64,000 nt of DNA, taken from the NCBI GenBank assembly GCA_017448825.1, contig JAFSKR010000029.1, forward strand, positions 1 to 64,000, written 5' to 3'. The notes under the pieces are model-generated. The model was not told where the DNA came from. It searched no databases and worked only from the letters and a program-made list of their open reading frames with translations. Positions 1-64,000 of this stretch are shown piece after piece. This DNA comes from Bacteroidaceae bacterium. Lineage in GTDB: Bacteria > Bacteroidota > Bacteroidia > Bacteroidales > Bacteroidaceae. Made by a program: the position numbers and the translations under genes. Every line of letters begins with the position of its first letter. Within the stretch, counting starts at the first letter, position 1.

Positions 1-2321
1 CCTTGGAGGTCGTAGGTCTGTCCGCTTTGTTGCGACACCGTCGCAACAAAGGAGACCCCAGTGGCTTCGCTGCTGTAAGTGAGGGCAAAGCGGGTGGTTG
101 TCTCTCCTGCCTGGGTGGTGAAGGTGTAAGGTTCGGTGGCAAGTTGGGTGATGCCTGTCTCGTAGTCGATGAGCATCACCTTGCCGTCCAAGTCGGGATA
201 GTCGGTCTTGAAGTTGGCTTGCAGCGTGTAAGTGCCCGCTGTGGGGAACTTGGCACCCACGCTGACTTCATCCCCTTCAGTGAAAGGCTGTTCGCTGATG
301 GCATAGTGGGTCTGGTCGTCTCCTATGATATATAATAATGTAGAGGTGCCTGTCAGGTCGGGGAACTTGGTGGCATCGCAAGCCGCCTCGTAGCCAGTGG
401 TAGCATCGGGGTTGCCCACCAGACGGGTGCGGTCGAGTTGGATGCCATCGGCATTCTGCAACACGAGGTTGATGACACGGCGGTTCTCCATCGTGCCCAC
501 AGGTGGACGGGGTGCGGCTGCACGGCGGCGACCGATTTGACGGGGTGCGGAGGAGGACTCACGTGAAAGGTCGGGCTCGCCCATCAGTTCGCCCATGAAG
601 TCCTCATACTCATTGACGGTGGCAAAACGTCCGTATTCAGGGAAGTTCAGTGCATCGTGACCCAAAGGTCGCTGCACGAAGAAACCTTGAAAAGGCGAAA
701 GGATGTAGTCGTCATCGATTGGGCTGAAGGTCTTGTACCCCATGTTGTAGTTTCCTTGACTGTAGTCCGATTCCAAAGTTTTTTCCCATACCACGAAAGG
801 TATGGAGGGTTCGAAGTATTTGGTGCTGTAGAAACAGGGATAGGGGTTGCCGATGAAGTTCCAAGAACGGTTGCTTTCAGCCGAGGCAATGTATTGCTGC
901 AAGGGAATCGTGACATCTTCAGTGGTGAAGAGGCGGTTCTTGTTGGCATTGTTGATGGCAGGAAACTCGATGGCTGCCGATGGGTCCACTAAATCGTTCC
1001 ATCCGCAAGAGAAGATGAAGCCCTCGCCTGCATGTAGAATGTCATTGGTGGTCTGCTTCACCCACACATCGTTGAATTGGGCATCGGCTCGCATCTGCCC
1101 GGAGTGCTTGTAAATCACCCACTGGAGGTTGTTGCCTCCTTCGGTCACACGCACGTCGCTCAATCGGCAGTCGAAGGGCAGGGAGGTGAATATCCATTGG
1201 ACGGATGCTGCGAATGGTGAGTAGGTGGCTTTGTCGAACCGCAGGGTGGTCTTCACCTGGTCGGCGCGCATGGAGGTCTCGGTGTAGAATGACGGATGAG
1301 ACTGGTCGATGACGTTGGCATGAACCGTACCTGCGGTCTGAACGCGGATGTTGTTCTCCCATGCATCTTGCTCCAAGTTGAAGGTGCCGTAGGAATGTGT
1401 ACCGTCATAGAAGGAGGCATGGCCAGCATAATAGACCTTCTGCTCGTTGTCGATACTGACGGCGATGGTGAGGTCGGGCTTGTTGGTGAAGGGTGCGTTG
1501 AGAAGCGAATAGTCGGCGCCCACACGGATGCTGGTGGGCTGTGGCTGCTCAAACGCTTGGAGAGAGGGGAAATGGTTCCACCCGGGGAAGAGTTCGTATT
1601 GGGTGAAAGCGGGATAATTCAACTGGTGGTCACGCATCTTCAGCGTGAGATAGGGCATCTGGTCGTAGGGCCATTCGTTATCTCGAATGGTAAAGTTTCT
1701 GTCGGTATTGTAGCCATAGAGACCATAGGCATCCGATGTCCACTTGACGGAAAGGTAAGGACTCTCATCTTCATAATGCACCTCGCCCATGATGATTTTC
1801 TCGATGGCGAGCCGCTTGTTGTCGATGTCGGTGTTGTCATAGACATACCAGTTAGCCGTGCCGCTGGCTCCGTTGGATTCGCCATCGATGCCACCGTTCT
1901 GTCCCCACCTAAACCCCTCATAGAGGTCGTTGATGTTGTTATACCACTGAAGAGACTCAGGGTTTATCACTTTGTAAGTGGGTGTGGGACCGATAGCGGG
2001 AGGCACAAGACCGAGGCAGGTAACCTCCTTGAGGTTGGCACAGAAAGTGAAAGCCCCTTGGGCACTCACCAAAGTGGTGGGGAGAGTCACCTTTTGTAGG
2101 TTGGTACAGCCCGAGAAGGCATCTGGTGCGAGGACTTCCACTCCTTCGGGAATGGTGACTTCGACCAAGTCGGTTCGTATCTGAAACGCGTACTTGGGAA
2201 TGATTTTTGTTCCAGCCGGTAACTGCTCAGGCGTGATGCCCTCGTAGTCAATCTGGCTCTGTGCCCATGCAGTGGACACCCAGCCGGTCAACAGCAACAA
2301 AAGTAAGGTATTTTTTCTCAT
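1..2321 (-). CDS. BspA-like leucine-rich-repeat surface protein (C-terminus beyond window)
   Basis: Probable secreted or cell-surface protein. It starts at the ATG at 2321-2319, followed by a clear signal peptide (MRKNTLLLLLLTGWVSTAWA). Residues about 30-105 hold BspA/LRR_5-type repeats (IPEGVEVLAPDAFSGCTNL, then LPTTL..AQGAFTFCANLKEV). The remaining 660 or more residues are a long beta-rich region including WNFIGNPYP, a motif common in Bacteroidetes secreted proteins. The frame is open to the window edge, so about 773 codons are seen and no stop. A C-terminal sorting domain, if present, lies outside. The leader is long and carries a homopolymer tract. Family assignment rests on the repeats; ligand and role are unknown. 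Confidence 0.8.
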   Translation of the reverse strand, partial: MRKNTLLLLLLTGWVSTAWAQSQIDYEGITPEQLPAGTKIIPKYAFQIRTDLVEVTIPEGVEVLAPDAFSGCTNLQKVTLPTTLVSAQGAFTFCANLKEVTCLGLVPPAIGPTPTYKVINPESLQWYNNINDLYEGFRWGQNGGIDGESNGASGTANWYVYDNTDIDNKRLAIEKIIMGEVHYEDESPYLSVKWTSDAYGLYGYNTDRNFTIRDNEWPYDQMPYLTLKMRDHQLNYPAFTQYELFPGWNHFPSLQAFEQPQPTSIRVGADYSLLNAPFTNKPDLTIAVSIDNEQKVYYAGHASFYDGTHSYGTFNLEQDAWENNIRVQTAGTVHANVIDQSHPSFYTETSMRADQVKTTLRFDKATYSPFAASVQWIFTSLPFDCRLSDVRVTEGGNNLQWVIYKHSGQMRADAQFNDVWVKQTTNDILHAGEGFIFSCGWNDLVDPSAAIEFPAINNANKNRLFTTEDVTIPLQQYIASAESNRSWNFIGNPYPCFYSTKYFEPSIPFVVWEKTLESDYSQGNYNMGYKTFSPIDDDYILSPFQGFFVQRPLGHDALNFPEYGRFATVNEYEDFMGELMGEPDLSRESSSAPRQIGRRRAAAPRPPVGTMENRRVINLVLQNADGIQLDRTRLVGNPDATTGYEAACDATKFPDLTGTSTLLYIIGDDQTHYAISEQPFTEGDEVSVGAKFPTAGTYTLQANFKTDYPDLDGKVMLIDYETGITQLATEPYTFTTQAGETTTRFALTYSSEATGVSFVATVSQQSGQTYDLQ

Positions 2322-2437
2322 AAATGTATAGTTTTTGAATGATATAGTTTAGTATCTCGTAGGTTTTCGGTCGCATCTCACAGGTCTTTCAATCACCAGT
2401 GTGCGCACGTGCTGTGTCCATCATCTCACAGGCACAA

Positions 2438-2480
2438 AACGGCACGTCCCAAGCTCTCTGTGAACCTGAAACGTGCCGTT
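2438..2480. other. 10-bp inverted repeat in the leader
   Basis: AACGGCACGT at 2438-2447 pairs perfectly with ACGTGCCGTT at 2471-2480 across a 23-base loop. A CTTTTTT run follows on the plus strand, so it could be a terminator in that direction. On the minus strand it would fold in the leader of the BspA-like mRNA. Which role applies is undecided. Confidence 0.5.
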
Positions 2481-2528
2481 CAGCTTTTTTCTCGCATCCT
2501 TGTGCGATAGATGCCCCTACGCAAAAAT

Positions 2529-2539
2529 GGGGGGGGGGG
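2529..2539. repeat. Homopolymer tract of 11 G (11 C on the mRNA strand)
   Basis: Eleven consecutive G residues lie in the leader, about 210 bases upstream of the BspA-like start codon and downstream of the putative promoter. Tracts of this length are prone to slipped-strand length change. Confidence 0.8.
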
Positions 2540-2670
2540 TAAAATCAGACCTTTTCATCAACGATGGTTTATGAGTTTATTGGTTTTTGTTTTTTTGAGT
2601 TTTTAAGTTATTTTAATGTATGATGTTGATCTTGGTTGTGGCATTGGTTTGTTCTTAACCTATGCCGTTC

Positions 2671-2705
2671 CAAAGTTATGACTTTTTTTCAAATCAACCA
2701 ACAAA
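2671..2705 (-). promoter_or_regulatory. Putative promoter of the BspA-like gene
   Basis: On the minus strand TAACTTTG (2678-2671) fits the Bacteroidetes -7 box TAnnTTTG. A TTTG (2705-2702) lies 23 bases upstream, slightly more than the usual 19-21. The predicted leader would be about 340 bases. Confidence 0.5.
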
Positions 2706-2720
2706 AAGAGGCATAAAAAT

Positions 2721-2760
2721 CCCATTTTTTGATGAACTACCCCTTTTTTTTGATGAACTC
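2721..2760. repeat. Two 21-base-phased direct repeats
   Basis: CCC, a run of T, then GATGAACT occurs twice (GATGAACT at 2731-2738 and 2752-2759), 21 bases or two helical turns apart. They sit just upstream of the putative promoter, where an activator could bind. A regulatory role is inferred from position only. Confidence 0.45.
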
Positions 2761-2980
2761 AAGGTAAAAAATTGAGATTGACACTTTCAAAGGCTTATTT
2801 GCCGTACACACAGTTGATGTAAAATCATCGACAGAAGCGGGCTTGTTGCCTGATGCTTACGTTGAACCTACGTTAACAGGCACTTACTTCCACAAAATCG
2901 ACCACGTCGTAGTCGATAGAGAGGTGATGAGCGCATGCATTTTGACACAGCCTCTTTGTGTTTTCTGTAGGGAGGGGTCT

Positions 2981-5041
2981 CTATTTTTCGATGAGGATTC
3001 TGGCATCGACCGCCACGATGTTGTTGCCGTCGGCAAGCAGGGGGTTGATGTCCATTTCTTTGATTTCGGTGGCGAAACGCAGGAGGGTGGAGAGGCGCAC
3101 GATGATTTCGGCGTATTTCTGTTCGTTGATGCCCTGCTGCCCGCGGGTGCCCCGAAGGATTTTGTAACCTCGCAAGGAGCGGATCATGGAGTAGGCCTCG
3201 GCGTAGGAGAGGGGTGCGAGACCTGACTGCACGTCTTTAAGCACCTCGACGAAGATGCCGCCCAGTCCGCACAGCACGACGTGGCCGAAGCGCTGCTCGT
3301 ATTTGGCGCCGATGAAAAGTTCGGTGCCCTTGAGCATTCGCTGCACCATCACGCCCCGTGCGTCGGGCAGCTGCATCATGCGGTCGAACTCGAGCGAGAG
3401 GTGTTCGGGGGTGCGGATGTTGAGGGTCACGCCGCCCACGTCGCTCTTGTGGACGGGGCCGACGACTTTCGCCACGACGGGGTAGCCCACACGGTTGGCG
3501 AAGGCGATGAGGTCGGCTTTCTGTCCGCTCACTTTCTCGGGCACCATCGGGATGCCAGCGCACTCGAGCAACTGGTGGACGAGGGTGGGGGTAAGGTAGC
3601 CGTTGTCTCGGATGCCGCTGATGAGGTCGCGTATCTTGGGCACATCGACGCCGAAGAGTTCAATCTCGGGTGGGGCTGGGGGCGGTGTGTGCATCATCTG
3701 GGAGAGGGCGGTGGCGAGGGTCACTTCGTCGCTGAAATTGACGTGTCCCTTGGCCAGGAACTCTGCCACCTCGGGACCTGCCGTGTGGAGGCTTGGCAGG
3801 ATGGGGAAGATGGGTTTCTTGCACTGTTGTATCTTCTGGTGCAGCACCTCGTAGGCCTCGTAGAGTGTGGTCAGGCCGGGAGTGCCGTAGATGACGGCGA
3901 TGGCATCAATCTCGGGGAAGCGGTTCTCGCAGTAGTCGATGGTGATGCCCAGCTGCTCGGGGGTGCCTGTGGCGAGGATATCGATGGGGTTGGCCACCGA
4001 GGAGCCTGGGAAGAGTTGCGCCTTCAGCTCATCAGCCGTGGTGCCTTCGAGACGGGGCACTTCCAGTCCGCCTTTCGACAGGGCATCGGTGAGCATCACG
4101 CCAGGGCCGCCTGCATGGGTGACGATGGCGAAGCGTCGGCCTGTCAGTGGGGGGAGGGTGAAGATGCAGCCCAGGGTGGTGAGTTCCTCTCGCGAGTGGC
4201 AGCGCACGATGCCTGCCTTGCGGAAGAGGGCCTCGACGGCGGAATCGCTGCTGGCGATGGCTCCCGTGTGGCTGGAGGCTGCTCGGCTGCCGCTCTCTGA
4301 TGAGCCTGCCTTGATGGCGGCGATGCGGCATCCCTTGCGGATGAGGCTTCCAGCATGGAAGAGGAGTTTGTCGGGGTTGGTGATGTTCTCGATGTAGAGC
4401 AGCTTGACGTGGGAGTCGGTCGAGGGGTCGAAGTGCTCGTCCATGTGCTGCAGCACGTCCTCGATGCCGATTTGCTTGCCATTGCCGATGCTCCACACGC
4501 TGTTGAACTGCAAGCCCTTGATGACGGCGCTTTCAAGGATGAAGACGGCCGTGGCTCCCGAGCCGCTGATGAAGTCAACGCCTTTTGGGCTGAGGGCTGG
4601 GATGGGCTGCGTGAAGACGCTGTGGTGGTGGCGCGTCAGGAGGCCGATGCAGTTGGGGCCGATGAGCGAAGCGCCATGCTGTTCGCAGGTGTCGAGGATG
4701 CGCTGCTCCATTTCGGCGCCAGCCTTGGTCTCTTCGCCGAACCCAGCCGAGATGATGATGAAGGCTTTGGTCTGCTTCTCGCTGGCCAGCAGCTCGACGG
4801 TGTCGGGGCAGAGCTTGGCAGGGATGACCAGAATGGCCAGTTCGGTGGGTGGCAGTTCGCTGGCGTTGTGGAACACCTTGATGCCCTGCACCTCGTCTTC
4901 CTTGGGGTTGACGATGCGCAGCGCACCCTCGTAGCCGCCTTGTAGGAGGTTCCTCACGATGGCTCCTCCGGGCTTGTGTACGTTGTTCGACCCTCCGACG
5001 ACGGCAATCGACTGGGGGGACAATAGTTCTCGGTTAATCAT
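2981..5041 (-). CDS. Acetate--CoA ligase (ADP-forming), fused alpha-beta
   Basis: Predicted to interconvert acyl-CoA + ADP + Pi with the acid + CoA + ATP, a cytosolic energy-conserving step in fermenters. The 686-residue protein has an N-terminal CoA-binding fold (SIAVVGGS near residue 11), succinyl-CoA-ligase-like central domains with SSHTGA carrying the likely phosphohistidine, and a C-terminal ATP-grasp domain with the conserved HKSDVGG. I chose the ATG at 5041 because the family begins at MINRELLSP; an in-frame ATG at 5083 would add 14 polar residues. It is the last gene of the nusB cluster. Substrate preference cannot be read from sequence. Confidence 0.85.
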   Translation of the reverse strand: MINRELLSPQSIAVVGGSNNVHKPGGAIVRNLLQGGYEGALRIVNPKEDEVQGIKVFHNASELPPTELAILVIPAKLCPDTVELLASEKQTKAFIIISAGFGEETKAGAEMEQRILDTCEQHGASLIGPNCIGLLTRHHHSVFTQPIPALSPKGVDFISGSGATAVFILESAVIKGLQFNSVWSIGNGKQIGIEDVLQHMDEHFDPSTDSHVKLLYIENITNPDKLLFHAGSLIRKGCRIAAIKAGSSESGSRAASSHTGAIASSDSAVEALFRKAGIVRCHSREELTTLGCIFTLPPLTGRRFAIVTHAGGPGVMLTDALSKGGLEVPRLEGTTADELKAQLFPGSSVANPIDILATGTPEQLGITIDYCENRFPEIDAIAVIYGTPGLTTLYEAYEVLHQKIQQCKKPIFPILPSLHTAGPEVAEFLAKGHVNFSDEVTLATALSQMMHTPPPAPPEIELFGVDVPKIRDLISGIRDNGYLTPTLVHQLLECAGIPMVPEKVSGQKADLIAFANRVGYPVVAKVVGPVHKSDVGGVTLNIRTPEHLSLEFDRMMQLPDARGVMVQRMLKGTELFIGAKYEQRFGHVVLCGLGGIFVEVLKDVQSGLAPLSYAEAYSMIRSLRGYKILRGTRGQQGINEQKYAEIIVRLSTLLRFATEIKEMDINPLLADGNNIVAVDARILIEK

Positions 5042-5131
5042 GGTCGTTGTTTCGGTTTCTTTCCGTTGATGTGTAGATGCCACGCTTGCCTGGCGGCTGC
5101 GTGTTGTCTGCCCCGGATCGGGGAGGAGGGG

Positions 5132-5611
5132 TTAGCCTTTTTTCAGTGGGGCGGCTGCTTTGGGAGCCTCTTCTTCAGCGGCTTCCTCTTCCTGCTTCTG
5201 TGCAGCTTCTTCTTTCACTTCGAAGTCGGTGATGCCGTATTCGACGAGGATGTTGTACCACGCGAGGACTTTGCGCATGTCGCTGACGCGTACACGGTCG
5301 GTGTCGTAGTTGGGCAGCACTTTGGCGAAGAAGTCGATGATGTCGGCTTGGTCGGCCTTCTTGGGGGAGAGGGGAACGACTTTGCTGTCGTAGTGGTTTT
5401 TGATGGACTGGAAGACGGAGGCAAGGCTGACTTCCTTGTCGTCGTCGGTGTAGATGGAGATGTCGCCGAGGGAGACGACGCGGTCGGTTCCGAAGGCTGG
5501 GATGCGCTTCTTCTGTTCGTCAACGGTCTCGACGATGAGGCTCTTGTTGCCTCGTGAGATGAGTTTGTAGAGTCCTGGTTTGCCAGCAATGGCGAGAATT
5601 TTCTTAATCAT
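5132..5611 (-). CDS. DUF5606 domain-containing protein
   Basis: Small conserved Bacteroidetes protein of unknown function, 159 residues. Residues 1-135 form the DUF5606 region (MIKKILAIAGKPGLYKL at the start). The C-terminal 25 residues are a low-complexity Glu/Ala tail ending in Lys-Lys-Gly. It lies between coaE and the acyl-CoA synthetase on the same strand, so co-transcription is likely. There is no signal peptide, so it is probably cytosolic. Function is not known to me. Confidence 0.8.
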   Translation of the reverse strand: MIKKILAIAGKPGLYKLISRGNKSLIVETVDEQKKRIPAFGTDRVVSLGDISIYTDDDKEVSLASVFQSIKNHYDSKVVPLSPKKADQADIIDFFAKVLPNYDTDRVRVSDMRKVLAWYNILVEYGITDFEVKEEAAQKQEEEAAEEEAPKAAAPLKKG

Positions 5612-5689
5612 CTTTTTGTTTGCTATTTGACTATTTACAATTGACTATTTATTATTAACGATTTTCCATTTTTGTATCTTTCGATTCGC

Positions 5690-6268
5690 TCAGCTCTTCA
5701 AGTCGTCTAAAAGTTTGTCGATTTGTGTGTTCAAATCGGTTCGCCCGTCGTTGCGGATGGTGAAGTCGGCACGGCGGCGTTTCTGCCGTTCGTCCATCTG
5801 TTGTGCCATGCGTGCCAGGATTTGTGCCTGGGTGGCATGGTCGCGCCGCATGGCTCGCTGGAGCCGGATGCGCTTGGGGGCATAGACGAGGATGGTCTTA
5901 TCAACGGTATCTTGGAATCCTGACTCGAAGAGCAGGGCGCATTCTTGGGCGACGAGGGGGGCTTGTTGCCGTTCTGCCCACTGGAGGAAGTCTTGGCGCA
6001 CCAGGGGATGGACGATGCTGTTGATGCGAGCGGCGTTCTCGGCATTGGCGAAGAGGAAGCTGGCAATGGCAGGCTTGTTCAGCACATTGTTTATATATGT
6101 GTGCTCGCCGATGAGCCGGGTGAGTCGTTCCCGTATGTCGGGATGTTCTGCCATGAGGCGCTTGGCCTCGTCGTCGCAGTGATAGACGGGGATGCCCCGT
6201 TGTGCGAGCAACTGGCAGATGTAGGACTTTCCGCTGCCAATGCCTCCTGTGATGCCAAGCCGTGTCAT
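5690..6268 (-). CDS. coaE: Dephospho-CoA kinase
   Basis: Catalyses the last step of coenzyme A synthesis, ATP-dependent 3'-phosphorylation of dephospho-CoA, in the cytosol. It has 192 residues, the usual family length. A P-loop (GITGGIGSGKS, residues 5-15) is followed by the CDDEAKRLM segment typical of CoaE. It overlaps the upstream YbbR-like gene by 4 bases (ATGA), a sign of translational coupling. Confidence 0.95.
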   Translation of the reverse strand: MTRLGITGGIGSGKSYICQLLAQRGIPVYHCDDEAKRLMAEHPDIRERLTRLIGEHTYINNVLNKPAIASFLFANAENAARINSIVHPLVRQDFLQWAERQQAPLVAQECALLFESGFQDTVDKTILVYAPKRIRLQRAMRRDHATQAQILARMAQQMDERQKRRRADFTIRNDGRTDLNTQIDKLLDDLKS

Positions 6269-7245
6269 TCTGTTTCTTGTTCTATGACGTATTCGACGTA
6301 TTCGGGCGAGATGCGCAGGTGGCGTATGTGCTCAGGCTTCTGACGCACATGCAGTTTGCACCGTTTGGCATTTGCGTTGGTTTCCTTGTAATCGACCACG
6401 ATGATGAAACCCTCTTCGGTGATGTCGTCGTAGAGCGTGGAACTGACAAGGAAGGTGGCTTTGACCTTGGGCGGGAAGGTGCGCATGATTTTGCTGGTGG
6501 GCATATTCTCGCTGTAGATGGGTACTTCGATGGTCTTGTCGGTGAAGATGTCAACACAGATTTGGGTGTTGATGGAGTCGGGGTCGATTTTGGCTCCGTG
6601 AGGCACTTGTATGGCGAGCCGGCAGTCGAGGGTGTCTTCCAAGTCCTCGAAGGTCACTTTCTCGGTCCTGACGCTGGTGATTTGGTCGTAGATTTGGTCG
6701 GGGGCATACACATCGACGGAGTCGGGTGTGAGGCGGATGCCGCACTGGTATCGTCCCCCAGTGGTCGTGACGTTGCCGTTGAAGATGACGGGGACGCGCT
6801 TGTGCAGCCCGTTGGAGTAGTATGCCTCTATCTTGCTGGGGGTGGTGGAGCTGTAGGTCAGTTCCTTGGGCTTCTTCTTCAGGGCGGCGCGCCGGAAGTT
6901 GTCGGCTGTGATGACGATTCTTCCTGAGGAGCGATTGATGTCCTTGAAGGGGATGGTCAGTTCATGGTCTTCGTTAAGCATGAACTTGTGGTAGAAGGCT
7001 TCCCAGCCGCGACCCGTATAGTTGACGCTGACTTCGGTGGGTATCTCGCTGGTGTAGATGACCCGGCTGGGCACGTCTTCTATCTTCAGCTGGTAGGTGA
7101 TGCTCACCTCGGTGGTCTCTCTGATGGCTTGCATGAACCAAAAGATGATGGACACCAGGAGGAAGACAAGGAACACCAGAAAATTGCGGTCAATCTTGAC
7201 TAACCGCAATCTTCTGAGCAGAACCTTGATGAAGTTGGCATGCAT
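6265..7245 (-). CDS. YbbR-like domain protein
   Basis: Membrane-anchored protein of 326 residues. After about 22 cytoplasmic residues rich in Lys/Arg there is one transmembrane helix (FLVFLVFLLVSIIFWFM), then a long extracytoplasmic beta-rich region of YbbR repeats. In Firmicutes YbbR/CdaR proteins regulate the diadenylate cyclase CdaA. In Bacteroidetes the role is less clear and no cyclase gene is visible here. Its order after yajC and before coaE, with a 4-base overlap into coaE, supports one operon. Confidence 0.8.
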   Translation of the reverse strand: MHANFIKVLLRRLRLVKIDRNFLVFLVFLLVSIIFWFMQAIRETTEVSITYQLKIEDVPSRVIYTSEIPTEVSVNYTGRGWEAFYHKFMLNEDHELTIPFKDINRSSGRIVITADNFRRAALKKKPKELTYSSTTPSKIEAYYSNGLHKRVPVIFNGNVTTTGGRYQCGIRLTPDSVDVYAPDQIYDQITSVRTEKVTFEDLEDTLDCRLAIQVPHGAKIDPDSINTQICVDIFTDKTIEVPIYSENMPTSKIMRTFPPKVKATFLVSSTLYDDITEEGFIIVVDYKETNANAKRCKLHVRQKPEHIRHLRISPEYVEYVIEQETE

Positions 7246-7280
7246 AACGTCGCTACTGCTTGATGGGGTGTCCCGTTGTC

Positions 7281-7604
7281 TTATGCCTGCTGTGGCTGTT
7301 GCTGTGTGCCTTCGGCATAGACGTAGTTGCGGTCAATCTGCACGGTCACGCCCTTGGCGATTTCGATGGTGATGTAGGGCTGCCCTTCGTTGAGTGACTT
7401 CACGGTGCCGTAAACTCCACTGGCTGTGATGACGTGGCTACCGATGGTGAGGCTCTTGCGGAAGTTCTCGATTTCTTTCTGACGCTTGCGCTGTGGCTTG
7501 ATCATGAAGAAATAGACAATGGCGAACATGGCGACAATCATGATAATCATGCTCCAGTCGAATCCGCCTTTTGCAGCACCTGCTGCTTGCATGAAGTTGA
7601 ACAT
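7281..7604 (-). CDS. yajC: Preprotein translocase subunit YajC
   Basis: Accessory subunit of the SecDF-YajC complex that assists Sec-dependent export. The 107-residue protein has one transmembrane helix (MIIMIVAMFAIVYFFMI) followed by the diagnostic KPQRKRQKE basic stretch and a small cytosolic domain with a typical beta-rich turn (GSHVITASGVYGTV). The C-terminus is a Gln-rich tail. It lies between nusB and the YbbR-like gene. Confidence 0.95.
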   Translation of the reverse strand: MFNFMQAAGAAKGGFDWSMIIMIVAMFAIVYFFMIKPQRKRQKEIENFRKSLTIGSHVITASGVYGTVKSLNEGQPYITIEIAKGVTVQIDRNYVYAEGTQQQPQQA

Positions 7605-7646
7605 AGTGGTTTGATTTTATGAGTTTTTGTTTTTGTTTGAGTTTTA

Positions 7647-8576
7647 TTAGTTGGGCTTGGTGAGTTTGTTCTCGTGTTGCAGCATCTTGGCTACGGCGTC
7701 GATGATGCCGTTCACGTAGCTTGAGCTTTTTGGGGTGCTGTACCACTTGGCGATTTCCACATACTCGTTGATGGTGACGGAGATGGGTATCTGTGGGAAA
7801 CTGAGGAGCTCGGCGACGGCTGTCTGCATGATGATGACATCCATGTAGGCGAGGCGGTTGAACTCCCAGTTCTTGACGCACTTGCCGATAAGGGAACGGT
7901 AGTATTCGTCGTTCATGATGGTGCGGCGGAAGAGGCGGACGGCAAATTCGCGGTCTTCGATGTCTTTGTATTCGGGCACGAGTTCCTGGTCGGCACCGTT
8001 CTCTGGATTGAATCGCTTGATGGTCTTCAGCACGAAGGTGTCCACTATCTCGCGGTCGTCGTTCCAGTAAAGGCTTTGCTCTTCGAGGATGTCGTCGATG
8101 CGCTCGTCCTTCATGATGATGTGCTTGTAGATTTGCCGCCACACTTCTCGGTCGTCGGCATAGGTGGCCTTCTCCAGTGCCATATAGTCTTTGTAGAAGT
8201 CGCTTTCGATGATGTCGGCATGGATTTTCTTGATGTAGTCGATGTCGTCGTTCCATGTCTTCTTTTTCGTTTCGACAAACTCCTGCAACTGGTTGTTGGA
8301 CTCCAGTTGCGAGACGAAGCGGTTGTCAACGAAGCGGTGGCTCACTTCCTCGTCGATGTGGGCGACTTTGTTCATCTGCTCCTTGTGTTCCACCTGTGTG
8401 AAGGCGTAACGGGTGATGCTCACCATGAGGAGGAGCATGTAGTTGTACAGGTCGTATGCTTTTGAGAGGCTGAACAGCAGTTCTTTTTCCGCTGTGTTGA
8501 TGTCTTTTCCACTATTCTGATAATACGCGTACATGAGTTGCACGATTTTCAGACGTATGAGAGTTCGGTTAATCAT
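7647..8576 (-). CDS. nusB: Transcription antitermination factor NusB (long Bacteroidetes form)
   Basis: Component of the rRNA transcription antitermination complex with NusE/S10. The 309-residue product is about twice the E. coli length. The C-terminal 140 residues carry the recognisable NusB fold (EFAVRLFRRTI, then LAYMDVIIMQTAVAELL and INEYVEIAKWY). The N-terminal extension is characteristic of Bacteroidetes. It is the first gene of the nusB-yajC-ybbR-coaE-DUF5606-synthetase cluster and is preceded by a promoter-like -7 box. Confidence 0.92.
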   Translation of the reverse strand: MINRTLIRLKIVQLMYAYYQNSGKDINTAEKELLFSLSKAYDLYNYMLLLMVSITRYAFTQVEHKEQMNKVAHIDEEVSHRFVDNRFVSQLESNNQLQEFVETKKKTWNDDIDYIKKIHADIIESDFYKDYMALEKATYADDREVWRQIYKHIIMKDERIDDILEEQSLYWNDDREIVDTFVLKTIKRFNPENGADQELVPEYKDIEDREFAVRLFRRTIMNDEYYRSLIGKCVKNWEFNRLAYMDVIIMQTAVAELLSFPQIPISVTINEYVEIAKWYSTPKSSSYVNGIIDAVAKMLQHENKLTKPN

Positions 8577-8673
8577 AATGCAAAAAACTCTTTTTTTGTG
8601 ATTCTTGGATAATGGTGTGCGGGGCTGTTGCCCGATGTTGCTTTTGCTTTTACGATGATTTGCAAATCGGGTG

Positions 8674-8681
8674 CAAATTTA
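8674..8681 (-). promoter_or_regulatory. -7 box upstream of nusB
   Basis: On the minus strand TAAATTTG fits TAnnTTTG about 100 bases before the nusB start. No good TTTG is found at the -33 position, so support is partial. Confidence 0.4.
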
Positions 8682-8826
8682 GTGATTTTCTTTGAAAACA
8701 TACGCTTTTTTGATGGAATGATTGCTTGAAAACGAAAAAAACGGGCAAAAATCTTGTACAAACGAAAAATAATTGACAATTTTGTAGCAAATTTTCAAAT
8801 AAACTGAATTATAAACAACGCAATTT

Positions 8827-9255
8827 ATGAGTGAAACAGAAAAAGACCTGGTTTTCTCGGAGAGTGTGAAGGCAGGCAAGCGCATCTACTATTTTGATGT
8901 GAAGCAGAGCAGAAACGGTGACAAGTACATTGCCATCACAGAGAGTAAGAAGATTAATGAGGGCACGATGGAGAATCCTCGTTTTGTTTTTGAGAAGCAT
9001 AAACTGTTCCTGTACAAGGAAGACTACGAGAAGTTTGTGGATGCTTTGACGAAGACCCTGGACGTGGCAAAGGGCAATGTCTCGGTGGCTGATGCCCTGG
9101 CTGCACAGGCCGAGGCTCGTGCTGCCAGCGAGATGGCGGCAGAGGCCGTTGCACCTGTTTCGGGAGTGGAGGCATCCGTTGCCGGAGAGCTGGCGGAGGA
9201 CGATGATAAGCCGGAGAAGAAGAGTTTTCTTGACAAGGTGAAAGACATCTTCTAA
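8827..9255 (+). CDS. PUR-alpha-like DNA/RNA-binding protein (DUF3276)
   Basis: Small nucleic-acid-binding protein of 142 residues. Residues 5-80 form a PUR repeat (VKAGKRIYYFDVKQS, then KYIAITESKK and KHKLFLYKEDYEKF), the bacterial PUR domain found across Bacteroidetes. The C-terminal half is a low-complexity Ala/Glu linker ending in a basic KKSFLDKVKDIF helix. It is transcribed divergently from nusB as a single gene, with rplY starting from its own promoter downstream. The cellular target is unknown. Confidence 0.88.
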   Translation: MSETEKDLVFSESVKAGKRIYYFDVKQSRNGDKYIAITESKKINEGTMENPRFVFEKHKLFLYKEDYEKFVDALTKTLDVAKGNVSVADALAAQAEARAASEMAAEAVAPVSGVEASVAGELAEDDDKPEKKSFLDKVKDIF

Positions 9256-9340
9256 GGACTTCTTCGGGTGGCTTTCGGCAATTTTTTCGACGGTAGAAGC
9301 ACTAATTCTTAGGTTACACATTAAAAATATCGGTAAAACT

Positions 9341-9371
9341 TTTGTCGGTTTCTGCAAAAGTCGTACCTTTG
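9341..9371 (+). promoter_or_regulatory. Promoter of rplY
   Basis: TTTG at 9341-9344 and TACCTTTG at 9364-9371 are separated by exactly 19 bases, an ideal Bacteroidetes promoter. The predicted leader of about 105 bases holds a small hairpin (GACCG 9397-9401 with CGGTC 9415-9419). Confidence 0.8.
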
Positions 9372-9481
9372 TGCCGCTTTTTTTGAGCACACTTCCGACC
9401 GCCATGTTTCAGGACGGTCATCGTGTGATGGCGAATTAAGCTATAATCAACTTAATTTATAGTAACACAAAAACTAAAAAG

Positions 9482-10084
9482 ATGAAAGAAATTACAATCA
9501 ATGCCGAGGCTCGTACCGAGTATGGCAAGAAGGCAAGCCGCATCCTTCGTCGCAATGGCCTCGTTCCTGCCGTGTTCTATGGCGTGGAAAAAGACGAGAA
9601 CGGCCTGCCAGTGGCTCAGTCCATCAAGATTTCAGAGAAAGAGTTGGCTAAACTCCTCTACACTCCTAACGTGTACATCGTGAACCTTGTGGTGGATGGC
9701 AAGCCCGTCAAGGCTATTCTCAAGGCACTGCAGAGTGACTTTGTGACCGACCGTCCTGTCCATGTCGATTTCTACCAGATTACAGAGGACAAGCCTGTCG
9801 TATTCGAGATTCCTGTGAAGCTCAACGGCTTGGCTGAAGGTGTACGTGCCGGTGGTAAGTTGACGCTCAGCGTGCGCAAGCTGGCTGTCAAGGCTCCTTA
9901 CACGAAGTTCCCAGACACGCTCGACATCGACGTGACCAACCTCGGTCTTGGCAAGTCGCTGAAGGTGGAGGCTCTTTCTTACGAGGGCTTGGAAATCGTT
10001 ACTTCCAAGGAGGTTGTGGTTTGCTCCGTTCGTATGACTCGTGCTGCACGTGCCGCTGCGGCTGAAGCAGAGTCTGCTGAGTAA
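9482..10084 (+). CDS. rplY: 50S ribosomal protein L25 (Ctc/TL5 form)
   Basis: Binds 5S rRNA in the large ribosomal subunit. The 200-residue product is the long form. The N-terminal L25 domain (residues 1-95, with ARTEYGKKASRILRRNGLVPAVFYG) is followed by a TL5-type beta-domain and an Ala/Glu-rich tail. It is preceded by a near-consensus promoter and followed by a strong terminator. Confidence 0.95.
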   Translation: MKEITINAEARTEYGKKASRILRRNGLVPAVFYGVEKDENGLPVAQSIKISEKELAKLLYTPNVYIVNLVVDGKPVKAILKALQSDFVTDRPVHVDFYQITEDKPVVFEIPVKLNGLAEGVRAGGKLTLSVRKLAVKAPYTKFPDTLDIDVTNLGLGKSLKVEALSYEGLEIVTSKEVVVCSVRMTRAARAAAAEAESAE

Positions 10085-10121
10085 ACACGCGCATCCGCGG
10101 ACAACAGCAGAAAATGAAAAA

Positions 10122-10165
10122 GGGAGTGTATCGGTGGTCATCGGGACTTGCGATACACTCTCCTT
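10122..10165 (+). terminator. Rho-independent-like terminator after rplY
   Basis: GAGTGTATCG (10124-10133) pairs perfectly with CGATACACTC (10151-10160), extended by further G-C pairs and followed by TCCTTTATTT. The pth start candidates lie 18 and 69 bases beyond the stem. Confidence 0.75.
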
Positions 10166-10182
10166 TATTTATCGTATAATGT

Positions 10183-10797
10183 ATGTGGTTGATTGATTTG
10201 TTCCGCAAGAAGTCGGAACCCGAGGACAATAGCATGAAGTATTTGATAGTGGGGCTTGGGAACATCGGCGACGAGTATGTCGGCACGCGGCACAACATCG
10301 GTTTCCGTGTGGTGGATGCCTTTGCCGACAAGCAGGGCGTGGCGTGGCAGGACAAGCGGTATGGCGCCATTGCCAAGACGCGCGTGAAGAATGCCGAAAT
10401 CACCCTTCTCAAGCCTTCCACCTACATGAACCTGTCGGGGCAGGCAGTGCGCTACTGGATGCAGCAGGAGAAGATTCCGTTGGAGAACCTGCTTGTGATT
10501 GTGGATGACCTCAGCCTTCCGGTGGGCAAGATTCGGATGCGCGGCAGCGGCAGTGATGGTGGGCATAACGGATTGAAAAACATTGCGTCGTGCATGATGA
10601 CCCAGAACTATGCACGCATCAAGTTCGGCATCGGCAACGACTTTCCCCGTGGCACGCAGATAGACTTCGTGCTGGGCACCTTCAGCGATGAGGACAACAA
10701 AATCATCGAGGAGAAGTTGGAGTATGTGGGAGAGATGATGAAGAGTTTCTGCCTGCAAGGTTTGGAGCGCACCATGAACCAGTATAACAAGAAATGA
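10183..10797 (+). CDS. pth: Peptidyl-tRNA hydrolase
   Basis: Cleaves the ester bond of peptidyl-tRNA released from stalled ribosomes. The core begins [21 protein letters not shown], with the family Asn and catalytic His (TRHNIGF), followed by PSTYMNLSG and the VDDLSLPVG segment. The upstream ATG gives 204 residues with a 17-residue hydrophilic extension. An internal ATG at 10234 gives the classic start and the usual family length, so the true start is uncertain. It sits between rplY and the S4-domain gene. Confidence 0.92.
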
Positions 10798-10913
10798 ATT
10801 CAGGTATGATGCGTGATTGGGCTAACGCATTGCGGGCAAGTCGTAGGGCAAATCGTGCTTCTTGCATCACTCGCCGCAGGGCAAATCGTGCATCGTAAAT
10901 CGTACATAATATA

Positions 10914-11351
10914 GTGGAAGCAAGATTGGACAAATGGTTGTGGGCGGCACGCATCTTCAAGACGCGTACCATTGCTGCCGATGCCTGCAAGAACGGGCGC
11001 ATCACCATCGGGGGCGTGAAGCAGAAAGCCTCCAAAATGATTAAGGAAGGTGAGGTGATAGAGGTGCGCAAGCCTCCCATCACCTATTCCTTTAAGGTGT
11101 TGAAAGCCATCCAGAACCGGGTGGGCGCGAAGCTGGTGCCCGAGGTGCTGGAGAACGTCACCACGAAGGAGCAGCTCGAGCTATTGGAGATGAACCGCAT
11201 CAGCGGCTTCGTCGGCAGGGCGCGTGGAACTGGGCGTCCCACCAAGAAGGAACGCCGCGACTTGGACGACTTTATCCAGCCCGCTTTCTTTGGCGACTTC
11301 GACTTCGATTTTGGTGACGAAGATGATGATGGATACGAGGAAAGTCTGTAG
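10914..11351 (+). CDS. S4-domain RNA-binding protein (Hsp15/HslR-like)
   Basis: RNA-binding protein of 145 residues starting at GTG. The S4 domain covers residues 1-65 (EARLDKWLWAARIFKTRTIA, then GRITIGGVKQKASK). The family member Hsp15 recycles stalled 50S subunits carrying peptidyl-tRNA, which would fit the neighbouring pth gene. The C-terminus (FGDFDFDFGDEDDDGYEE) is unusually acidic. Upstream, AGGGCAAATCGTGC occurs twice in the short spacer after pth. Confidence 0.85.
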   Translation: MEARLDKWLWAARIFKTRTIAADACKNGRITIGGVKQKASKMIKEGEVIEVRKPPITYSFKVLKAIQNRVGAKLVPEVLENVTTKEQLELLEMNRISGFVGRARGTGRPTKKERRDLDDFIQPAFFGDFDFDFGDEDDDGYEESL

Positions 11352-11446
11352 AGCCCTCTTGTTGTAGCATCCCTTCGGTGCTGCTCTTGAGGGAGGTTTG
11401 CTGAAATCTTCATCTCGATTTTTCACATTTGCGGAAACGGATGAAA

Positions 11447-11486
11447 CGGTGTGCCCCACGTCGCTCGACCGACGTGGGGCACACCG
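11447..11486. terminator. 17-bp perfect inverted repeat between convergent genes
   Basis: CGGTGTGCCCCACGTCG (11447-11463) is the exact reverse complement of 11470-11486, leaving a 6-base loop. It could act as a bidirectional terminator between the S4-domain gene and pepT. Its right arm is the first unit of the adjacent tandem array. Confidence 0.5.
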
Positions 11487-11578
11487 CTCGACCGACGTGG
11501 GGCACACCGCTTAACCGACGTGGGGCACACCGCTCGACCGACGTGGGGCACGCCGCTCGATCGACGTGGGGCACGCCG
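11464..11578. repeat. 23-bp tandem array, five units
   Basis: Five contiguous 23-base units of the form CTCGACCGACGTGGGGCACACCG start at 11464, 11487, 11510, 11533 and 11556, with few substitutions and no length change. The array ends at the pepT stop codon. There are no spacers, so it is not CRISPR. Confidence 0.95.
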
Positions 11579-11579
11579 G

Positions 11580-12794
11580 TTATGAGGCTGTGATTTGGCA
11601 GATGTTGACGATGGTCATCATGGCTTTCTCCATGCTCTGCACGGGGCAAAACTCATGAGGGCCGTGGAAGTTGAGGCCACCAGCGAAGAGGTTGGGGCAG
11701 GGGAGGCCGCGGAAGGAGAGTTGGGTCCCGTCGGTTCCGCCTCGGATGGCTTTGATTTTCGGCTCGATGCCAGCAGTGGTCATGGCTTTTCGGGCGATGT
11801 CGATGATGTACATCTTGTCCTCCAACTGCTCGCGCATGTTGTAGTACTGGTCTTTCATTTCGAGCAGTGCCACCCCCTCGCCATATTTCTCGTTGATGGC
11901 TGCCACCACGTCGCACATTTCCGTCTTTCGGCTTTCGAAGTACTCGCGGTCGTGGTCGCGGATGATGAAGGAGAGTTGGGCTTTTTCGCAAGTGCCGCTG
12001 ATGCCGGTCAGATGGAAGAATCCCTCGTAGTCCTTGGTGGTTTCGGGGGTCTCGTCGGCAGGAAGCATCCCCACCAGCTCGGTGGCGATGCGGGCCGCGT
12101 TCAGCATCTTGCCCTTAGCGTAGCCGGGGTGGACGGAACGGCCGTTGATGGTGATTTTGGCAGCGGCGGCGTTGAAGTTCTCGAACTCTATTTCGCCCAC
12201 TTCGCTGCCGTCCATCGTGTAGGCGAACTCGCAGCCGAACTTCTCCACGTCGAAGCGGTGCGCTCCGAGTCCGATTTCCTCGTCGGGATTGAAGCCGATG
12301 CGAATCTTGCCGTGCCTGATGTCGGGATGCGTTTGCAGATAAATCATGGCTTGCACAATTTCGGCGATGCCAGCCTTGTCATCGGCTCCCAGCAGGGTGG
12401 TTCCATCGGTCACGATGAGGTCTTCGCCCTTGTGGTCGAGCAGTTCGGGAAACTTGGATGGGGAGGTGACGATGCCTTCGGAGAGCACGATGTCGCCTCC
12501 GTCGTAGCTCGGCACGATGCGTGGCTTCACGTTTGCGCCCGAGGCGTCGGGGCTGGTGTCCATGTGGGCAATGAAGCCGATGGTGGGCACGGCCTTGTCG
12601 GTGTTGGCGGGGAGGGTGGCATAGAGGTAGCCCCATTCGTCCAGTTCGACATCCTGCAAGCCTTCCCTTTTCAGTTCCTCTTTCAGGAACTCGGCGAACA
12701 CCCGCTGCTTCTCGGTGGAGGGTGTCGTGCCTGTCTCCTCCGACGACTGGGTGTCGAAGGTGACGTATTTCAAAAATCTGTCAACAATGTTCAT
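11580..12794 (-). CDS. pepT: Peptidase T (tripeptide aminopeptidase)
   Basis: Cytosolic dinuclear-zinc aminopeptidase (M20B) that removes the N-terminal residue of tripeptides. It has 404 residues, the usual length. Metal-binding motifs are visible: HMDTSPD near residue 80, GADDKAG near 140 and the catalytic glutamates in FNPDEEIG near 175. The downstream C1B peptidase-like gene starts on the same strand just 4 bases upstream, suggesting a small peptide-utilisation operon. Confidence 0.95.
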
Positions 12795-12798
12795 GGTT

Positions 12799-14184
12799 TT
12801 ATTCTTCTACGCTAAACATGGGATCCCAGCAGGGCAGCAGCGTGGGCTTCTGCTGGCTGGCCTTGAGCATCTTCTCTGAGGCATATTTCTTGTTGATGAC
12901 CAGGCGGAACATATAGTTGTCAAACCATTCGTCGGTCATGATGATGTGGCCTTGATGGCCGTAGCTGGCTCCCCACGAGTTCTCCACCTCCCACTTCAAC
13001 GGCTTTCCGCTTTCGTCCAAATCGACGGCCTTCAGGGTCATGGCGTGGGTGGAACCCGAGTCGAACGACTGGATGCGTTGTGCCTTGTCCATGCCGAAGT
13101 GAACGCCGAAGATGGCGTCGTAGTCGTAGTTGGCCAAGTCGGAGTAGCCTCGCGTGCGGTCGAGGAACTTGCTCACGTCGCAAGAGAAATACATCATGGT
13201 GCTGTCCTTGATGGAGGCAATGGCCACCTCCTTGATGTCCTCCATGGGAACATTGAGATACAGCCAGTTATGCCCGTCGTAGGTGTGTCGGTCATACTGG
13301 ATTTCGTAGGTCTTCCAGTACTCGCGGGTCGGGTCGTTCATCAACATGAGGTAGTCGTTCTGCAAGTCGAGGTTGATGAACTCCTTGTAGAACGATTGTG
13401 GCGTGTACTTGACGGGTTCATAAACGCTCCGCCCCTCGCTGTCCTTGGGTGCCCAGGTGAACTCGGTGACGGGAGTGCCGAGCCCCAGCGCAAGCATGTG
13501 GTAAATCTCGGAGAGGTACTTCTCCTTCTGTGCTTGCAGCGCCTTGTCGCTGGCTTTGGCGTCGGCGCGCAGTGCCAGGGCGTCCTCGCGGAGTTTCCGT
13601 TTCAGGAAGGTGGTAAACTGGCTGGTGTTGTTAGAGGTGTAGGTCTCGGGCATCACCCCTTTGGGCACAAGGCCGTACTTCGCCACAAGGTCGGCCACCC
13701 CCGTGAAGGTGCCACCGTCGGACAGCGGATTCTGGAAGAGCCACCGCACCGTCTGGTCATCCATCGGCTGTTTGCGCGTGTCGATGATGGCTTGCAGAAA
13801 GAGGTTCGCCTTTTCCAGCTGGTCGTAGAAGAAGAGGTAGTTCTGTGAGAACTCAATGCCCGTGGGGAGGTTCTGCTCCTTCATCATCTTGGCTCTCAGC
13901 ATGTTCATGCCTGTGAACAGCCAGCATCTGCCCGATGATTTCTGGTCGGTGATGCCTTTGGATGGCACCGAGTTGGAGAAGAAGGTGTTTTGTTCTACCT
14001 GGTTGTCTTGGTTCAGTGCCAACGCGGAAACGGGACCTGCCGCCAAGGCGTTCTTGATGGCCTTTTCGCTGCCTGAAAGTTTGTTCTGCTGTGCGAACTG
14101 AGATAACATCTCTTGGGAGATTCCCTGTGCCGATGCGCCCAAGGTGCAGCACAGGAGTGTGAGGGTCAAAATGTTTTTCTTCAT
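12799..14184 (-). CDS. Secreted C1B cysteine aminopeptidase (PepC/bleomycin hydrolase family)
   Basis: Papain-like aminopeptidase of 461 residues with a signal peptide ([19 protein letters not shown]), so it is exported, unlike cytosolic PepC. The catalytic Cys is in [12 protein letters not shown] near residue 88. The His is in GSTHAMTLK and the Asn in VENSWG near the C-terminus, so the triad is complete. It lies directly upstream of pepT on the same strand. The intergenic region to the divergent polysaccharide locus is about 200 bases. Confidence 0.9.
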
Positions 14185-14280
14185 ATATTTTATGTGATGG
14201 TTTTAGGCTGTAAATGCAATTTCTGAGTGCGAAATTAGGAAAAATCCGTTTATTAGCATCGTTTATCCGTAAATAATTGC

Positions 14281-14288
14281 TAACTTTG
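14281..14288 (+). promoter_or_regulatory. -7 box upstream of polysaccharide locus 1
   Basis: TAACTTTG fits TAnnTTTG and lies about 100 bases before the first gene of the locus. No clear TTTG is seen at -33. This is the best promoter candidate for the locus. Confidence 0.45.
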
Positions 14289-14341
14289 TCCGATTTTTTG
14301 AATTTTTAATGTAATAATTGTGAAAACTTTTCGTTATATCT

Positions 14342-14367
14342 TTATAAGATATGCCTTATAAGATATG
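14342..14367. repeat. 12-bp direct repeat in the leader of locus 1
   Basis: TTATAAGATATG occurs at 14342-14353 and 14356-14367, separated by CC. It lies between the putative promoter and the first gene, so a regulator-binding or leader-RNA function is possible. Confidence 0.6.
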
Positions 14368-14386
14368 TTAGAAAAGATGCCGATTA

Positions 14387-14998
14387 ATGAAAGAGGATAA
14401 AGTGTTAACGACGATTGACGGTATGAATGGGCTGGAGAGGGCGCTGAAACGGGCGGGTGACATTGTGGGAGCGGTCATTTTGCTGGTGGTCCTTTCGCCT
14501 GTGTTTCTATACATATATATAAAGCAGAAGCTGAGTTGTCCTGGGCCTGCCATCTATAGCCAAGAACGCATTGGCAAGGGTGGGAAACCTTTCATGATAT
14601 ATAAGTTCAGGACAATGGTGGTGGATGCCGAGAAAGATGGCATTCCGCAGTTGGAACAGATGGACGACCCCCGCCTGACGGACTTCGGCCGCACGCTCAG
14701 GAAACGCCATCTGGATGAATTGCCGCAGATATGGAACGTGCTGATGGGGGATATGTCCTTTGTGGGCTATCGGCCGGAGCGCAAATTTTTTATCGACCAG
14801 ATTATGCAGCATAATCCCGACTACCAGCTGCTCTATCAGACTTGTCCGGGTGTCACGTCGGTCGCCACCATTGAAAATGGCTACACTGATACGATGGAAA
14901 AGATGCTTCGCAGGCTTGACATGGACTTGGATTATCTGAGAAACCGAAGTCTTGCCCTCGATGCCAAAATTATATTCCGAACATTGTTTAACATCTAA
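14387..14998 (+). CDS. Initiating sugar-phosphate transferase (WcaJ/RfbP C-terminal type)
   Basis: Transfers a sugar-1-phosphate from a UDP-sugar to undecaprenyl phosphate at the inner membrane, starting a repeat unit. The 203-residue protein is the short form: one N-terminal membrane segment (VGAVILLVVLSPVFLYIYI) and the cytosolic catalytic domain with FMIYKFRTM, RKRHLDELPQIWNVL and GDMSFVGYRPE. It is the first gene of polysaccharide locus 1. The sugar specificity cannot be assigned. Confidence 0.88.
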   Translation: MKEDKVLTTIDGMNGLERALKRAGDIVGAVILLVVLSPVFLYIYIKQKLSCPGPAIYSQERIGKGGKPFMIYKFRTMVVDAEKDGIPQLEQMDDPRLTDFGRTLRKRHLDELPQIWNVLMGDMSFVGYRPERKFFIDQIMQHNPDYQLLYQTCPGVTSVATIENGYTDTMEKMLRRLDMDLDYLRNRSLALDAKIIFRTLFNI

Positions 14999-15021
14999 AA
15001 CGCTAAATACTATTTTTTACC

Positions 15022-16095
15022 ATGACGCTTTCTTCTTTCAAGAAACTACTCTTCATATTTGGCTTGTCTCTTGTTTCCGTGTCAGCCTTCTCGCAGTCGA
15101 TGACCGATGAGCAGGTGATTCGTTATGTAAAGCAAGAGCAGGAGAAAGGCTCTACCCAGCAGCAGATCGTGACAAAGCTGTTGCAACGCGGCGTGACCAC
15201 AGAACAGCTGCGCCGCATTCGCAAGAAGTATGATGCTGAACAGAAAAACTTGGGAGCATCTGACTTGGTGGGAAAAACTACGCAGACGACTCCTTCCCGT
15301 AGGCGTCAGGAGCAGCAGGAAAAGGGGGAAGCGTATCAGAGGCGAAACCAATACATGGTTCAGTCTCAATTGCGCAAACAGAACCGCAACTACGGTACGA
15401 AAGAGGAGCGTGAGCAGGCTCTGAACGACGAGATTGGCTTCATGGATATTGACTCTCTGGTTTATTATCAGAATCTGTTCAAGGAGGACGAGAACGAGGT
15501 GTTTGGTCGCAATATCTTTAATAATGAGATACTTACGTTTGAACCCAATATGAACATGGCCACTCCAGCCAACTATCATCTGGGAGCAGGCGATGTGGTG
15601 TTCATTGATGTGTGGGGTGCCTCTCAGGAGACTTTCCAAGAAGAGATATCGCCCGACGGTGTGGTGGTCATCGAAGGCATTGGGCCTTGCAAGATTGGTG
15701 GCATGACTGTTGCAGAGGCGACCTCTTATTTGAGAGGGCGATTAGGAAAATACTATTCAGATTCCAGCATCCAGTTGGCAGTGGGCGAGACCCGTAGCAT
15801 CCAAGTGCAGGTGCTGGGTGAAGTGAATGTGCCTGGCACTTATACGTTGAGCTCCCTCTCTTCGGCTTTCAATGCCCTCTATGCAGCAGGTGGCATCAGT
15901 GACATAGGTACCCTTCGTGACATCAAGGTGTATCGGCAGGGACGGCAAATTGCCACCATCGACGTGTATGATTATATTGTCAACGGCAACTCGCGTGGCG
16001 ATGTGCGACTGAACGATAATGACATCGTGGTAGTGGGGCCTTATGATGCCTTGGTGGAAATCCGTGGAAAGGTGAAACGCCCGATGTTCTACTAA
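15022..16095 (+). CDS. Wza-type polysaccharide export protein, N-terminal part of a gene broken by an in-frame TAA
   Basis: This part has a signal peptide (ending VSAFSQS), a helical Gln/Arg-rich region, then the Poly_export domain (YHLGAGDVVFIDVWG near residue 190) and a first SLBB domain (GEVNVPGTYTL). It should form part of an outer-membrane translocation channel. It ends VKRPMFY then TAA (16093-16095). The next codon is ATG in the same frame, and the following sequence continues the SLBB-domain pattern without a gap, so the two parts look like one 853-codon gene interrupted by a nonsense change. At the broken position related exporters commonly have Glu, one base away (GAA to TAA). That comparison is from memory. 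Confidence 0.85.
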   Translation: MTLSSFKKLLFIFGLSLVSVSAFSQSMTDEQVIRYVKQEQEKGSTQQQIVTKLLQRGVTTEQLRRIRKKYDAEQKNLGASDLVGKTTQTTPSRRRQEQQEKGEAYQRRNQYMVQSQLRKQNRNYGTKEEREQALNDEIGFMDIDSLVYYQNLFKEDENEVFGRNIFNNEILTFEPNMNMATPANYHLGAGDVVFIDVWGASQETFQEEISPDGVVVIEGIGPCKIGGMTVAEATSYLRGRLGKYYSDSSIQLAVGETRSIQVQVLGEVNVPGTYTLSSLSSAFNALYAAGGISDIGTLRDIKVYRQGRQIATIDVYDYIVNGNSRGDVRLNDNDIVVVGPYDALVEIRGKVKRPMFY

Positions 16096-17583
16096 ATGAA
16101 GAACAACGAGAGCCTTGCCACGTTGCTGCGTTATACGGGCGGCTTCACAGGCGATGCCTATAAGAAAAATGTGCGTGTGACCCGCAAGAACGGGGCAGAA
16201 TACTCCATCCACACGGTGGGTGAGTTCGACTGGAGTGCCTTCTTGATGAACGACGGCGATTCCATCTTTGTGGATAGTGTCGTGGCGCGCTATTCCAACA
16301 TGGTGGAAGTGCGTGGTGCTGTCTTCCATGAGGGTATGTATCAGATGGATGGCAACATCAACACGGTCAGGGAGTTGGTCAATGCTTGCGAGGGCTTGCG
16401 TGAGGATGCCTTCACAGCCCGCGCTGTGATGCACCGTCAACGGGAAGACATGACGCTGGAGGTGCTGGCAATTGATATCAAGGGAATTATGGATGGCACT
16501 TCAGCAGACATACCATTGAGGAAGAACGATGTGCTCTACATCCCCAGTAAGTTGGATATGTTGGGCGACCAGACACTGACCATCACGGGTGAAGTGAAAT
16601 ACCCCGGTGTCTATACTTATGCCGCCAACACCAGCATCGAAGACCTTGTCCTTCAGGCAGGCGGACTGACCGATGCCGCCTCGACTGTGAAGGTGGATGT
16701 GTACCGACGCATTGACGACCCGCGGGCGATGGAAGACAACGAGGAACTGACCCGAACCTTCACCTTTGCCTTGAAGGATGGTTTCGTGGTGGATGGTGAG
16801 GCTGGTTTCAAACTTGAACCCTACGACCAGGTGGCTGTCCGCAAGAGCCCTTCCTACTCGGAGCAGCAGAATGTGCAGATTTCGGGTGCGGTGAACTTTG
16901 CCGGAATCTATGCCATGTCGAACAAGAACTACAAGCTGAGCGACTTGGTGAAGGCGGCAGGTGGACTCAGTTCGTTGGGCTATGCGAAGGGTGCTCGTCT
17001 GGAACGTCAGATGACGGAAGAGGAACGTCAGCAGCAGGAAGCCTCCCTCCGCGCCTCACAGATTACGTTGTATGAGGAGGCGATGCAGGTGGATTCAAAA
17101 AACTTCGACTTCAACCGTGCCGACACGTTGCTGACCATGAAACTCGATGTGGGCAACACCTTCCCCGTGGCTATCGACCTTGAGAAGGCACTGAAGAATC
17201 CAGGCGGCGAAGACGACATCGTGCTTCGCGAGGGCGACAAACTGGTCATTCCGCGTTACTCGTCCATCGTGAAAATCAGCGGTGACGTGATGTACCCCAT
17301 CTCGATGAACTACAAGAAAGGAGAATCGTTGAAATACTACATCAAGCGTGCTGGTGGATATGGCGACAATGCTCGCAAGAGCCGTGTGTATGCCGTCTAT
17401 GCCAATGGCGCCGTGGAACTGTTGAGTCACCGAAGCAAGAAAGCGGTGGAGCCTGGTTGTACGGTGGTGGTGCCATCGAAGAAGCAGAAGAACAAGATGA
17501 CCACAGCAGAATATGCCGCAATGGGCACGTCGGCAGCTTCCATTGCCACCATGATGGTGACGATTGCTAACATTCTCAAATAA
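16096..17583 (+). CDS. Wza-type polysaccharide export protein, C-terminal SLBB part (same frame as 15022-16095)
   Basis: This part continues in frame directly after the TAA at 16093-16095. Its 495 residues consist of several SLBB domains (VEVRGAVFHEGMYQM, ITGEVKYPGVYTY, ISGAVNFAGIYAM, ISGDVMYPISMNY) and a C-terminal hydrophobic segment (TSAASIATMMVTIANIL). It has no signal peptide, so a product restarted at its ATG would probably stay in the cytosol. Either the export gene is inactive, or function depends on readthrough or another exporter, or this is a sequencing error. Confidence 0.8.
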   Translation: MKNNESLATLLRYTGGFTGDAYKKNVRVTRKNGAEYSIHTVGEFDWSAFLMNDGDSIFVDSVVARYSNMVEVRGAVFHEGMYQMDGNINTVRELVNACEGLREDAFTARAVMHRQREDMTLEVLAIDIKGIMDGTSADIPLRKNDVLYIPSKLDMLGDQTLTITGEVKYPGVYTYAANTSIEDLVLQAGGLTDAASTVKVDVYRRIDDPRAMEDNEELTRTFTFALKDGFVVDGEAGFKLEPYDQVAVRKSPSYSEQQNVQISGAVNFAGIYAMSNKNYKLSDLVKAAGGLSSLGYAKGARLERQMTEEERQQQEASLRASQITLYEEAMQVDSKNFDFNRADTLLTMKLDVGNTFPVAIDLEKALKNPGGEDDIVLREGDKLVIPRYSSIVKISGDVMYPISMNYKKGESLKYYIKRAGGYGDNARKSRVYAVYANGAVELLSHRSKKAVEPGCTVVVPSKKQKNKMTTAEYAAMGTSAASIATMMVTIANILK

Positions 17584-17605
17584 CTTGTGATTAGCACTTT
17601 TTAAT

Positions 17606-18721
17606 ATGAAGAAATATGATTTCCTGATTGTTGGAACAGGTCTCTTTGGAGCAGTTTCAGCCTACCTCTTAAAGCAAAAGGGATATTCTGTCAAATTGAT
17701 AGACAAGCGTGCCCACATCGGTGGAAACGTCTATACGGAGAATGTGCGTGGCATCAATGTCCACAAGTATGGTGCCCACATCTTCCACACCAGCAACAAG
17801 GAGGTATGGCAGTTTGTCAATAGCTTTGTGGAGTTCAACCGCTACACCAATTCGCCAGTGGCAAACTACAACGGCAAACTCTACAACCTGCCGTTCAATA
17901 TGAACACCTTCTATCAGATGTGGGGAGTGAAGACCCCTGAGGAGGCCAAGGCGAAGATTGAGGAGCAGAAGCAGGAGTACCACATTGCCGACCCGCAGAA
18001 CCTTGAGGAACAGGCAATTAGTCTGATAGGCAAGGACATATACGAGGCACTCATCAAAGGTTACACCCAGAAGCAATGGGGACGGAAATGTACAGAACTG
18101 CCGGCTTTCATCATCAAGCGTCTGCCCGTGCGCTTCACGTTTGACAACAACTACTTCAACGATAAGTACCAAGGCATTCCAGAAGGAGGCTATACCGTGT
18201 TGATAGAGAAGATGATAGAGGGATGCGATGTGCAGTTGGACGTTGACTACTTTGACCAAAAGGATGTTTGGGATGCACAAGCCGACCGAATCATCTACAC
18301 AGGCGAAATCGACCGCTACTTTAACTATCAGTACGGTCATTTGCAGTATAGAACCGTTTCCTTCGAGACCGAACTGCTTGAAGGAGTGCCCAACTACCAG
18401 GGAAATGCCGTGGTCAACTACACCGATGCCGAAACGCCTTTCACACGTATTATTGAGCACAAGCATTTTGAGATGTTCGGGCAGGCCATCACCGATTGCC
18501 CCGACACGATTATCTCTCGCGAGTACAGTAAGGAATGGCAGCCAGGCGACGAACCTTACTACCCTGTAAATGATGACAAGAATTCAGAACTCTATGCCAA
18601 ATACAAAGCACTCGCCGATGCCCAGACAAAGGTCATCTTCGGTGGCCGCCTTGCAGAGTATAAGTACTACGATATGCACAAGGTGATAGAACGGGCGTTT
18701 GAGGTGGTAGGACAATTGTAG
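17606..18721 (+). CDS. glf: UDP-galactopyranose mutase
   Basis: FAD-dependent enzyme interconverting UDP-galactopyranose and UDP-galactofuranose in the cytosol. The 371-residue product has the N-terminal dinucleotide fold (DFLIVGTGLFGAVSAYLL), the family motif RAHIGGNVYTE and the KYGAHIFHT segment. Conserved tyrosine and arginine positions follow (KQWGRKCTELP). Its presence implies that galactofuranose is a building block of the polymer of locus 1. Confidence 0.95.
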   Translation: MKKYDFLIVGTGLFGAVSAYLLKQKGYSVKLIDKRAHIGGNVYTENVRGINVHKYGAHIFHTSNKEVWQFVNSFVEFNRYTNSPVANYNGKLYNLPFNMNTFYQMWGVKTPEEAKAKIEEQKQEYHIADPQNLEEQAISLIGKDIYEALIKGYTQKQWGRKCTELPAFIIKRLPVRFTFDNNYFNDKYQGIPEGGYTVLIEKMIEGCDVQLDVDYFDQKDVWDAQADRIIYTGEIDRYFNYQYGHLQYRTVSFETELLEGVPNYQGNAVVNYTDAETPFTRIIEHKHFEMFGQAITDCPDTIISREYSKEWQPGDEPYYPVNDDKNSELYAKYKALADAQTKVIFGGRLAEYKYYDMHKVIERAFEVVGQL

Positions 18722-18791
18722 AAGAGGGAGTGCTCAACCGAAGTGTTCGGAAGTGAAGATCCTCTCACATCAATGAAAATAGAAATCAGAT

Positions 18792-19856
18792 ATGGCAGAA
18801 AATAATCAACTAGTAAAAACCGTCAACTTACGGAAGTTGTTCCAACTGCTTTTGCAGAAGAAAAAGGTTTTCTATAAAGTTTGGGCTATTGTGTTTGTGC
18901 TTTCCTGCATTTGGATTTTTCCACAACCACGATACTATATGTCATCTGTTACAGTCGCACCTGAGATGGGGGGGGCGGAAGCAGGTGGAGGATTGTCTTC
19001 AATCGCCTCTTCGTTTGGTATCAATATAGGGGCAATGGCCAATAACGATGCCATTTATCCGATATTGTATCCTGATTTGTTCGAGTCACCAGAATTTACG
19101 GTCAGTTTGTATGATATTCAGATAACGACTACAGAGGGTGACTTGACCACGGACTACTATACTTATATGAAAAAGCATCAGCAACCGAATTGGTTGACGA
19201 AGCCTTTCAAAGATGCCATTAAATGGGTCAAGAGTTTCTTTAAGCCCAAGAAGAAAGGGAATGGTGACGAAGGCGTGAGTGCTTTCTGTATGTCGGAAGA
19301 GGATTTTGCTTTGATGGAGAATATCCAGAGCAATATTACTTGTTCTGTGGATCAAAAGACTGATGTTGTGACGATTACGGTGCAAGACCAGGATGCTTTG
19401 GTATCTGCACTTTTGGCTGATTCCGTCAAGCAGCGTCTACAAGATTTTATTACCACGTACCGTACCAGCAAGGCTCGTATGGATGTTGACTATTATCAGG
19501 ATTTGGCAAATCAAGCTTGGGATGACTATGAAACCTCGGTTAAGGAGTACAGTGATTATTGCGATGCACACAAAAACATGATTCTTCAGGCGAACATCTC
19601 AGAGCGTGATGAACTGGAAAACAAAATGTCATTGAAGTTCAACACCTACAATGCCATGAATGTGCAACTTGAAGCTGCCAAAGCCAAAGTGCAAGAACGA
19701 ACCCCATCGTTTACAACTCTGAAAAGTGTGGTCGTGCCGGTGAAACCAGCAGGACCTAAACGGATGCTATTTGTCATTGGTATGTTGTTCTTGAGTTCTG
19801 TCATTACTGCTTTTTGGGTGAGTCGAGGGCAACAGATAATGGAAGAATCTGTATAA
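18792..19856 (+). CDS. Wzz-type chain-length determinant protein
   Basis: Inner-membrane polysaccharide co-polymerase that sets chain length. The 354-residue protein has an N-terminal transmembrane helix (VWAIVFVLSCIWIFP), a large periplasmic region with coiled-coil segments (about residues 220-300) and a C-terminal helix preceded by PVKPAGPKRM (LFVIGMLFLSSVITAFWV). There is no tyrosine-kinase domain. A run of eight G at 18968-18975 lies in codons of a Gly-rich loop and could be prone to slippage. Confidence 0.88.
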   Translation: MAENNQLVKTVNLRKLFQLLLQKKKVFYKVWAIVFVLSCIWIFPQPRYYMSSVTVAPEMGGAEAGGGLSSIASSFGINIGAMANNDAIYPILYPDLFESPEFTVSLYDIQITTTEGDLTTDYYTYMKKHQQPNWLTKPFKDAIKWVKSFFKPKKKGNGDEGVSAFCMSEEDFALMENIQSNITCSVDQKTDVVTITVQDQDALVSALLADSVKQRLQDFITTYRTSKARMDVDYYQDLANQAWDDYETSVKEYSDYCDAHKNMILQANISERDELENKMSLKFNTYNAMNVQLEAAKAKVQERTPSFTTLKSVVVPVKPAGPKRMLFVIGMLFLSSVITAFWVSRGQQIMEESV

Positions 19857-19863
19857 AACGATA

Positions 19864-21222
19864 GTGCTTGCTTTGAGTGTGTCAATTCTTCACTACATAT
19901 TATCCCGTCTGCATTTGTCTGAAACAAAAGAAAAGATTGTCCGCAACCTGTTCTGGTCTGTGGTGGGCAAGGTTGTCACACTTTTAGGTGGATTATTTGT
20001 TGGGATTGTCATCGCACGTTATTTGGGGCCTGAGCAATATGGACTGATGAATTATGTTATCAGTTATGTGGGATTGTTCCAAATCATCGCCTTGTTTGGG
20101 CTTGACAACATTGAGATTCGGGAGGAGTCAAAAAGTGTGGTGCCTGTTCAGGTAGTGATGGGAACGGCATTTGGCTTGAAACTGGCGTTTGCTGTGCTGA
20201 CGGTTTTGTTGACGGTCGCTACTTCATGGTGGATGGAAGCGGACAAGACCATCACGCTGTATGTGCTGATTTATACGGTGTCTATCATCGCCAATACGTT
20301 TACGGTTATTCGCAATTACTTCACATCGATAGTCAAGAATGAATATGTGGTGAAGTCTGAGATTTCCCGGACCCTGATTGGCATTGTCATCAAGTTGGTT
20401 TTGTTGTGGCATCATGCTCCTCTGATCCTCTTTGTGGCGGCATCTGCTTTCGATTTTGTTTTGCTGGCAGGTGGATATAATGTGGCATATCGTCAAATTG
20501 TCGGTTCTATGCGGGAATGGAAGTTCGACAGTGGCTATGCTAAATTTCTGTTGAAAGAGTCCTTCCCGTTGTTGCTCACGAGTGCAGCCGTCTTTATTTA
20601 TCAGCGGATAGACCAAGTGATGATAGGCAACATGATAGATAAAGAGTCGGTTGGCTATTTTTCCACAGCCGCTCGACTTGTTGAAGTGATGATGTATGTG
20701 CCAATGATGCTTACACAGACGATTTCGCCTATTTTGGTACGAAAGCGTGAAGAGTCCATGTCACTATATAAAGACAGGGCTCAGCAGTTTATGAATCTCA
20801 CTTTCTGGGGAACACTGATTTTGTCGGTTCTGGTATCGGTGGGTGCATTCTATTTGGTGCGTTACACTTTTGGAGTCCGTTATTTAGCGGCTGTTCCTGT
20901 GTTGCAAGTGTTGTCTTTCAAGGCAACCGCTTATGCTTTGTCCACGGCGGCAGGGTGTATGTTGGTCATTGAGGAATTGCAGCGTTACGCCATTTTTCGT
21001 GATGGCTTTGGCTGTCTTGTATGCGTGGCACTCAATTGGGTGCTTCTGCCTCGATATGGCATCATGGCGGCATCTGCTGTGGCGATTGCCAGTTATGTCT
21101 GTGCAGGCTATCTTTCCGACTTTATGATTCCGCCATATCGTCATTTGTTTATATGCCAGACAAAAACACTGCTGTATGGCTGGAAAGAGATTGCTCATGT
21201 CAAACAAATATTGAAGAACTAA
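19864..21222 (+). CDS. Wzx-type oligosaccharide flippase
   Basis: Polytopic inner-membrane protein of 452 residues with about 12-14 predicted helices and the polysaccharide-flippase (MATE-superfamily) pattern (VVTLLGGLFVGIVIARYLGPEQYGL). It moves lipid-linked repeat units to the periplasm. The start shown is GTG, 8 bases after the wzz stop; a TTG at 19915 is an alternative. Its stop overlaps the next start by one base (TAATG). Confidence 0.88.
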   Translation: MLALSVSILHYILSRLHLSETKEKIVRNLFWSVVGKVVTLLGGLFVGIVIARYLGPEQYGLMNYVISYVGLFQIIALFGLDNIEIREESKSVVPVQVVMGTAFGLKLAFAVLTVLLTVATSWWMEADKTITLYVLIYTVSIIANTFTVIRNYFTSIVKNEYVVKSEISRTLIGIVIKLVLLWHHAPLILFVAASAFDFVLLAGGYNVAYRQIVGSMREWKFDSGYAKFLLKESFPLLLTSAAVFIYQRIDQVMIGNMIDKESVGYFSTAARLVEVMMYVPMMLTQTISPILVRKREESMSLYKDRAQQFMNLTFWGTLILSVLVSVGAFYLVRYTFGVRYLAAVPVLQVLSFKATAYALSTAAGCMLVIEELQRYAIFRDGFGCLVCVALNWVLLPRYGIMAASAVAIASYVCAGYLSDFMIPPYRHLFICQTKTLLYGWKEIAHVKQILKN

Positions 21223-22484
21223 TGTTGTTTATACCTTTCATATATTTCCTTTTGTTGACGGTTTACTGGTGGATTAAGCATCGGGCACTGGACGTTTGTG
21301 TCTATATGGCTGGGCTTTATGCTTTAACGTCGCTGTTTGCCATCCTGATTGTCTATGGAAATATGTTGGGTGAAGGAGGTATCTTGTTCAATGAAATCGG
21401 CTTGACGTTGGGCATTATTCCGACGTTGCTGTATTGTGTCATTTTGACCATTAGCATATTGCCTTTCTCTATGTTGTATGGAAAGGATTTGAGGAATGTT
21501 TATGTGTCGATGTCATGGCTTCCTTTGATGCTGGGATGCATACTTATTGCTGTTGCCCTCCTCAATTTGTATCTTGTTGCAGATTCCACATTGGAAATTC
21601 TGCAAGGAGACTTGTCTTCTGTGCGTTCCGATCATTATGCAGGTATTCTTTCGCCTGCTGAAATCAAGGCACAGTCGATGTCGGCTCCTTTGCGTTATTT
21701 TTATATCCTAAACACCTCTACGCTGTTAGCCCTGCCGCTATTTTTCTATTCTGTATGCTTTGAACACCGTCCTTGGTGGTATAATGTATTGTTGTTGTTT
21801 GCGTCGTTGAGTACTCCCATCAAGGAGATGCAAGTGGCTGACCGAACAGAAATTGTTTTCTTCGGCATGATGTTTATTTATTGCCTCTTGTTCTTCTACA
21901 AATTCCTCTCCAAAAAGGTAAAGATTGCGTTTTTGATAGCGGGTATTCCAGTGGTGGCTGTAGCGTTGGTTTATTTCATCGCAGTCTCTCAGGCACGTTT
22001 TGATGAACGCGAAGGAGGTGCAGGGGCTGGTGCCATGCAATATACCGGTCAGGGCTATCTGAATTTCTGCTATTTTTGGGAGAATGCCAATCCTGATATT
22101 ATTTCTGCTGAACGTGAGTTTCCGTTGATACATCATTCTCTTTTCCACATTGATTCCAATCCTGAGCGAAGAGCTGTAAGGTCTGGTCAGCAAGGATTCT
22201 TCATCAGTGTATTCGCTACATTCATTGGCGACATTTTGTTGGACCTCAGTCCTATCGGAATGATATTGTGGGTCATTTTCTATGTGTTGCTTTGTTTTTA
22301 TATTATTCAAGGTCCTCATCGAGAAGAATTGTCGTTGGGCGAAGTTTTGATGATATTTGCGTTGGCGGTAATTCCTGTGTTTGGCATCTTCTATTATCGG
22401 TATTTTTCTTATAAATATACCATTATGTTGGTGCTGGTCGGTCTTATGTATATTTTGTCAAAAATCAAGTTTGTGTATAAATGA
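21222..22484 (+). CDS. Wzy-like O-antigen/oligosaccharide polymerase
   Basis: Polytopic membrane protein of 420 residues with about 11 hydrophobic helices and a larger periplasmic loop in the second half (around ERREGGAGAG-like residues after SQARFDER). This architecture fits Wzy polymerases, which are poorly conserved. The start is the ATG overlapping the flippase stop. Longer upstream frames lie within wzx and were not used. Wzz and Wzx neighbours support the assignment. Confidence 0.72.
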   Translation: MLFIPFIYFLLLTVYWWIKHRALDVCVYMAGLYALTSLFAILIVYGNMLGEGGILFNEIGLTLGIIPTLLYCVILTISILPFSMLYGKDLRNVYVSMSWLPLMLGCILIAVALLNLYLVADSTLEILQGDLSSVRSDHYAGILSPAEIKAQSMSAPLRYFYILNTSTLLALPLFFYSVCFEHRPWWYNVLLLFASLSTPIKEMQVADRTEIVFFGMMFIYCLLFFYKFLSKKVKIAFLIAGIPVVAVALVYFIAVSQARFDEREGGAGAGAMQYTGQGYLNFCYFWENANPDIISAEREFPLIHHSLFHIDSNPERRAVRSGQQGFFISVFATFIGDILLDLSPIGMILWVIFYVLLCFYIIQGPHREELSLGEVLMIFALAVIPVFGIFYYRYFSYKYTIMLVLVGLMYILSKIKFVYK

Positions 22485-23344
22485 GAATCTTTACTGTTAT
22501 TGTGACATACAATGCAATGAGGTGGATTGAGCGTTGTTTGCAATGCATCAGACAAAGTACTGTTCCAGTTGTCCCCGTAGTGGTTGATAATGCTTCTGTT
22601 GATGCTACTCGGGATTATGTTCCGTCCCATTTTTCGGAGGTCGTCTGGTTGCCTCAGGAGAAAAATTTAGGCTTTGGACAGGGAAACAATATCGGGATAC
22701 GTTATGCAATGGAGCATGAAGCCGATTATGTGCTTTTGCTGAATCAAGATGCCTATTTACAGCCTACAGCCGTGGAGGAAATGCTGAAAATAGCAGATGG
22801 GCGGAATTTGGTTAGCCCACTGCATTTGAATGGTGATGGTAGCAGATTAGATACGATGTTTAAGGCATCATTATGCCGAGCTGAAAACTCATTATTGGAT
22901 GATTTGCTCTTTGGGGGGGCTGTGAGCCCTTTGTATGTGGTGGGGGAAGTGTGTGCGGCCTGTTGGTTTATGCCCATTAATATGCTGAAAGAGATAGGAG
23001 GGTTCAATCCATTGTTCTTCCAATATGGTGAAGACAATAATTATTACACTCGGTTGGTTTATCATAATCGTCAAGTGCTTGTTGCTGCCAAAGCAAGAGT
23101 GTTCCATGATAGAAGAATACATGGCAATGTGCAATTGTATAATAAGAAAGAGGTTCACTTGAAGACGTTGGTTTGTGCATGCAATATCAATTTGACTTTA
23201 TCTCAAAGGCTGTATCGATGGTGTTCTATTGGAGTGCACGCCCCAGTTAGATTTCTGATTGAATGGATGAGTTTAGTGCCTTGTTTAGTGCAGATTCTCC
23301 GGTCTCGTAGAGAGGAGAAAAAGAGACAACCGTGTTGGCTGTAA
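22481..23344 (+). CDS. Glycosyltransferase family 2
   Basis: Cytosolic GT-A transferase of 287 residues. It shows the N-terminal strand FTVIVTYNAMRWIERCL, the NLGFGQGNNIGIRYA segment of rhamnosyl-/galactosyl-type GT2 enzymes, and the metal-binding region LLLNQDAYL. It overlaps the polymerase gene by 4 bases. A run of seven G at 22913-22919 lies in its coding sequence. Donor and acceptor are unknown; with glf upstream, a galactofuranosyltransferase is possible. Confidence 0.85.
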   Translation: MRIFTVIVTYNAMRWIERCLQCIRQSTVPVVPVVVDNASVDATRDYVPSHFSEVVWLPQEKNLGFGQGNNIGIRYAMEHEADYVLLLNQDAYLQPTAVEEMLKIADGRNLVSPLHLNGDGSRLDTMFKASLCRAENSLLDDLLFGGAVSPLYVVGEVCAACWFMPINMLKEIGGFNPLFFQYGEDNNYYTRLVYHNRQVLVAAKARVFHDRRIHGNVQLYNKKEVHLKTLVCACNINLTLSQRLYRWCSIGVHAPVRFLIEWMSLVPCLVQILRSRREEKKRQPCWL

Positions 23345-23379
23345 ATACTTTCGGGGTGTTTAAGTAAAAAATCAGGCAG

Positions 23380-24570
23380 ATGACAGTACTATATATCATA
23401 CACCAAACCCTGCTGATGGCAGGTAGCGCGAAATCATTCTTGATTATGCTGCGTGGGCTGATGCAAAAAGGCATTCATCCAGTGGTGGTGATGCCTGACA
23501 AGAACGGGATTTATGTGGAGTTGGTAGGGAAGGGTATTCCCACAATTGTCGTTCCATATCGTAACAATACATATCCATGGGTTCATTCCTTTAAGGGTGC
23601 CCTGCTTTTTCTTCCACGCCTCATGATGCGTAGGTTGATGATAAGGTTGGCTGTCCATAAAATCTTGAAAGAAGTGGCAGGAATACCAGTACAATTGGTG
23701 CATACGAATGTGAGTGTTTGCAGTATCGGTTTTATAGTGTCTCGTAAGTTGGGAGTGCCCCATGTTTATCATATACGTGAATATGCCGATAAGGATCATG
23801 GAATGTATTTTTTCCCTACACGCAAAAGCTTTCTACGACAACTGAATGCTTCTGCATCTTATAACATCTGTATCACAAAGGATATACAACGTCACTTTCG
23901 GCAGCAAGAAAGCAGCACATCGCGTGTCATATACAATGGTATCCAATCCGCAGTAGGAACCTTTCCCGCTCTTCAAAAAGAGAATTTCTTCCTTTATGCA
24001 GGGCGCGTGGTGCCAATTAAAGGAGTTTTGGAAATGATTCAAGCATATAATGCTTATAAGGAATGTGCAACGGATGTGCATCCTCTTTTCTTGGTAGGGG
24101 AACTGGCGGACAAGGGGTACTATAACCGTATCATGGAATATCTGCAAAAGCATCATTTGGAACATGACGTGACCATCTTTGGAGAAAAGCCTGATGTCCA
24201 GGACTGGATGCGGCGTGCCTTGGCTATTATCATACCTTCTCCTTGTGAAGGTTTTGGAAGATGTATGCCTGAAGCGATGTTTTGTGGTTGTTTGGCGATA
24301 GGGCATCATACGGGTGGCACATGGGAACAATTAGAAAATGGAAGGATATTTACAGGAGGAGAGATTGGTTTGCATTATGAAGAGCAAGGACAGTTGACGG
24401 AACTGTTGTTGGAGGTTGGCAAGCGTCCGGCAGAAGACTATATGCCTTATTTGCAAAGAGCCTTTCAAACAGTAAATCATTTTTATACGACGGAGAGTTA
24501 TGTGGAGAATGTGTACCATTTCTATGAACACATCGCCCATTCTCATGGTTTGGAGATGCAAAGTGTATGA
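23380..24570 (+). CDS. Glycosyltransferase family 4
   Basis: GT-B transferase of 396 residues. The N-terminal domain holds HQTLLMAGSAKSF and a long Rossmann half. The C-terminal domain shows FFLYAGRVVPIKGVLEMI and the GT4 donor-binding stretch PSPCEGFGRCMPEAMFCG with the conserved E-x7-E arrangement. It assembles part of the repeat unit of locus 1; specificity is unknown. Confidence 0.88.
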   Translation: MTVLYIIHQTLLMAGSAKSFLIMLRGLMQKGIHPVVVMPDKNGIYVELVGKGIPTIVVPYRNNTYPWVHSFKGALLFLPRLMMRRLMIRLAVHKILKEVAGIPVQLVHTNVSVCSIGFIVSRKLGVPHVYHIREYADKDHGMYFFPTRKSFLRQLNASASYNICITKDIQRHFRQQESSTSRVIYNGIQSAVGTFPALQKENFFLYAGRVVPIKGVLEMIQAYNAYKECATDVHPLFLVGELADKGYYNRIMEYLQKHHLEHDVTIFGEKPDVQDWMRRALAIIIPSPCEGFGRCMPEAMFCGCLAIGHHTGGTWEQLENGRIFTGGEIGLHYEEQGQLTELLLEVGKRPAEDYMPYLQRAFQTVNHFYTTESYVENVYHFYEHIAHSHGLEMQSV

Positions 24571-24644
24571 CTCCCTGTTTTTTTGTTGTCAAATGGAATG
24601 GTCTTATTTTTATGTGGTAACGCTCTAAACTTGACGTGTGAAAA

Positions 24645-25541
24645 ATGAAGCGAGTATCAATCATTATTGTGACATACAACTCGGAGGATGATATCTACGA
24701 TTGTGTGGACAGCATCATTCGCTGTGCCGACATTCCAAAGATGGAGATTGAACTTGTGGTGGTGGACAACAACAGCTGTCATCCAGAGCCGATGTTTCAG
24801 CGGCTTAGGGATCTGTGGGGCGAAGACATTGTGCTGATCGAGAATACGAGGAATGGGGGCTATGGCCAAGGTAATAATGTGGGCATTCGTTCTTGCTCTG
24901 CACCGTTGTTGCTGATTATGAATCCAGATGTGCGTTTGCTCACGCCTTTCTTTCAAGAGGCGGTAAATGCTTTTGAACGGGATGAGGGGCTTGTGATGTT
25001 GGGTGCTAAGCAGATGCTTTCCGCAGATGTGGCAAGTACGAACTCTTTTGCCCCCACCTATATGATGAATGGCTATTTCCGTAGCATTCTTGGTGCGATT
25101 TGTACTCGTCTGGAGTGGTATGTTCCAAGTCTCATGTATTTTTCGGGCTCTTGTTTCTATGTGCGTAAGTCGATGCTCGAAGCGGTGGCACTGTTTGATG
25201 AGAGTGTTTTTATGTATGGTGAGGAGGATGACATTCGGTGGCGACTGCAGAAACGGTTCGGACAACGATTCGTGTACAATCGCAGGCTGAAGTATGTGCA
25301 TTTGGTGTCAGAACGAAAGCCTGACCTTGAATATGAGAAGAAAATTGCCGACATGACCGTATGTCTTCACGCGAAAAAGGGGCGTTCTCCACAGGTCACA
25401 TGGCGGAACCTGTTGCGTGGAACCAATGTGCTGATTTTCCGGGCAAGAGTGTGGAAGTTGTTCGGACGGCAATGTGATGAACGGCTTGCGATGCTGATGC
25501 AGTTGCGTGCTTATCTGAAGAAAAAACTCTTGGGCGAATGA
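24645..25541 (+). CDS. Glycosyltransferase family 2 (second in locus 1)
   Basis: GT-A transferase of 298 residues, with SIIIVTYNSEDDIYDCV at the N-terminus, NGGYGQGNNVGIRSC and the DxD-like LIMNPDVRLL. The C-terminal part includes FMYGEEDDIRWRL, typical of the rhamnosyltransferase-like subgroup. It overlaps the next gene by 4 bases (ATGA). Confidence 0.87.
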   Translation: MKRVSIIIVTYNSEDDIYDCVDSIIRCADIPKMEIELVVVDNNSCHPEPMFQRLRDLWGEDIVLIENTRNGGYGQGNNVGIRSCSAPLLLIMNPDVRLLTPFFQEAVNAFERDEGLVMLGAKQMLSADVASTNSFAPTYMMNGYFRSILGAICTRLEWYVPSLMYFSGSCFYVRKSMLEAVALFDESVFMYGEEDDIRWRLQKRFGQRFVYNRRLKYVHLVSERKPDLEYEKKIADMTVCLHAKKGRSPQVTWRNLLRGTNVLIFRARVWKLFGRQCDERLAMLMQLRAYLKKKLLGE

Positions 25542-26689
25542 AAGTCTTTTACATAGACCCTCAGTCATACAACAATCTGAGTGTGTATGACTATCACCTG
25601 CTGACCCATGTTAGTGGGCATGAGGTGGTGTATTATGGCAATCAACTCTATCAGTGTGACCCGATGAGGGGGGTGAGGCAGAAACTGGTGTTTGGCTACA
25701 GCACGAAGAAGCGGGCTTGGCAGAAGGCGTTGAGTTATTCGATGAGTATGTTGCGGATTCTGCTGGATGTCATGAGGGAGCGGCCCGATGTGGTGCATGT
25801 GCAGTGGTTGCGTCTGTGGCATCTCGACTATACTTTTGGATGGTTGTTGCACAGAATGGGCATCCGTCTGGTGTTCACGGCGCATAATGTGCTGCCTCAC
25901 AACCCGAAGCCTCAAGATGCGGTCAGATACAGACGATATTACCAGTTGGCGGATGCCATCATCGTACATAGTGAGCGGACGAAGCAAGAGATGGTGACGG
26001 AGTTGCAGGTCGAGGCAGATAAAATATGGGTTATTTTTCATGGCATTCTTGGGGATGGTGTTGTTTCTGCGGAGGCGATGAAACGATGTGAAGAGCTGGA
26101 GGCAAAGCTTGGCATTCAGGTGGGTGACATCGTGTTTTCATGTCTCGGCATTCAGGACACGTATAAGGGTATCGACCTGGTGGTGAAGGTGTGGGGCGAG
26201 ACGGCGGCATTGCGGGAGAATCCTCGACTACATCTTTTGCTGGTGGGCAGAAACAAGAACGTTGATTTTTCCTCTTTGGAAGGATGTGGCAATGTGTTTG
26301 TGCTTGATGAAATGATCTCCGATGTCGATTTTGACGCTTATTTGCTGTTATCGTCGGTGACGCTACTGCCTTACAAGAAGATTTCTCAAAGTGGAGTCTT
26401 GTTTACGGCTCTGAGCAGGGGAGTCCCTGTGCTGGTGTCGGATGTGGGTGGGCTGACTGAGCCTTTGCAATATGCTCATGTGGGTTGGAATCTGGGAGAG
26501 CCGACAGCGGAGCATCTACAATCGGCTTTGCTACGATTGGCTCAAGGCAAGGAAGAGGTGGATTGCGTTCGTCGTGCGACAGAGGAGTTTGAGCGAATCA
26601 GGAAGATTTATTCTTGGGAGTCTATCGGTGAACAAACTTCCAAGTTGTACGCTTGTGTGCGGACGTTGGAGAAGAGGCGCTCGTTGTAG
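25538..26689 (+). CDS. Glycosyltransferase family 4, last gene of locus 1
   Basis: GT-B transferase of 383 residues. The N-terminal half shows HVQWLRLWHLDYTFG and FTAHNVLPHN. The C-terminal half has a donor-site region around VTLLPYKKISQSGVLFTALSRGVPVLVSDVGG (positions about 270-305). Its last 82 bases overlap, tail to tail, the alginate-lyase-family gene on the other strand. No terminator is visible, so transcription may run into that gene antisense. Confidence 0.87.
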   Translation: MKVFYIDPQSYNNLSVYDYHLLTHVSGHEVVYYGNQLYQCDPMRGVRQKLVFGYSTKKRAWQKALSYSMSMLRILLDVMRERPDVVHVQWLRLWHLDYTFGWLLHRMGIRLVFTAHNVLPHNPKPQDAVRYRRYYQLADAIIVHSERTKQEMVTELQVEADKIWVIFHGILGDGVVSAEAMKRCEELEAKLGIQVGDIVFSCLGIQDTYKGIDLVVKVWGETAALRENPRLHLLLVGRNKNVDFSSLEGCGNVFVLDEMISDVDFDAYLLLSSVTLLPYKKISQSGVLFTALSRGVPVLVSDVGGLTEPLQYAHVGWNLGEPTAEHLQSALLRLAQGKEEVDCVRRATEEFERIRKIYSWESIGEQTSKLYACVRTLEKRRSL

Positions 26690-27660
26690 TTCCAGTCTGT
26701 GCTGATGTCCTTGTAGGGGAAAGCCTCTTTGTGGCCCACAAATTGCCCTAAGTATTGGATGGACTTGCAGATTCTTTGTTTCGTCTCGTCGTCAATCTCG
26801 AAAGATGCCTCATTGACGTATGACAGGAACTCGACGATGTGTTGCAGGTTCCAGACGGAATAGAAGTATGCGCGTGTTCTTTTGAGTTCTTCGGGCTGCT
26901 TGCCTTCAAAGTCTATCTGTTGCTTGATTCTGTTGCAACAACTCTGAATCAGTTGCTGGCATTTCTTGTTGTTGCCGGCAAACAGGTAGATGTTGAACAG
27001 GGTGGTGTCGTAGGCGATGCCCTGATTGTTGGTGTACTGGCTTGCCACCTGTCCGTTGTCGCTGGTTTCCATCCATTTGGCAAAGTTCTTCATCCATTTC
27101 TTCACGGCTTTCAACCTTTTGCTTCCGATGGACTGGATGGCGTTCACCTTGTTGATGTGGTCGATGATGGAGTTGAAATTGTACGAGTCAATCATGCCTT
27201 GCGGATTGCCTTTTCCGTTGTTTCTGCCAGGGATGAACTGGCAATAGTTGAAGTTGGGAAGCATTTGGGTGTCTTTGTCAATGAACCAAACGTCCAACTG
27301 CTTGCAGAAGTAGTCGAAATACTTCTGGTCTTTGGTGGCGACGTAGGCTTTGCCGACTTTCTGCAGGTTGTCCACCAGTTTCAGCAGGCGTGGCAGGTCG
27401 TATTGTGTGTGCTCGGGGTTTGCCTGGCCGTCTTTTGCCACATAGGGGCCTGTTGGGTTCTTGGGGTCGGGCCACCAGTAGATGGAGAGGCTTTCAAAGT
27501 TGTGGGGATTGCCAGAGATGGAGGATGTTTTATCCGTGACTGCCACGGGTTCCGTCTGTAGCACTTTGTTGGCGGCGTTGATGATAGACCTGTCGTCGGC
27601 TCTTGCCGCGAGTGAGAGGCATAGGGCAAGGACTGTAAGGATGAGTTTGGAGAGTTTCAT
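26608..27660 (-). CDS. Alginate-lyase-family protein (secreted)
   Basis: Predicted periplasmic or extracellular alpha/alpha-toroid polysaccharide lyase-like protein of 350 residues with a signal peptide (KLILTVLALCLSLAARA). Family features include SLSIYWWPDPKNPTGPY, with the WWPDP turn typical of these Bacteroidetes members, and NNQGIAYDTTLFNIYLFAG, which carries the Asn-Asn-His/Gln region. Substrate is unknown. It overlaps the upstream GT2 gene by 4 bases, so it is coupled to glycan synthesis genes and may trim the polymer. The C-terminal 27 codons overlap the convergent GT4 gene. Confidence 0.82.
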   Translation of the reverse strand: MKLSKLILTVLALCLSLAARADDRSIINAANKVLQTEPVAVTDKTSSISGNPHNFESLSIYWWPDPKNPTGPYVAKDGQANPEHTQYDLPRLLKLVDNLQKVGKAYVATKDQKYFDYFCKQLDVWFIDKDTQMLPNFNYCQFIPGRNNGKGNPQGMIDSYNFNSIIDHINKVNAIQSIGSKRLKAVKKWMKNFAKWMETSDNGQVASQYTNNQGIAYDTTLFNIYLFAGNNKKCQQLIQSCCNRIKQQIDFEGKQPEELKRTRAYFYSVWNLQHIVEFLSYVNEASFEIDDETKQRICKSIQYLGQFVGHKEAFPYKDISTDWNYNERLFSNVRTQAYNLEVCSPIDSQE

Positions 27661-28466
27661 TCTGTGAGGTTGTTGAGATACTTTTCTTTATGCCAGTTGA
27701 CGATGCGGGTGTGCAGTTTCTTCCATGTGTAGGAAGGGAGGAAGCAGAAGATGAAGAAGAGGAAGGAGTGGAGTTTGCTGTCGCCGAAGACGACTCGCCA
27801 TGTGAGCATCTCGTATTTGATGAGTGACCATTTGTTGGCGGAGATGCTTTCGGGGTGGAGACGATAGTAGGCAAGGGGTTCTTCGATGCCGTGAGCATAG
27901 TGGCACTTCTGCAGAATTTGGAGCACGTAGGCATAGTCCTGTCGTTTGCGTTGCACGGGCATGAGCATCTTTCCGTCGGTCTTATGCGTATCGTAGATGC
28001 AAGTGAGGAAGCCTATCTTGTCGTCGCATTTTGTTTGGAAGAGGCTTTGCCGCTTGGGGGCGATGACGACCCCGTTGTTGTTTCCTTGTTCATCGCAGGT
28101 GATGTAGGAGGCGAATACCATGCAGCAATCTTTTTCGTGCATGAAGTTGAGCTGCTTTTCCAGTTTTGTGGGCATCCAGCGGTCGTCGCTGTCACAGAAG
28201 GCGAGGTAGCGTCCTTGGGCGGCTTCGATGCATTTGTTTCGGGTGTGGCCAGCACCTAAGTTCTTCTCAGCGTAGATGACTTTCACCCGCGGGTCTTTCT
28301 GCTCGTATTCTTTCAGTATGGCTCGCGTGTTGTCGGTCGAGCAGTCGTCGGTGATGATGAGTTCCAGATTGTGATGGGTCTGAACCAAAACACTGTCGAT
28401 GCTCTCTGCCACCCATCGTTCCGCATTGTAGGTGGGCATGATGACGGATACAAGTTGCTGGTTCAT
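27657..28466 (-). CDS. Glycosyltransferase family 2
   Basis: GT-A transferase of 269 residues: VSVIMPTYNAERWVAESIDSV at the N-terminus, LIITDDCSTDNT, and LAFCDSDDRWMP as the metal-binding DxD region. The C-terminal half resembles the TuaG/teichuronic-type GT2 subgroup. It lies 6 bases after the wecA-like gene and overlaps the alginate-lyase-family gene, so these three form one transcription unit. Confidence 0.88.
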   Translation of the reverse strand: MNQQLVSVIMPTYNAERWVAESIDSVLVQTHHNLELIITDDCSTDNTRAILKEYEQKDPRVKVIYAEKNLGAGHTRNKCIEAAQGRYLAFCDSDDRWMPTKLEKQLNFMHEKDCCMVFASYITCDEQGNNNGVVIAPKRQSLFQTKCDDKIGFLTCIYDTHKTDGKMLMPVQRKRQDYAYVLQILQKCHYAHGIEEPLAYYRLHPESISANKWSLIKYEMLTWRVVFGDSKLHSFLFFIFCFLPSYTWKKLHTRIVNWHKEKYLNNLTE

Positions 28467-28472
28467 GGGCGG

Positions 28473-29564
28473 TCAGTTTTGTTGCAGGAAGGTGAGTCTG
28501 CTGGTCGAATAGATGAAGATGGAGTAAACGAACGCGTCGATGAGGATGATGTAGGTGACTTGTATGCCATAGACGTATAGTCCGTAGTTGATGAGGCAGA
28601 TGGCGAGGAAGAGGAGGAGGATGACGGCGAGGGTCTGGTGCATGTCGAGGCCCATCTGCATGATGCGGTGGTGGATGTGGGTCTTGTCGGCTTCGAACAT
28701 GCTTTTGCCGTTGAATTTCCGTTGGAGCGCCACGCGGATGACGTCGATGCTGGGCAGGAACACGAGGGTGAAGGAGATGAGCAGGGATTCTTCGCGGTAG
28801 GGGAAGCCGCCTGTTTCGTTCGACATCTGGTACTTGATGGCGAGGTAGGCAATCACATAGCCCAGGAAGAGGCTGCCGGAATCGCCCATGAAGGTCTTGA
28901 GCCTTCCCACTTTTCCGTAGAAGTTGAAGAAGAAGAAGGCGAGGGTGGCTCCGGCGAGGCTGATGCTGATGAGGCTGAAGAGGTAGGCGTCCAGCTTGTA
29001 GTACAGGTAGGCGAAGGAGCCCAGGATGAGGAAGGCGATGCTGGAGGCCAGTCCGTCGATGCCGTCTATGAGGTTGATGGCGTTGACAATCAGCAGGATG
29101 ACGAAGACGGTGAGTGGGTAGCTAATCCAAAGGGGTATCTCGTGCACGCCGAAGAGTCCGTGGAGATTGCTAATCATCAGGTTGCAGAGGGGGAACAGGA
29201 GTGCAGCGATGGATTGGATGATGAACTTATGGGTGGCTTTCAATCCCTTGAGGTCGTCGAGGATGCCTATCAGATAGATGAGCAGGGCACCTACTACCAT
29301 GATGATGTTGGATACGCAAATCTCGAAATTCTTGTTGATGCCTTGATACATGACGAGCAGTGTGATGGCTACGCCCACTCCCAAGGAGGGCATGAAGAGT
29401 GTGCCGCCGAGCCTGGGAATGGCCTGCTTGTGCATTTTCCTCGTATTGGGCAGGTCGTATATCCCACGGGTGTTGCATATCTTCACGATGAGTGGTGTGC
29501 ATACCAGTGAGAAGGTAAGGCTGATGGCGAATGCCAAGATGATGTATACGTAGTTGATCGTCAT
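28473..29564 (-). CDS. WecA/TagO-like undecaprenyl-phosphate sugar-1-phosphate transferase
   Basis: Polytopic inner-membrane enzyme (MraY/WecA family) of 363 residues with about 10-11 helices. It transfers a HexNAc-1-phosphate to undecaprenyl phosphate. Signature motifs are present: GILDDLKG, NAINLIDGIDGLASS, KTFMGDSGSLFLG and DKTHIHHRIMQMG. It could prime O-antigen-like or teichoic-acid-like polymer synthesis and is the natural partner of the TagA-family enzyme at 50704-51540. Confidence 0.92.
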   Translation of the reverse strand: MTINYVYIILAFAISLTFSLVCTPLIVKICNTRGIYDLPNTRKMHKQAIPRLGGTLFMPSLGVGVAITLLVMYQGINKNFEICVSNIIMVVGALLIYLIGILDDLKGLKATHKFIIQSIAALLFPLCNLMISNLHGLFGVHEIPLWISYPLTVFVILLIVNAINLIDGIDGLASSIAFLILGSFAYLYYKLDAYLFSLISISLAGATLAFFFFNFYGKVGRLKTFMGDSGSLFLGYVIAYLAIKYQMSNETGGFPYREESLLISFTLVFLPSIDVIRVALQRKFNGKSMFEADKTHIHHRIMQMGLDMHQTLAVILLLFLAICLINYGLYVYGIQVTYIILIDAFVYSIFIYSTSRLTFLQQN

Positions 29565-29942
29565 AGATTGTATATAAGGCTTCGTTACTTTATAAACGTG
29601 AAAAAGTGTTATTTATTGTAAAGCCATCGTGATTTCTTTCAACAAATGTGAAAAAAGTTTATTTTTGAGGGTGTCGCCCTGCCATTTCCTTGGTCTGTCT
29701 CCATGTCTTGGCTGCCTTCCTCGGCAGATTTTAGCCCGATGCCCTCGTGAGCTTTGGCTCGATGCCCTCGTGAGCTTTGGCTCGATATGCTCGTGAGCTT
29801 TGGCTCGATATGCTCGTAAGCTTTGGCTCGATGTGCTCGTGGGCTTTGGCTCGATGTGCTTGTGGGCTTTGGCTGCAACTGCCGCGAGGGGGGAGGGCTG
29901 ATTCCTTGCCGAGGCAGGGGAGGGAATGGGGCAGGCCGATGC
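29565..29942. other. Intergenic region carrying a tandem array, no gene
   Basis: It separates the wecA-like gene from the lipoprotein gene upstream of it. The main content is the 23-bp array at 29737-29874. No TAnnTTTG box was found in front of the wecA-like gene, so its promoter is unresolved. Confidence 0.6.
29737..29874. repeat. 23-bp tandem array, six units
   Basis: Six contiguous 23-base units of the form CGATGCCCTCGTGAGCTTTGGCT start at 29737, 29760, 29783, 29806, 29829 and 29852. The minus strand contains the core AAGCTCA shared with the arrays at 39021 and 59585. It lies downstream of the lipoprotein gene's 3' end. Confidence 0.95.
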
Positions 29943-30374
29943 TTAGTATCTCCTGAAGTGGAGGCGGAGCAGGGTGTCGGCGAGGGTCAGGTGGCTGTGA
30001 TTCAGTTGGTCGATGTGGTAGCTGACCTTCGTCCCGTTGATGCCGAGGGGGGCGAGCAGGCTGTCGTTTTCCACAGCCGTGAGGCTGTCCTTGGTGTGGA
30101 CATGGTAGGGGTTGCTGACGGTCAGCTGGTCTTTATCTTTCTGCAGGCGGAGAAGAAACTTCTGGCTTGTGCTGATGTTTCTGACTTGCAGGATGTCTCC
30201 CTCGATGGCCCAATAGATGTTGCTTCTCGCCATGTCGGCTGTGCCTTCGGTGGCAAGGGTGTCAATCTCGCGCAGTTGCCAGTTGGCATCAAGCTCGTTG
30301 TCGCTGGCCATTTCGATGTCGCAGGAGGTGAGCAGGGTGCAGGCGAGCAGGATATGGAGGAATGGGTGTTTCAT
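29943..30374 (-). CDS. Small lipoprotein (lipocalin-like, unassigned)
   Basis: Exported lipoprotein of 143 residues. The start at 30374 (MKHPFLHILLACTLLTSC) gives a lipobox LTSC with Cys18 as the lipidated residue; an ATG at 30389 would overlap the upstream wzi stop. The mature part is beta-rich (NWQLREIDTLA, YWAIEGDILQVRN), resembling Bacteroidetes lipocalin-like lipoproteins. It begins 4 bases after the Wzi-family gene, so it is co-transcribed with it. Function is unknown. Confidence 0.72.
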   Translation of the reverse strand: MKHPFLHILLACTLLTSCDIEMASDNELDANWQLREIDTLATEGTADMARSNIYWAIEGDILQVRNISTSQKFLLRLQKDKDQLTVSNPYHVHTKDSLTAVENDSLLAPLGINGTKVSYHIDQLNHSHLTLADTLLRLHFRRY

Positions 30375-30378
30375 GTTG

Positions 30379-31905
30379 CTATCGTTCAAATCTAAGTGTG
30401 AGGGTGCCCCCGGTGTTGTTGCCCATCAGGGCACCTCGGTCGAAACCGAAGGCAGCACCGGCACTGAGGCCTCTCACGTACTGGTGGAGGTCGTAGCGGG
30501 CTTCTATGCCGAGGCTGACGTTGTGCCTCGGGTTGAAGTAGGGTTTGTCGTAGGTGCCCAGCCCTTCTTGCCACGTGGCGCGGAGTCGGTAATGGAGGTT
30601 GGCGGTGGGCTGTCCTGCCAGTCCTATGTGCCACGCCACGAAGCGGTTGTCGCGGAAGATGAGTCTCCCGTCGTCGTTGTAGATGGGGGAGAGGTAGAGC
30701 GGGTTGCCCAGTGCCTGTCCCCAATGCTGCCATCCGGGTTCCAGCCCATTGTTGTAGTAGTTGTCAACTCCGCCGATATGGTCGGTGACTTGTGGTGTTC
30801 GGTCTGTATAGACAGGGCCGCTTTGGTACTTCGTATAGACGTATTCGACCACCATGTCGCTCACCCATCGGAAGTGCTTGAAGTGGACGTCGGCCCCGAG
30901 CATGATGTCCTTGAGGGGGTACATCAGATACCGATTCCGCTTCTTCTTCATCGTCCCGTCTTCATAGGCATAGCCGTCATAGTCGAGGTGGAACATGGCT
31001 GAATGGTCTTCGAAGAAGTGGTCGGCATAAAGCCCGTATGCGGCAGCTGGGGTGTCGTAGTTCAGACGCAGCACCCAACTGCCCAGCATATTGCCTTCGT
31101 TGTTCTGCACGGCACCGTCCATGGAGTCGGAACCTCCGCCCTTGAAGGCGTGCCAGAATGCTGAAAGATTGCGCCCGTTTTGCGTTTTCGTGTACTCCCC
31201 CCCCTTGTATTCGTAGTGGGTGCTGCCGAATTGCGATGCCATCTCAAGACCTGCTTCCACGCTGAAGGCTTTGCCTTCCTTCCCGAATTTCAGGTAGCCG
31301 GCTTTGGTGTGCATCAGCACGTTCTGGTCGTAACTGCTCCTCCCCTGGGTGAAGTCCTTCTGGAAGTTATCGTCGGTGAACCTGCCGAACGCGATGTGGC
31401 CCTTGAAGGAGAGAAAACCTTTCGTGCCGGGAATGGCCCAATACGCAGGCAAGGCTAACCGCACTTCGGGATAGGGGCGGGCATTGATGCCAAAGGTCTG
31501 GGAGCCGCTGCTCAGCTCGTTGTTCTTGAGCTGCATGGGCTGCTGCTTCTGACCGATGGTGAGGGTGCCCCTCAGCCATCGGATGTCGGCATAGAGCTGT
31601 TGGACAAAGAAGGTGCTGGTGTGATGGGCTGCCACCACGAGGTCGGCCCCGTAGCCGATGTCCCAATGGCGTGTGGAGTCGTTCGACGCACTGCGAAACA
31701 CTCCGCCACGCACGTAGCCGGAATTGCTCTCCACCGACGGCAAACCGTACCGATTGGCCGTCAGCCAAAGGGGAGCGTGGTCACCGCCGGACACGGTGCC
31801 CGACAGCTCCACGGAATATGAAACACCTTTGCCCAAGTCGGGCGACTGGGCAAAGGCGGAGAGGGTGATGATGGCTGATAGCCATGTCAAGAGAACCTTT
31901 CTCAT
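30379..31905 (-). CDS. Wzi-family capsule assembly protein
   Basis: Predicted outer-membrane beta-barrel of 508 residues. The start at 31905 gives a signal peptide (KVLLTWLSAIITLSAFAQS); the same frame upstream lies inside rny and was not used. Family features include the N-terminal SYSVELSGTVSGGDHAPLW with the APLWLTANRYG segment, many alternating aromatic strands and a C-terminal GTLTLRFER strand. In E. coli, Wzi is a lectin that anchors capsule to the surface. It lies 20 bases after rny and just before the lipoprotein gene. Confidence 0.85.
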   Translation of the reverse strand: MRKVLLTWLSAIITLSAFAQSPDLGKGVSYSVELSGTVSGGDHAPLWLTANRYGLPSVESNSGYVRGGVFRSASNDSTRHWDIGYGADLVVAAHHTSTFFVQQLYADIRWLRGTLTIGQKQQPMQLKNNELSSGSQTFGINARPYPEVRLALPAYWAIPGTKGFLSFKGHIAFGRFTDDNFQKDFTQGRSSYDQNVLMHTKAGYLKFGKEGKAFSVEAGLEMASQFGSTHYEYKGGEYTKTQNGRNLSAFWHAFKGGGSDSMDGAVQNNEGNMLGSWVLRLNYDTPAAAYGLYADHFFEDHSAMFHLDYDGYAYEDGTMKKKRNRYLMYPLKDIMLGADVHFKHFRWVSDMVVEYVYTKYQSGPVYTDRTPQVTDHIGGVDNYYNNGLEPGWQHWGQALGNPLYLSPIYNDDGRLIFRDNRFVAWHIGLAGQPTANLHYRLRATWQEGLGTYDKPYFNPRHNVSLGIEARYDLHQYVRGLSAGAAFGFDRGALMGNNTGGTLTLRFER

Positions 31906-31925
31906 TGAGGAGGCAAGGGAAAGGG

Positions 31926-33446
31926 TTATTTTGCAAACGCCACGGCGCGTGTCTCGCGGATGACGGTGATTTTCACTTGTCCCGGATAGGTCATCTCGTC
32001 CTGAATCTTCTTCGCGATGTCGGCACTGAGCGCATCGATTTCTTTGTCGGAAATCTTGTCGGCACCCACAATGACGCGCAACTCGCGACCCGCCTGAATG
32101 GCGTAGGTCTTGGTGACACCAGGATAACTTGACGCGAGGTTCTCGAGGTCGTTCAGACGCTTGAGGTAGGCCTCCACAATCTCGCGGCGGGCACCAGGAC
32201 GCGCACCGCTGATGGCATCGCACACCTGCACGATGGGAGCCAGCAGGGTGGTCATCTCCATCTCGTCGTGGTGAGCACCAATGGCGTTGCAGATGTCGGG
32301 CTTTTCCTTGTATTTCTCAGCCAGCTGGGCACCATACAGGGCGTGTGGAATCTCCAACTGCTCGTCGGGCACCTTGCCGATATCGTGCAGCAGACCTGCG
32401 CGGCGTGCCTTCTTGGGATTGAGACCCAATTCGGCTGCCATGACAGCACAGAGATTGGCAGTCTCGCGGGCGTGCTGCAAGAGGTTCTGACCGTAGGAAG
32501 AGCGGTACTTCATCTTGCCGACAATGCGGATGAGCTCGGGGTGCAAGCCGTGAACGCCAAGGTCGATGGCTGTGCGCTTTCCTGTCTCCACAATCTCGTC
32601 TTCCACCTGTTTCTTCACCTTGGCAACCACCTCCTCGATGCGAGCAGGATGGATGCGTCCGTCGGCAATGAGCTGATGGAGGGCAAGGCGGCAGATTTCG
32701 CGGCGCACGGGGTCGAAGGCACTGATGACGATGGCCTCGGGAGTGTCGTCCACCACGATTTCTGTGCCGGTGGCGGCCTCCAGTGCACGGATGTTGCGGC
32801 CTTCGCGGCCAATCACACGACCCTTCACCTCATCGGAGTCGATGTGGAACACGCTGACGGAGTTCTCGACAGCCGTCTCGCTGGCCACGCGCTGGATGGA
32901 CTGGATAACAATCTTCTTGGCCTCCTTGTTGGCAGTCATCTTGGCCTCGTCCATGATTTCGTTGATGTATTGCTGGGCCTGGGTCTTTGCCTCGTCCTTC
33001 AGCGATTCAATCAGTGACTCACGAGCCTCTTCCGTGGTCAATCCGGAGATGGCCTCCAGCTTGGTGCGCTGTTCGCCAATCAACAGGTCGAGCTTCTCTT
33101 GCTGCTTGGTCAGCTGCTCTTTCTGTGCATCGACTTCATGGCTTTTCTTCTGCAAGTCCTCATGATTTTGATTCAGTGCCAGTTCGCGCTGTTTCAGCTT
33201 GTTCTCGTAGGCCTGCATCTTTTGGTTGCGCTGGTTGGCTTCCTTGTCCAGTTCCGATTTTCTGTTGAGGAACTTTTCTTTCAGTTCCAGCTGCTTTTTC
33301 TCTTTGAGTGCCTCGGCCTCAATCTCAGCCTCCTTGATGATTTGGGTGTATCGCTGCTTGATGACGTAGCGGAAGAGGGTGAAGCCTATCACGCCGCCCA
33401 ATATCAAGCAACCAACCGCAATGCTTATTGCTAATATGATATCCAT
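31926..33446 (-). CDS. rny: Ribonuclease Y
   Basis: Membrane-anchored endoribonuclease that initiates mRNA decay. The 506-residue product has an N-terminal helix ([19 protein letters not shown]), a coiled-coil region (about residues 35-170), a KH domain ([17 protein letters not shown] near 215) and an HD domain with [15 protein letters not shown] near 335 and GAHHDE near 370. It follows zapA and a candidate structured RNA. Confidence 0.95.
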
Positions 33447-33481
33447 TTTTTAGTTGTTGTTATTTGTTTTTTAGGTTATAC

Positions 33482-33623
33482 AATAAAAGACACAATTCAT
33501 GTCGTTCACAGAGTGAGGTGACCATGTGAATAACTGAAATTGTGCCTGAGAAGTTCTGCTGTTGGGGTGCGGCTCCTGCACATCCTGTCGGTTTCTCAAC
33601 GAACGTGCACAGCCGCTATATGC
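33482..33623 (-). ncRNA. Candidate structured RNA between zapA and rny (possibly 6S RNA)
   Basis: The spacer folds strongly on the minus strand. The first hairpin pairs GCGGCT (33616-33611) with AGCCGC (33574-33569), extended by TGCAC pairs. The second pairs the segment 33546-33535 with 33499-33489 (GGCACAATT with AATTGTGTC) and encloses a TTCACA/TGTGAA inner stem. It ends in TTTTATTG, like a terminator. In E. coli, zapA is next to ssrS (6S RNA). That precedent, plus fold and length, suggests 6S, but I could not confirm the 6S consensus. No separate promoter is seen, so it may be processed from the zapA-rny transcript. Confidence 0.5.
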
Positions 33624-33917
33624 TCACTTTGTCCCGAGCGAATCGATTTCTTGCTCAATATCATGCATCATGTCGATGTATGGCTGGTTGTCAATCCTGT
33701 CGGCAGCCTTGACGGCTTCCACGGCAGTGTTGAGCATTGCCATCACATAGTAGTACTTGTCGTTGGGCAGGTTGGGGTAGGCATCACGCAATCGCTGGAT
33801 GCGGCGCTGAATGGTGGATGCAGCCTCGCGATACACCCTCTCTTCGTCAGACGATGTGACCTGAAGCGGAAGGCGTATGTCTTCAATGGTTACGTTGATG
33901 TTTAACTTGTTTGCCAT
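33624..33917 (-). CDS. zapA: Cell division protein ZapA
   Basis: Stabilises FtsZ filaments at the division ring. The 97-residue product has the beta-rich N-terminus (LNINVTIEDIRLPLQVTSSDEE) and C-terminal helical region (MLNTAVEAVKAADRIDN) of the family. It follows the coiled-coil gene at 33983-34306, which may be functionally linked. Confidence 0.9.
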   Translation of the reverse strand: MANKLNINVTIEDIRLPLQVTSSDEERVYREAASTIQRRIQRLRDAYPNLPNDKYYYVMAMLNTAVEAVKAADRIDNQPYIDMMHDIEQEIDSLGTK

Positions 33918-33982
33918 ACCAATGTGGAGTACTATCTTTGACCAGTCGAAACGTCTCTATAGTTGGATATAGAAAATGTTTG

Positions 33983-34306
33983 TCATGCCTCGTCGTTGCC
34001 GTCACCTTCAGTGCCGGAAGACAGAATGCTGATACATTTATTGATTTCTCGAACCAATCGGGAGATCTTCATCTTTGATTCCTTGATGTCGGAATCGCTG
34101 ATTTCAATCATCTTGGCCAATTTCAGATTGTTGTAGTCGCGCTGGCTTTGAGCCAAGTTGGCTTTTAGCCTGGTGATTTCTTCATCCTTGCCTTCCAGTT
34201 CTGCGTACAAGTCGGCGTTTTCCTGTTTGAGCACACGAAATTGAGCGATGATTTGGCGTACTTTCGCTTCAAATTTCTTCATTGACTGTCTTTCTTCTGC
34301 TGTCAT
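33983..34306 (-). CDS. Small coiled-coil protein upstream of zapA
   Basis: A 107-residue, mostly helical protein with a heptad-rich region from about residue 10 to 70 (VRQIIAQFRVLKQENADLYAELEGK) and an acidic tail. It has no signal or membrane segment. Its position before zapA suggests a division-associated role like ZapB, but I see no homology that proves this. An internal Met at residue 9 is an alternative start. Confidence 0.7.
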   Translation of the reverse strand: MTAEERQSMKKFEAKVRQIIAQFRVLKQENADLYAELEGKDEEITRLKANLAQSQRDYNNLKLAKMIEISDSDIKESKMKISRLVREINKCISILSSGTEGDGNDEA

Positions 34307-34357
34307 TGTTTAGGTGTGTGCACAAAGTGCGGATGTTGTTACAACAATTTTGTTTTG

Positions 34358-34388
34358 CAAATTTATATATTTGGGCAGACTTCTCCAA
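34358..34388 (-). promoter_or_regulatory. Promoter of the coiled-coil/zapA/rny unit
   Basis: On the minus strand TAAATTTG (34365-34358) is preceded by TTG at 34388-34386 with 20 bases between. Spacing and sequence fit the Bacteroidetes promoter. Confidence 0.55.
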
Positions 34389-34472
34389 CCTTTTGGGCGG
34401 AAAAACTCTGTTTTGTTGATTAAAAAGGTGAAATAATGCCCCTTTTTGGTCTATCGGTGAGGTTTTTAAGCC

Positions 34473-35114
34473 TCATTTTTTCATTTTTGCCTGGGCCTTC
34501 TCAACTTCCTCGTCCGTCGGGTTCGGTTCCTTCTTGGCGAGGGTGATGAGGTTATAGACGTATTCTTGAATCCAGCCCTCGCTGAATCCCAGCATTTGCT
34601 GATAGCGGCGCACGGAGTGGACGGCTTTCACCACGCTGTTGTCTGTCCAAGTGTCTTTGGTCAGAATCTCATGTACGGTGTTGTCGGTCACCTTCTTCAT
34701 CATCTTTTTCATGAAGCCAGGGATGCGGAATTTCCATTTCAGCAGGTTCCCCATCAGCATCATCAAGTCTTGGCTAAATCCCTGGAAGAGATATAGATAG
34801 CGGCTGACGTCGTTCTGCGTGCGGCATCCTTTCTTGATGCTCAGGTCGATTTCTTTGAAGAAACCGTCGCTGATGCCATACAGGTCTTTGAGCAATTTGG
34901 CGCAAGCTTTTTTCTCACCGATGCCCAGGCGGTTGTTCACTGTGGCAACGTGCAGGGTGCGCTTGAAGGTGAGCAGGTCGGGTAGGGCGTTGAGGTTGGA
35001 AATGCCGAGATTGGCTGCCAGCACACTTTGGAAATAGACACGTATGAGTGTCATAAAGTCTTCCATACCGCCCACATTTTCTTTCTTCTTCTTGAAGATA
35101 TCTAAAAATGCCAT
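34473..35114 (-). CDS. Conserved hypothetical protein
   Basis: A 213-residue protein that I do not recognise. It is helical and basic, with no signal peptide or membrane segment. Notable segments are FLDIFKKKKENVGGMEDF at the N-terminus and PGFMKKMMKKVTD in the middle. It lies 45 bases downstream of the initiating transferase gene on the same strand, so a link to polysaccharide synthesis is possible but unproven. Confidence 0.6.
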   Translation of the reverse strand: MAFLDIFKKKKENVGGMEDFMTLIRVYFQSVLAANLGISNLNALPDLLTFKRTLHVATVNNRLGIGEKKACAKLLKDLYGISDGFFKEIDLSIKKGCRTQNDVSRYLYLFQGFSQDLMMLMGNLLKWKFRIPGFMKKMMKKVTDNTVHEILTKDTWTDNSVVKAVHSVRRYQQMLGFSEGWIQEYVYNLITLAKKEPNPTDEEVEKAQAKMKK

Positions 35115-35159
35115 GTTGCTTTGTTAAGAATATCTGGTTTTTTAAGTTGTTGGTTGTTT

Positions 35160-36557
35160 TTAATAGGCGTTCCCCTTTTCCTGCCCCAGCATATTGGTGA
35201 TGGTCTTGACGATAATCTTGATGTCAAGCAGGAACGTCCAATTCTCAATATATTCGATGTCTTTCTTCACACGGCCTTCCATCTGGTCGATGTAACGTGT
35301 CTCGCCACGGAATCCCGTCACCTGTGCCAGGCCAGTGATGCCGGGCTTGGCGAAATGGCGCACCATGAAGCGGTTGATGAGTTTGGAGTACTCTTCCGTG
35401 TGCTTCAGCATGTGGGGACGAGGACCGACCACCGACATGTTGCCGATGAAGACGTTGATGAACTGGGGAAGTTCGTCAATGTTGGTCTTGCGCATGAAGT
35501 TTCCGAACGGGAACTTTCGGGGGTCGTCCTTGCTGGCCTGCAACTTGTCGGCTTCGGCGTTCACCTTCATCGAACGGAACTTGAAACATTTGAACACTTT
35601 GCCGTCAATGCCGGTGCGTTCCTGGCAGAAGAAGATGGGACCGGGCGACTGAATCTTGATCATGATGGCGACAAAAAGCCATACCCAAGGGAACACCAGC
35701 AAGAGGACAAGGCTGGAGAAGATGATGTCGAACAGTCGCTTAATGATTTTGTTGACGGGATTCTGCAGTGGCTCATCTCGACGGGCTATCACGGGGATGT
35801 TCTCGATGTAGGAGAACGTCATGTTGCCCTTGAACACGTCGAGGGCCGGAATGTAATAGAAGCGGATGAGGTGGTTGTCGCAGAACTTGCTGATCATGTT
35901 AGTGATTTCCTGCTTCTCTCGGGGGAAGTAGCCATAGATTTCGTTCACGTCGGAGTGGGCGGTCAGCCACCCGTAGATGTCGGCCGTGCCGCCGATGCGA
36001 AGGGCTTCCATCTGCTTGTTTGTGCAGTATCCGTCGTAGAAAGTCCCGATAATGTTGTAGCCATAGACGGGGGTGCTCAGGATGTCATATAGTCGGAGCA
36101 CCGTGGGTTCGTTGCCAATCAGGACGATGCTCTTCTGGTTTCGTTTGGTGGCGCGTAGGTGCATCAAGATGCGGCGATATAGAAAGCGCTCGCAGAACAG
36201 GATGATGGCGAAGCAGGAAACGGAATAGAAGAAAAACGCACGCGGGAAATAAGAGTAGGGGCGTGTCGTCAGCATGATGAGCGAGAGGAACAGCAGCATC
36301 AGGAAGCATGAGGCGAACACTCGGATGGCGATGGTCTCGCCTTTCACCAAACGTTGTTGTATGACAGAGGGATAGAAGGCGTAGCTGGCAAGGAAACTGG
36401 TGACGTAAGTGACCACCAGTCGGCGCTTGCTGCCCGTGCCCCATGTGAGCTCAGGGTCGATATAGCGGATGACATGGCGGAATGCCAGCACAAATACTGC
36501 CAAAAGTATAATCTCACCTATCAGTATTCCAATTTGGATGTTTCTGTCAGATCTCAT
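35160..36557 (-). CDS. Exopolysaccharide polyprenyl glycosylphosphotransferase (WcaJ-like)
   Basis: Full-length initiating transferase of 465 residues. It has four to five N-terminal membrane helices, a central CoA-binding-like domain (IVLIGNEPTVLRLYDIL), another helix and the C-terminal catalytic domain with FKCFKFRSMKVNAEA, MRKTNIDELPQFINV and GNMSVVGPRPH. It loads a sugar phosphate (often glucose or galactose) onto undecaprenyl phosphate. With the short transferase at 14387 and the WecA-like enzyme, this window encodes three possible priming enzymes. Confidence 0.92.
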   Translation of the reverse strand: MRSDRNIQIGILIGEIILLAVFVLAFRHVIRYIDPELTWGTGSKRRLVVTYVTSFLASYAFYPSVIQQRLVKGETIAIRVFASCFLMLLFLSLIMLTTRPYSYFPRAFFFYSVSCFAIILFCERFLYRRILMHLRATKRNQKSIVLIGNEPTVLRLYDILSTPVYGYNIIGTFYDGYCTNKQMEALRIGGTADIYGWLTAHSDVNEIYGYFPREKQEITNMISKFCDNHLIRFYYIPALDVFKGNMTFSYIENIPVIARRDEPLQNPVNKIIKRLFDIIFSSLVLLLVFPWVWLFVAIMIKIQSPGPIFFCQERTGIDGKVFKCFKFRSMKVNAEADKLQASKDDPRKFPFGNFMRKTNIDELPQFINVFIGNMSVVGPRPHMLKHTEEYSKLINRFMVRHFAKPGITGLAQVTGFRGETRYIDQMEGRVKKDIEYIENWTFLLDIKIIVKTITNMLGQEKGNAY

Positions 36558-36711
36558 TCAGTAACATTTGTTGATTGCCAATCGCCGCTCTTTCCAAGAA
36601 AGGGCAGCCTTGCCTAACACGCAACTTTTTTGAGGCATCTTTCCTCTGCTTTTTCAGCCAAAGGTTCTTTCTTTCTACTCCACTTTCAGCCTCATGGAAC
36701 AAACGATGTTG

Positions 36712-36740
36712 CAAAGGTAGAGTTTTTTTTTCACATCAAA
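36712..36740 (-). promoter_or_regulatory. Promoter of the WcaJ-like gene
   Basis: On the minus strand TACCTTTG (36719-36712) is preceded by TTTG (36740-36737) with 17 bases between, slightly short of the usual 19. The predicted leader is about 150 bases. Confidence 0.6.
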
Positions 36741-36821
36741 AACTTTTTCACATTTTATTTTTGTATATCGGTGTTTATTCATCCCTCAGGGGAGCGAAAA
36801 TCGAAGAAAAACCACTTTTCC

Positions 36822-36853
36822 TTTGGTGTTTATGATGATTTGATGTATCTTTG
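36822..36853 (+). promoter_or_regulatory. Promoter of upp
   Basis: TTTG at 36822-36825 and TATCTTTG at 36846-36853 are 20 bases apart. The start codon at 36876 is 23 bases downstream, so the leader is short. Confidence 0.75.
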
Positions 36854-36875
36854 CACAAAATTCTAATCTACTTCA

Positions 36876-37538
36876 ATGAAAGTAATCAATTTTGCCAAAC
36901 AAAATACGGTCATCAATCAGTATGTAGCAGAGTTGCGCGATGTCAACGTACAGAATGACCGTGCCCGTTTCCGTTACAATCTTGCACGCATCGGTCAGTT
37001 CATGGCATACGAAATAAGCAAGACCCTACGGTATTCCGAAAAGACCGTCCAGACACCGCTTGCAACGGCAAAGGCCTCCACTGCCGACGACGAGATTGTG
37101 CTTTCCACCATCTTCCGCGCAGGACTGCCCTACCACAAGGGATTCCTCGACGTGTTCGACAAAGCTGGCAACGCCTTTGTTTCTGCTTATCGCTACTATA
37201 AGGACAAGGAGTGCAAGCACGTGGGCATCAAGATTGAATACATCGCTTCGCCTGATTTGACAGGCAAGACGCTCATCATAGCCGACCCCATGCTTGCCAC
37301 AGGTGGCAGCCTCGAGCTGGGCTACCACGCTTTCTGCACCAAGGGCGTGCCTGCCACCGTCCATCTTTGCTGCGTCATTGCAGCCCAAAAGGGAGTCGAT
37401 TACATCAAGAAGGCTTTTGCCGATTATGACAACGTGACGCTTTGGTGTGCAGCCATCGACCCCGAATTGAACGAGCACTGCTACATCGTGCCGGGCCTGG
37501 GCGACGCAGGCGATCTCGCATACGGCGAGAAAATATAG
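36876..37538 (+). CDS. upp: Uracil phosphoribosyltransferase
   Basis: Pyrimidine salvage enzyme making UMP from uracil and PRPP. The 220-residue product has the PRPP-binding loop IIADPMLATGGSLE near residue 135 and the uracil-binding C-terminus AAIDPELNEHCYIVPGLGDAGD. It is a single gene with its own promoter and a weak terminator after it. Confidence 0.95.
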   Translation: MKVINFAKQNTVINQYVAELRDVNVQNDRARFRYNLARIGQFMAYEISKTLRYSEKTVQTPLATAKASTADDEIVLSTIFRAGLPYHKGFLDVFDKAGNAFVSAYRYYKDKECKHVGIKIEYIASPDLTGKTLIIADPMLATGGSLELGYHAFCTKGVPATVHLCCVIAAQKGVDYIKKAFADYDNVTLWCAAIDPELNEHCYIVPGLGDAGDLAYGEKI

Positions 37539-37579
37539 TATCAACTTAAATTCTATCAAATGGATTCTGACAGTTATCC

Positions 37580-37602
37580 GGCGGAAAACAGTGGCCGCCT
37601 TT
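37580..37602 (+). terminator. Possible terminator after upp
   Basis: GGCGG (37580-37584) pairs with CCGCC (37595-37599) over a 10-base loop, followed by TTTCT. The stem is short, so support is moderate. Confidence 0.4.
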
Positions 37603-37657
37603 CTGATTCAATAGTAAGCAACACAGTCACCAACGACAACAAACAAGGAGCATACGT

Positions 37658-38737
37658 ATGGACCCGCAGATAACGCTCTTGATTACTTATATGTTGTTGT
37701 CGTTGATTATCTCGGCGATTTGTTCCGTCCTTGAGGCAACAATACTTTCCACCCCCATGTCATACGTGACCACGCTTGAGACCCAAGGCGCCAAGGGGTG
37801 GCAACGTCTGAAAGAGTATAAGACAAACATCGACCGTCCTATCTCTGCCATCCTGATTGTCAATACAATAGCCAACACCGTGGGTGCCTCCCTCGTGGGC
37901 TCGCAGGCGGCTGGCTACGCCTCATCCCACTTTGCCGCATCCAGCGAGATGAGCCTCTTCGTCGGCATCGTCTCAGGTGTCTTCACCTTCCTCATCCTCG
38001 TCTTCTCCGAGATAGTGCCCAAGACCATCGGCTCCACCTATTGGCGCAAACTCGCCATCCCAGCCACCAGCCTCATCCATGCAATGGTCGTCATCACCTA
38101 TGTCCTGGTGGTTCTCTTGGAGAAAATCACACACGTGGTGGGCAACACCTCCTCGCAAGAATCTGTCACACGCGACGAGGTGGCGGCAATGGTGACCGTC
38201 GGCACCGAAGAAGGCGTCCTGGAGAAAAAGGAAAACCGCATGATTCAGAACCTGCTCAAGCTGGACAGCGTGGCAGCCCACGAAATCATGACACCCAGCG
38301 TCGTCGTCTCGATGGCAGAAGAAGAAATGACCCTGCGTGACTTCTATCACGACGAAGAGTTCAAGAACTTCTCCCGCATCCCCGTCTATAAAGGCGAAGA
38401 GAGCGACTACATCACGGGCTATGTGCTGCGCCAGGAAATCCTCGAGCGGCTGGCAGAAGACAAATTCGACACCAAGCTGGGTGAACTGGCACGCCCCATC
38501 CTTTCCTTCTCGGAAGACGAAGATGTATCGACCATTTGGGAAAAACTCCTGGAGAAGAAAGAACACATCTCCATCATCATCGACGAGTACGGCACCCTGC
38601 GCGGCATCGTCACGCTCGAAGACGTCATCGAAACCATGCTCGGCTTCGAGATTGTCGATGAAAAAGACGAAGTGGTCGATATGCAGGAACTCGCCAAGGC
38701 CCAGTGGAAGCAGATGCAGAAGGAACAGCACAAGTGA
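37658..38737 (+). CDS. Hemolysin/CNNM family protein (DUF21 + CBS pair)
   Basis: Inner-membrane protein of 359 residues. The DUF21/CNNM domain has four helices in residues 1-150, with VFSEIVPKTIGSTYW as its signature. It is followed by two CBS domains (HEIMTPSVVV near 210, then ISIIIDEYGTLRGIVTLEDVIE near 305). Relatives include CorC/TlyC-type and magnesium or cobalt transport-linked proteins. The C-terminal CorC_HlyC domain is absent, so this is a short form. Its 3' end runs into a short repeat array. Confidence 0.87.
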   Translation: MDPQITLLITYMLLSLIISAICSVLEATILSTPMSYVTTLETQGAKGWQRLKEYKTNIDRPISAILIVNTIANTVGASLVGSQAAGYASSHFAASSEMSLFVGIVSGVFTFLILVFSEIVPKTIGSTYWRKLAIPATSLIHAMVVITYVLVVLLEKITHVVGNTSSQESVTRDEVAAMVTVGTEEGVLEKKENRMIQNLLKLDSVAAHEIMTPSVVVSMAEEEMTLRDFYHDEEFKNFSRIPVYKGEESDYITGYVLRQEILERLAEDKFDTKLGELARPILSFSEDEDVSTIWEKLLEKKEHISIIIDEYGTLRGIVTLEDVIETMLGFEIVDEKDEVVDMQELAKAQWKQMQKEQHK

Positions 38738-38786
38738 TGCAAAAGGGACAGCACAAGTGATGTGAAGGGACAGCACAAGTGATGCG
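38727..38786. repeat. Short 22/23-bp tandem array, three units
   Basis: AGCACAAGTGATG recurs at 38727, 38750 and 38772 (periods 23 and 22), beginning inside the last codons of the CNNM gene and continuing past its stop. Confidence 0.85.
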
Positions 38787-38962
38787 AAAGGAGCAACCCA
38801 TCATCCCCGCGCTCATCCTTTTCACATACGCCAGAGGGGAGACATCTCCCACTATCCGCAGCCATCGCTCTTATATATAAATAATGTATAAAAGAATCGC
38901 TCACATCATTCTCCGTTCATAGCCTTCGGACACAACATCCGAGACCGGGAACGGCTATCCAA

Positions 38963-38994
38963 AGCCTTTGGCGAACCAGCCAAAGGCTATTTTT
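38963..38994 (+). terminator. Strong rho-independent terminator
   Basis: AGCCTTTGGC (38963-38972) pairs perfectly with GCCAAAGGCT (38979-38988) over a 6-base loop, followed by ATTTTTG. Just upstream, CCGTTC/GAACGG and ATAGCC/GGCTAT could form alternative pairings (about 38915-38958). It is 225 bases after the CNNM stop, so the transcript it ends may include a small RNA. Confidence 0.85.
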
Positions 38995-39020
38995 GTCACT
39001 CTCTGTCCGCACCTCCACGT

Positions 39021-39177
39021 CAGCCCCACCAGCATAAGCTCACCAGCCCCACCAGCATAAGCTCACCAGCCCCACCAGTATAAGCTCACCAGCCTCACGG
39101 GCATAAGCTCACCAGCCTCACGGGCATAAGCTCACCAGCCTCACGGGCATAAGCTCACCAGCTTTGCGAGCATAAGG
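39021..39177. repeat. 23-bp tandem array, about seven units
   Basis: Contiguous 23-base units of the form CAGCCCCACCAGCATAAGCTCAC start at 39021, 39044, 39067, 39090, 39113 and 39136, and a partial seventh starts at 39159. Two unit subtypes (CCCCACCAG and CCTCACGGG) are grouped, as expected from stepwise duplication. The core is AAGCTCA. Confidence 0.95.
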
Positions 39178-39314
39178 TTGTCGGCTCCCTTAAGTGTCGT
39201 CCCCTTGTGTCAACAAAAACGGCAAAATCCCTCCCATCATCCGTTAAAGATTCTTAAAACGGATAAAAAAGGATTTTTTCAACCATTCTTCATCCATCTT
39301 TCATTATTTCTTCG

Positions 39315-39322
39315 TACCTTTG
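39315..39322 (+). promoter_or_regulatory. -7 box of polysaccharide locus 2
   Basis: TACCTTTG, an ideal -7 box, lies 67 bases before the ATG of the UpxY-type gene. No TTTG is seen at -33. A TTG that could extend the reading frame lies inside this box, which argues for the downstream ATG as start. Confidence 0.6.
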
Positions 39323-39335
39323 CACTCCGAAAGTT

Positions 39336-39361
39336 TTTCCCATCCGAAATTGTGTGGGAAA
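39336..39361 (+). promoter_or_regulatory. Leader hairpin upstream of the UpxY-type gene
   Basis: TTTCCCA (39336-39342) pairs with TGGGAAA (39355-39361) across a 12-base loop, between promoter and start codon. In Bacteroides fragilis, UpxY proteins act on the untranslated leader of their own operon. This hairpin is a candidate for such an element. Confidence 0.4.
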
Positions 39362-39388
39362 GGCATTCCAAAAAGTGAGATAGAGTTT

Positions 39389-39985
39389 ATGCTCATCAAC
39401 GCTCAAACGGACAATCAGGTTACGCCAACTCCAAAAGTTGACGATGCCGTAGGCGTACCAGCCCGCAAGTGGTTCATCGCCATGGTCGGCAGAAACACGG
39501 AAAAGGCCAGCAGAGAGCGGCTGCAAAAACTCGGCTACGAATCCTACGTGGCAACCCAAAACGAACTGCGCCTGTGGCGCACGGGGCAAAAGAAGCAAGT
39601 CGAGCGAGTGCTCATCTCCAACCTCATCTTCATCCACGCCACCGAACGGGAACGGCTTGACATCGTCCACCTCCCCTTCATCAAATACTTCCTCACCGAC
39701 AAGGCAGGCATCCCCAACGACTTCGGACGCCACCCCCTGGCCGTCATCCCCGACCACCAGATGGACATGCTCCGCTTTATGCTCTATCATGCCGACAGCC
39801 CCGTCACCTTCACACCCGAGCCACTCCACCTCGGCGACCGCATCCGCGTGGCGCGAGGCCCCCTCGCAGGCTTCGAAGGCAACGTCCTCCGACAAGGCCA
39901 CCGCGCCTACCTCTTCATCACCCTCGACCTGCTCGGATCAGCCCTCACCGAAATCTCCGTGGACGACCTCGAAAAAATAGCATGA
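39389..39985 (+). CDS. UpxY-type transcription antiterminator (NusG paralogue)
   Basis: Specialised NusG paralogue of 198 residues that would bind RNA polymerase and let it read through the long polysaccharide operon. The N-terminal NGN domain shows WFIAMVGRNTEKASRERLQKLG and LISNLIFIHAT; the C-terminal KOW domain shows LGDRIRVARGPLAGFEGNV. The ATG at 39389 was chosen because the upstream extension would start at a TTG inside the promoter. It heads locus 2. No UpxZ-like gene follows it, unlike the B. fragilis arrangement. Confidence 0.88.
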   Translation: MLINAQTDNQVTPTPKVDDAVGVPARKWFIAMVGRNTEKASRERLQKLGYESYVATQNELRLWRTGQKKQVERVLISNLIFIHATERERLDIVHLPFIKYFLTDKAGIPNDFGRHPLAVIPDHQMDMLRFMLYHADSPVTFTPEPLHLGDRIRVARGPLAGFEGNVLRQGHRAYLFITLDLLGSALTEISVDDLEKIA

Positions 39986-40404
39986 AACAAAAAAGCACAA
40001 AATGCTCCTGTATGTAGAAGATGCCCCATCTTCCCACTGCCCATATTGCAAATCGAACTCCCCACAAATCGAACTCCCCACAATCGAACTCCCCACAATC
40101 GAACTCCCCACAACATACTTTCAACCCTCAGCGATTGGCACCTGCCAGTGAACACAATAGGGTGCGGTGGCCGCATCTCTCATATAACTCGGTTCAATAG
40201 CTATGGTGACCACCAACCCCTTTTCTAATAAGAACGAAAGAGGTATATATAAGCCCAACGGTCGAACTCCTATTCTTAACTCTTAATTCTTCATCGACAT
40301 AACAGCCAACGATACTGCACCTTTTCTTTTGCAACTATTCCTAAAGAGGTGTAAGTCTGCGGCTTTATCATAGGAGCAGGTTCATTGCAAAATGGATTCT
40401 TCCA
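39986..40404. other. Untranslated region between the UpxY-type gene and wzx
   Basis: This 419-base stretch separates the antiterminator gene from the flippase gene. It holds a 15-bp tandem array near its start. No gene, clear promoter or terminator was found in the remainder. UpxZ would be expected here by analogy with B. fragilis but is not present. Confidence 0.6.
40053..40110. repeat. 15/16-bp tandem array, four units
   Basis: TCGAACTCCCCACAA-like units start at 40053, 40069, 40084 and 40099 (periods 16, 15, 15). It differs in period from the 23-bp arrays. Confidence 0.9.
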
Positions 40405-41832
40405 ATGTCAAGTATCAAGAAAAACTTTCTATATAGCAGCATCTTAACAACTGCCAACTATTTGTTTCCCCTGCTCACATATCCTTATGTTTCACGTGTG
40501 TTGGGGGTCACCAATATAGGCATCTGCAACTTTGTTGACTCCATCATCCACTACTTTATTTTGGTATCAATGATGGGGATTAACATCGTTGGGATTAGAG
40601 AAGTAGCAAAAAGCAAGAGCAATCAGACACAACTGAATCAGACATTCAGTGGTCTGTTCTGGCTCAACACCATTACCACAAGTATTGCCCTTGTCATACT
40701 TGTCATTGTCACCATGACCGTAGAGCAATTGCGAGGGCACTGGCAACTGATGGCTATCGGAGCCATGAAGCTGGTGATGAATTATATGCTCATTGAATGG
40801 CTCTACAAGGGGCTGGAAGAGTTTAAGTATATCACTATCCGCACCCTTGCCGTGAAGGTGATGTATGTTGTGGCAGTCTTTGTGTTTGTTCGGAATGCTG
40901 AAGATTACCCGATTTATTATCTTCTGTCAGTCTTGATGATAGTTCTGAATGCGGTCATCAACATTGTGTATTCTCGGCATTATGTGTCACTCAAAATGAG
41001 GAATGTGGCAATTATGCAATTAATGAAGCCTTTTGCTATTCTGGGTGTCTATCAGTTGCTAACCTCTATGTATACTTCATTCAATGTTGCCTATTTGGGA
41101 TTTGTTGCAGGAGAAACGGAGGTCGGTTATTATACAACAGCTTCAAAATTGTATAACATTCTGATTGCTTTATTCACTGCATTAACAGGAGTCATGTTAC
41201 CGAGGATGAGTTCATTATTGTCAGAGGGGAAAGTGGACGAATTTAAGGCATGGGTGGATAAGTCCAATAATGTATTGTTCACTTTTTCTATTCCTGTCAT
41301 CGTTTTTATGATAATCTATGCCCCGACGATTATTTATATCATATCGGGTGTAGGTTATGAAGGTGCGGTTACACCTATGCAAATAATGATGCCACTTATT
41401 TTGATAATCGGTTATGAGCAGATTTTAATCGTACAGACATTGATGCCCTTGAAAAAAGACAATGCAATATTGATAAACTCGCTTGCAGGGGCTTTTGCGG
41501 GGCTTGTCTTGAACGTGTTATTAGTATCCAACCTGAAAAGCGTTGGCTCATCAATTGTTTGGCTTGTTTCTGAAATAACAGTTTTGGGGTGCGCCCAACA
41601 TTTTGTCTCGAAATTTATTGATATGGCTTTTCCTTTGTGGAAAATGATACGTTTAGTGTTGATTAACATTCCAATGGGTATTGGGCTATATCTCATTTCT
41701 GTCATAGTGGAAAATCGGTGGATTGCCTTGATTAGTGCATCTTGCTTTCTCATTCTTTATACAGCATTATATAACATTCAGTTTTGCAAAAAACTATTTT
41801 GCAAGCAATCATCCGTTATAGACAAGTTATAA
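40405..41832 (+). CDS. Wzx-type oligosaccharide flippase of locus 2
   Basis: Polytopic inner-membrane protein of 475 residues with about 14 helices. The N-terminus KNFLYSSILTTANYLFPLLTYPYVSRVLG is typical of Wzx/RfbX flippases. It exports lipid-linked units to the periplasm. It is followed 12 bases later by the polymerase gene. Base composition becomes markedly AT-rich through this gene and the next. Confidence 0.9.
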   Translation: MSSIKKNFLYSSILTTANYLFPLLTYPYVSRVLGVTNIGICNFVDSIIHYFILVSMMGINIVGIREVAKSKSNQTQLNQTFSGLFWLNTITTSIALVILVIVTMTVEQLRGHWQLMAIGAMKLVMNYMLIEWLYKGLEEFKYITIRTLAVKVMYVVAVFVFVRNAEDYPIYYLLSVLMIVLNAVINIVYSRHYVSLKMRNVAIMQLMKPFAILGVYQLLTSMYTSFNVAYLGFVAGETEVGYYTTASKLYNILIALFTALTGVMLPRMSSLLSEGKVDEFKAWVDKSNNVLFTFSIPVIVFMIIYAPTIIYIISGVGYEGAVTPMQIMMPLILIIGYEQILIVQTLMPLKKDNAILINSLAGAFAGLVLNVLLVSNLKSVGSSIVWLVSEITVLGCAQHFVSKFIDMAFPLWKMIRLVLINIPMGIGLYLISVIVENRWIALISASCFLILYTALYNIQFCKKLFCKQSSVIDKL

Positions 41833-41844
41833 GTTATACAGAAT

Positions 41845-43119
41845 ATGGATAATCAGGAGTTGATTATTAGGACAGATGCTGCTATTTACCTGATAACATT
41901 TTTATATTGGCTTATCAAATTAAAAAAGTTGAATGTGGGTCTTATCATTTTGGGGATAATGACCATTTCACACCTTGGTACAATTTTCTACTATACAATA
42001 TTAAGTTCGCTGGGTGTTTATATGAACATTCAAATTGCTCCTTATGTTTTTTTGTATCTTATGATTGTAATGGGTTTATATCCTTTCTTGACATATAAGG
42101 GGTTGAAACATGTGAACATTGGTGGCAATTTGAATACCATAAAGGGTATAGCAATATTTATTATCTTTGTTAATCTGGAACCATTATTAGAGAATATTTA
42201 TTTGGCTTTATTTAGTAGAGGTGAATATGCTGATTTATATGAAGACAAACAGGATGGGGCATTAGAAATATATTCCTTTATTGGTGAAAAATTTATGAGG
42301 TGGGCAAGTTACTTCAAAATATGTGCAACAGTATCTCTCTTTTATTTTCTCTCAAAATATAAGTCAAACAGATATTTATTATTAGGTCTGTTTCTGTGCC
42401 AGATAAATTATGTTTTGCAAGGAATGAATACTGGTTCTCGTGGAAATATTGTATCTCAGGTTATTATGTGTGTCCTCTGCTTTGTCCTATTTTCCCCACA
42501 ATATTCTTCACACTTGATTCGTAAAACAAAAAAGAATCTGCTGATTTTATTGATTCCCATAGGACTTCTTTTATTTGGAATAACGGCATCACGTTATGAA
42601 TCAGGGCGAAAAGATAAATCTATGGTTGAGTGGATTTTTTTATATGTATCAGAAGGTCCCATAAAATTTAACAATGAGATGTGGGACGGAGAACATAACA
42701 CCAATGGGGATGTCAACATGAACTTTCTGAAAGATTTGCTGGGCATGAAAACTTATGTTACATATGAAGAGCGTAATGATCATTATATTGCAAAAAATGG
42801 TCGTTGGATAGAGGTTTTTTATACGTATGTGGGTGACTTTGTCTCTGATTTTGGAATCATTGGTGCCTTCTTTATATGTGTGGCTCTTTTCCTCATTACT
42901 AAAAAGATTCTCAAAAGTGACACTCTCCATTTTCATGATGTGTTATTGTTGATGTTCCTCCTCCATTTTTATGCCATAGGGTTTGCTTCTAATTGTTACA
43001 GATCTTATTTTTTGCAGAGAGGCCTATTCTACAATTCTTTTATCTACATCTATCTGTTTTTTGCCTCGAAACGCTTTTCCCAGGCAACAAATAGAAGCAT
43101 AACATCTAAGCAAATATGA
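41845..43119 (+). CDS. Wzy-like polymerase of locus 2
   Basis: Polytopic protein of 424 residues with about 11 hydrophobic helices and a hydrophilic loop of about 100 residues (around 250-335, including YVTYEERNDHYIAKNG). A conserved-looking NTGSRGNIVSQ segment follows a helix, as in O-antigen polymerase-like (EpsG/Wzy) proteins. It is very AT-rich compared with the backbone, which suggests horizontal transfer. It overlaps the next gene by 4 bases. Confidence 0.72.
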   Translation: MDNQELIIRTDAAIYLITFLYWLIKLKKLNVGLIILGIMTISHLGTIFYYTILSSLGVYMNIQIAPYVFLYLMIVMGLYPFLTYKGLKHVNIGGNLNTIKGIAIFIIFVNLEPLLENIYLALFSRGEYADLYEDKQDGALEIYSFIGEKFMRWASYFKICATVSLFYFLSKYKSNRYLLLGLFLCQINYVLQGMNTGSRGNIVSQVIMCVLCFVLFSPQYSSHLIRKTKKNLLILLIPIGLLLFGITASRYESGRKDKSMVEWIFLYVSEGPIKFNNEMWDGEHNTNGDVNMNFLKDLLGMKTYVTYEERNDHYIAKNGRWIEVFYTYVGDFVSDFGIIGAFFICVALFLITKKILKSDTLHFHDVLLLMFLLHFYAIGFASNCYRSYFLQRGLFYNSFIYIYLFFASKRFSQATNRSITSKQI

Positions 43120-44030
43120 TTTCAATAGCGATGGCAACCTACAACGGTACCAGATACATACGGGAGCAGATTGATTCTATTTTGAGGCAGACCATACAAG
43201 ATTTTGAACTGGTGATATGTGATGATTGTTCAACAGACGGCACGTTGATGATAGTTGAAGAATATGCCAAGAAGGATTCTCGATTTGTTGTATACAAAAA
43301 TGAAATAAATCTTGGATACCGAAGGAACTTTGAAGGGCTTGTCTATAAATGTAGGGGCGAGTACATTGCTTTTTGTGATCAAGATGACATCTGGCTTCCA
43401 AATCATCTGGAGGTTTTGTTCAGAGGCATAGAAGGTCGGGATGTGAGTTCTGCGGATGCGGAGATTATAGATGCGACTGGAAAATCCATGGGATTTAAGC
43501 TCAGCGATTTTACCCGATTAAGATATTGGCCTCAACAACCTCTTGAACAAGGTTATACCTATTTCTATTACAGAAATCCTTTTCCTGGATGCAATACAAT
43601 GTACAGGAAGTCATTTCTGCAAAAGATTTATCCTATACATAATGATAACATTCAACTGCATGATACCTTCGCTGATACAATGGCTTGTGTGTTAGGGAAA
43701 GGCATTGGGTATGCTGATGAGGTGATTATGTTATATAGGTTTCATGGCAATAGCGTAACAGCAGGTTCCAAGAAAGATTCTCAACAGCATCCGATGAAAT
43801 GTCTTATAAGAAAATTTGTATCTGGAATAGGTTCTCCACGCTTTAGATATGTCAAAGATAGGGTACATTATTGTGAGGAAATCTATTCAAGAAGGTTCTC
43901 TTTGGATGAAAGACAATATGAATTCGTCCGTAATGCACGTGAATATCATCAACGAAGAAACAGCATCTGGGGGCGTTTCTTGAATCTTCTGTTTGACATT
44001 AGGCATTATAGAAAAATATACAATGTATGA
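43116..44030 (+). CDS. Glycosyltransferase family 2 of locus 2
   Basis: GT-A transferase of 304 residues: ISIAMATYNGTRYIREQIDSIL at the N-terminus, LVICDDCSTDGT, and IAFCDQDDIWLP as the metal-binding region. It belongs to the WfaP/rhamnosyltransferase-like GT2 group. It is coupled by 4-base overlaps to the genes on both sides. Specificity is unknown. Confidence 0.88.
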   Translation: MISIAMATYNGTRYIREQIDSILRQTIQDFELVICDDCSTDGTLMIVEEYAKKDSRFVVYKNEINLGYRRNFEGLVYKCRGEYIAFCDQDDIWLPNHLEVLFRGIEGRDVSSADAEIIDATGKSMGFKLSDFTRLRYWPQQPLEQGYTYFYYRNPFPGCNTMYRKSFLQKIYPIHNDNIQLHDTFADTMACVLGKGIGYADEVIMLYRFHGNSVTAGSKKDSQQHPMKCLIRKFVSGIGSPRFRYVKDRVHYCEEIYSRRFSLDERQYEFVRNAREYHQRRNSIWGRFLNLLFDIRHYRKIYNV

Positions 44031-44872
44031 AACGATTAGCATTGCTGATTTCATGCTTGCTGTTGGTTGTGGATGTGTTCTGCCAACCTCGATTCCCCGT
44101 TGCTGGCAAGTATAAGAGGGAACCAGCACAGGGGATGGCCGTGTATGGATCTGCGGCATTTCTTTTGAACAATACGGGGCTGTGTAGAGTTGTTGATTTG
44201 AAGACTGGGGAGGTATCTTCCGAGTTTTCTTTGGGCAGTGTGGGAGTAAACAATCATGCGAATAGTGCGTCATTCGGTATAGAGCGAGTAGGCAGAAATA
44301 AATATCCCGTAATGTATGTGTCGGAGTGCAATGATCCATGCCGATGTTTTGTGGAGAATGTGACAGACAGTGGTGCCGTGCTTGTTCAGACAATTGCTTT
44401 GGACAGGGAAGGAATTGATTCTATTGCCCGCGATTGGGTCGTTGATAGACGTGGCAAGACGATATATACGATATCAAGAAGGACGTATTCTTCAGGAAAA
44501 GAGTGGACTTGTGCTCATCGAATCAATCAGTACAGGCTTCCGAGATTGGGAGAAGGCGAATATGTTGTTTTGAGTCAGAAAGATGTCCTCAATAGTTATG
44601 ACATATTGTTCCCGAATGTTTTGCAAGGTGCCGCCATTAAGAAAAACTTCATGTATTTGCCGGTAGGCTTGGAAGATAATAAAATTCATTATAATCGGAA
44701 AGATAAAGAGCGAGCCTTAATAGTTGTGAACTTGAAAACATGTAAAGTTGAACGCAAGATTGATCTCATGGACATTACGAAAAATGAACCCGAAGACTGT
44801 GACTTTTATAAAGGCAAGCTACTTTTATATTGTGGTCAGTCTGGCGGAATATACGAAATTCCATATAAATAG
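44027..44872 (+). CDS. Secreted propeller-like protein embedded in locus 2
   Basis: A 281-residue protein with a signal peptide (MKRLALLISCLLLVVDVFCQ). The mature part looks like repeated four-stranded blades of a beta-propeller (GMAVYGSAAFLLNNTGLCRVVDL, TIYTISRRTYSS, LLLYCGQSGGIYEIPY at the end), with no catalytic motif that I recognise. It overlaps the GT2 gene by 4 bases and lies 5 bases before the cytidylyltransferase gene, so it is clearly part of the operon. A role in binding or modifying the exported polymer is inferred only from context. Confidence 0.65.
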   Translation: MKRLALLISCLLLVVDVFCQPRFPVAGKYKREPAQGMAVYGSAAFLLNNTGLCRVVDLKTGEVSSEFSLGSVGVNNHANSASFGIERVGRNKYPVMYVSECNDPCRCFVENVTDSGAVLVQTIALDREGIDSIARDWVVDRRGKTIYTISRRTYSSGKEWTCAHRINQYRLPRLGEGEYVVLSQKDVLNSYDILFPNVLQGAAIKKNFMYLPVGLEDNKIHYNRKDKERALIVVNLKTCKVERKIDLMDITKNEPEDCDFYKGKLLLYCGQSGGIYEIPYK

Positions 44873-44877
44873 TTTTT

Positions 44878-45618
44878 ATGAATATAGCAATTATTCTTTC
44901 GGGTGGTGTTGGCTCACGGATGGGGGCAAGCATTCCGAAGCAGTATATAGAAGTGGATGGTAAACCAGTCATTTGGTATTGCTTAAAGACTTTTTTTGAG
45001 AACCCTCTGATTGATTCAGTGGTGATAGGCAGGGCAGAAGAATGGGCGGAATACGTGGAGGAGCAGGTAAGGAGCGTGATGACGGATAAGCCTGTTTATT
45101 ATTCATTGCCTGGCGAAACCCGCCAGTACTCCATTTTCAATGCTCTTATGGAGGCTGAAAAGCATGGTGCTGAAGAGGATGACATTGTAATTGTTCACGA
45201 TGCTGCAAGACCTCTTGTCAGCGATGCAATTATTAACTCTTGTCTGTTGGGATGCCATGAGGCCGACGGAACACTTCCTGTCATTCCTGTGAAAGATACG
45301 CTGTACCAAAGCGTGGATGGAGAAAATATAACAAGTCTTTTAAAGCGTGATGAGTTGTTTGCTGGGCAAGCCCCTGAAGCATTTGTCTTCGGGAAGTACT
45401 TGCATTTGCACAAGGAAATGCCGCACAAGGAACTGTTGAGCATCAATGGCAGCACAGAGATTGCGTATAAAGGAGGATTGCATGTAAAGTTGATCAAGGG
45501 GGACGAGATGAATTTTAAGATTACAACCCCCGAAGATTTGTCAAATTTTGAAAGTATTATAAACCAAAGGAAAAATGAAAGCATACGTTCTTCATCAAGT
45601 GAACGACCTGCGATATGA
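44878..45618 (+). CDS. IspD/TarI-family cytidylyltransferase (probable ribitol-5-phosphate type)
   Basis: Predicted to form a CDP-polyol, probably CDP-ribitol, from CTP and D-ribitol 5-phosphate. The 246-residue product has the nucleotide-binding LSGGVGSRMGASIPKQ near residue 8, VIVHDAARPLVS near residue 100 and the ITTPEDL end motif. The family also contains IspD of the MEP pathway. The directly following dehydrogenase and epimerase genes and the polymerase genes favour the TarI role. It overlaps the next gene by 44 bases. Confidence 0.82.
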   Translation: MNIAIILSGGVGSRMGASIPKQYIEVDGKPVIWYCLKTFFENPLIDSVVIGRAEEWAEYVEEQVRSVMTDKPVYYSLPGETRQYSIFNALMEAEKHGAEEDDIVIVHDAARPLVSDAIINSCLLGCHEADGTLPVIPVKDTLYQSVDGENITSLLKRDELFAGQAPEAFVFGKYLHLHKEMPHKELLSINGSTEIAYKGGLHVKLIKGDEMNFKITTPEDLSNFESIINQRKNESIRSSSSERPAI

Positions 45619-46591
45619 TGAGGTGCCCATGCCGGAATGTCCAGCAGGCTGGGCAATTGTTCAAGTAAAGGCGGCAGGAATCTGTAGCTCGGACATTGCC
45701 CGCGTGTTTACGAAAGGGACTTATCATTTCCCCACGATTCCAGGGCATGAGTTCTCTGGAGTTGTGTGTTCCGTAGGTGACGGCGGAGATTCCGGTTGGA
45801 TAGGGAAGAGGGTTGGAGTCTTCCCTCTGATTCCTTGCAGGGAATGTCCTCAATGTGCAGAAAAACATTATGAAATGTGTGCTCATTATGATTATTTGGG
45901 TTCACGTCGTGATGGTGGTTTTGCTGAATATGTTGCGGTGCCGGTCTGGAATATGGTTTCTCTGCCAGACTCTGTTTCTTATGTTTCGGCGGCGATGCTT
46001 GAACCGCTTGTTGTTGCTTTGCATGCAATAAAACGAGGGAACTTAAAAGAAAAGGATTCTGTGGCTATCATTGGCACAGGAATGATTGGAATGAGCGCAG
46101 GGCAATGGGCATACAAGTTTGGGGCAAAAAGTGTAACGGTTATAGCTCGTAATGAGGCGAAGAGGGAAATTGCGCTAAAGTGTGGATTGGATTATCTGGT
46201 TCATGCTCAAGAAGAGGATATGGGACAATATGATTTTGTGCTTGAAGCTGTGGGCAGTCCTGAGTCGGTGGAGATGGCTATTCGGGTAGCTGCCCCTGGA
46301 GGAACAGTGTTGTTGATGGGAAATCCTTCTGGTGATATTCCTTTGTCGCAAGATGTCTATTGGCGCGTCCTTCGTAAGCAGCTGACATTGAAAGGAACAT
46401 GGAACTCTTCGTATGATGGCATTAACCCGTCTGATTGGACCGAGGCTGTGCATGCCATATATAAAAAAGCTGTGAATGTAGAAGTCTTGGTCTCTCACCA
46501 GTTCCCACAGGAGAGGCTGATGGATGGTCTGCTGTTGATGTCTGAGCATAAGGAACCATATTGTAAAGTAATGACTATTTGGAATGAATAA
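45575..46591 (+). CDS. Zinc-dependent alcohol dehydrogenase (probable TarJ-like ribitol-5-phosphate dehydrogenase)
   Basis: Medium-chain dehydrogenase of 338 residues. Catalytic-zinc ligands are in AGICSSDIARV and GHEFSG; the structural zinc cluster is CRECPQCAEKHYEMC. The cofactor fold shows AIIGTGMIGMSAGQWA. In TarIJ systems the enzyme reduces ribulose 5-phosphate to ribitol 5-phosphate. A galactitol-1-phosphate-type dehydrogenase is a close alternative by sequence. It starts 44 bases inside the cytidylyltransferase gene in another frame and overlaps the epimerase gene by 8 bases. Confidence 0.8.
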   Translation: MKAYVLHQVNDLRYDEVPMPECPAGWAIVQVKAAGICSSDIARVFTKGTYHFPTIPGHEFSGVVCSVGDGGDSGWIGKRVGVFPLIPCRECPQCAEKHYEMCAHYDYLGSRRDGGFAEYVAVPVWNMVSLPDSVSYVSAAMLEPLVVALHAIKRGNLKEKDSVAIIGTGMIGMSAGQWAYKFGAKSVTVIARNEAKREIALKCGLDYLVHAQEEDMGQYDFVLEAVGSPESVEMAIRVAAPGGTVLLMGNPSGDIPLSQDVYWRVLRKQLTLKGTWNSSYDGINPSDWTEAVHAIYKKAVNVEVLVSHQFPQERLMDGLLLMSEHKEPYCKVMTIWNE

Positions 46592-47267
46592 AAAAAGAAT
46601 GCCACATATAGGAAAACTGTCTGTGTCACTGATGTGTGCAGACCTCATGAACATAGAGCGAGATGTGAAAACATTGGAGGAGAATGGCGTTGACTATCTG
46701 CACATTGATGTGATGGATGGTACGTTTGTGCCCAATCTTACGTTTGGTCCCGATTTTGTGAACTCGCTCCGCAAGATCACGGAGATACCTTTGGACATTC
46801 ACCTGCTGATGGAGCATCCAAGAGTGATTGTCCGGTCAATGGACATCAAGGAGGGGGACATCGTGACCATCCATAGCGAATGCAAGGAAAGCATCATGGA
46901 GAATGTGGCTTTCATCAAGCAGAAAGGCGCGAAGTTTGGATTGGCGCTGAATCCAGACACTTCCATTGAGGAGGTGAAGAAATATCTTCCTTATGTGGAT
47001 GTGATTTTGCTGATGTTGATTGTCCCGGGCTTTGCTGGAAGCATGATGATTCATGGAATGATGGAGAAGGTGGGTCAGACGAGGCACTTCCTTGATGAAA
47101 ACGGGTATGACAATATTGAAATCAGCGTGGATGGAAGTGTCAGTTGTGAGCGGGCGAAGTACATGAGGGAACAGGGTGCCTCCATCTTTGTGGGAGGAAC
47201 GGCTGGTATTTACAGAAAGGGCATGAAATTGGAAGATACGATTTCTGTTTTTAAGGAAAATATCTGA
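46584..47267 (+). CDS. Ribulose-phosphate 3-epimerase family protein
   Basis: TIM-barrel epimerase of 227 residues interconverting xylulose and ribulose 5-phosphates. The catalytic Asp in HIDVMDGTFVPNLTFGP, the metal ligands in IHLLMEHP and VTIHSE, and the second Asp in EISVDGSVS are all present. It departs from housekeeping Rpe at the phosphate loop (LLMLIVPGFAGSMMI). Inside this operon it would feed ribulose 5-phosphate to the dehydrogenase. The housekeeping copy is presumably elsewhere. Confidence 0.85.
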   Translation: MNKKRMPHIGKLSVSLMCADLMNIERDVKTLEENGVDYLHIDVMDGTFVPNLTFGPDFVNSLRKITEIPLDIHLLMEHPRVIVRSMDIKEGDIVTIHSECKESIMENVAFIKQKGAKFGLALNPDTSIEEVKKYLPYVDVILLMLIVPGFAGSMMIHGMMEKVGQTRHFLDENGYDNIEISVDGSVSCERAKYMREQGASIFVGGTAGIYRKGMKLEDTISVFKENI

Positions 47268-47275
47268 GTGTTGAC

Positions 47276-48499
47276 ATGAGAGTAAAGCATCTGATAAAAT
47301 TTCCACCTTTTTTGTGCCTGTATTTTCTTTATCAGCTTTCAAAACTGATGCGTAGGGATACAGCAAAATGGGTCTTTGGCTCTCATCTTGGGTATGCGGA
47401 CAATTCAAAGTTTCTGTTTATAGAAGTCATTGAAAATCATCCTGAAATAAATGCCATCTGGATTTTTCATCATAAAAGGGATGTTGTAAAACTACGGAAG
47501 AAAGGGTTCAAGGCCTATCATTGGCTCTCTCTTAAGGGTATATACCATTGCCTTACTGCCAAAGTGTATGTCTGTACCCGGAATGCTTTTGACATAAATA
47601 CTTACACTTCTGGTGGAGCGATTTTGCTTGACCTGAATCATGGTGTAGGTGTAAAGCAGTGTTTCTGGAAACGTCCTGGGGCCATAGAAAAGCGATTTGG
47701 CACGACAATTGAGAAGATTAAACGCTCTTTCTTTTATAAGGTCAACAACCTTTCAGAACTTTTCCGAAATCCGGACATTTGTTTGGTTCCGTCATATAGC
47801 CAAGCTGAACGCTTTTTTGCGCCAATGTATAATATTCCCGTGGAGAGTTGTCTTTTGGCAAACTATCCTCGCAACGAGGCTCTTCTTTGGGATGCCAACA
47901 AGAGAGATACTGTTATTAGGAAATACGACAATCTTGCATCTTTGGAATATATTGCATATCTTCAACAGTTCTCGAAGGTGTATATTTATATGCCGACTTG
48001 GCGAGACAATGGTTCGGATTTCATCAATAAGGCTCATATTGATGTTGTGAGGTTAAATGAAGTATTAAAGCAATGCAATTCTTTGTTGGTGTTTAAATTG
48101 CATCCGTTTACAAAATTGGATGTAGAAGAATGGGGGCACTTATCAAACATTTCCCTTTTCGATAGAAGATGTGACTTGTATCATGTGATTCCTTACACGC
48201 ATTGTTTAATTACGGACTACTCATCAATTTATTCAGACTATGTGCTGTTGGACAAAGAAATCATCCTGTATGTTTTCGATAAGAATGAATACTTGGAACA
48301 TTGCCATGACTTGGAAGACTATGATAAATACTATCTTGGAAAACAAGCGTATAATTTTGATGAGTTGATACAAATGATAACAGATAATGTGGATTGCCAC
48401 ATACCTCAAAAGGATAAGGATTTTGTGATGCGTTTCTATTGGGACAGCATCAATAACGGTGTGGATATCGTAGAGGAAGTGAAGAAAAGGTTGCACTGA
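47276..48499 (+). CDS. CDP-glycerol glycerophosphotransferase family protein (first copy)
   Basis: Predicted membrane-associated polyol-phosphate transferase (TagB/TagF/TarL family), 407 residues. Recognisable features are the N-terminal segment WVFGSHLGYADNSKF, LLDLNHGVGVKQ in place of the usual WHG loop, YIYMPTWRDNG, and the C-terminal HCLITDYSSIYSDY donor-site motif. It would add glycerol- or ribitol-phosphate from the CDP-activated form. The weak WHG motif suggests a divergent acceptor. Confidence 0.85.
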   Translation: MRVKHLIKFPPFLCLYFLYQLSKLMRRDTAKWVFGSHLGYADNSKFLFIEVIENHPEINAIWIFHHKRDVVKLRKKGFKAYHWLSLKGIYHCLTAKVYVCTRNAFDINTYTSGGAILLDLNHGVGVKQCFWKRPGAIEKRFGTTIEKIKRSFFYKVNNLSELFRNPDICLVPSYSQAERFFAPMYNIPVESCLLANYPRNEALLWDANKRDTVIRKYDNLASLEYIAYLQQFSKVYIYMPTWRDNGSDFINKAHIDVVRLNEVLKQCNSLLVFKLHPFTKLDVEEWGHLSNISLFDRRCDLYHVIPYTHCLITDYSSIYSDYVLLDKEIILYVFDKNEYLEHCHDLEDYDKYYLGKQAYNFDELIQMITDNVDCHIPQKDKDFVMRFYWDSINNGVDIVEEVKKRLH

Positions 48500-48516
48500 T
48501 TTTTTGTTGGAAGGAT

Positions 48517-49725
48517 ATGATTACAGAAATAGCTCAAAAGGTACTTAGAACCTGTATGAAGATTTTTTGTTTGTTTCCACTTAAAAGAAACAGGATTATC
48601 TTTAATAGTCAAAAAGGAACGCAATATGCTTGTAGTCCTCGGTATATTTATGAATATCTTGTAGGAAAGTTTGGAGATAAAATGCAGTATGTATGGTGTT
48701 TACAAAATCCTCCAGAGTCATTAAGAGCGAAGCCAAACGTGAAGATTGTCTCATATAATAGTATGAGATATTTTTATTACCAGATGACATCGAAGATTAT
48801 TGTAGCAAATATACCAAGTCCCTGTTATGTTCCAAAACGTAAGAATCAATTCATGATTGATACATGGCATGGGGGAGGAGCTTACAAAAGATGTGGAATC
48901 GCCACACCTAAGCAAGCCTCATTGTCTAATTTGTCAAAAAGTATAATTCAAACAACAGAAGTTTCTGATAATGCAAAATGGGAGTTATATAAAGCTTATT
49001 ATAACGCATTGGATACTAATTTGTTTCTCACCAGTTGCAAGCGTCATACAGAAGTCATGTTTGAATCTCAGTTGCTTCCTCGGGAAGCTTATATAGAGAT
49101 TGGGACACCAAGGAATGATGTGTTTTTTACGGACTATAAGGCTGTAGGGGAAAAAGCCCGGCGAAGATTGGGTATAGATACCGATAAAAAGGTTGTATTT
49201 TTTGCCCCGACCTACAGAGGGAGTGTAAAGAATCAAAAATACGTCATGAATTTGGATATACAGATGTGCCTAAATGCAGCGAAAGGACGATGGGGAGGGG
49301 ATTGGGTCTTTGTTTTTAGAATGCACGTGCTTAGCAATGCATTGGACAAGGAAAAAATCCCGGAGAATGCGGTTAATGCCTCTAAATATGATGAAATGCA
49401 GGAGTTGTTATGTATGGCAGATGTGTTTATCACCGATTACTCTTCTTCTCAATGGGATTTTGCTTTAACGGGAAAACCGGCTTTTCTGTTCACTCCAGAT
49501 TTGGAATACTATCAAAATGAAGATAGAGGGTTCTATACTCCGATTGATGACTGGGCTTTCCCGTATGCAAAGACCAATGAGGATTTGGCTGACCTGATTA
49601 GGAATTATGATGAAAAGAGACACTTGCAGAAAGTACAACGGCATTTGGATTTGTTGGGGTCTTGCGAGAGAGGAAATGCGACAGAAAAGGTTTGTGAGAT
49701 TATTATAAGACACATGGCATCATGA
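48517..49725 (+). CDS. CDP-glycerol glycerophosphotransferase family protein (second copy)
   Basis: Second TagB/TagF/TarL-family enzyme, 402 residues. The canonical motifs are clear: IDTWHGGGAYKRCG near residue 115, VFFAPTYRGS near residue 230, FRMHVLSN and VFITDYSSSQWDFAL near residue 310. One copy may prime and the other polymerise the chain, as TagB and TagF do in Bacillus; this division is inferred. It overlaps the acyltransferase gene by 4 bases. Confidence 0.9.
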   Translation: MITEIAQKVLRTCMKIFCLFPLKRNRIIFNSQKGTQYACSPRYIYEYLVGKFGDKMQYVWCLQNPPESLRAKPNVKIVSYNSMRYFYYQMTSKIIVANIPSPCYVPKRKNQFMIDTWHGGGAYKRCGIATPKQASLSNLSKSIIQTTEVSDNAKWELYKAYYNALDTNLFLTSCKRHTEVMFESQLLPREAYIEIGTPRNDVFFTDYKAVGEKARRRLGIDTDKKVVFFAPTYRGSVKNQKYVMNLDIQMCLNAAKGRWGGDWVFVFRMHVLSNALDKEKIPENAVNASKYDEMQELLCMADVFITDYSSSQWDFALTGKPAFLFTPDLEYYQNEDRGFYTPIDDWAFPYAKTNEDLADLIRNYDEKRHLQKVQRHLDLLGSCERGNATEKVCEIIIRHMAS

Positions 49726-50687
49726 GGGACGGGAAATTGGATTTTTTCAAGGGACTTCTTATTTGGAGTGTCGTTTTGGGACATACTTTGAATGTATTAT
49801 GTCCTACGGAGAATTCACTTCATATGTTGCTGAGAACCTTTGATTTGCCGATGTTTATGTACATTTCGGGCTTTTTGTTGAGAGGCTCTCTTGCTCGCCA
49901 TCATTGGAAACAGTTGGTGGTGAATAAAGTTACGAACATTATTATTCCTGCTATTGTTTGGATGCTCATATCATTGTTGTTTGGTGATCATTGCATGTAT
50001 TATTTCCTATGGGCGGTTTTTGCAAGTTCTGTTCTTGTTTGTGTTTGTGCAAAGATTGGTATGAAATCGTGGATGAGGGAGGGAATCCTGGCTCTGATTG
50101 CTGTATCGTTTCATCTAATACCCTTAAATGTCGTCAATATCTCTTTCTTGTTTCCTTTTTTCTTGTTTGGCTATTATACGGAAAAAATATCTTCTGTTGG
50201 ATGGATACGGGGAGTGTTGTCTTTGGTCGTGTTTGTAGTCCTCTTTGTATATGTGTGGCGGCCAGAATACACAATATGGAGTAGCGGAGGATATATACTT
50301 CAAGATCCTGGATACATGGTAGGGGTTGTGTCTCTTCGTTTGATAATCGGAATGGCAGGAATATATGCCACCATTTTTGTGATGGGAAAACTTTATGATT
50401 TGTATGGTAAGACGAGATGTATGAATCTGTTTGTGGGTATTGGCAAGGAGACGTTGTCCCTATATTTGTTGCAGCATATTGTTGTTGAGATTGGGATGAT
50501 GAGACTTGTTGCATCTCTAAATGTGAACAATGTCTTGACGGCTCATCATTTACTGATTGGATATGTTATTGCTCCCTTGATTTCTTTTGTGTTGCTTCTT
50601 GTCATGTATTATGCCATTACTTTGATACAAGCGTCAAAATATACAAAATGGGTGTTTGGGTTTAAATTGAACTTGGTGACGGAATGA
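49722..50687 (+). CDS. Acyltransferase family 3 membrane protein
   Basis: Polytopic protein of 321 residues with about 10 helices, starting RDGKLDFFKGLLIWSVVLGHTLN, where the His is the conserved acyltransferase-3 residue. These enzymes O-acetylate or otherwise acylate extracellular sugars. It ends the low-GC core of locus 2 and probably decorates the polymer. Confidence 0.87.
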   Translation: MRDGKLDFFKGLLIWSVVLGHTLNVLCPTENSLHMLLRTFDLPMFMYISGFLLRGSLARHHWKQLVVNKVTNIIIPAIVWMLISLLFGDHCMYYFLWAVFASSVLVCVCAKIGMKSWMREGILALIAVSFHLIPLNVVNISFLFPFFLFGYYTEKISSVGWIRGVLSLVVFVVLFVYVWRPEYTIWSSGGYILQDPGYMVGVVSLRLIIGMAGIYATIFVMGKLYDLYGKTRCMNLFVGIGKETLSLYLLQHIVVEIGMMRLVASLNVNNVLTAHHLLIGYVIAPLISFVLLLVMYYAITLIQASKYTKWVFGFKLNLVTE

Positions 50688-50703
50688 ATTTGGATATGCC
50701 AAT

Positions 50704-51540
50704 ATGCTGAAATTAAAAGAACTGGAGATTGTGGAATCGAAGGATGCTCTGAGGAGTATTCCAGAGGGGAAGGTGCTGATTAACACCGTCAATGCGCATT
50801 CGTTCAATGTGGCGCAAGAGGATGATCTGTTTGCGGAGGCACTGAGAACTGGGGCGCATTCACCATCTGCTGTGGATGATGGGTGCGTGAAGTATCTGAT
50901 TCCTGATGGGGCGAGCATCATTCAGGCGTGTAGGTTCTTGAAGGCGAAGAGCCAACCGAAGGAGAGAATCGCGGGATGGGATTTGTTCGCCTTTGAGATG
51001 CAACGGTTGAATGACCGGGGTGCTGCGTTGAAGGACGGAGGCGTTGCGCTGGATGGGAACGGAAAAATGATGAATGATGGGGGGAATGTGAGGAATGAGA
51101 AACTCAGGGTGATGTTCATGGGTTCGTCGGAGAAGGTGTTGGGGCTGATTAGGGACAGGGCGGCGGTGGATTATCCGAACCTGGAGGTGGTGACGTATTC
51201 TCCGCCCTACGAGCCAGAGTTTTCGGATGAGGATAATCGGGCAATCATTAGTGCTATCAATGCCGCGAATCCCGATTTGCTTTGGATTGGGATGACGGCA
51301 CCGAAACAGGAGAAATGGACTTACTCGCATTGGGATGAACTGAAGATTCATTGCCATGTGGGTACGATTGGAGCCGTGTTCGATTTTTATGCTGGTACGG
51401 CGAAACGTGCACCGAAGTGGTGGCAGGAGCATTCGTTGGAGTGGCTGTATAGGCTGATGATTGAGCCAAAAAGGATGTGGCGGCGGTATGTGATAGGCAA
51501 TCCGCTCTTCCTGTGGAACATCCAGAAGGAAAAGGCTTAG
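50704..51540 (+). CDS. WecG/TagA/CpsF-family glycosyltransferase with in-frame insertions
   Basis: Family GT26 transferase of 278 residues that, in WecG/TagA, adds a ManNAc-type sugar to lipid-linked GlcNAc. Family motifs are LINTVNAHSFNVAQ, LIPDGASII, RIAGWDLFAFEM, VMFMGSSEKVLG, LLWIGMTAPKQEKW and VGAVFDFYAGTAKRAPKWW-like residues (GTIGAVFDFYAGT). Two short stretches appear inserted relative to the family from memory: about residues 49-62 (AHSPSAVDDGCVKY) and about 102-129, which is rich in DGG and Asn. Its partner would be the WecA-like enzyme at 28473-29564. Confidence 0.87.
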   Translation: MLKLKELEIVESKDALRSIPEGKVLINTVNAHSFNVAQEDDLFAEALRTGAHSPSAVDDGCVKYLIPDGASIIQACRFLKAKSQPKERIAGWDLFAFEMQRLNDRGAALKDGGVALDGNGKMMNDGGNVRNEKLRVMFMGSSEKVLGLIRDRAAVDYPNLEVVTYSPPYEPEFSDEDNRAIISAINAANPDLLWIGMTAPKQEKWTYSHWDELKIHCHVGTIGAVFDFYAGTAKRAPKWWQEHSLEWLYRLMIEPKRMWRRYVIGNPLFLWNIQKEKA

Positions 51541-51605
51541 AGGTTGTATTTCTCTTTGAAGATATACCACCAGAAACGGATTTGTTCTATCAGTTTTTTG
51601 ATCAT
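51537..51605 (-). CDS. Possible leaderless 22-residue aromatic peptide
   Basis: On the minus strand an ATG at 51605 opens a 22-codon frame (MIKKLIEQIRFWWYIFKEKY, then Asn-Leu and TAA). The ATG is only 6 bases after a perfect -7 box, so the mRNA would be nearly leaderless. Its stop overlaps the convergent TagA-family stop. The peptide is amphipathic and Trp/Tyr/Phe-rich. It may be a real small gene, a truncated remnant, or chance. Confidence 0.35.
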   Translation of the reverse strand: MIKKLIEQIRFWWYIFKEKYNL

Positions 51606-51611
51606 TGGCTG

Positions 51612-51619
51612 CAAAGGTA
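51612..51619 (-). promoter_or_regulatory. -7 box on the minus strand before the small peptide
   Basis: On the minus strand TACCTTTG matches the Bacteroidetes -7 consensus exactly. No convincing TTTG is found 19-21 bases upstream. Confidence 0.4.
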
Positions 51620-51630
51620 AACATTTTTTA

Positions 51631-52734
51631 TTGATAATTCAACAGAATTTGGCACAAACAATAACAGAAAAGTTTTTCCAATTGCTGAGAGGCGCCATCG
51701 GGGCGGGGAATGATGAGGCGACGGTGGAGGTGTCTCCTGAGGATTGGGAGCAGATTTACAGGATAGCCCGTCAGCAGTCGCTGTTGGGTGTCTTGTTTTA
51801 TGGCATTCAGAGATGTGCGGAGGTGAAGCCTGAGCGGAAGTTGCTGCTGAAGTGGTACTCGTTGAGTGAGAAGATTAAGCAGGGGAACATGAAGGCGAAC
51901 AGGGCGGCGGTGGAGTTGACGGAGTTTTTCAGGAGGGAAGGCTTTCGGTCGTGTGTGCTGAAGGGGCAGGGGAACACGCTGAATTATCCTGCTCCTCATG
52001 TCAGGACGAGTGGCGACATTGACCTCTGGGTGGAAGGGGGAGCTGAGGTGGTGCTGGCGTTTGCGAGGCGGTTTGTCCCTGGCTCCAAGTTTTGCTATCA
52101 TCACATTGAGTTCAGGAAGGTGGATGGCGTGGAGACGGAGGTGCATTATCGGCCATCGTTCATGAACAATTTGGTGCATAACTGGCGGATGCAGCGCTGG
52201 TTTGATGAGGTGGCGGACGAGCAGTTTCGCCATGAGGTGGAGCTGCCCGAGGGGGCGGGGCGCGTGTGTGTGCCGACGCATGGCTTCAATCGGATTTATC
52301 AGATGTCGCACATTTCTAATCATGTCTTCCATGAGGGCATCGGGTTGCGGCAGATTGTTGACTATTATTTTGTGCTCCGGCAGGGCTTCACGGAGGAGGA
52401 GCGGCTGCGTGACGAGCGGTTGCTGCGGCGCCTGGGGCTGTATGACATGGCTGCTGCTGTCATGTATGTGTTGCAGACGACGTTGCATCTTGGTGAGGAG
52501 CTGATGATTGTGCCTGCCAACCGGCGGTTGGGGACGTTTTTGCTGAATGAGTTGCTGGAGGGTGGCAATTTCGGGAGGTATGACCAACGGGTGGGGCACA
52601 GCCGTTCGGCTTGGGCGAAGAATGTGCGGCGGTTGCGTCGTGATGTGCGCATGATGTGGTATTTCCCCTCGGAATGCCTGTGGGAGCCTGTCTTCCGCTG
52701 GTTCCACTTCTTTTGGCGCGTCAGATACAGGTAG
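51631..52734 (+). CDS. Nucleotidyltransferase family protein (NTP_transf_5 type)
   Basis: About 367 residues; family members are often encoded in polysaccharide clusters and have unproved function. Core features are FRSCVLKGQGNTLNYP, RTSGDIDLWVEGG (the Gly-Ser-like and Asp-x-Asp nucleotidyltransferase signature) and VETEVHYRPSFMNN. No ATG exists near the start. TTG at 51631 or 51649 is likely, since the frame further upstream (to TTG 51544) reads through the antisense small-peptide region and looks non-coding. It is the last gene of locus 2. Confidence 0.75.
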   Translation: MIIQQNLAQTITEKFFQLLRGAIGAGNDEATVEVSPEDWEQIYRIARQQSLLGVLFYGIQRCAEVKPERKLLLKWYSLSEKIKQGNMKANRAAVELTEFFRREGFRSCVLKGQGNTLNYPAPHVRTSGDIDLWVEGGAEVVLAFARRFVPGSKFCYHHIEFRKVDGVETEVHYRPSFMNNLVHNWRMQRWFDEVADEQFRHEVELPEGAGRVCVPTHGFNRIYQMSHISNHVFHEGIGLRQIVDYYFVLRQGFTEEERLRDERLLRRLGLYDMAAAVMYVLQTTLHLGEELMIVPANRRLGTFLLNELLEGGNFGRYDQRVGHSRSAWAKNVRRLRRDVRMMWYFPSECLWEPVFRWFHFFWRVRYR

Positions 52735-52808
52735 ATGTTCGTCGGTTAACGTGAGTTCGATGAATTTTATGTTGGGTAATTTTCGTCGAGCTGACGTTTG
52801 GTTACGGC

Positions 52809-52840
52809 AAAGCCAATCTCGAAGGTGAGGTTGGCTTTTT
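52809..52840. terminator. Bidirectional terminator between locus 2 and DUF721
   Basis: AAAGCCAA (52809-52816) pairs with TTGGCTTT (52831-52838), with further CTC/GAG pairs inside, followed by TTTTG on the plus strand and an A-rich flank on the other side. It suits the convergent genes. Confidence 0.7.
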
Positions 52841-52873
52841 GTTTTCTCTCGGTGAAGGGAAATAGACCAAGGG

Positions 52874-53164
52874 TCAGTAGAAGTTGATGTCTTCGATGAC
52901 TTGTGCGCCGATGTGCTCGTTGAGGCGTTGGGCGAGGGCGCGATGCTCCATGAGGAGGTTTTGCTTGACGGCTGGGGAGGTGATTTTGACGTGGAGGGTC
53001 TGGTTCTTGATGAAGATGTTGGCGGTGTATCGCTGGATGCCCTTTCCCATCACCTCGGGCCATGCCTGGATGAGGCGGTGCTGGTTGTAGGGTGTCTCGA
53101 GGCCGTTGAGCCGCAGGAATTGCTGCACCACGTCTCCTATCTGTTCGGTGTTTCTTCGTCTCAT
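52874..53164 (-). CDS. DUF721 domain-containing protein
   Basis: Small RNA/DNA-associated protein of 96 residues from the DUF721 (DciA-like) family. It has the typical helix-rich N-terminus (IGDVVQQFLRLNGLE), HRLIQAWPEVMG and the C-terminal KH-like part (IFIKNQTLHVKITSPAVKQNLL). It starts 6 bases after recF stops, the conserved recF-DUF721 arrangement, which supports a role in replication or repair. Confidence 0.88.
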   Translation of the reverse strand: MRRRNTEQIGDVVQQFLRLNGLETPYNQHRLIQAWPEVMGKGIQRYTANIFIKNQTLHVKITSPAVKQNLLMEHRALAQRLNEHIGAQVIEDINFY

Positions 53165-53170
53165 GGCTGT

Positions 53171-54271
53171 TTAGGGGTTGGCGGTGATGTTTCCGGCTTC
53201 CACTCGGAAGATTTTGTAGTTGCCCTGTGAGCGTTCGAGGATTTTGTCGAGGTGCTCGCGGTTGGTGTCGGTGATGAAGATTTGTCCGAAGGCGTCGCCG
53301 GAGACGAGGTTGACGATTTGCTCCACGCGACGGGCGTCGAGCTTGTCGAAGATGTCGTCCAGCAGGAGCAGGGGGGTGGTCTTGCTGCCTGTTCGCTTCA
53401 GGAAGTCGAACTGGGCGAGTTTCAGTGAAATCATGTAGGTCTTGTTCTGCCCCTGCGAGCCTTCGCGCTTGATGGGGTAGCCGTCGAGTGCCATTTCCAG
53501 TTCGTCCTTGTGGATGCCGTGCAGGGAGTAGCCCACGATGCGGTCTTTCTGGCGGTCACGCTGGATGATGCCGAGCAGGTCGCCTCGCTGGCAGTGGCTG
53601 GTGTAGCGAAGTGAGACTTGCTCGTTGCCGCCCGAGATGGCCTGATAGAACTGTTGGAACACGGGGATGAATTCTTCGACGAAGGCGTTCCGCTTGGCGT
53701 AGATGCGCTCGCCGTTCTCTGCCATCATTCCTTCGTAGATGCTGATGATGTCCTCGTTGGGCTCTTCCTCGGCTTTCAGCATGGCGTTTCGCTGCTGCAG
53801 GGCTTTGTTGTAGGCCATCAGGGCGGTCATGTACTCCGAGTCGTACTGCGAGATTACCACGTCCATCAGGCGTCGCCGCTCGTCGCTGCCGCCGCTGATG
53901 ATGGCGGCGTCGCTTGGGGAGGCGATGATGAGGGGCAGCAGCCCGATGTGCTCTGCCAGCCGCTTGTACTCTTTCTTGTTGCGCCTTACGTGTTTCTTCT
54001 GGTGCATCTTCATGCCGATGGACACTTCTTCCTCTGTGCCGTTCAGGTCGTACACTCCTTGCACCATCATCATTTCCTCGCCGTGTCGCACGTTCATCGA
54101 GTCTATCGGGTTGGCCATGCTCTTGGTGAGGGAGAGGAAGTGGATGGCGTCCAGCACGTTGGTCTTTCCCTCGCCGTTCTGCCCCACGAAGCAGTTCACC
54201 TTGGGCGAGAACTCCAGTTCTGCCGCGGCGATGTTGCGATAGTTCAGTATGGTCAGCTTTTTCAGAATCAT
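53171..54271 (-). CDS. recF: DNA replication/repair protein RecF
   Basis: SMC-like ATPase that loads RecA at gaps with RecO and RecR. The 366-residue product has the Walker A motif FVGQNGEGKTNVLDAI near residue 30, the family NYRN segment, and the C-terminal signature/Walker B region LLLLDDIFDKLDARR near residue 305. The start at 54271 (MILKKLTILNYRN) matches the family. A longer frame upstream to 54406 crosses the promoter and is rejected. Confidence 0.95.
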   Translation of the reverse strand: MILKKLTILNYRNIAAAELEFSPKVNCFVGQNGEGKTNVLDAIHFLSLTKSMANPIDSMNVRHGEEMMMVQGVYDLNGTEEEVSIGMKMHQKKHVRRNKKEYKRLAEHIGLLPLIIASPSDAAIISGGSDERRRLMDVVISQYDSEYMTALMAYNKALQQRNAMLKAEEEPNEDIISIYEGMMAENGERIYAKRNAFVEEFIPVFQQFYQAISGGNEQVSLRYTSHCQRGDLLGIIQRDRQKDRIVGYSLHGIHKDELEMALDGYPIKREGSQGQNKTYMISLKLAQFDFLKRTGSKTTPLLLLDDIFDKLDARRVEQIVNLVSGDAFGQIFITDTNREHLDKILERSQGNYKIFRVEAGNITANP

Positions 54272-54275
54272 GCGG

Positions 54276-54283
54276 CAAAGGTA
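54276..54283 (-). promoter_or_regulatory. -7 box immediately before recF
   Basis: On the minus strand TACCTTTG ends only 4 bases before the recF ATG, so the mRNA would be leaderless or nearly so. No clear -33 TTTG is visible. Confidence 0.5.
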
Positions 54284-54302
54284 GTGAATAAATCCCGAAC
54301 CG

Positions 54303-54357
54303 CCACATTTTCTCCCGAAAATCTTTGCACGTAAGAAAATAAGTTGTACATTTGCAG
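54303..54357. repeat. Direct repeat copy 1 (promoter side of the toxin-antitoxin pair)
   Basis: This segment, containing the toxin-antitoxin promoter, is repeated after the toxin at 55035-55089. By hand alignment about 44 of 55 bases match, including an unbroken CATTTTCTCCCGAAAATCTTTG. Confidence 0.8.
54324..54354 (+). promoter_or_regulatory. Promoter of the toxin-antitoxin pair
   Basis: TTTG (54324-54327) and TACATTTG (54347-54354) are separated by exactly 19 bases. The antitoxin start follows 42 bases later, after a purine-rich AAAAAGAGG. Confidence 0.75.
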
Positions 54358-54396
54358 ACGATTCTAAGAGTGATTCAACCCTAAAAAGAGGATGAC

Positions 54397-54615
54397 ATGG
54401 AAGCAACCGTTTTCAACCCTATACAGCTGTATCTGTTGCGGATGTTCTCGCGAATGCGTTCTGAGCAAGAACTGAAGGAGGTGCAGCAGGTGCTGGCCAA
54501 CTACTACTGCGCGAAGGTGGAGAAGCGTGCCAATGCGCTATGGGACCAGCTCGGTCTCGACCAGCAGAAGCTGGAGGAAATGGCCGATATCCATGAGCGT
54601 CTCCCTTACTCGTGA
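54397..54615 (+). CDS. Putative antitoxin of a PIN-type toxin-antitoxin pair
   Basis: A 72-residue protein, mostly helical (LYLLRMFSRMRSEQELKEVQQVL, with ANYYCAKVEKRANALWDQLGL). It has no DNA-binding motif that I can name. A small gene of this kind directly before a PIN-domain toxin gene is a standard arrangement, so the antitoxin role is inferred from context. The toxin reading frame begins 4 bases after its stop. Confidence 0.65.
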   Translation: MEATVFNPIQLYLLRMFSRMRSEQELKEVQQVLANYYCAKVEKRANALWDQLGLDQQKLEEMADIHERLPYS

Positions 54616-54619
54616 CGTC

Positions 54620-55032
54620 ATGAAGGCCGTCTCGACACCAACTGTATCCTGCAAATCGTGTTCCCCAAAGCCTCCTATAAAGAAGTTTGGGACGCATTGA
54701 TTGCGCAGAAGTACACGATTTGTGTCACCAGCGAGATACTCCTTGAGTACCGTGAGATATTGGAGAGGCGATTCAAGGACGCGCAGTTTGCGGAGGATGT
54801 GATAGATGCAATTCTTTCGTTGCCAAATGTGGAACGTGTTAAGCCTGCCTTTCGTTTCAATCTCATCACTGCTGACCCCGATGACAACAAATTCGTGGAT
54901 TGTGCTGTCACGGCAGGAGCCACCTACATTGTCAGCAACGACAGGCATTTTGCGGAGTTGGAACGCTACGATTTCCCTAAAGTGGATGTACGCACCCTCG
55001 TTGAGTTCCTGCACATCGTCAGGACGCTTTGA
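54620..55032 (+). pseudogene. PIN-domain toxin, frameshifted near its N-terminus
   Basis: The main frame (from 54631) encodes LDTNCILQIVFPKASYKEVW and then a complete PIN domain of the COG1569 type (ICVTSEILLEYREILERRF, TADPDDNKFVDCAVTAGA, SNDRHF). The only suitable start, ATG AAG GCC GT at 54620-54630, is in another frame: one base is missing between GCC and CTC. Restoring it would give MKAVLDTN, the expected PIN start with the first catalytic Asp. A GTG at 54658 would give 124 residues lacking that Asp. The toxin is therefore probably inactive. Confidence 0.8.
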
Positions 55033-55034
55033 TG

Positions 55035-55089
55035 CCGCATTTTCTCCCGAAAATCTTTGTGCTGAGGGGAATAAGTTGTGCATTCGCGG
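55035..55089. repeat. Direct repeat copy 2 (after the toxin gene)
   Basis: This is the second copy of the segment at 54303-54357. The -33 TTTG is kept, but the -7 box has decayed to TGCATTCG, so this copy is unlikely to be a promoter. Confidence 0.8.
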
Positions 55090-55224
55090 CAAGTTGTACA
55101 TTCTCGGTGGGCTTGGCGTCTTGCAGTTCCCGATTTTTGGGGGCTTTCGGGGAGGGGATGGCGGCGAAACGGAGGGGGTGAGAGGAAAATTTTTGTGTTT
55201 TTGTGAATTTTTTTTGCGAGAATA

Positions 55225-55255
55225 GTTGTAACGTCAGAAGAAATTGCTACTTTTG
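55225..55255 (+). promoter_or_regulatory. Promoter of the tRNA-Gly gene
   Basis: GTTG (55225-55228) and TACTTTTG (55248-55255) lie 19 bases apart. The tRNA begins 18 bases after the -7 box. Confidence 0.6.
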
Positions 55256-55273
55256 CAGTCGGAAAGCAGGAAT

Positions 55274-55349
55274 GCGGCAGTGGCTCAGTTGGTAGAGCAT
55301 TGGCTTCCCAAGCCGAGGGTCGCGGGTTCGAGTCCCGTCTGCCGCTCCA
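55274..55349 (+). tRNA. tRNA-Gly (anticodon CCC)
   Basis: A full cloverleaf is visible. The acceptor GCGGCAG (55274-55280) pairs with CTGCCGC (55339-55345). The D arm is GCTC/GAGC. The anticodon loop TTCCCAA is in a TTGGC/GCCGA stem. The T arm is GCGGG TTCGAGT CCCGT. CCA is encoded at 55347-55349. Confidence 0.95.
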
Positions 55350-55357
55350 AGGTTGAA

Positions 55358-55477
55358 GACTAAAAATTAAGGACTAAAAACTAAGGACTAAAGACTAAAA
55401 GTTGAAAGGTCAACATGGCTTGCCGTTCGGACAGAGAGGGTGGCGTTTACTTTCAGTTTTTAGTCTTTAGTTTTTCA
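55358..55477. repeat. Short ACTAAA repeats in inverted arrangement after the tRNA
   Basis: GACTAAAAA-like units recur on the plus strand between about 55358 and 55400. A reverse-complement block (TTTTTAGTCTTTAGTTTTT) lies at about 55457-55477. The two blocks could pair into a long, weak hairpin between the tRNA and nhaD. Confidence 0.6.
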
Positions 55478-55499
55478 CTTCAAAAAGGTTTCGAGGCTT

Positions 55500-56882
55500 A
55501 TGCTGTTGATGACATTGATAATCGTGGCGGTGCTGGTCAGCGGGTTCCTGCTGATGAGCTCGGAGCAGGCGCACCACATCAACCGTGCCGCCGTGGCGAT
55601 GGTGTGCGGTGTGATTGTGTGGGTCATCTACCTGCTGCGGGGTGGGGAATATGTGGAGCTGATGCACAGTGCCGAGTACCGCGAGTTTCTGGGCGGGGCG
55701 GCATCTTCCACGACCAGCCTGAAGTATTTTGTGGCAGAGCACGTCATCACCAAGTACATCGTCGAGGCGTGCTCCGTGATACTGTTCCTCATTGCCACCA
55801 ACACCATCGTGGAGGTGCTCCACAACAATGGCGTGTTCGATTCGCTTGTCCGCTGGCTGCGGATGCGCAACAGCCGCATCTTCCTGTGGGTCATCTCGTT
55901 CATTACGTTTGCCATCTCTGCCAATGTCGATAATCTCACCACGGTGGTGCTGATGATGAGCATCATCACGCAGATTGTGAGCAACCACTACCAGCGTGTC
56001 ATCTACGCTTGCGCCATCATGATAGCCGCGTGCATGGGTGGGTGCTTCACTGCCATTGGCGACATGACCTCGGTGATGCTGTGGGTGCGCGGTGTGATTA
56101 CGCCTTCAGCCTACGCGGCAGGCCTGTTCCTGCCCGCCTTTGCCACCATGTGCGTGTTCAATGTGCTGATTGGCACGAAGCTGAGGGGTAGGGTGGAGCT
56201 GTTCTCGGTGCTTTCCCGCTATGATGGCGACGACTCCTCGTTGGCGGCTTGGCAGAAGGTTATGCTCCTGGTGCTGGGCATTGCGGGCCTGTGGTTCATC
56301 CCCTCGTTCCACTACATCACAAAGCTGCCGCCGTTCCTTGGTGCGCTGTCTGTGCTGGCACTGGTGTGGGCGGTGGAGGGACTGTGCAACCTGGAGCGCA
56401 ACGGCAACGTGCTGTTGGTGCAGCGTCATTATTTCCGCAATGCAGAGTTCATCGGCATGAGGCTCATCCTGTATTTCCTGGGCATCTCTCTCGGCACGGG
56501 GGCGTTCGTGGAGTGCGGTGCGCTCGACTTTGTGGGCAACTGGTTGGAACAAAATATAAATAATGTGTACATCTATGGCGTGACGGTGGGCTTGCTGTCT
56601 TCCGTGATGGACAATGTGCCGCTCATGATGACGGGCATGAATCTCTTCTCGCTCGACACGGTGGAGGGTTCCACCTCCGAATTTGTGCAGAACGGCACCT
56701 ACTGGCAGCTGCTCTCCTACTGCTGCGCCTGTGGCGGCAGCCTGCTCTTTGTGGGCGCAATGGCTGGGCAGGCGTTGCTGGAGGTGGAGCACATCCGCTT
56801 CAAGTGGTACATCCGCCATTACCTCTGGCGCACGCTCTTGGCATGGATGGCGGGCTTGGGCGTATTTTGGCTGACTCACTAA
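55500..56882 (+). CDS. nhaD: NhaD-type sodium:proton antiporter
   Basis: Inner-membrane Na+/H+ antiporter of the ion-transporter superfamily, 460 residues with about 12-13 helices. Family features are [20 protein letters not shown] and [16 protein letters not shown] in the first half and [18 protein letters not shown] in the second, where the Asp-Asn pairs form the ion path. It lies 16 bases upstream of pfkA, so the two may share a transcript. Confidence 0.9.
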
Positions 56883-56898
56883 AAACACTCACATCAAT

Positions 56899-57876
56899 AT
56901 GGCTAACATCAATTGCATCGGGATTTTGACATCGGGCGGTGACTCGCCGGGCATGAACGCGGCCATCCGGGCCATCACGCGTTCGGCCATTTGCAAGGGC
57001 TTCACGGTGAAGGGCATCTACCGTGGCTATGAAGGTTTGATGAACGGCGAAATCAAGGCGTTCACCACCGAGAGCGTGAGCAACATTGTGGCGCGGGGCG
57101 GCACCATCCTGAAGAGTGCCCGCAGCAAGGCGTTCACCACGCCGGAAGGGCGCAAGAAGGCCTACGAGACCATGCAGCGAGAGGGCATCGACGCGCTGGT
57201 GGTGATTGGAGGCAACGGCTCGCTGACAGGGGCACGCATCTTTGCGCAGGAGTTCAACGTGCCATGCATCGGACTGCCCGGCACCATCGACAACGACCTC
57301 TACGGCACCGACCTGACCATTGGCTACGACACCACGCTGAACACCATCGTGGAGTGTGTCGATAAGATTCGCGACACTGCCAACTCCCACGAGCGCATCT
57401 TCTTCGTCGAGGTGATGGGGCGCGACGCGGGCTTCCTGGCGCAGAACAGCGCCATTGCCAGCGGTGCCGAGGCTGCCATCATCCCCGAGGACAGCACCGA
57501 TGCCGACCAGCTGGAGCACTTCATCGGCCGTGGCATCCGCAAGAGCAAGAACTCCAGCATCGTCATCGTGAGCGAAAGCCCCAAGTGCGGTGCCATGTTC
57601 TATGCCGACCGCGTGAAGAAGGAATACCCCCAGTATGATGTGCGCGTGTCCATCCTTGGGCACTTGCAGCGTGGAGGTTCGCCCTCGGCACGAGACCGCA
57701 TTCTGGCCAGCCGCCTGGGTGCAGGTGCCATCGATGCCATTCTGGACGGCCAGCGCAATGTGATGATAGGCATCCGCAACGACGAGGTGGTCTATGTGCC
57801 CTTCACCGATGCCATCCGCTCGGACAAGGCAATGAACAAGGGGCTCATCCGCGTGCTCGACGAGTTGTCCATATAG
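56899..57876 (+). CDS. pfkA: ATP-dependent 6-phosphofructokinase
   Basis: Catalyses the committed step of glycolysis, fructose 6-phosphate to fructose 1,6-bisphosphate. The 325-residue product has the ATP-binding [17 protein letters not shown] near residue 8, [10 protein letters not shown] with Gly at the position typical of ATP-dependent enzymes, and the catalytic [13 protein letters not shown] near residue 130. Effector-site residues ([14 protein letters not shown]) are present. Confidence 0.95.
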
Positions 57877-57911
57877 AAGTAGAAAGAATTGCAGAGACTG
57901 GAGCCGGAAGA

Positions 57912-58661
57912 TTGAACAGACTGCTCATCATATTAGGACCAACGGCGTGCGGCAAGACCACTTTTGCCGCACATTTGGCCTGCGACATGGACGGGGAAAT
58001 CATCAGCGCCGACAGCCGCCAGGTCTATCGAGGCATGGACATCGGGACGGGCAAGGACTTGGCGGACTACCATGTGGGCGGCAAGGACATCCCCTACCAC
58101 CTGATAGACATTGCCGAGGCTGGTACGCGCTACAACGTCTATGAGTGGCAGCAGGGCTTCCTCGATGCCTACAGGGACATCCTGGGGCGGGGCAAGCTGC
58201 CCATCCTCTGTGGCGGCACGGGCATGTACATCGAGAGCGTGGTGAAGGCCTACGAGTTCGATGGCAGGGCATTTCCCGAGTTCCGACCCCTCATCATCGG
58301 GCTGCGCATCAGCCGCGAGCAGAGGCGCGCCAAGATTAGCCAGCGGCTGCGGGCGCGGTTGGACGAGGGGATGGTTGCCGAAGTCCAAGGTCTGCTGGAG
58401 CGGGGCGTGCCAGCCGAGCGGCTCATCCGTTACGGGCTGGAGTATAAATATGTGACGCTCTATCTGACAGGGCAGTTGAAGTATGAAGAGATGGTGTCGC
58501 TGCTCGAAATAGCCATCCACCAGTTTGCCAAGCGGCAGATGACGTGGTTTCGGGGCATGGAGGAGCGCAGGGGCATCCCCATCCACTGGCTCGACGTGGA
58601 GACACCGATTGGCGAACGAATTGAAACAGTGAAAGAATTATGGTTGACGCAAGCCGAATAG
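57912..58661 (+). CDS. miaA: tRNA dimethylallyltransferase family protein (short MiaA-like)
   Basis: Predicted to transfer a dimethylallyl group to A37 of tRNAs reading U-starting codons. It has 249 residues from a TTG start, shorter than the usual 300 or so. The P-loop ILGPTACGKTTFAAHL, SADSRQVYRGMDIGTGK and CGGTGMYIESV are intact, but the middle insertion domain is reduced. Bacteroidetes often encode two MiaA paralogues; this looks like the shorter type, and its activity is not assured. It overlaps the lipid kinase gene by 22 bases. Confidence 0.82.
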   Translation: MNRLLIILGPTACGKTTFAAHLACDMDGEIISADSRQVYRGMDIGTGKDLADYHVGGKDIPYHLIDIAEAGTRYNVYEWQQGFLDAYRDILGRGKLPILCGGTGMYIESVVKAYEFDGRAFPEFRPLIIGLRISREQRRAKISQRLRARLDEGMVAEVQGLLERGVPAERLIRYGLEYKYVTLYLTGQLKYEEMVSLLEIAIHQFAKRQMTWFRGMEERRGIPIHWLDVETPIGERIETVKELWLTQAE

Positions 58662-59572
58662 GCATCGTATATAATCCTCATGTGGGCATAGACCGCTCGC
58701 AGAAGCGGTGGACGCTCATCCGCCAGTACATGGACTTGAAGGGTGTGCCCTACGACCATGTGCAGTCGGAATCGACCGCATCGGTGGAACGCCTTGTCCG
58801 CATGATGTGCGACAGCGGCTACCACACCATCGCCGTGGTGGGTGGCGACGGTTCCCTCAATGGTGCCGTCAACGCCATCATGCAGCAGCGCGACATCCTG
58901 CCAGACGACTTCGCCTTTGCGCTGATTCCCAATGGCATAGGCAACGACTTCTCGAGGTTCTGGGGAGTGTCGGTCGATGACTACAAGCGGAGCATCGACA
59001 GCATCATCGAGCGCCGCGTGCGCAAGGTCGATGTGGCGTGCTGCACCTATCAGGACGAGGGCATCCCTCAGCAGCGTTATTTCATCAACTGCCTCAACAT
59101 AGGTCTGGGCGCACGTCTCATCAAGACCACCAACGATGCCGCCCACATCATCGGCTCCAAGCGCCTGTCCGTCATTCCCGCCCTCATCAGCCGCATCTTC
59201 GAGCGCAAGCAGTTCCAGCTTGCCTTGCAGGTGGAGAGCGAGAAGGTGGAAGGCAATTACATGTCGGTGTGCATCGGCAACTGCCACGGCTACGGGCAGA
59301 CGCCCAATGCCGTGCCCTACAACGGGTTGCTGGATATGTCGATGATTACCCGGCCAGAGTGGTGGCAGCTCTTCGAGGGCTTCTGGCTGCTGGGCAAGGG
59401 GCGATTCCTCAACTACAAGAACGTCCACCCCTACCGTTCCCGCCAAATCGTCGTCAACGAGGTGGACAAGGCACTTGTCTCGCTGGACGGCATGGTGCTA
59501 CCCTCCAAGCATCCTGCGCCCATCCGAGTCACCATTCAGCCCGATGCGCTCAATTTCATCGTGCCAGCATAA
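58640..59572 (+). CDS. Diacylglycerol kinase family lipid kinase
   Basis: Soluble lipid kinase-like protein of 310 residues. The catalytic domain shows AVVGGDGSLNGAVNAI near residue 72 and LIPNGIGNDFSRFWG near residue 108, the nucleotide-binding and Asp-containing motifs of the YegS/DgkB family. The lipid substrate is not known. It is the last gene before a 23-bp repeat array and a convergent Crp-like gene. Confidence 0.88.
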   Translation: MVDASRIGIVYNPHVGIDRSQKRWTLIRQYMDLKGVPYDHVQSESTASVERLVRMMCDSGYHTIAVVGGDGSLNGAVNAIMQQRDILPDDFAFALIPNGIGNDFSRFWGVSVDDYKRSIDSIIERRVRKVDVACCTYQDEGIPQQRYFINCLNIGLGARLIKTTNDAAHIIGSKRLSVIPALISRIFERKQFQLALQVESEKVEGNYMSVCIGNCHGYGQTPNAVPYNGLLDMSMITRPEWWQLFEGFWLLGKGRFLNYKNVHPYRSRQIVVNEVDKALVSLDGMVLPSKHPAPIRVTIQPDALNFIVPA

Positions 59573-59584
59573 CCAGCTGAAAAA

Positions 59585-59743
59585 CTTGCATGGGCAGCCA
59601 CGGGGTTGCCTGCATAAGCCGCTGAGCTTTGCCTGCATGAGTCGCTGGGCATAGCCTGCGTAAGCTACTGAGCTTTGCCTGCATAAGCTGCTGGGCTTTG
59701 CCCGTATGAGTCGCTGGGCATAGCCTGCATGAGTGGCCGGGGG
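59585..59743. repeat. 23-bp tandem array, about seven units
   Basis: Units of the form GCCTGCATAAGCCGCTGAGCTTT start at 59608, 59631, 59654, 59677, 59700 and 59723, after a degenerate first unit at 59585-59607. The period is exactly 23. The minus strand carries AAGCTCA in several units. It fills the gap between convergent genes. Confidence 0.92.
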
Positions 59744-60448
59744 CTATCCTTTCTTGTTGATTTTCTCCAGAGTCTCGCTGTCGATGATTTTGATTTTCTT
59801 CCCGTCGATGGCGATGATTTTTTCCTGTGCGAATGCCGACAGCGTGCGGATGGCATTCGAGGTGGTCATGTTCGACATATTGGCAAGGTCCTCGCGAGAC
59901 AGGTAGATGGACAGGGTGGCTCCGTCCTCTTCCAGGCCGTAGTTGTCGCGCAGGAAGAGGAGCGACTCTGCCAGTCGGCCTCGGATGTGCTTCTGGGTCA
60001 GGTTCACCGTGCGCTGGTCGGAGTTGCCAATTTGCACGGCCAGCAGCCGGATGAAGAGCATGGCGAGGGCATGGTTCTCCTTCATCCACTTCTCCATCAG
60101 CTCATTGGGGATGAGCGCCACGGTGCAGCCCTCGAAGGAGGCTGCCGAGGTGACGTAATTCTGGTTGGCAAAGTAGGCGCGGTAGCCGAAGTGCTCCACG
60201 GGCTTCACCACGCGGATGATCTGGGTCCTGCCGCCAACGCCGCCCTTGTAGATTTTCACCTTTCCCTTGATGAGGCTGTGGAACATTTGCGGCACTTCGC
60301 CCTCGCGGTACAGCACTTCGTTCTTCTTGAACAGCTGCACGGTGATGTTGTCCCTCAGCTCTTCCCGCTGCTCCTCGGTGAGCAGCTGCATGATGTCCTG
60401 CAATCCTTCCAGCGCCTCCTCCAGGAGTTGTGAAATTCTCTTTTTCAT
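59744..60448 (-). CDS. Crp/Fnr-family transcriptional regulator
   Basis: Regulator of 234 residues. The N-terminal cyclic-nucleotide-binding-like beta-roll (VQLFKKNEVLYREGEVPQ, SLIKGKVKIYKGG) is followed by the dimer helix and a C-terminal winged helix (LSREDLANMSNMTTSNAIRTLSAF). The Cys residues of an Fnr iron-sulfur cluster are absent, so it is not an oxygen sensor of that type. The start at 60448 was chosen over upstream frames that cross the promoter. Target genes are unknown. Confidence 0.88.
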   Translation of the reverse strand: MKKRISQLLEEALEGLQDIMQLLTEEQREELRDNITVQLFKKNEVLYREGEVPQMFHSLIKGKVKIYKGGVGGRTQIIRVVKPVEHFGYRAYFANQNYVTSAASFEGCTVALIPNELMEKWMKENHALAMLFIRLLAVQIGNSDQRTVNLTQKHIRGRLAESLLFLRDNYGLEEDGATLSIYLSREDLANMSNMTTSNAIRTLSAFAQEKIIAIDGKKIKIIDSETLEKINKKG

Positions 60449-60543
60449 TCTGCTTGCAACCTGCTTTCTTTTTTTGATGAGCCTTGGAAGCCTTGCCCCA
60501 AGCCTCGAGTTCCCTAAAAATCCGACCTTAAAAAAATGTGCTG

Positions 60544-60575
60544 CAAAGTTACGCACAAGTTGCAAAATGAACAAA
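60544..60575 (-). promoter_or_regulatory. Promoter of the Crp/Fnr-family gene
   Basis: On the minus strand TTTG (60575-60572) and TAACTTTG (60551-60544) are separated by 20 bases. The predicted leader is about 90 bases. Confidence 0.75.
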
Positions 60576-60662
60576 CCTTTTCGCGATTTTCTGCTTTTCA
60601 GCATGTTTTTCCGCCTTTTTTCTGCGGAAAGTGAAGTTTTTTGGAAAAAAAATGGCGAAATG

Positions 60663-60694
60663 GTTGTGCACGCAAAAAATAATCTCTAAATTTG
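60663..60694 (+). promoter_or_regulatory. Promoter of the glycogen genes
   Basis: GTTG (60663-60666) and TAAATTTG (60687-60694) lie 20 bases apart, about 70 bases before the debranching enzyme start. Confidence 0.65.
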
Positions 60695-60762
60695 AAAACT
60701 GAAACCTGTAAAGAATAACAATCTTGCAGATATTACATAATACCTTAAAATACAACACAACT

Positions 60763-62709
60763 ATGAGTTATTTACGTTTCGACAAAACCCTGATGACCAA
60801 CCTGCAGGAGTCTTTGCCCAAGGAGATTCTGCGCACGAATCGGTCAGGTGCGTATTCTTGCTCGTCCATCGTCGACTGCAATACGCGTAAATACCACGGT
60901 TTGCTGGTTGTGCCCGTTCCCGAATTGGACGGGGAGAACCATGTGCTGCTGTCCTCGCTCGACGAGACCGTGATTCAGCATGGTGCCCACTTCAATCTGG
61001 GACTGCACAAGTATTCGGGCAATGTGTACAGCCCCAACGGGCACAAGTACATCCGCTCGTTCGAGTGGGAAAAAATCCCCACGACCATCTACCGTGTGGG
61101 CGGTGTGATACTGAAGAAGGAGAAAGTGTTCCAGCACTTCGAGAACCGCATCCTGATTCGCTACACGCTGCTGGACGCCCACTCCGAGACCACCCTGCGC
61201 CTGCGCCCATTCCTCGCCTTCCGCAGCGTGGGCGAGTGCACGCATGAAAACAACAAGGCCAACCGCAACTACGATGTCATCGACAATGGCATCAAGACTT
61301 CCATGTACCCCGGCTACCCCGAGCTGATGATGCAGCTCAACAAGAAGAGCGAATTCGTCTTCGACCCCAACTGGTACCGGGGCATCGAGTACTACAAGGA
61401 GCAGGAGCTGGGCTACGACTATGCCGAGGATCTCTACGTGCCGGGCTACTTCGAGTTCAACATCAAGAAGGGCGAGACCGTCGTCTTCGCCGCAGGTCTG
61501 AAGGAGTTGAAGTCCAACCAGATGAAGAAAATCTTCGACCACGAGTACGAAGTGCACGTGCCGCGCACCAACTTCCAGTCTTGCCTGGTCAACGCCGCCC
61601 ACCAGTTCCACTACGAGAAGGACGGCGAGAACTACATCATCGCAGGCTACCCCTGGTTCAAGTGCCGTGCCCGCGATATGTTCGTCTCCCTGCCAGGCCT
61701 CACGCTCGCCATCGACGAGGTGGACTACTTCGAGAAGGCCATGACGACGGCAGAGAAGGCCATCGCCGACTTCATGGCGGGCAAGGAGAAGTCAGACATC
61801 ATCATGTATGAGATGGACAAGCCCGACGTGCTCCTCTGGGCAGTGTGGTGCATCCAGCAGTACGCACGGCTGGTGAGCGCCGACGCCGCCATCGCGAAGT
61901 ACGGCAAGCTCGTCGATAAGATTATCGCCTTCATCCGCGAGGGCAAGCACGAGAACCTGACACTGCACGACAACGGACTCCTCTACACGAACGGGCGCGA
62001 GCACGCCGTCACGTGGATGAACTCGGAGGTGAACGGCTATCCCGTCGTGCCACGCTCGGGCTACGTGGTGGAAATCAACGCCCTCTGGTACAACGCCCTG
62101 ATGTTCAATGCCGAGATGCTGACCGCCAAGGGCCGTCACAGCGAGGCAGCCACGCTCACCCAGCTGGCAGAGCAGGCAGGCAAGTCGTTCAAGGACACCT
62201 TCCTCAACCAGCACGGCTATCTGCTCGACTATGTGGACGACGGATTCATCTCCTGGTCAGTGCGACCCAATATGCTCATCGCCTCGTCGCTCGAGCACAG
62301 CCCGCTCACCACACCCGAGAAAAAGAAAATCTTCGACATCTGTACCAAGGAGCTCCTCACGCCCAAGGGCATACGCAGCCTCTCGCCCAAGTCGGGCGGC
62401 TACAACCCCATCTATGCAGGCGGACAGGTGCAGCGCGACTCGGCCTACCACCAGGGCACCGTATGGCCTTGGCTCTCAGGCTTCTACCTCGAAACCTGCC
62501 TCAAGGTCTATAAGCGCAGCGCCCTCTCGTGGGTGGACCGCTGCTTCATCGGCCTCGAGGAGGAAATGTTCTACCACTGCATCGGCACACTGCCAGAGCT
62601 CTTCGACGGCAACCCCCCATTCAGCGGGCGCGGCGCATTGAGCTTCGCCATGAACGTGGCAGCAGTCCTGCGCGTGAACAAGGTGCTCTCAAAATTCTAT
62701 AACTATTAA
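60763..62709 (+). CDS. Glycogen debranching enzyme (amylo-alpha-1,6-glucosidase type)
   Basis: Hydrolyses alpha-1,6 branches of glycogen or related glucans. The 648-residue product has the GDE N-terminal domain (LRTNRSGAYSCSSIVDCNTRKYHGLLV) and the C-terminal alpha/alpha-toroid catalytic domain (YPWFKCRARDMFVSLPGL, then GREHAVTWMN and the YHQGTVWPWLSGFY segment) typical of GH133. The start at 60763 (MSYLRFDKTL) fits the family. It is directly followed by a glycogen-synthase-like gene. Confidence 0.92.
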   Translation: MSYLRFDKTLMTNLQESLPKEILRTNRSGAYSCSSIVDCNTRKYHGLLVVPVPELDGENHVLLSSLDETVIQHGAHFNLGLHKYSGNVYSPNGHKYIRSFEWEKIPTTIYRVGGVILKKEKVFQHFENRILIRYTLLDAHSETTLRLRPFLAFRSVGECTHENNKANRNYDVIDNGIKTSMYPGYPELMMQLNKKSEFVFDPNWYRGIEYYKEQELGYDYAEDLYVPGYFEFNIKKGETVVFAAGLKELKSNQMKKIFDHEYEVHVPRTNFQSCLVNAAHQFHYEKDGENYIIAGYPWFKCRARDMFVSLPGLTLAIDEVDYFEKAMTTAEKAIADFMAGKEKSDIIMYEMDKPDVLLWAVWCIQQYARLVSADAAIAKYGKLVDKIIAFIREGKHENLTLHDNGLLYTNGREHAVTWMNSEVNGYPVVPRSGYVVEINALWYNALMFNAEMLTAKGRHSEAATLTQLAEQAGKSFKDTFLNQHGYLLDYVDDGFISWSVRPNMLIASSLEHSPLTTPEKKKIFDICTKELLTPKGIRSLSPKSGGYNPIYAGGQVQRDSAYHQGTVWPWLSGFYLETCLKVYKRSALSWVDRCFIGLEEEMFYHCIGTLPELFDGNPPFSGRGALSFAMNVAAVLRVNKVLSKFYNY

Positions 62710-62729
62710 CCAGAGGAGGACAAAAGGAT

Positions 62730-64000
62730 ATGAAAGTTTTAATGTTCGGTTGGGAATTTCCCCCCAAGATTTATGGCGGACTCGCAGTCGCCTCCTACGG
62801 CATCACCAAGGGAATGGTCGAGGGCCAGCCCGATGCTGAAGTCACATTCTGTCTTCCCAAGCCATGCGGCGAAGAGGAACGCTTCCTCCGCATCATCGGC
62901 ATGAACCAGGTGCCCATCGTCTATCGCGACCACGACTACGACTACGTGAAGAGCCGCATGCCCAACTACATGACACCTGAGCAGTACTACAACTTCCGCA
63001 ACCACATCTACGCCGACTTCTCCTACATGAACGTCAACGACATGGGCTGCATGGAGTTCGCCGGCGGCTATCCCGGCAACCTGCACGACGAAATCAACAA
63101 CTTCTCCATCATCGCAGGCGTGGTGGCGCGCTCCGAGCAGTTCGACATCATCCATGCCCACGACTGGCTCACCTATCCAGCAGGCGTCCACGCCAAGATG
63201 GTCAGTGGAAGGCCACTCTGCATCCACGTACATGCCACCGACTTCGACCGTTCCCGCGGCAAGGTGAACCCCACCGTCTATTCCATCGAGAAGAACGGCA
63301 TGGATCACGCCGACTGCATCATGTGCGTCTCGGAGCTGACACGCCAGACCGTCATCCGCGAGTACCACCAAGACCCGCGCAAGTGCTTCGCCATGCACAA
63401 CGCCGTCTATCCACTGCCACAGGAATACCTCGACATCCCGCGCGTGGACCACGGCAAGGAGAAGGTCGTCACCTTCCTCGGGCGAATCACCATGCAGAAA
63501 GGCCCCGAGTACTTCATCGAAGCCGCCGACCTCGTCTGCAAGCGTTCCAAGAACATCCGCTTCTGCTTCGCAGGCTCAGGCGACAAATACTGGGAAATGG
63601 TTGACCTGGCAGCCGCCAAGGGCATAGCCGACCGCGTGCACTTCCCCGGCTTCCAGCGCGGCAAGGAAGTGTACGAGTGCTACAAGGCCAGCGACGTCTT
63701 CGTCATGCCATCCGTCTCCGAGCCCTTCGGCATCGCACCACTGGAGGCCATGCAGTGCGGAACGCCCTGCATCATCTCCAAGCAGTCAGGCTGCGGCGAA
63801 ATCCTCGACAAAGTCATCAAGGTGGACTACTGGGACATCAACGCCATGGCAGACTACATCTACTCCCTCTGCACCAACGAGGGCCTGCACACCTACCTGC
63901 GCGACGAAGGCCTCAAGGAAGTGGCAGAAATCACGTGGGTGAAAGTCGGCCACCGCATCCGCAAGCTCTACGACGAGTGCATCCACAACGGAGGCTTTAT
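62730..64000 (+). CDS. Glycogen synthase-like glycosyltransferase (GT4/GT5), C-terminus beyond window
   Basis: GT-B transferase, of which 423 complete codons are seen before the window ends. The N-terminal motif MFGWEFPPKIYGGLAVASYG is followed by IIHAHDWLTYPAGVHAK, VVTFLGRITMQKGPEYFIEA and PSVSEPFGIAPLEAMQCGTP with the catalytic E-x7-E. The start is preceded by GAGGAGGA, an unusually good Shine-Dalgarno for this phylum. Together with the debranching gene it forms a storage-polysaccharide operon. Whether it uses ADP- or UDP-glucose is not shown. Confidence 0.9.
   Translation, partial: MKVLMFGWEFPPKIYGGLAVASYGITKGMVEGQPDAEVTFCLPKPCGEEERFLRIIGMNQVPIVYRDHDYDYVKSRMPNYMTPEQYYNFRNHIYADFSYMNVNDMGCMEFAGGYPGNLHDEINNFSIIAGVVARSEQFDIIHAHDWLTYPAGVHAKMVSGRPLCIHVHATDFDRSRGKVNPTVYSIEKNGMDHADCIMCVSELTRQTVIREYHQDPRKCFAMHNAVYPLPQEYLDIPRVDHGKEKVVTFLGRITMQKGPEYFIEAADLVCKRSKNIRFCFAGSGDKYWEMVDLAAAKGIADRVHFPGFQRGKEVYECYKASDVFVMPSVSEPFGIAPLEAMQCGTPCIISKQSGCGEILDKVIKVDYWDINAMADYIYSLCTNEGLHTYLRDEGLKEVAEITWVKVGHRIRKLYDECIHNGGF

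Follow-up and report, generated by a model that had tools for sequence, protein, structure and literature searches.

Introduction

Bacterial genomes commonly contain short tandem arrays whose units are unequal. Small dispersed repeats (SDRs) form families that each have a unit length of their own, between 21 and 27 bp, and they are mobile, with single units inserted precisely. Judging by its reference list, the SDRs meant in the paper cited next are the cyanobacterial ones. In the available part of that paper, SDRs are short units of about 20 bp that are dispersed and stand in tandem in varying number (PMC2884548). REP sequences or palindromic units, BIMEs, and REPINs are palindromic extragenic repeats that form ordered tandem clusters, according to the accessible portion of a second source (PMC3116915). 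The tandem repeats of Borgs are described, in the sections available of a third, as recent and independently arising, with some of them starting inside the end of an open reading frame (ORF); their units measure 18, 20, and 21 nt, and 43 to 65% of the repeats lie in ORFs (PMC9879509). One unit length across unrelated families is not described in the available parts of these papers (PMC2884548, PMC3116915, PMC9879509), and no description of a length-locked class of 22- to 24-bp arrays in Bacteroidales was present among the matches listed in the literature.

Repeat arrays are usually grouped by sequence. In the genome studied here, that of an uncultured Bacteroidales bacterium, about 14 sequence families of arrays have only their length in common, and in some related species this length is shifted by one base. 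Unit length, not unit sequence, is held, at 23 bp in the species itself and at 22 to 24 bp in its genus. If copying sets this length, the arrays reveal a measurable step length for an enzyme of replication or repair; if selection sets it, they indicate an unknown reader of evenly spaced intergenic hairpins or sites.

Materials and Methods

The window is the whole 64-kb stretch of DNA under analysis. Together with 40 further stretches, it makes up the 813 kb (28%) that were read of its genome, an assembly of 2.95 Mb in 75 contigs that is about 86% complete. About 87% of this sample is coding, and its intergenic part comprised 381 segments (135 kb with margins). Stretches and loci were also taken from 36 congeners (977 kb before a later addition of loci), and 681 kb came from other families of the order.

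Genes were called with our own simple ORF scorer, which was trained on this genome and applied to the congeners, too; it misses some genes in 41845-50687. Gene names in the window are from NCBIfam, with only PepT scoring above its curated cutoff. The TRF survey counted non-overlapping arrays of at least two copies in the 813 kb. Direct lag counting covered intergenic arrays with periods of 16 to 40 and used ten first-order Markov resamplings as the null. Low-complexity units were removed ahead of the array counts in this genome, the congeners, and the other families. Units were clustered with a cutoff of 15/23 identities, the 99.9% point of shuffled pairs. In the period count for the congeners (75 arrays), one locus of G018 was entered twice (L209 and L223), while L149 and L177 were left out as nested. 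The site between the Hsp15-like gene and pepT (Hsp15-pepT site) was resolved in 13 of 29 congener loci and the site at the lipid-kinase-like gene in 25 of 29.

Results

The preliminary description had listed five arrays in the window as intergenic and touching gene 3' ends, four of them with an exact 23-base period and the short one with periods of 23 and 22. All five exist at their sites (Table 1), with TRF returning period 23 at four of them and 23/22 at the fifth. Array C carries a 46-base higher-order pattern on top of its approximately seven units (TRF). Array D was delimited by TRF to 59606-59730 (5.4 copies, 75% matches), which weaker flanking units would extend to the span given in the table.

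Table 1. Arrays in the window, their assignment, and the genes next to them
Feature	Position	Strand	Description	Neighboring genes
Array A	11462..11578	-	Period 23; TRF, 5.1 copies; six loop-centered units at exact 23-base spacing; palindromic family 1, core CCGACGTG-CCC-CACGTCGG	Hsp15-like 10926-11351 (+) and pepT 11580-12794 (-), convergent
Array B	29730..29874	.	Period 23; TRF, 6.3 copies; 6-7 units; GTGAGCTT (= AAGCTCAC) family, by clustering	WecA/MraY-like 28473-29564 (-), below curated cutoff; unknown-function gene 29943-30374 (-)
GldE/CNNM-like gene	37658..38737	+	Last codons are the source of the 38713 array; NCBIfam, below curated cutoff	
Short array	38713..38792	+	About 3 units, periods 23 and 22; TRF; units copied from the end of the GldE/CNNM-like gene (3')	
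Array C	39021..39177	.	Period 23; TRF 39021-39176, 6.8 copies; AAGCTCAC family, by clustering	
Array D	59585..59743	.	About 7 units including weak ones; diverged member of the AAGCTCAC family, by clustering	Lipid-kinase-like 58640-59572 (+) and Crp/Fnr-like 59744-60448 (-), convergent; both below curated cutoffs

The placement claimed for the five arrays was accurate in part. The short array is not intergenic throughout, as it begins about 25 bases inside the ORF 37658-38737 (+), and contact with gene 3' ends does not apply to array C, which lies 277 bases past the end of that ORF, nor to array B, whose neighbors are both minus-strand genes, the nearest 3' end being about 60 bases away and the 5' end on the other side 163 bases. 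Two arrays, A and D, do lie between convergent genes according to the calls of the ORF scorer. The right-hand neighbor of array C is uncertain and is either 39389-39985 (+), as called by the scorer, or the alternative ORF 39290-39901 (-), for which NCBIfam gave no match.

As tandem units of tens of bases, the arrays fall under the definition of minisatellites, of which a fixed length is no part. Their units stand head to tail with no spacers and do not have the build of a CRISPR array. At gathering score, Rfam returned only one tRNA in the window and nothing over the arrays; at seven other array loci it returned six matches, none of them over an array.

Direct lag counting in the 381 intergenic segments placed 42 of the 72 arrays with periods of 16 to 40 at period 23, compared to 0.1 per replicate in the Markov null. 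Two arrays were counted at 22, four at 24, and none at 25 to 27, and the second-largest count was 8 at 21. In the TRF survey of the 813 kb, 32 arrays had period 23 and 5 had period 46, with one each at 22 and 24. Intergenic arrays of about two copies numbered 8 at 23, 1 at 22, and 2 at 24, with none at 25 to 45; at periods 12 to 15, where chance matches are common, there were 9 to 11 each. The short array at 38713 is absent from the 42 rows, and a separate intergenic lag count gave it period 23. Periods 14 and 21 are present in this genome, too, and come from a 7-base AT-rich motif. Two arrays of this genome, L012:6158 and L022:13220, have 24-base units with a palindrome related to that of the 23-base family 3. 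A comparison of indels with mismatches gave no clear sign of a length constraint, and permissive TRF settings put indels in 35 of 53 own arrays (periods 22 to 24, 44, or 46). Over the part of the genome read, conservation of the period without sequence identity held up, and where a broad range of periods would have spoken against it, the survey found a narrow one.

The 42 period-23 units fell into 14 clusters at 15/23 identities (10 at 14 identities and 16 at 16), and seven of the arrays sit alone in their cluster. Length is thus common to the arrays, and sequence is not. The largest cluster, family 1, has 12 rows with the core ACCGACGTG-CCC-CACGTCGGT and includes array A; one of its rows, L024, is doubtful. 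The core AAGCTCA, noted earlier in arrays B, C, and D, is real: the three cluster with arrays at five further loci in a family of 9 rows from eight loci. Array A is matched at seven other places in this genome, part of which were read, and in G003, G025, and G064; among 60 relatives, two (G030 and G034) contain matches to array C. Family-1-like elements are present in G003, G036, G068, and RUG242. The last came from a pattern scan of named genomes, from which records of the own genome may be left out; a tandem pair of family 1 units was found there in one record set, "uncultured Prevotellaceae bacterium RUG242," a name that NCBI places under Bacteroidales. Like SDRs, the arrays have units of about 20 bp that are dispersed and vary in tandem number. 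In the 813 kb, 16 copies of the strict family 1 core stood in arrays and one by itself, which is not the pattern of singles and doublets of REP/REPIN elements.

Two forms of array occur: palindromic ones, in families 1 and 3, and unstructured ones, including the AAGCTCA arrays B and C. Among 14 family 1 elements, chosen since they had already been seen as arrays, 12 consist of exactly three units with spacings of 23 and 23, one has four units, and array A has six; outside this count are the cluster members with a changed core, L080:4794 and L089:17716, with about two units each. Both RUG242 elements have three units by eye. Inspection by eye also revealed that in many elements of families 1 and 3 the units are flanked by a leading A-run and a trailing T-run and enclosed in an outer inverted repeat, with a middle that varies by locus. 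A GC-rich hairpin followed by a T-run, as in an intrinsic terminator, was likewise seen by eye in many of them. For most elements, the predicted structure is a single long stem tipped by the middle unit. A terminator scan, which covered 11000-12000 only, found no terminator at array A. A fixed outer arm is not claimed, as a regular expression for one arm plus A-run and T-run matched just two arrays of this genome, and a G·U strand asymmetry of family 1 was dropped because it was mixed by eye.

Folding was better than that of unit-shuffled controls (z < -2) in 20 of 54 arrays and did not reach this level in the other 34. Arrays B (z = -0.27) and C (z = -0.44) have period 23 all the same. A palindrome beyond shuffles (P < 0.05) was present in 8 of 41 own arrays. 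Among the intergenic palindromes of the own sample (n = 45), an internal repeat of 23/24 was found in 13 and one of 21 in a single case, with none at 70% identity in 31. Since palindromic and unstructured arrays share the period, hairpin geometry is ruled out as its sole cause.

Arrays of 22 to 24 bases, or double that length, were intergenic in 76 of 79 cases in this genome and the congeners; a first survey of this genome had placed 44 of 45 period-23 arrays outside predicted genes. Where both neighbors are known (62 arrays), 17 lie between convergent, 37 between co-directional, and 8 between divergent genes, while gap length predicts about 11, 34, and 17, respectively (chi-square of about 7.7, 2 degrees of freedom, by hand). 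Of the co-directional arrays, 22/37 are nearer the 3' end. The tie to gene 3' ends is therefore weakly supported by a mild convergent excess and a divergent deficit and fails as a strict rule; placement shows a mild bias away from 5' ends.

In the congeners, 17 of 75 intergenic arrays had period 22 (one of them counted twice), 26 had period 23, and 5 had period 24. An invariant period of 23 fits the own genome and does not extend to the congeners, in which 22 and 24 occur as well. G018 had nothing but 22 above period 20 (4 rows, one counted twice), and G004 had 7 arrays at 22 and 2 at 23. G015 and G034 are mixed, with 22 and 23 in both and also 24 in G034. For a palindrome core resembling GGTGTGAGTCACACC, the period is 23 in the own genome and 24 in G030 and G034. 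Only 3 arrays of period 22 to 24, two of them sharing one unit in G054, were found in the 681 kb from other families of the order. Arrays of this class are thus frequent within the genus, and in the sampled families outside it they are rare.

Congener matches at three sites of the window were about 64 to 85% identical. The 3' end of the GldE/CNNM-like gene, which is repeated three times in the window, is single in the stretch read for 28 of 29 congener genes. For the remaining gene (L169), the count in the stretch included another, weak match, but no match of at least 13/23 lies within 100 bases downstream. Because a tandem second copy of the gene end was found in none of the 29 congener genes, the array at 38713-38792 was born locally, from coding DNA. 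In L170, L179, L180, and L186, this gene end contains GATG twice, exactly 23 bases apart, and given this pair, ordinary slippage could account for the initial duplication with no ruler involved.

Of the 13 congeners resolved at the Hsp15-pepT site, 7 show arrays whose best period is 22 or 23 (identity of 0.70 to 0.87), built from a variety of other units, and 6 lack an array. Clear arrays, likewise of other units, stand at the lipid-kinase site in 2 of 25 resolved congeners, and a third congener, G013, has a 23-base pair of units there. Orthologous sites carry differing arrays, which is to say that arrays turn over. Comparison of G012 (no array) with G036 (array) at the Hsp15-pepT site suggests that a whole element was inserted or deleted, with either direction fitting. 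A derivation of array D from the end of the lipid-kinase-like gene was dropped, as the resemblance was one base out of register by hand count and was missing from the register scan.

Discussion

The earlier proposal that selection or a copying mechanism acts on length is borne out in part, by the conservation of length and by the narrow range of periods. We tentatively favor the reading that arrays arise by slippage and are then multiplied in a copying step biased toward one length, although we give it less than an even chance, with selection on spacing as the main rival. Ordinary short slippage between small direct repeats would make the start, and multiplication would proceed mainly through duplications near 22 to 24 bp, the copying step having a preferred stride. 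In this step, a stalled polymerase may slip or switch templates, perhaps where hairpins form between genes, and the stride may differ slightly by lineage. Some families would disperse and then be kept as tandem hairpins at gene ends. Arrays would survive between genes because a 23-base unit shifts the reading frame. This copying reading draws on the concentration of 42/72 arrays at 23 over 14 clusters, the peak at about two copies, the change of the GGTGTGAGTCACACC-like core from 23 here to 24 in G030 and G034, the periods of G018 and G004, the local birth at 38713, and the turnover at the Hsp15-pepT and lipid-kinase sites. What weighs against it is that a single birth is documented, which the GATG pair is able to explain, that common descent may explain the shared period within families present at many loci, that periods do not sort cleanly by species (G015 and G034 have mixed periods, and the own genome has two 24-base arrays), and that the indel-to-mismatch comparison lacks a clear sign of length constraint. 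That a trans-acting process of the genus copies DNA of any sequence locally in strides of 22 to 24 nt, as a molecular ruler tuned per species, we regard as doubtful; the GATG pair confirmed in four congeners and the two 24-base arrays with a related palindrome made it slightly less likely.

Selection on spacing would keep rows of RNA hairpins or protein sites at a working distance of 22 to 24 bases, which is about two turns of an A-form helix, with the arrays acting as transcript ends or end protectors. We consider this possible but not probable. The three-unit build of 12/14 family 1 elements and, by eye, of both RUG242 elements fits it, as do the A-run, T-run, and outer inverted repeat, the long-stem folds in most elements of families 1 and 3, the 20/54 arrays at z < -2, the 13/45 palindromes with an internal 23/24 repeat, and the mild convergent excess. 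However, 34/54 arrays fall short of z < -2, B and C are unstructured yet have the same period, and a palindrome exceeds shuffles in just 8/41 own arrays; the 14 elements were preselected, with L080:4794 and L089:17716 having about two units, no terminator was found at array A in the scan of 11000-12000, and the G·U strand bias was mixed by eye. Descent, in which one or a few old 23-bp families spread and diverged while the period was inherited, is unlikely as a general account and most conceivable for the larger families. It is supported by the repeated occurrence of families at many places (12 rows in one cluster, 9 in another), by the drop to 10 clusters at the looser threshold, and by matches to array A, array C, and family 1 in relatives; against this stand 14 clusters at the 99.9% point of shuffled units, the local source of the 38713 array, and a palindrome core that changes its period between species.

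It is very improbable that the arrays are neutral minisatellites whose common period is a coincidence or a detection artifact. Short arrays of this unequal kind are widespread among bacteria, and periods 14 and 21 occur here as well, but the peak is sharp by both TRF and direct lag counting, the null yields 0.1 per replicate, and 681 kb of other families hold only 3 arrays of 22 to 24; the peak found by two methods and the Markov null refute coincidence or artifact as its source. Mobile palindromes of the REP/REPIN type, moved by a RAYT transposase, would agree with arrays that are intergenic, partly palindromic, and grouped in dispersed families. This origin is highly unlikely, as the strict core of family 1 stands in arrays 16 times and alone once in 813 kb and many arrays are non-palindromic. 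A search for RAYT/Y1_Tnp (PF01797) gave no match in the own genome (about 86% complete), and the control search was positive in 5 of 14 known genomes.

Among described systems, REP, BIME, and REPIN elements resemble the arrays in being palindromic extragenic repeats in tandem clusters, as far as the available part of the source describes them (PMC3116915). Unlike them, the arrays are spacer-free direct repeats of 22 to 24 bp with many unrelated units per genome, and RAYT was not found. With bidirectional intrinsic terminators, the palindromic families share, by eye, an A-run, a GC-rich hairpin, and a T-run between genes; they differ in having usually three tandem hairpins at fixed spacing and short T-runs, and in that the scan found no terminator at array A. 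Borg repeats, in the portion of the paper at hand, vary in length and lie in ORFs in many cases (PMC9879509), whereas here one length dominates and nearly all arrays are intergenic. SDRs are alike in having short dispersed tandem units, but in the arrays described here unrelated families share one length.

Composite segments and palindromes

Two or three different 23-base arrays follow one another within a single composite segment that is dispersed over four places, at all of which related units were found again. Two near-perfect palindromes of ~130 bases each, in loci L085 and L073, contain about three 23-base units per arm; by eye, their linkers are unlike between the loci, yet pair inside each locus. 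An intergenic palindrome in L088 with an internal period of 21 bases is the sole exception among the internally repeated palindromes of the own-genome sample.

Coordinates of the features (local to each locus L, or in the window)
Feature	Position
Composite segment	L021:34-344
Composite segment	L074:19599-19814
Composite segment	L077:16631-16922
Composite segment	L083:4605-4762
Palindrome	L085:5895-6024
Palindrome	L073:17126-17253
Palindrome, period 21	L088:5337-5434
15-base array	window 40051-40113
AT-rich array	L009:3870-3904
AT-rich array	L013:9682-9722
AT-rich array	L073:11399-11554
Period-23 array, congener G034	L095:1175-1274
SAM-II riboswitch, congener G034	L095:1332-1391

Other periods and neighboring elements

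TRF reported 4.1 copies of the 15-base unit AATCGAACTCCCCAC in the window (97% matches), a period departing from that of the remaining arrays. In the own-genome sample, short motifs like ACTTTTC build AT-rich arrays with periods of 14, 21 and, once, 46 (examples in the table). In congener G034, the SAM-II riboswitch lies shortly after the period-23 array. Downstream of the GldE-like gene in congener G013 (L162), an inverted repeat, GAGGCTGTGTCAAAATC ... GATTTTGACACAGCCTC, was observed, and similar ends flank the L080 and L089 elements, changed-core members of palindromic family 1. The L162 repeat looks like the ends of an insertion sequence or MITE.
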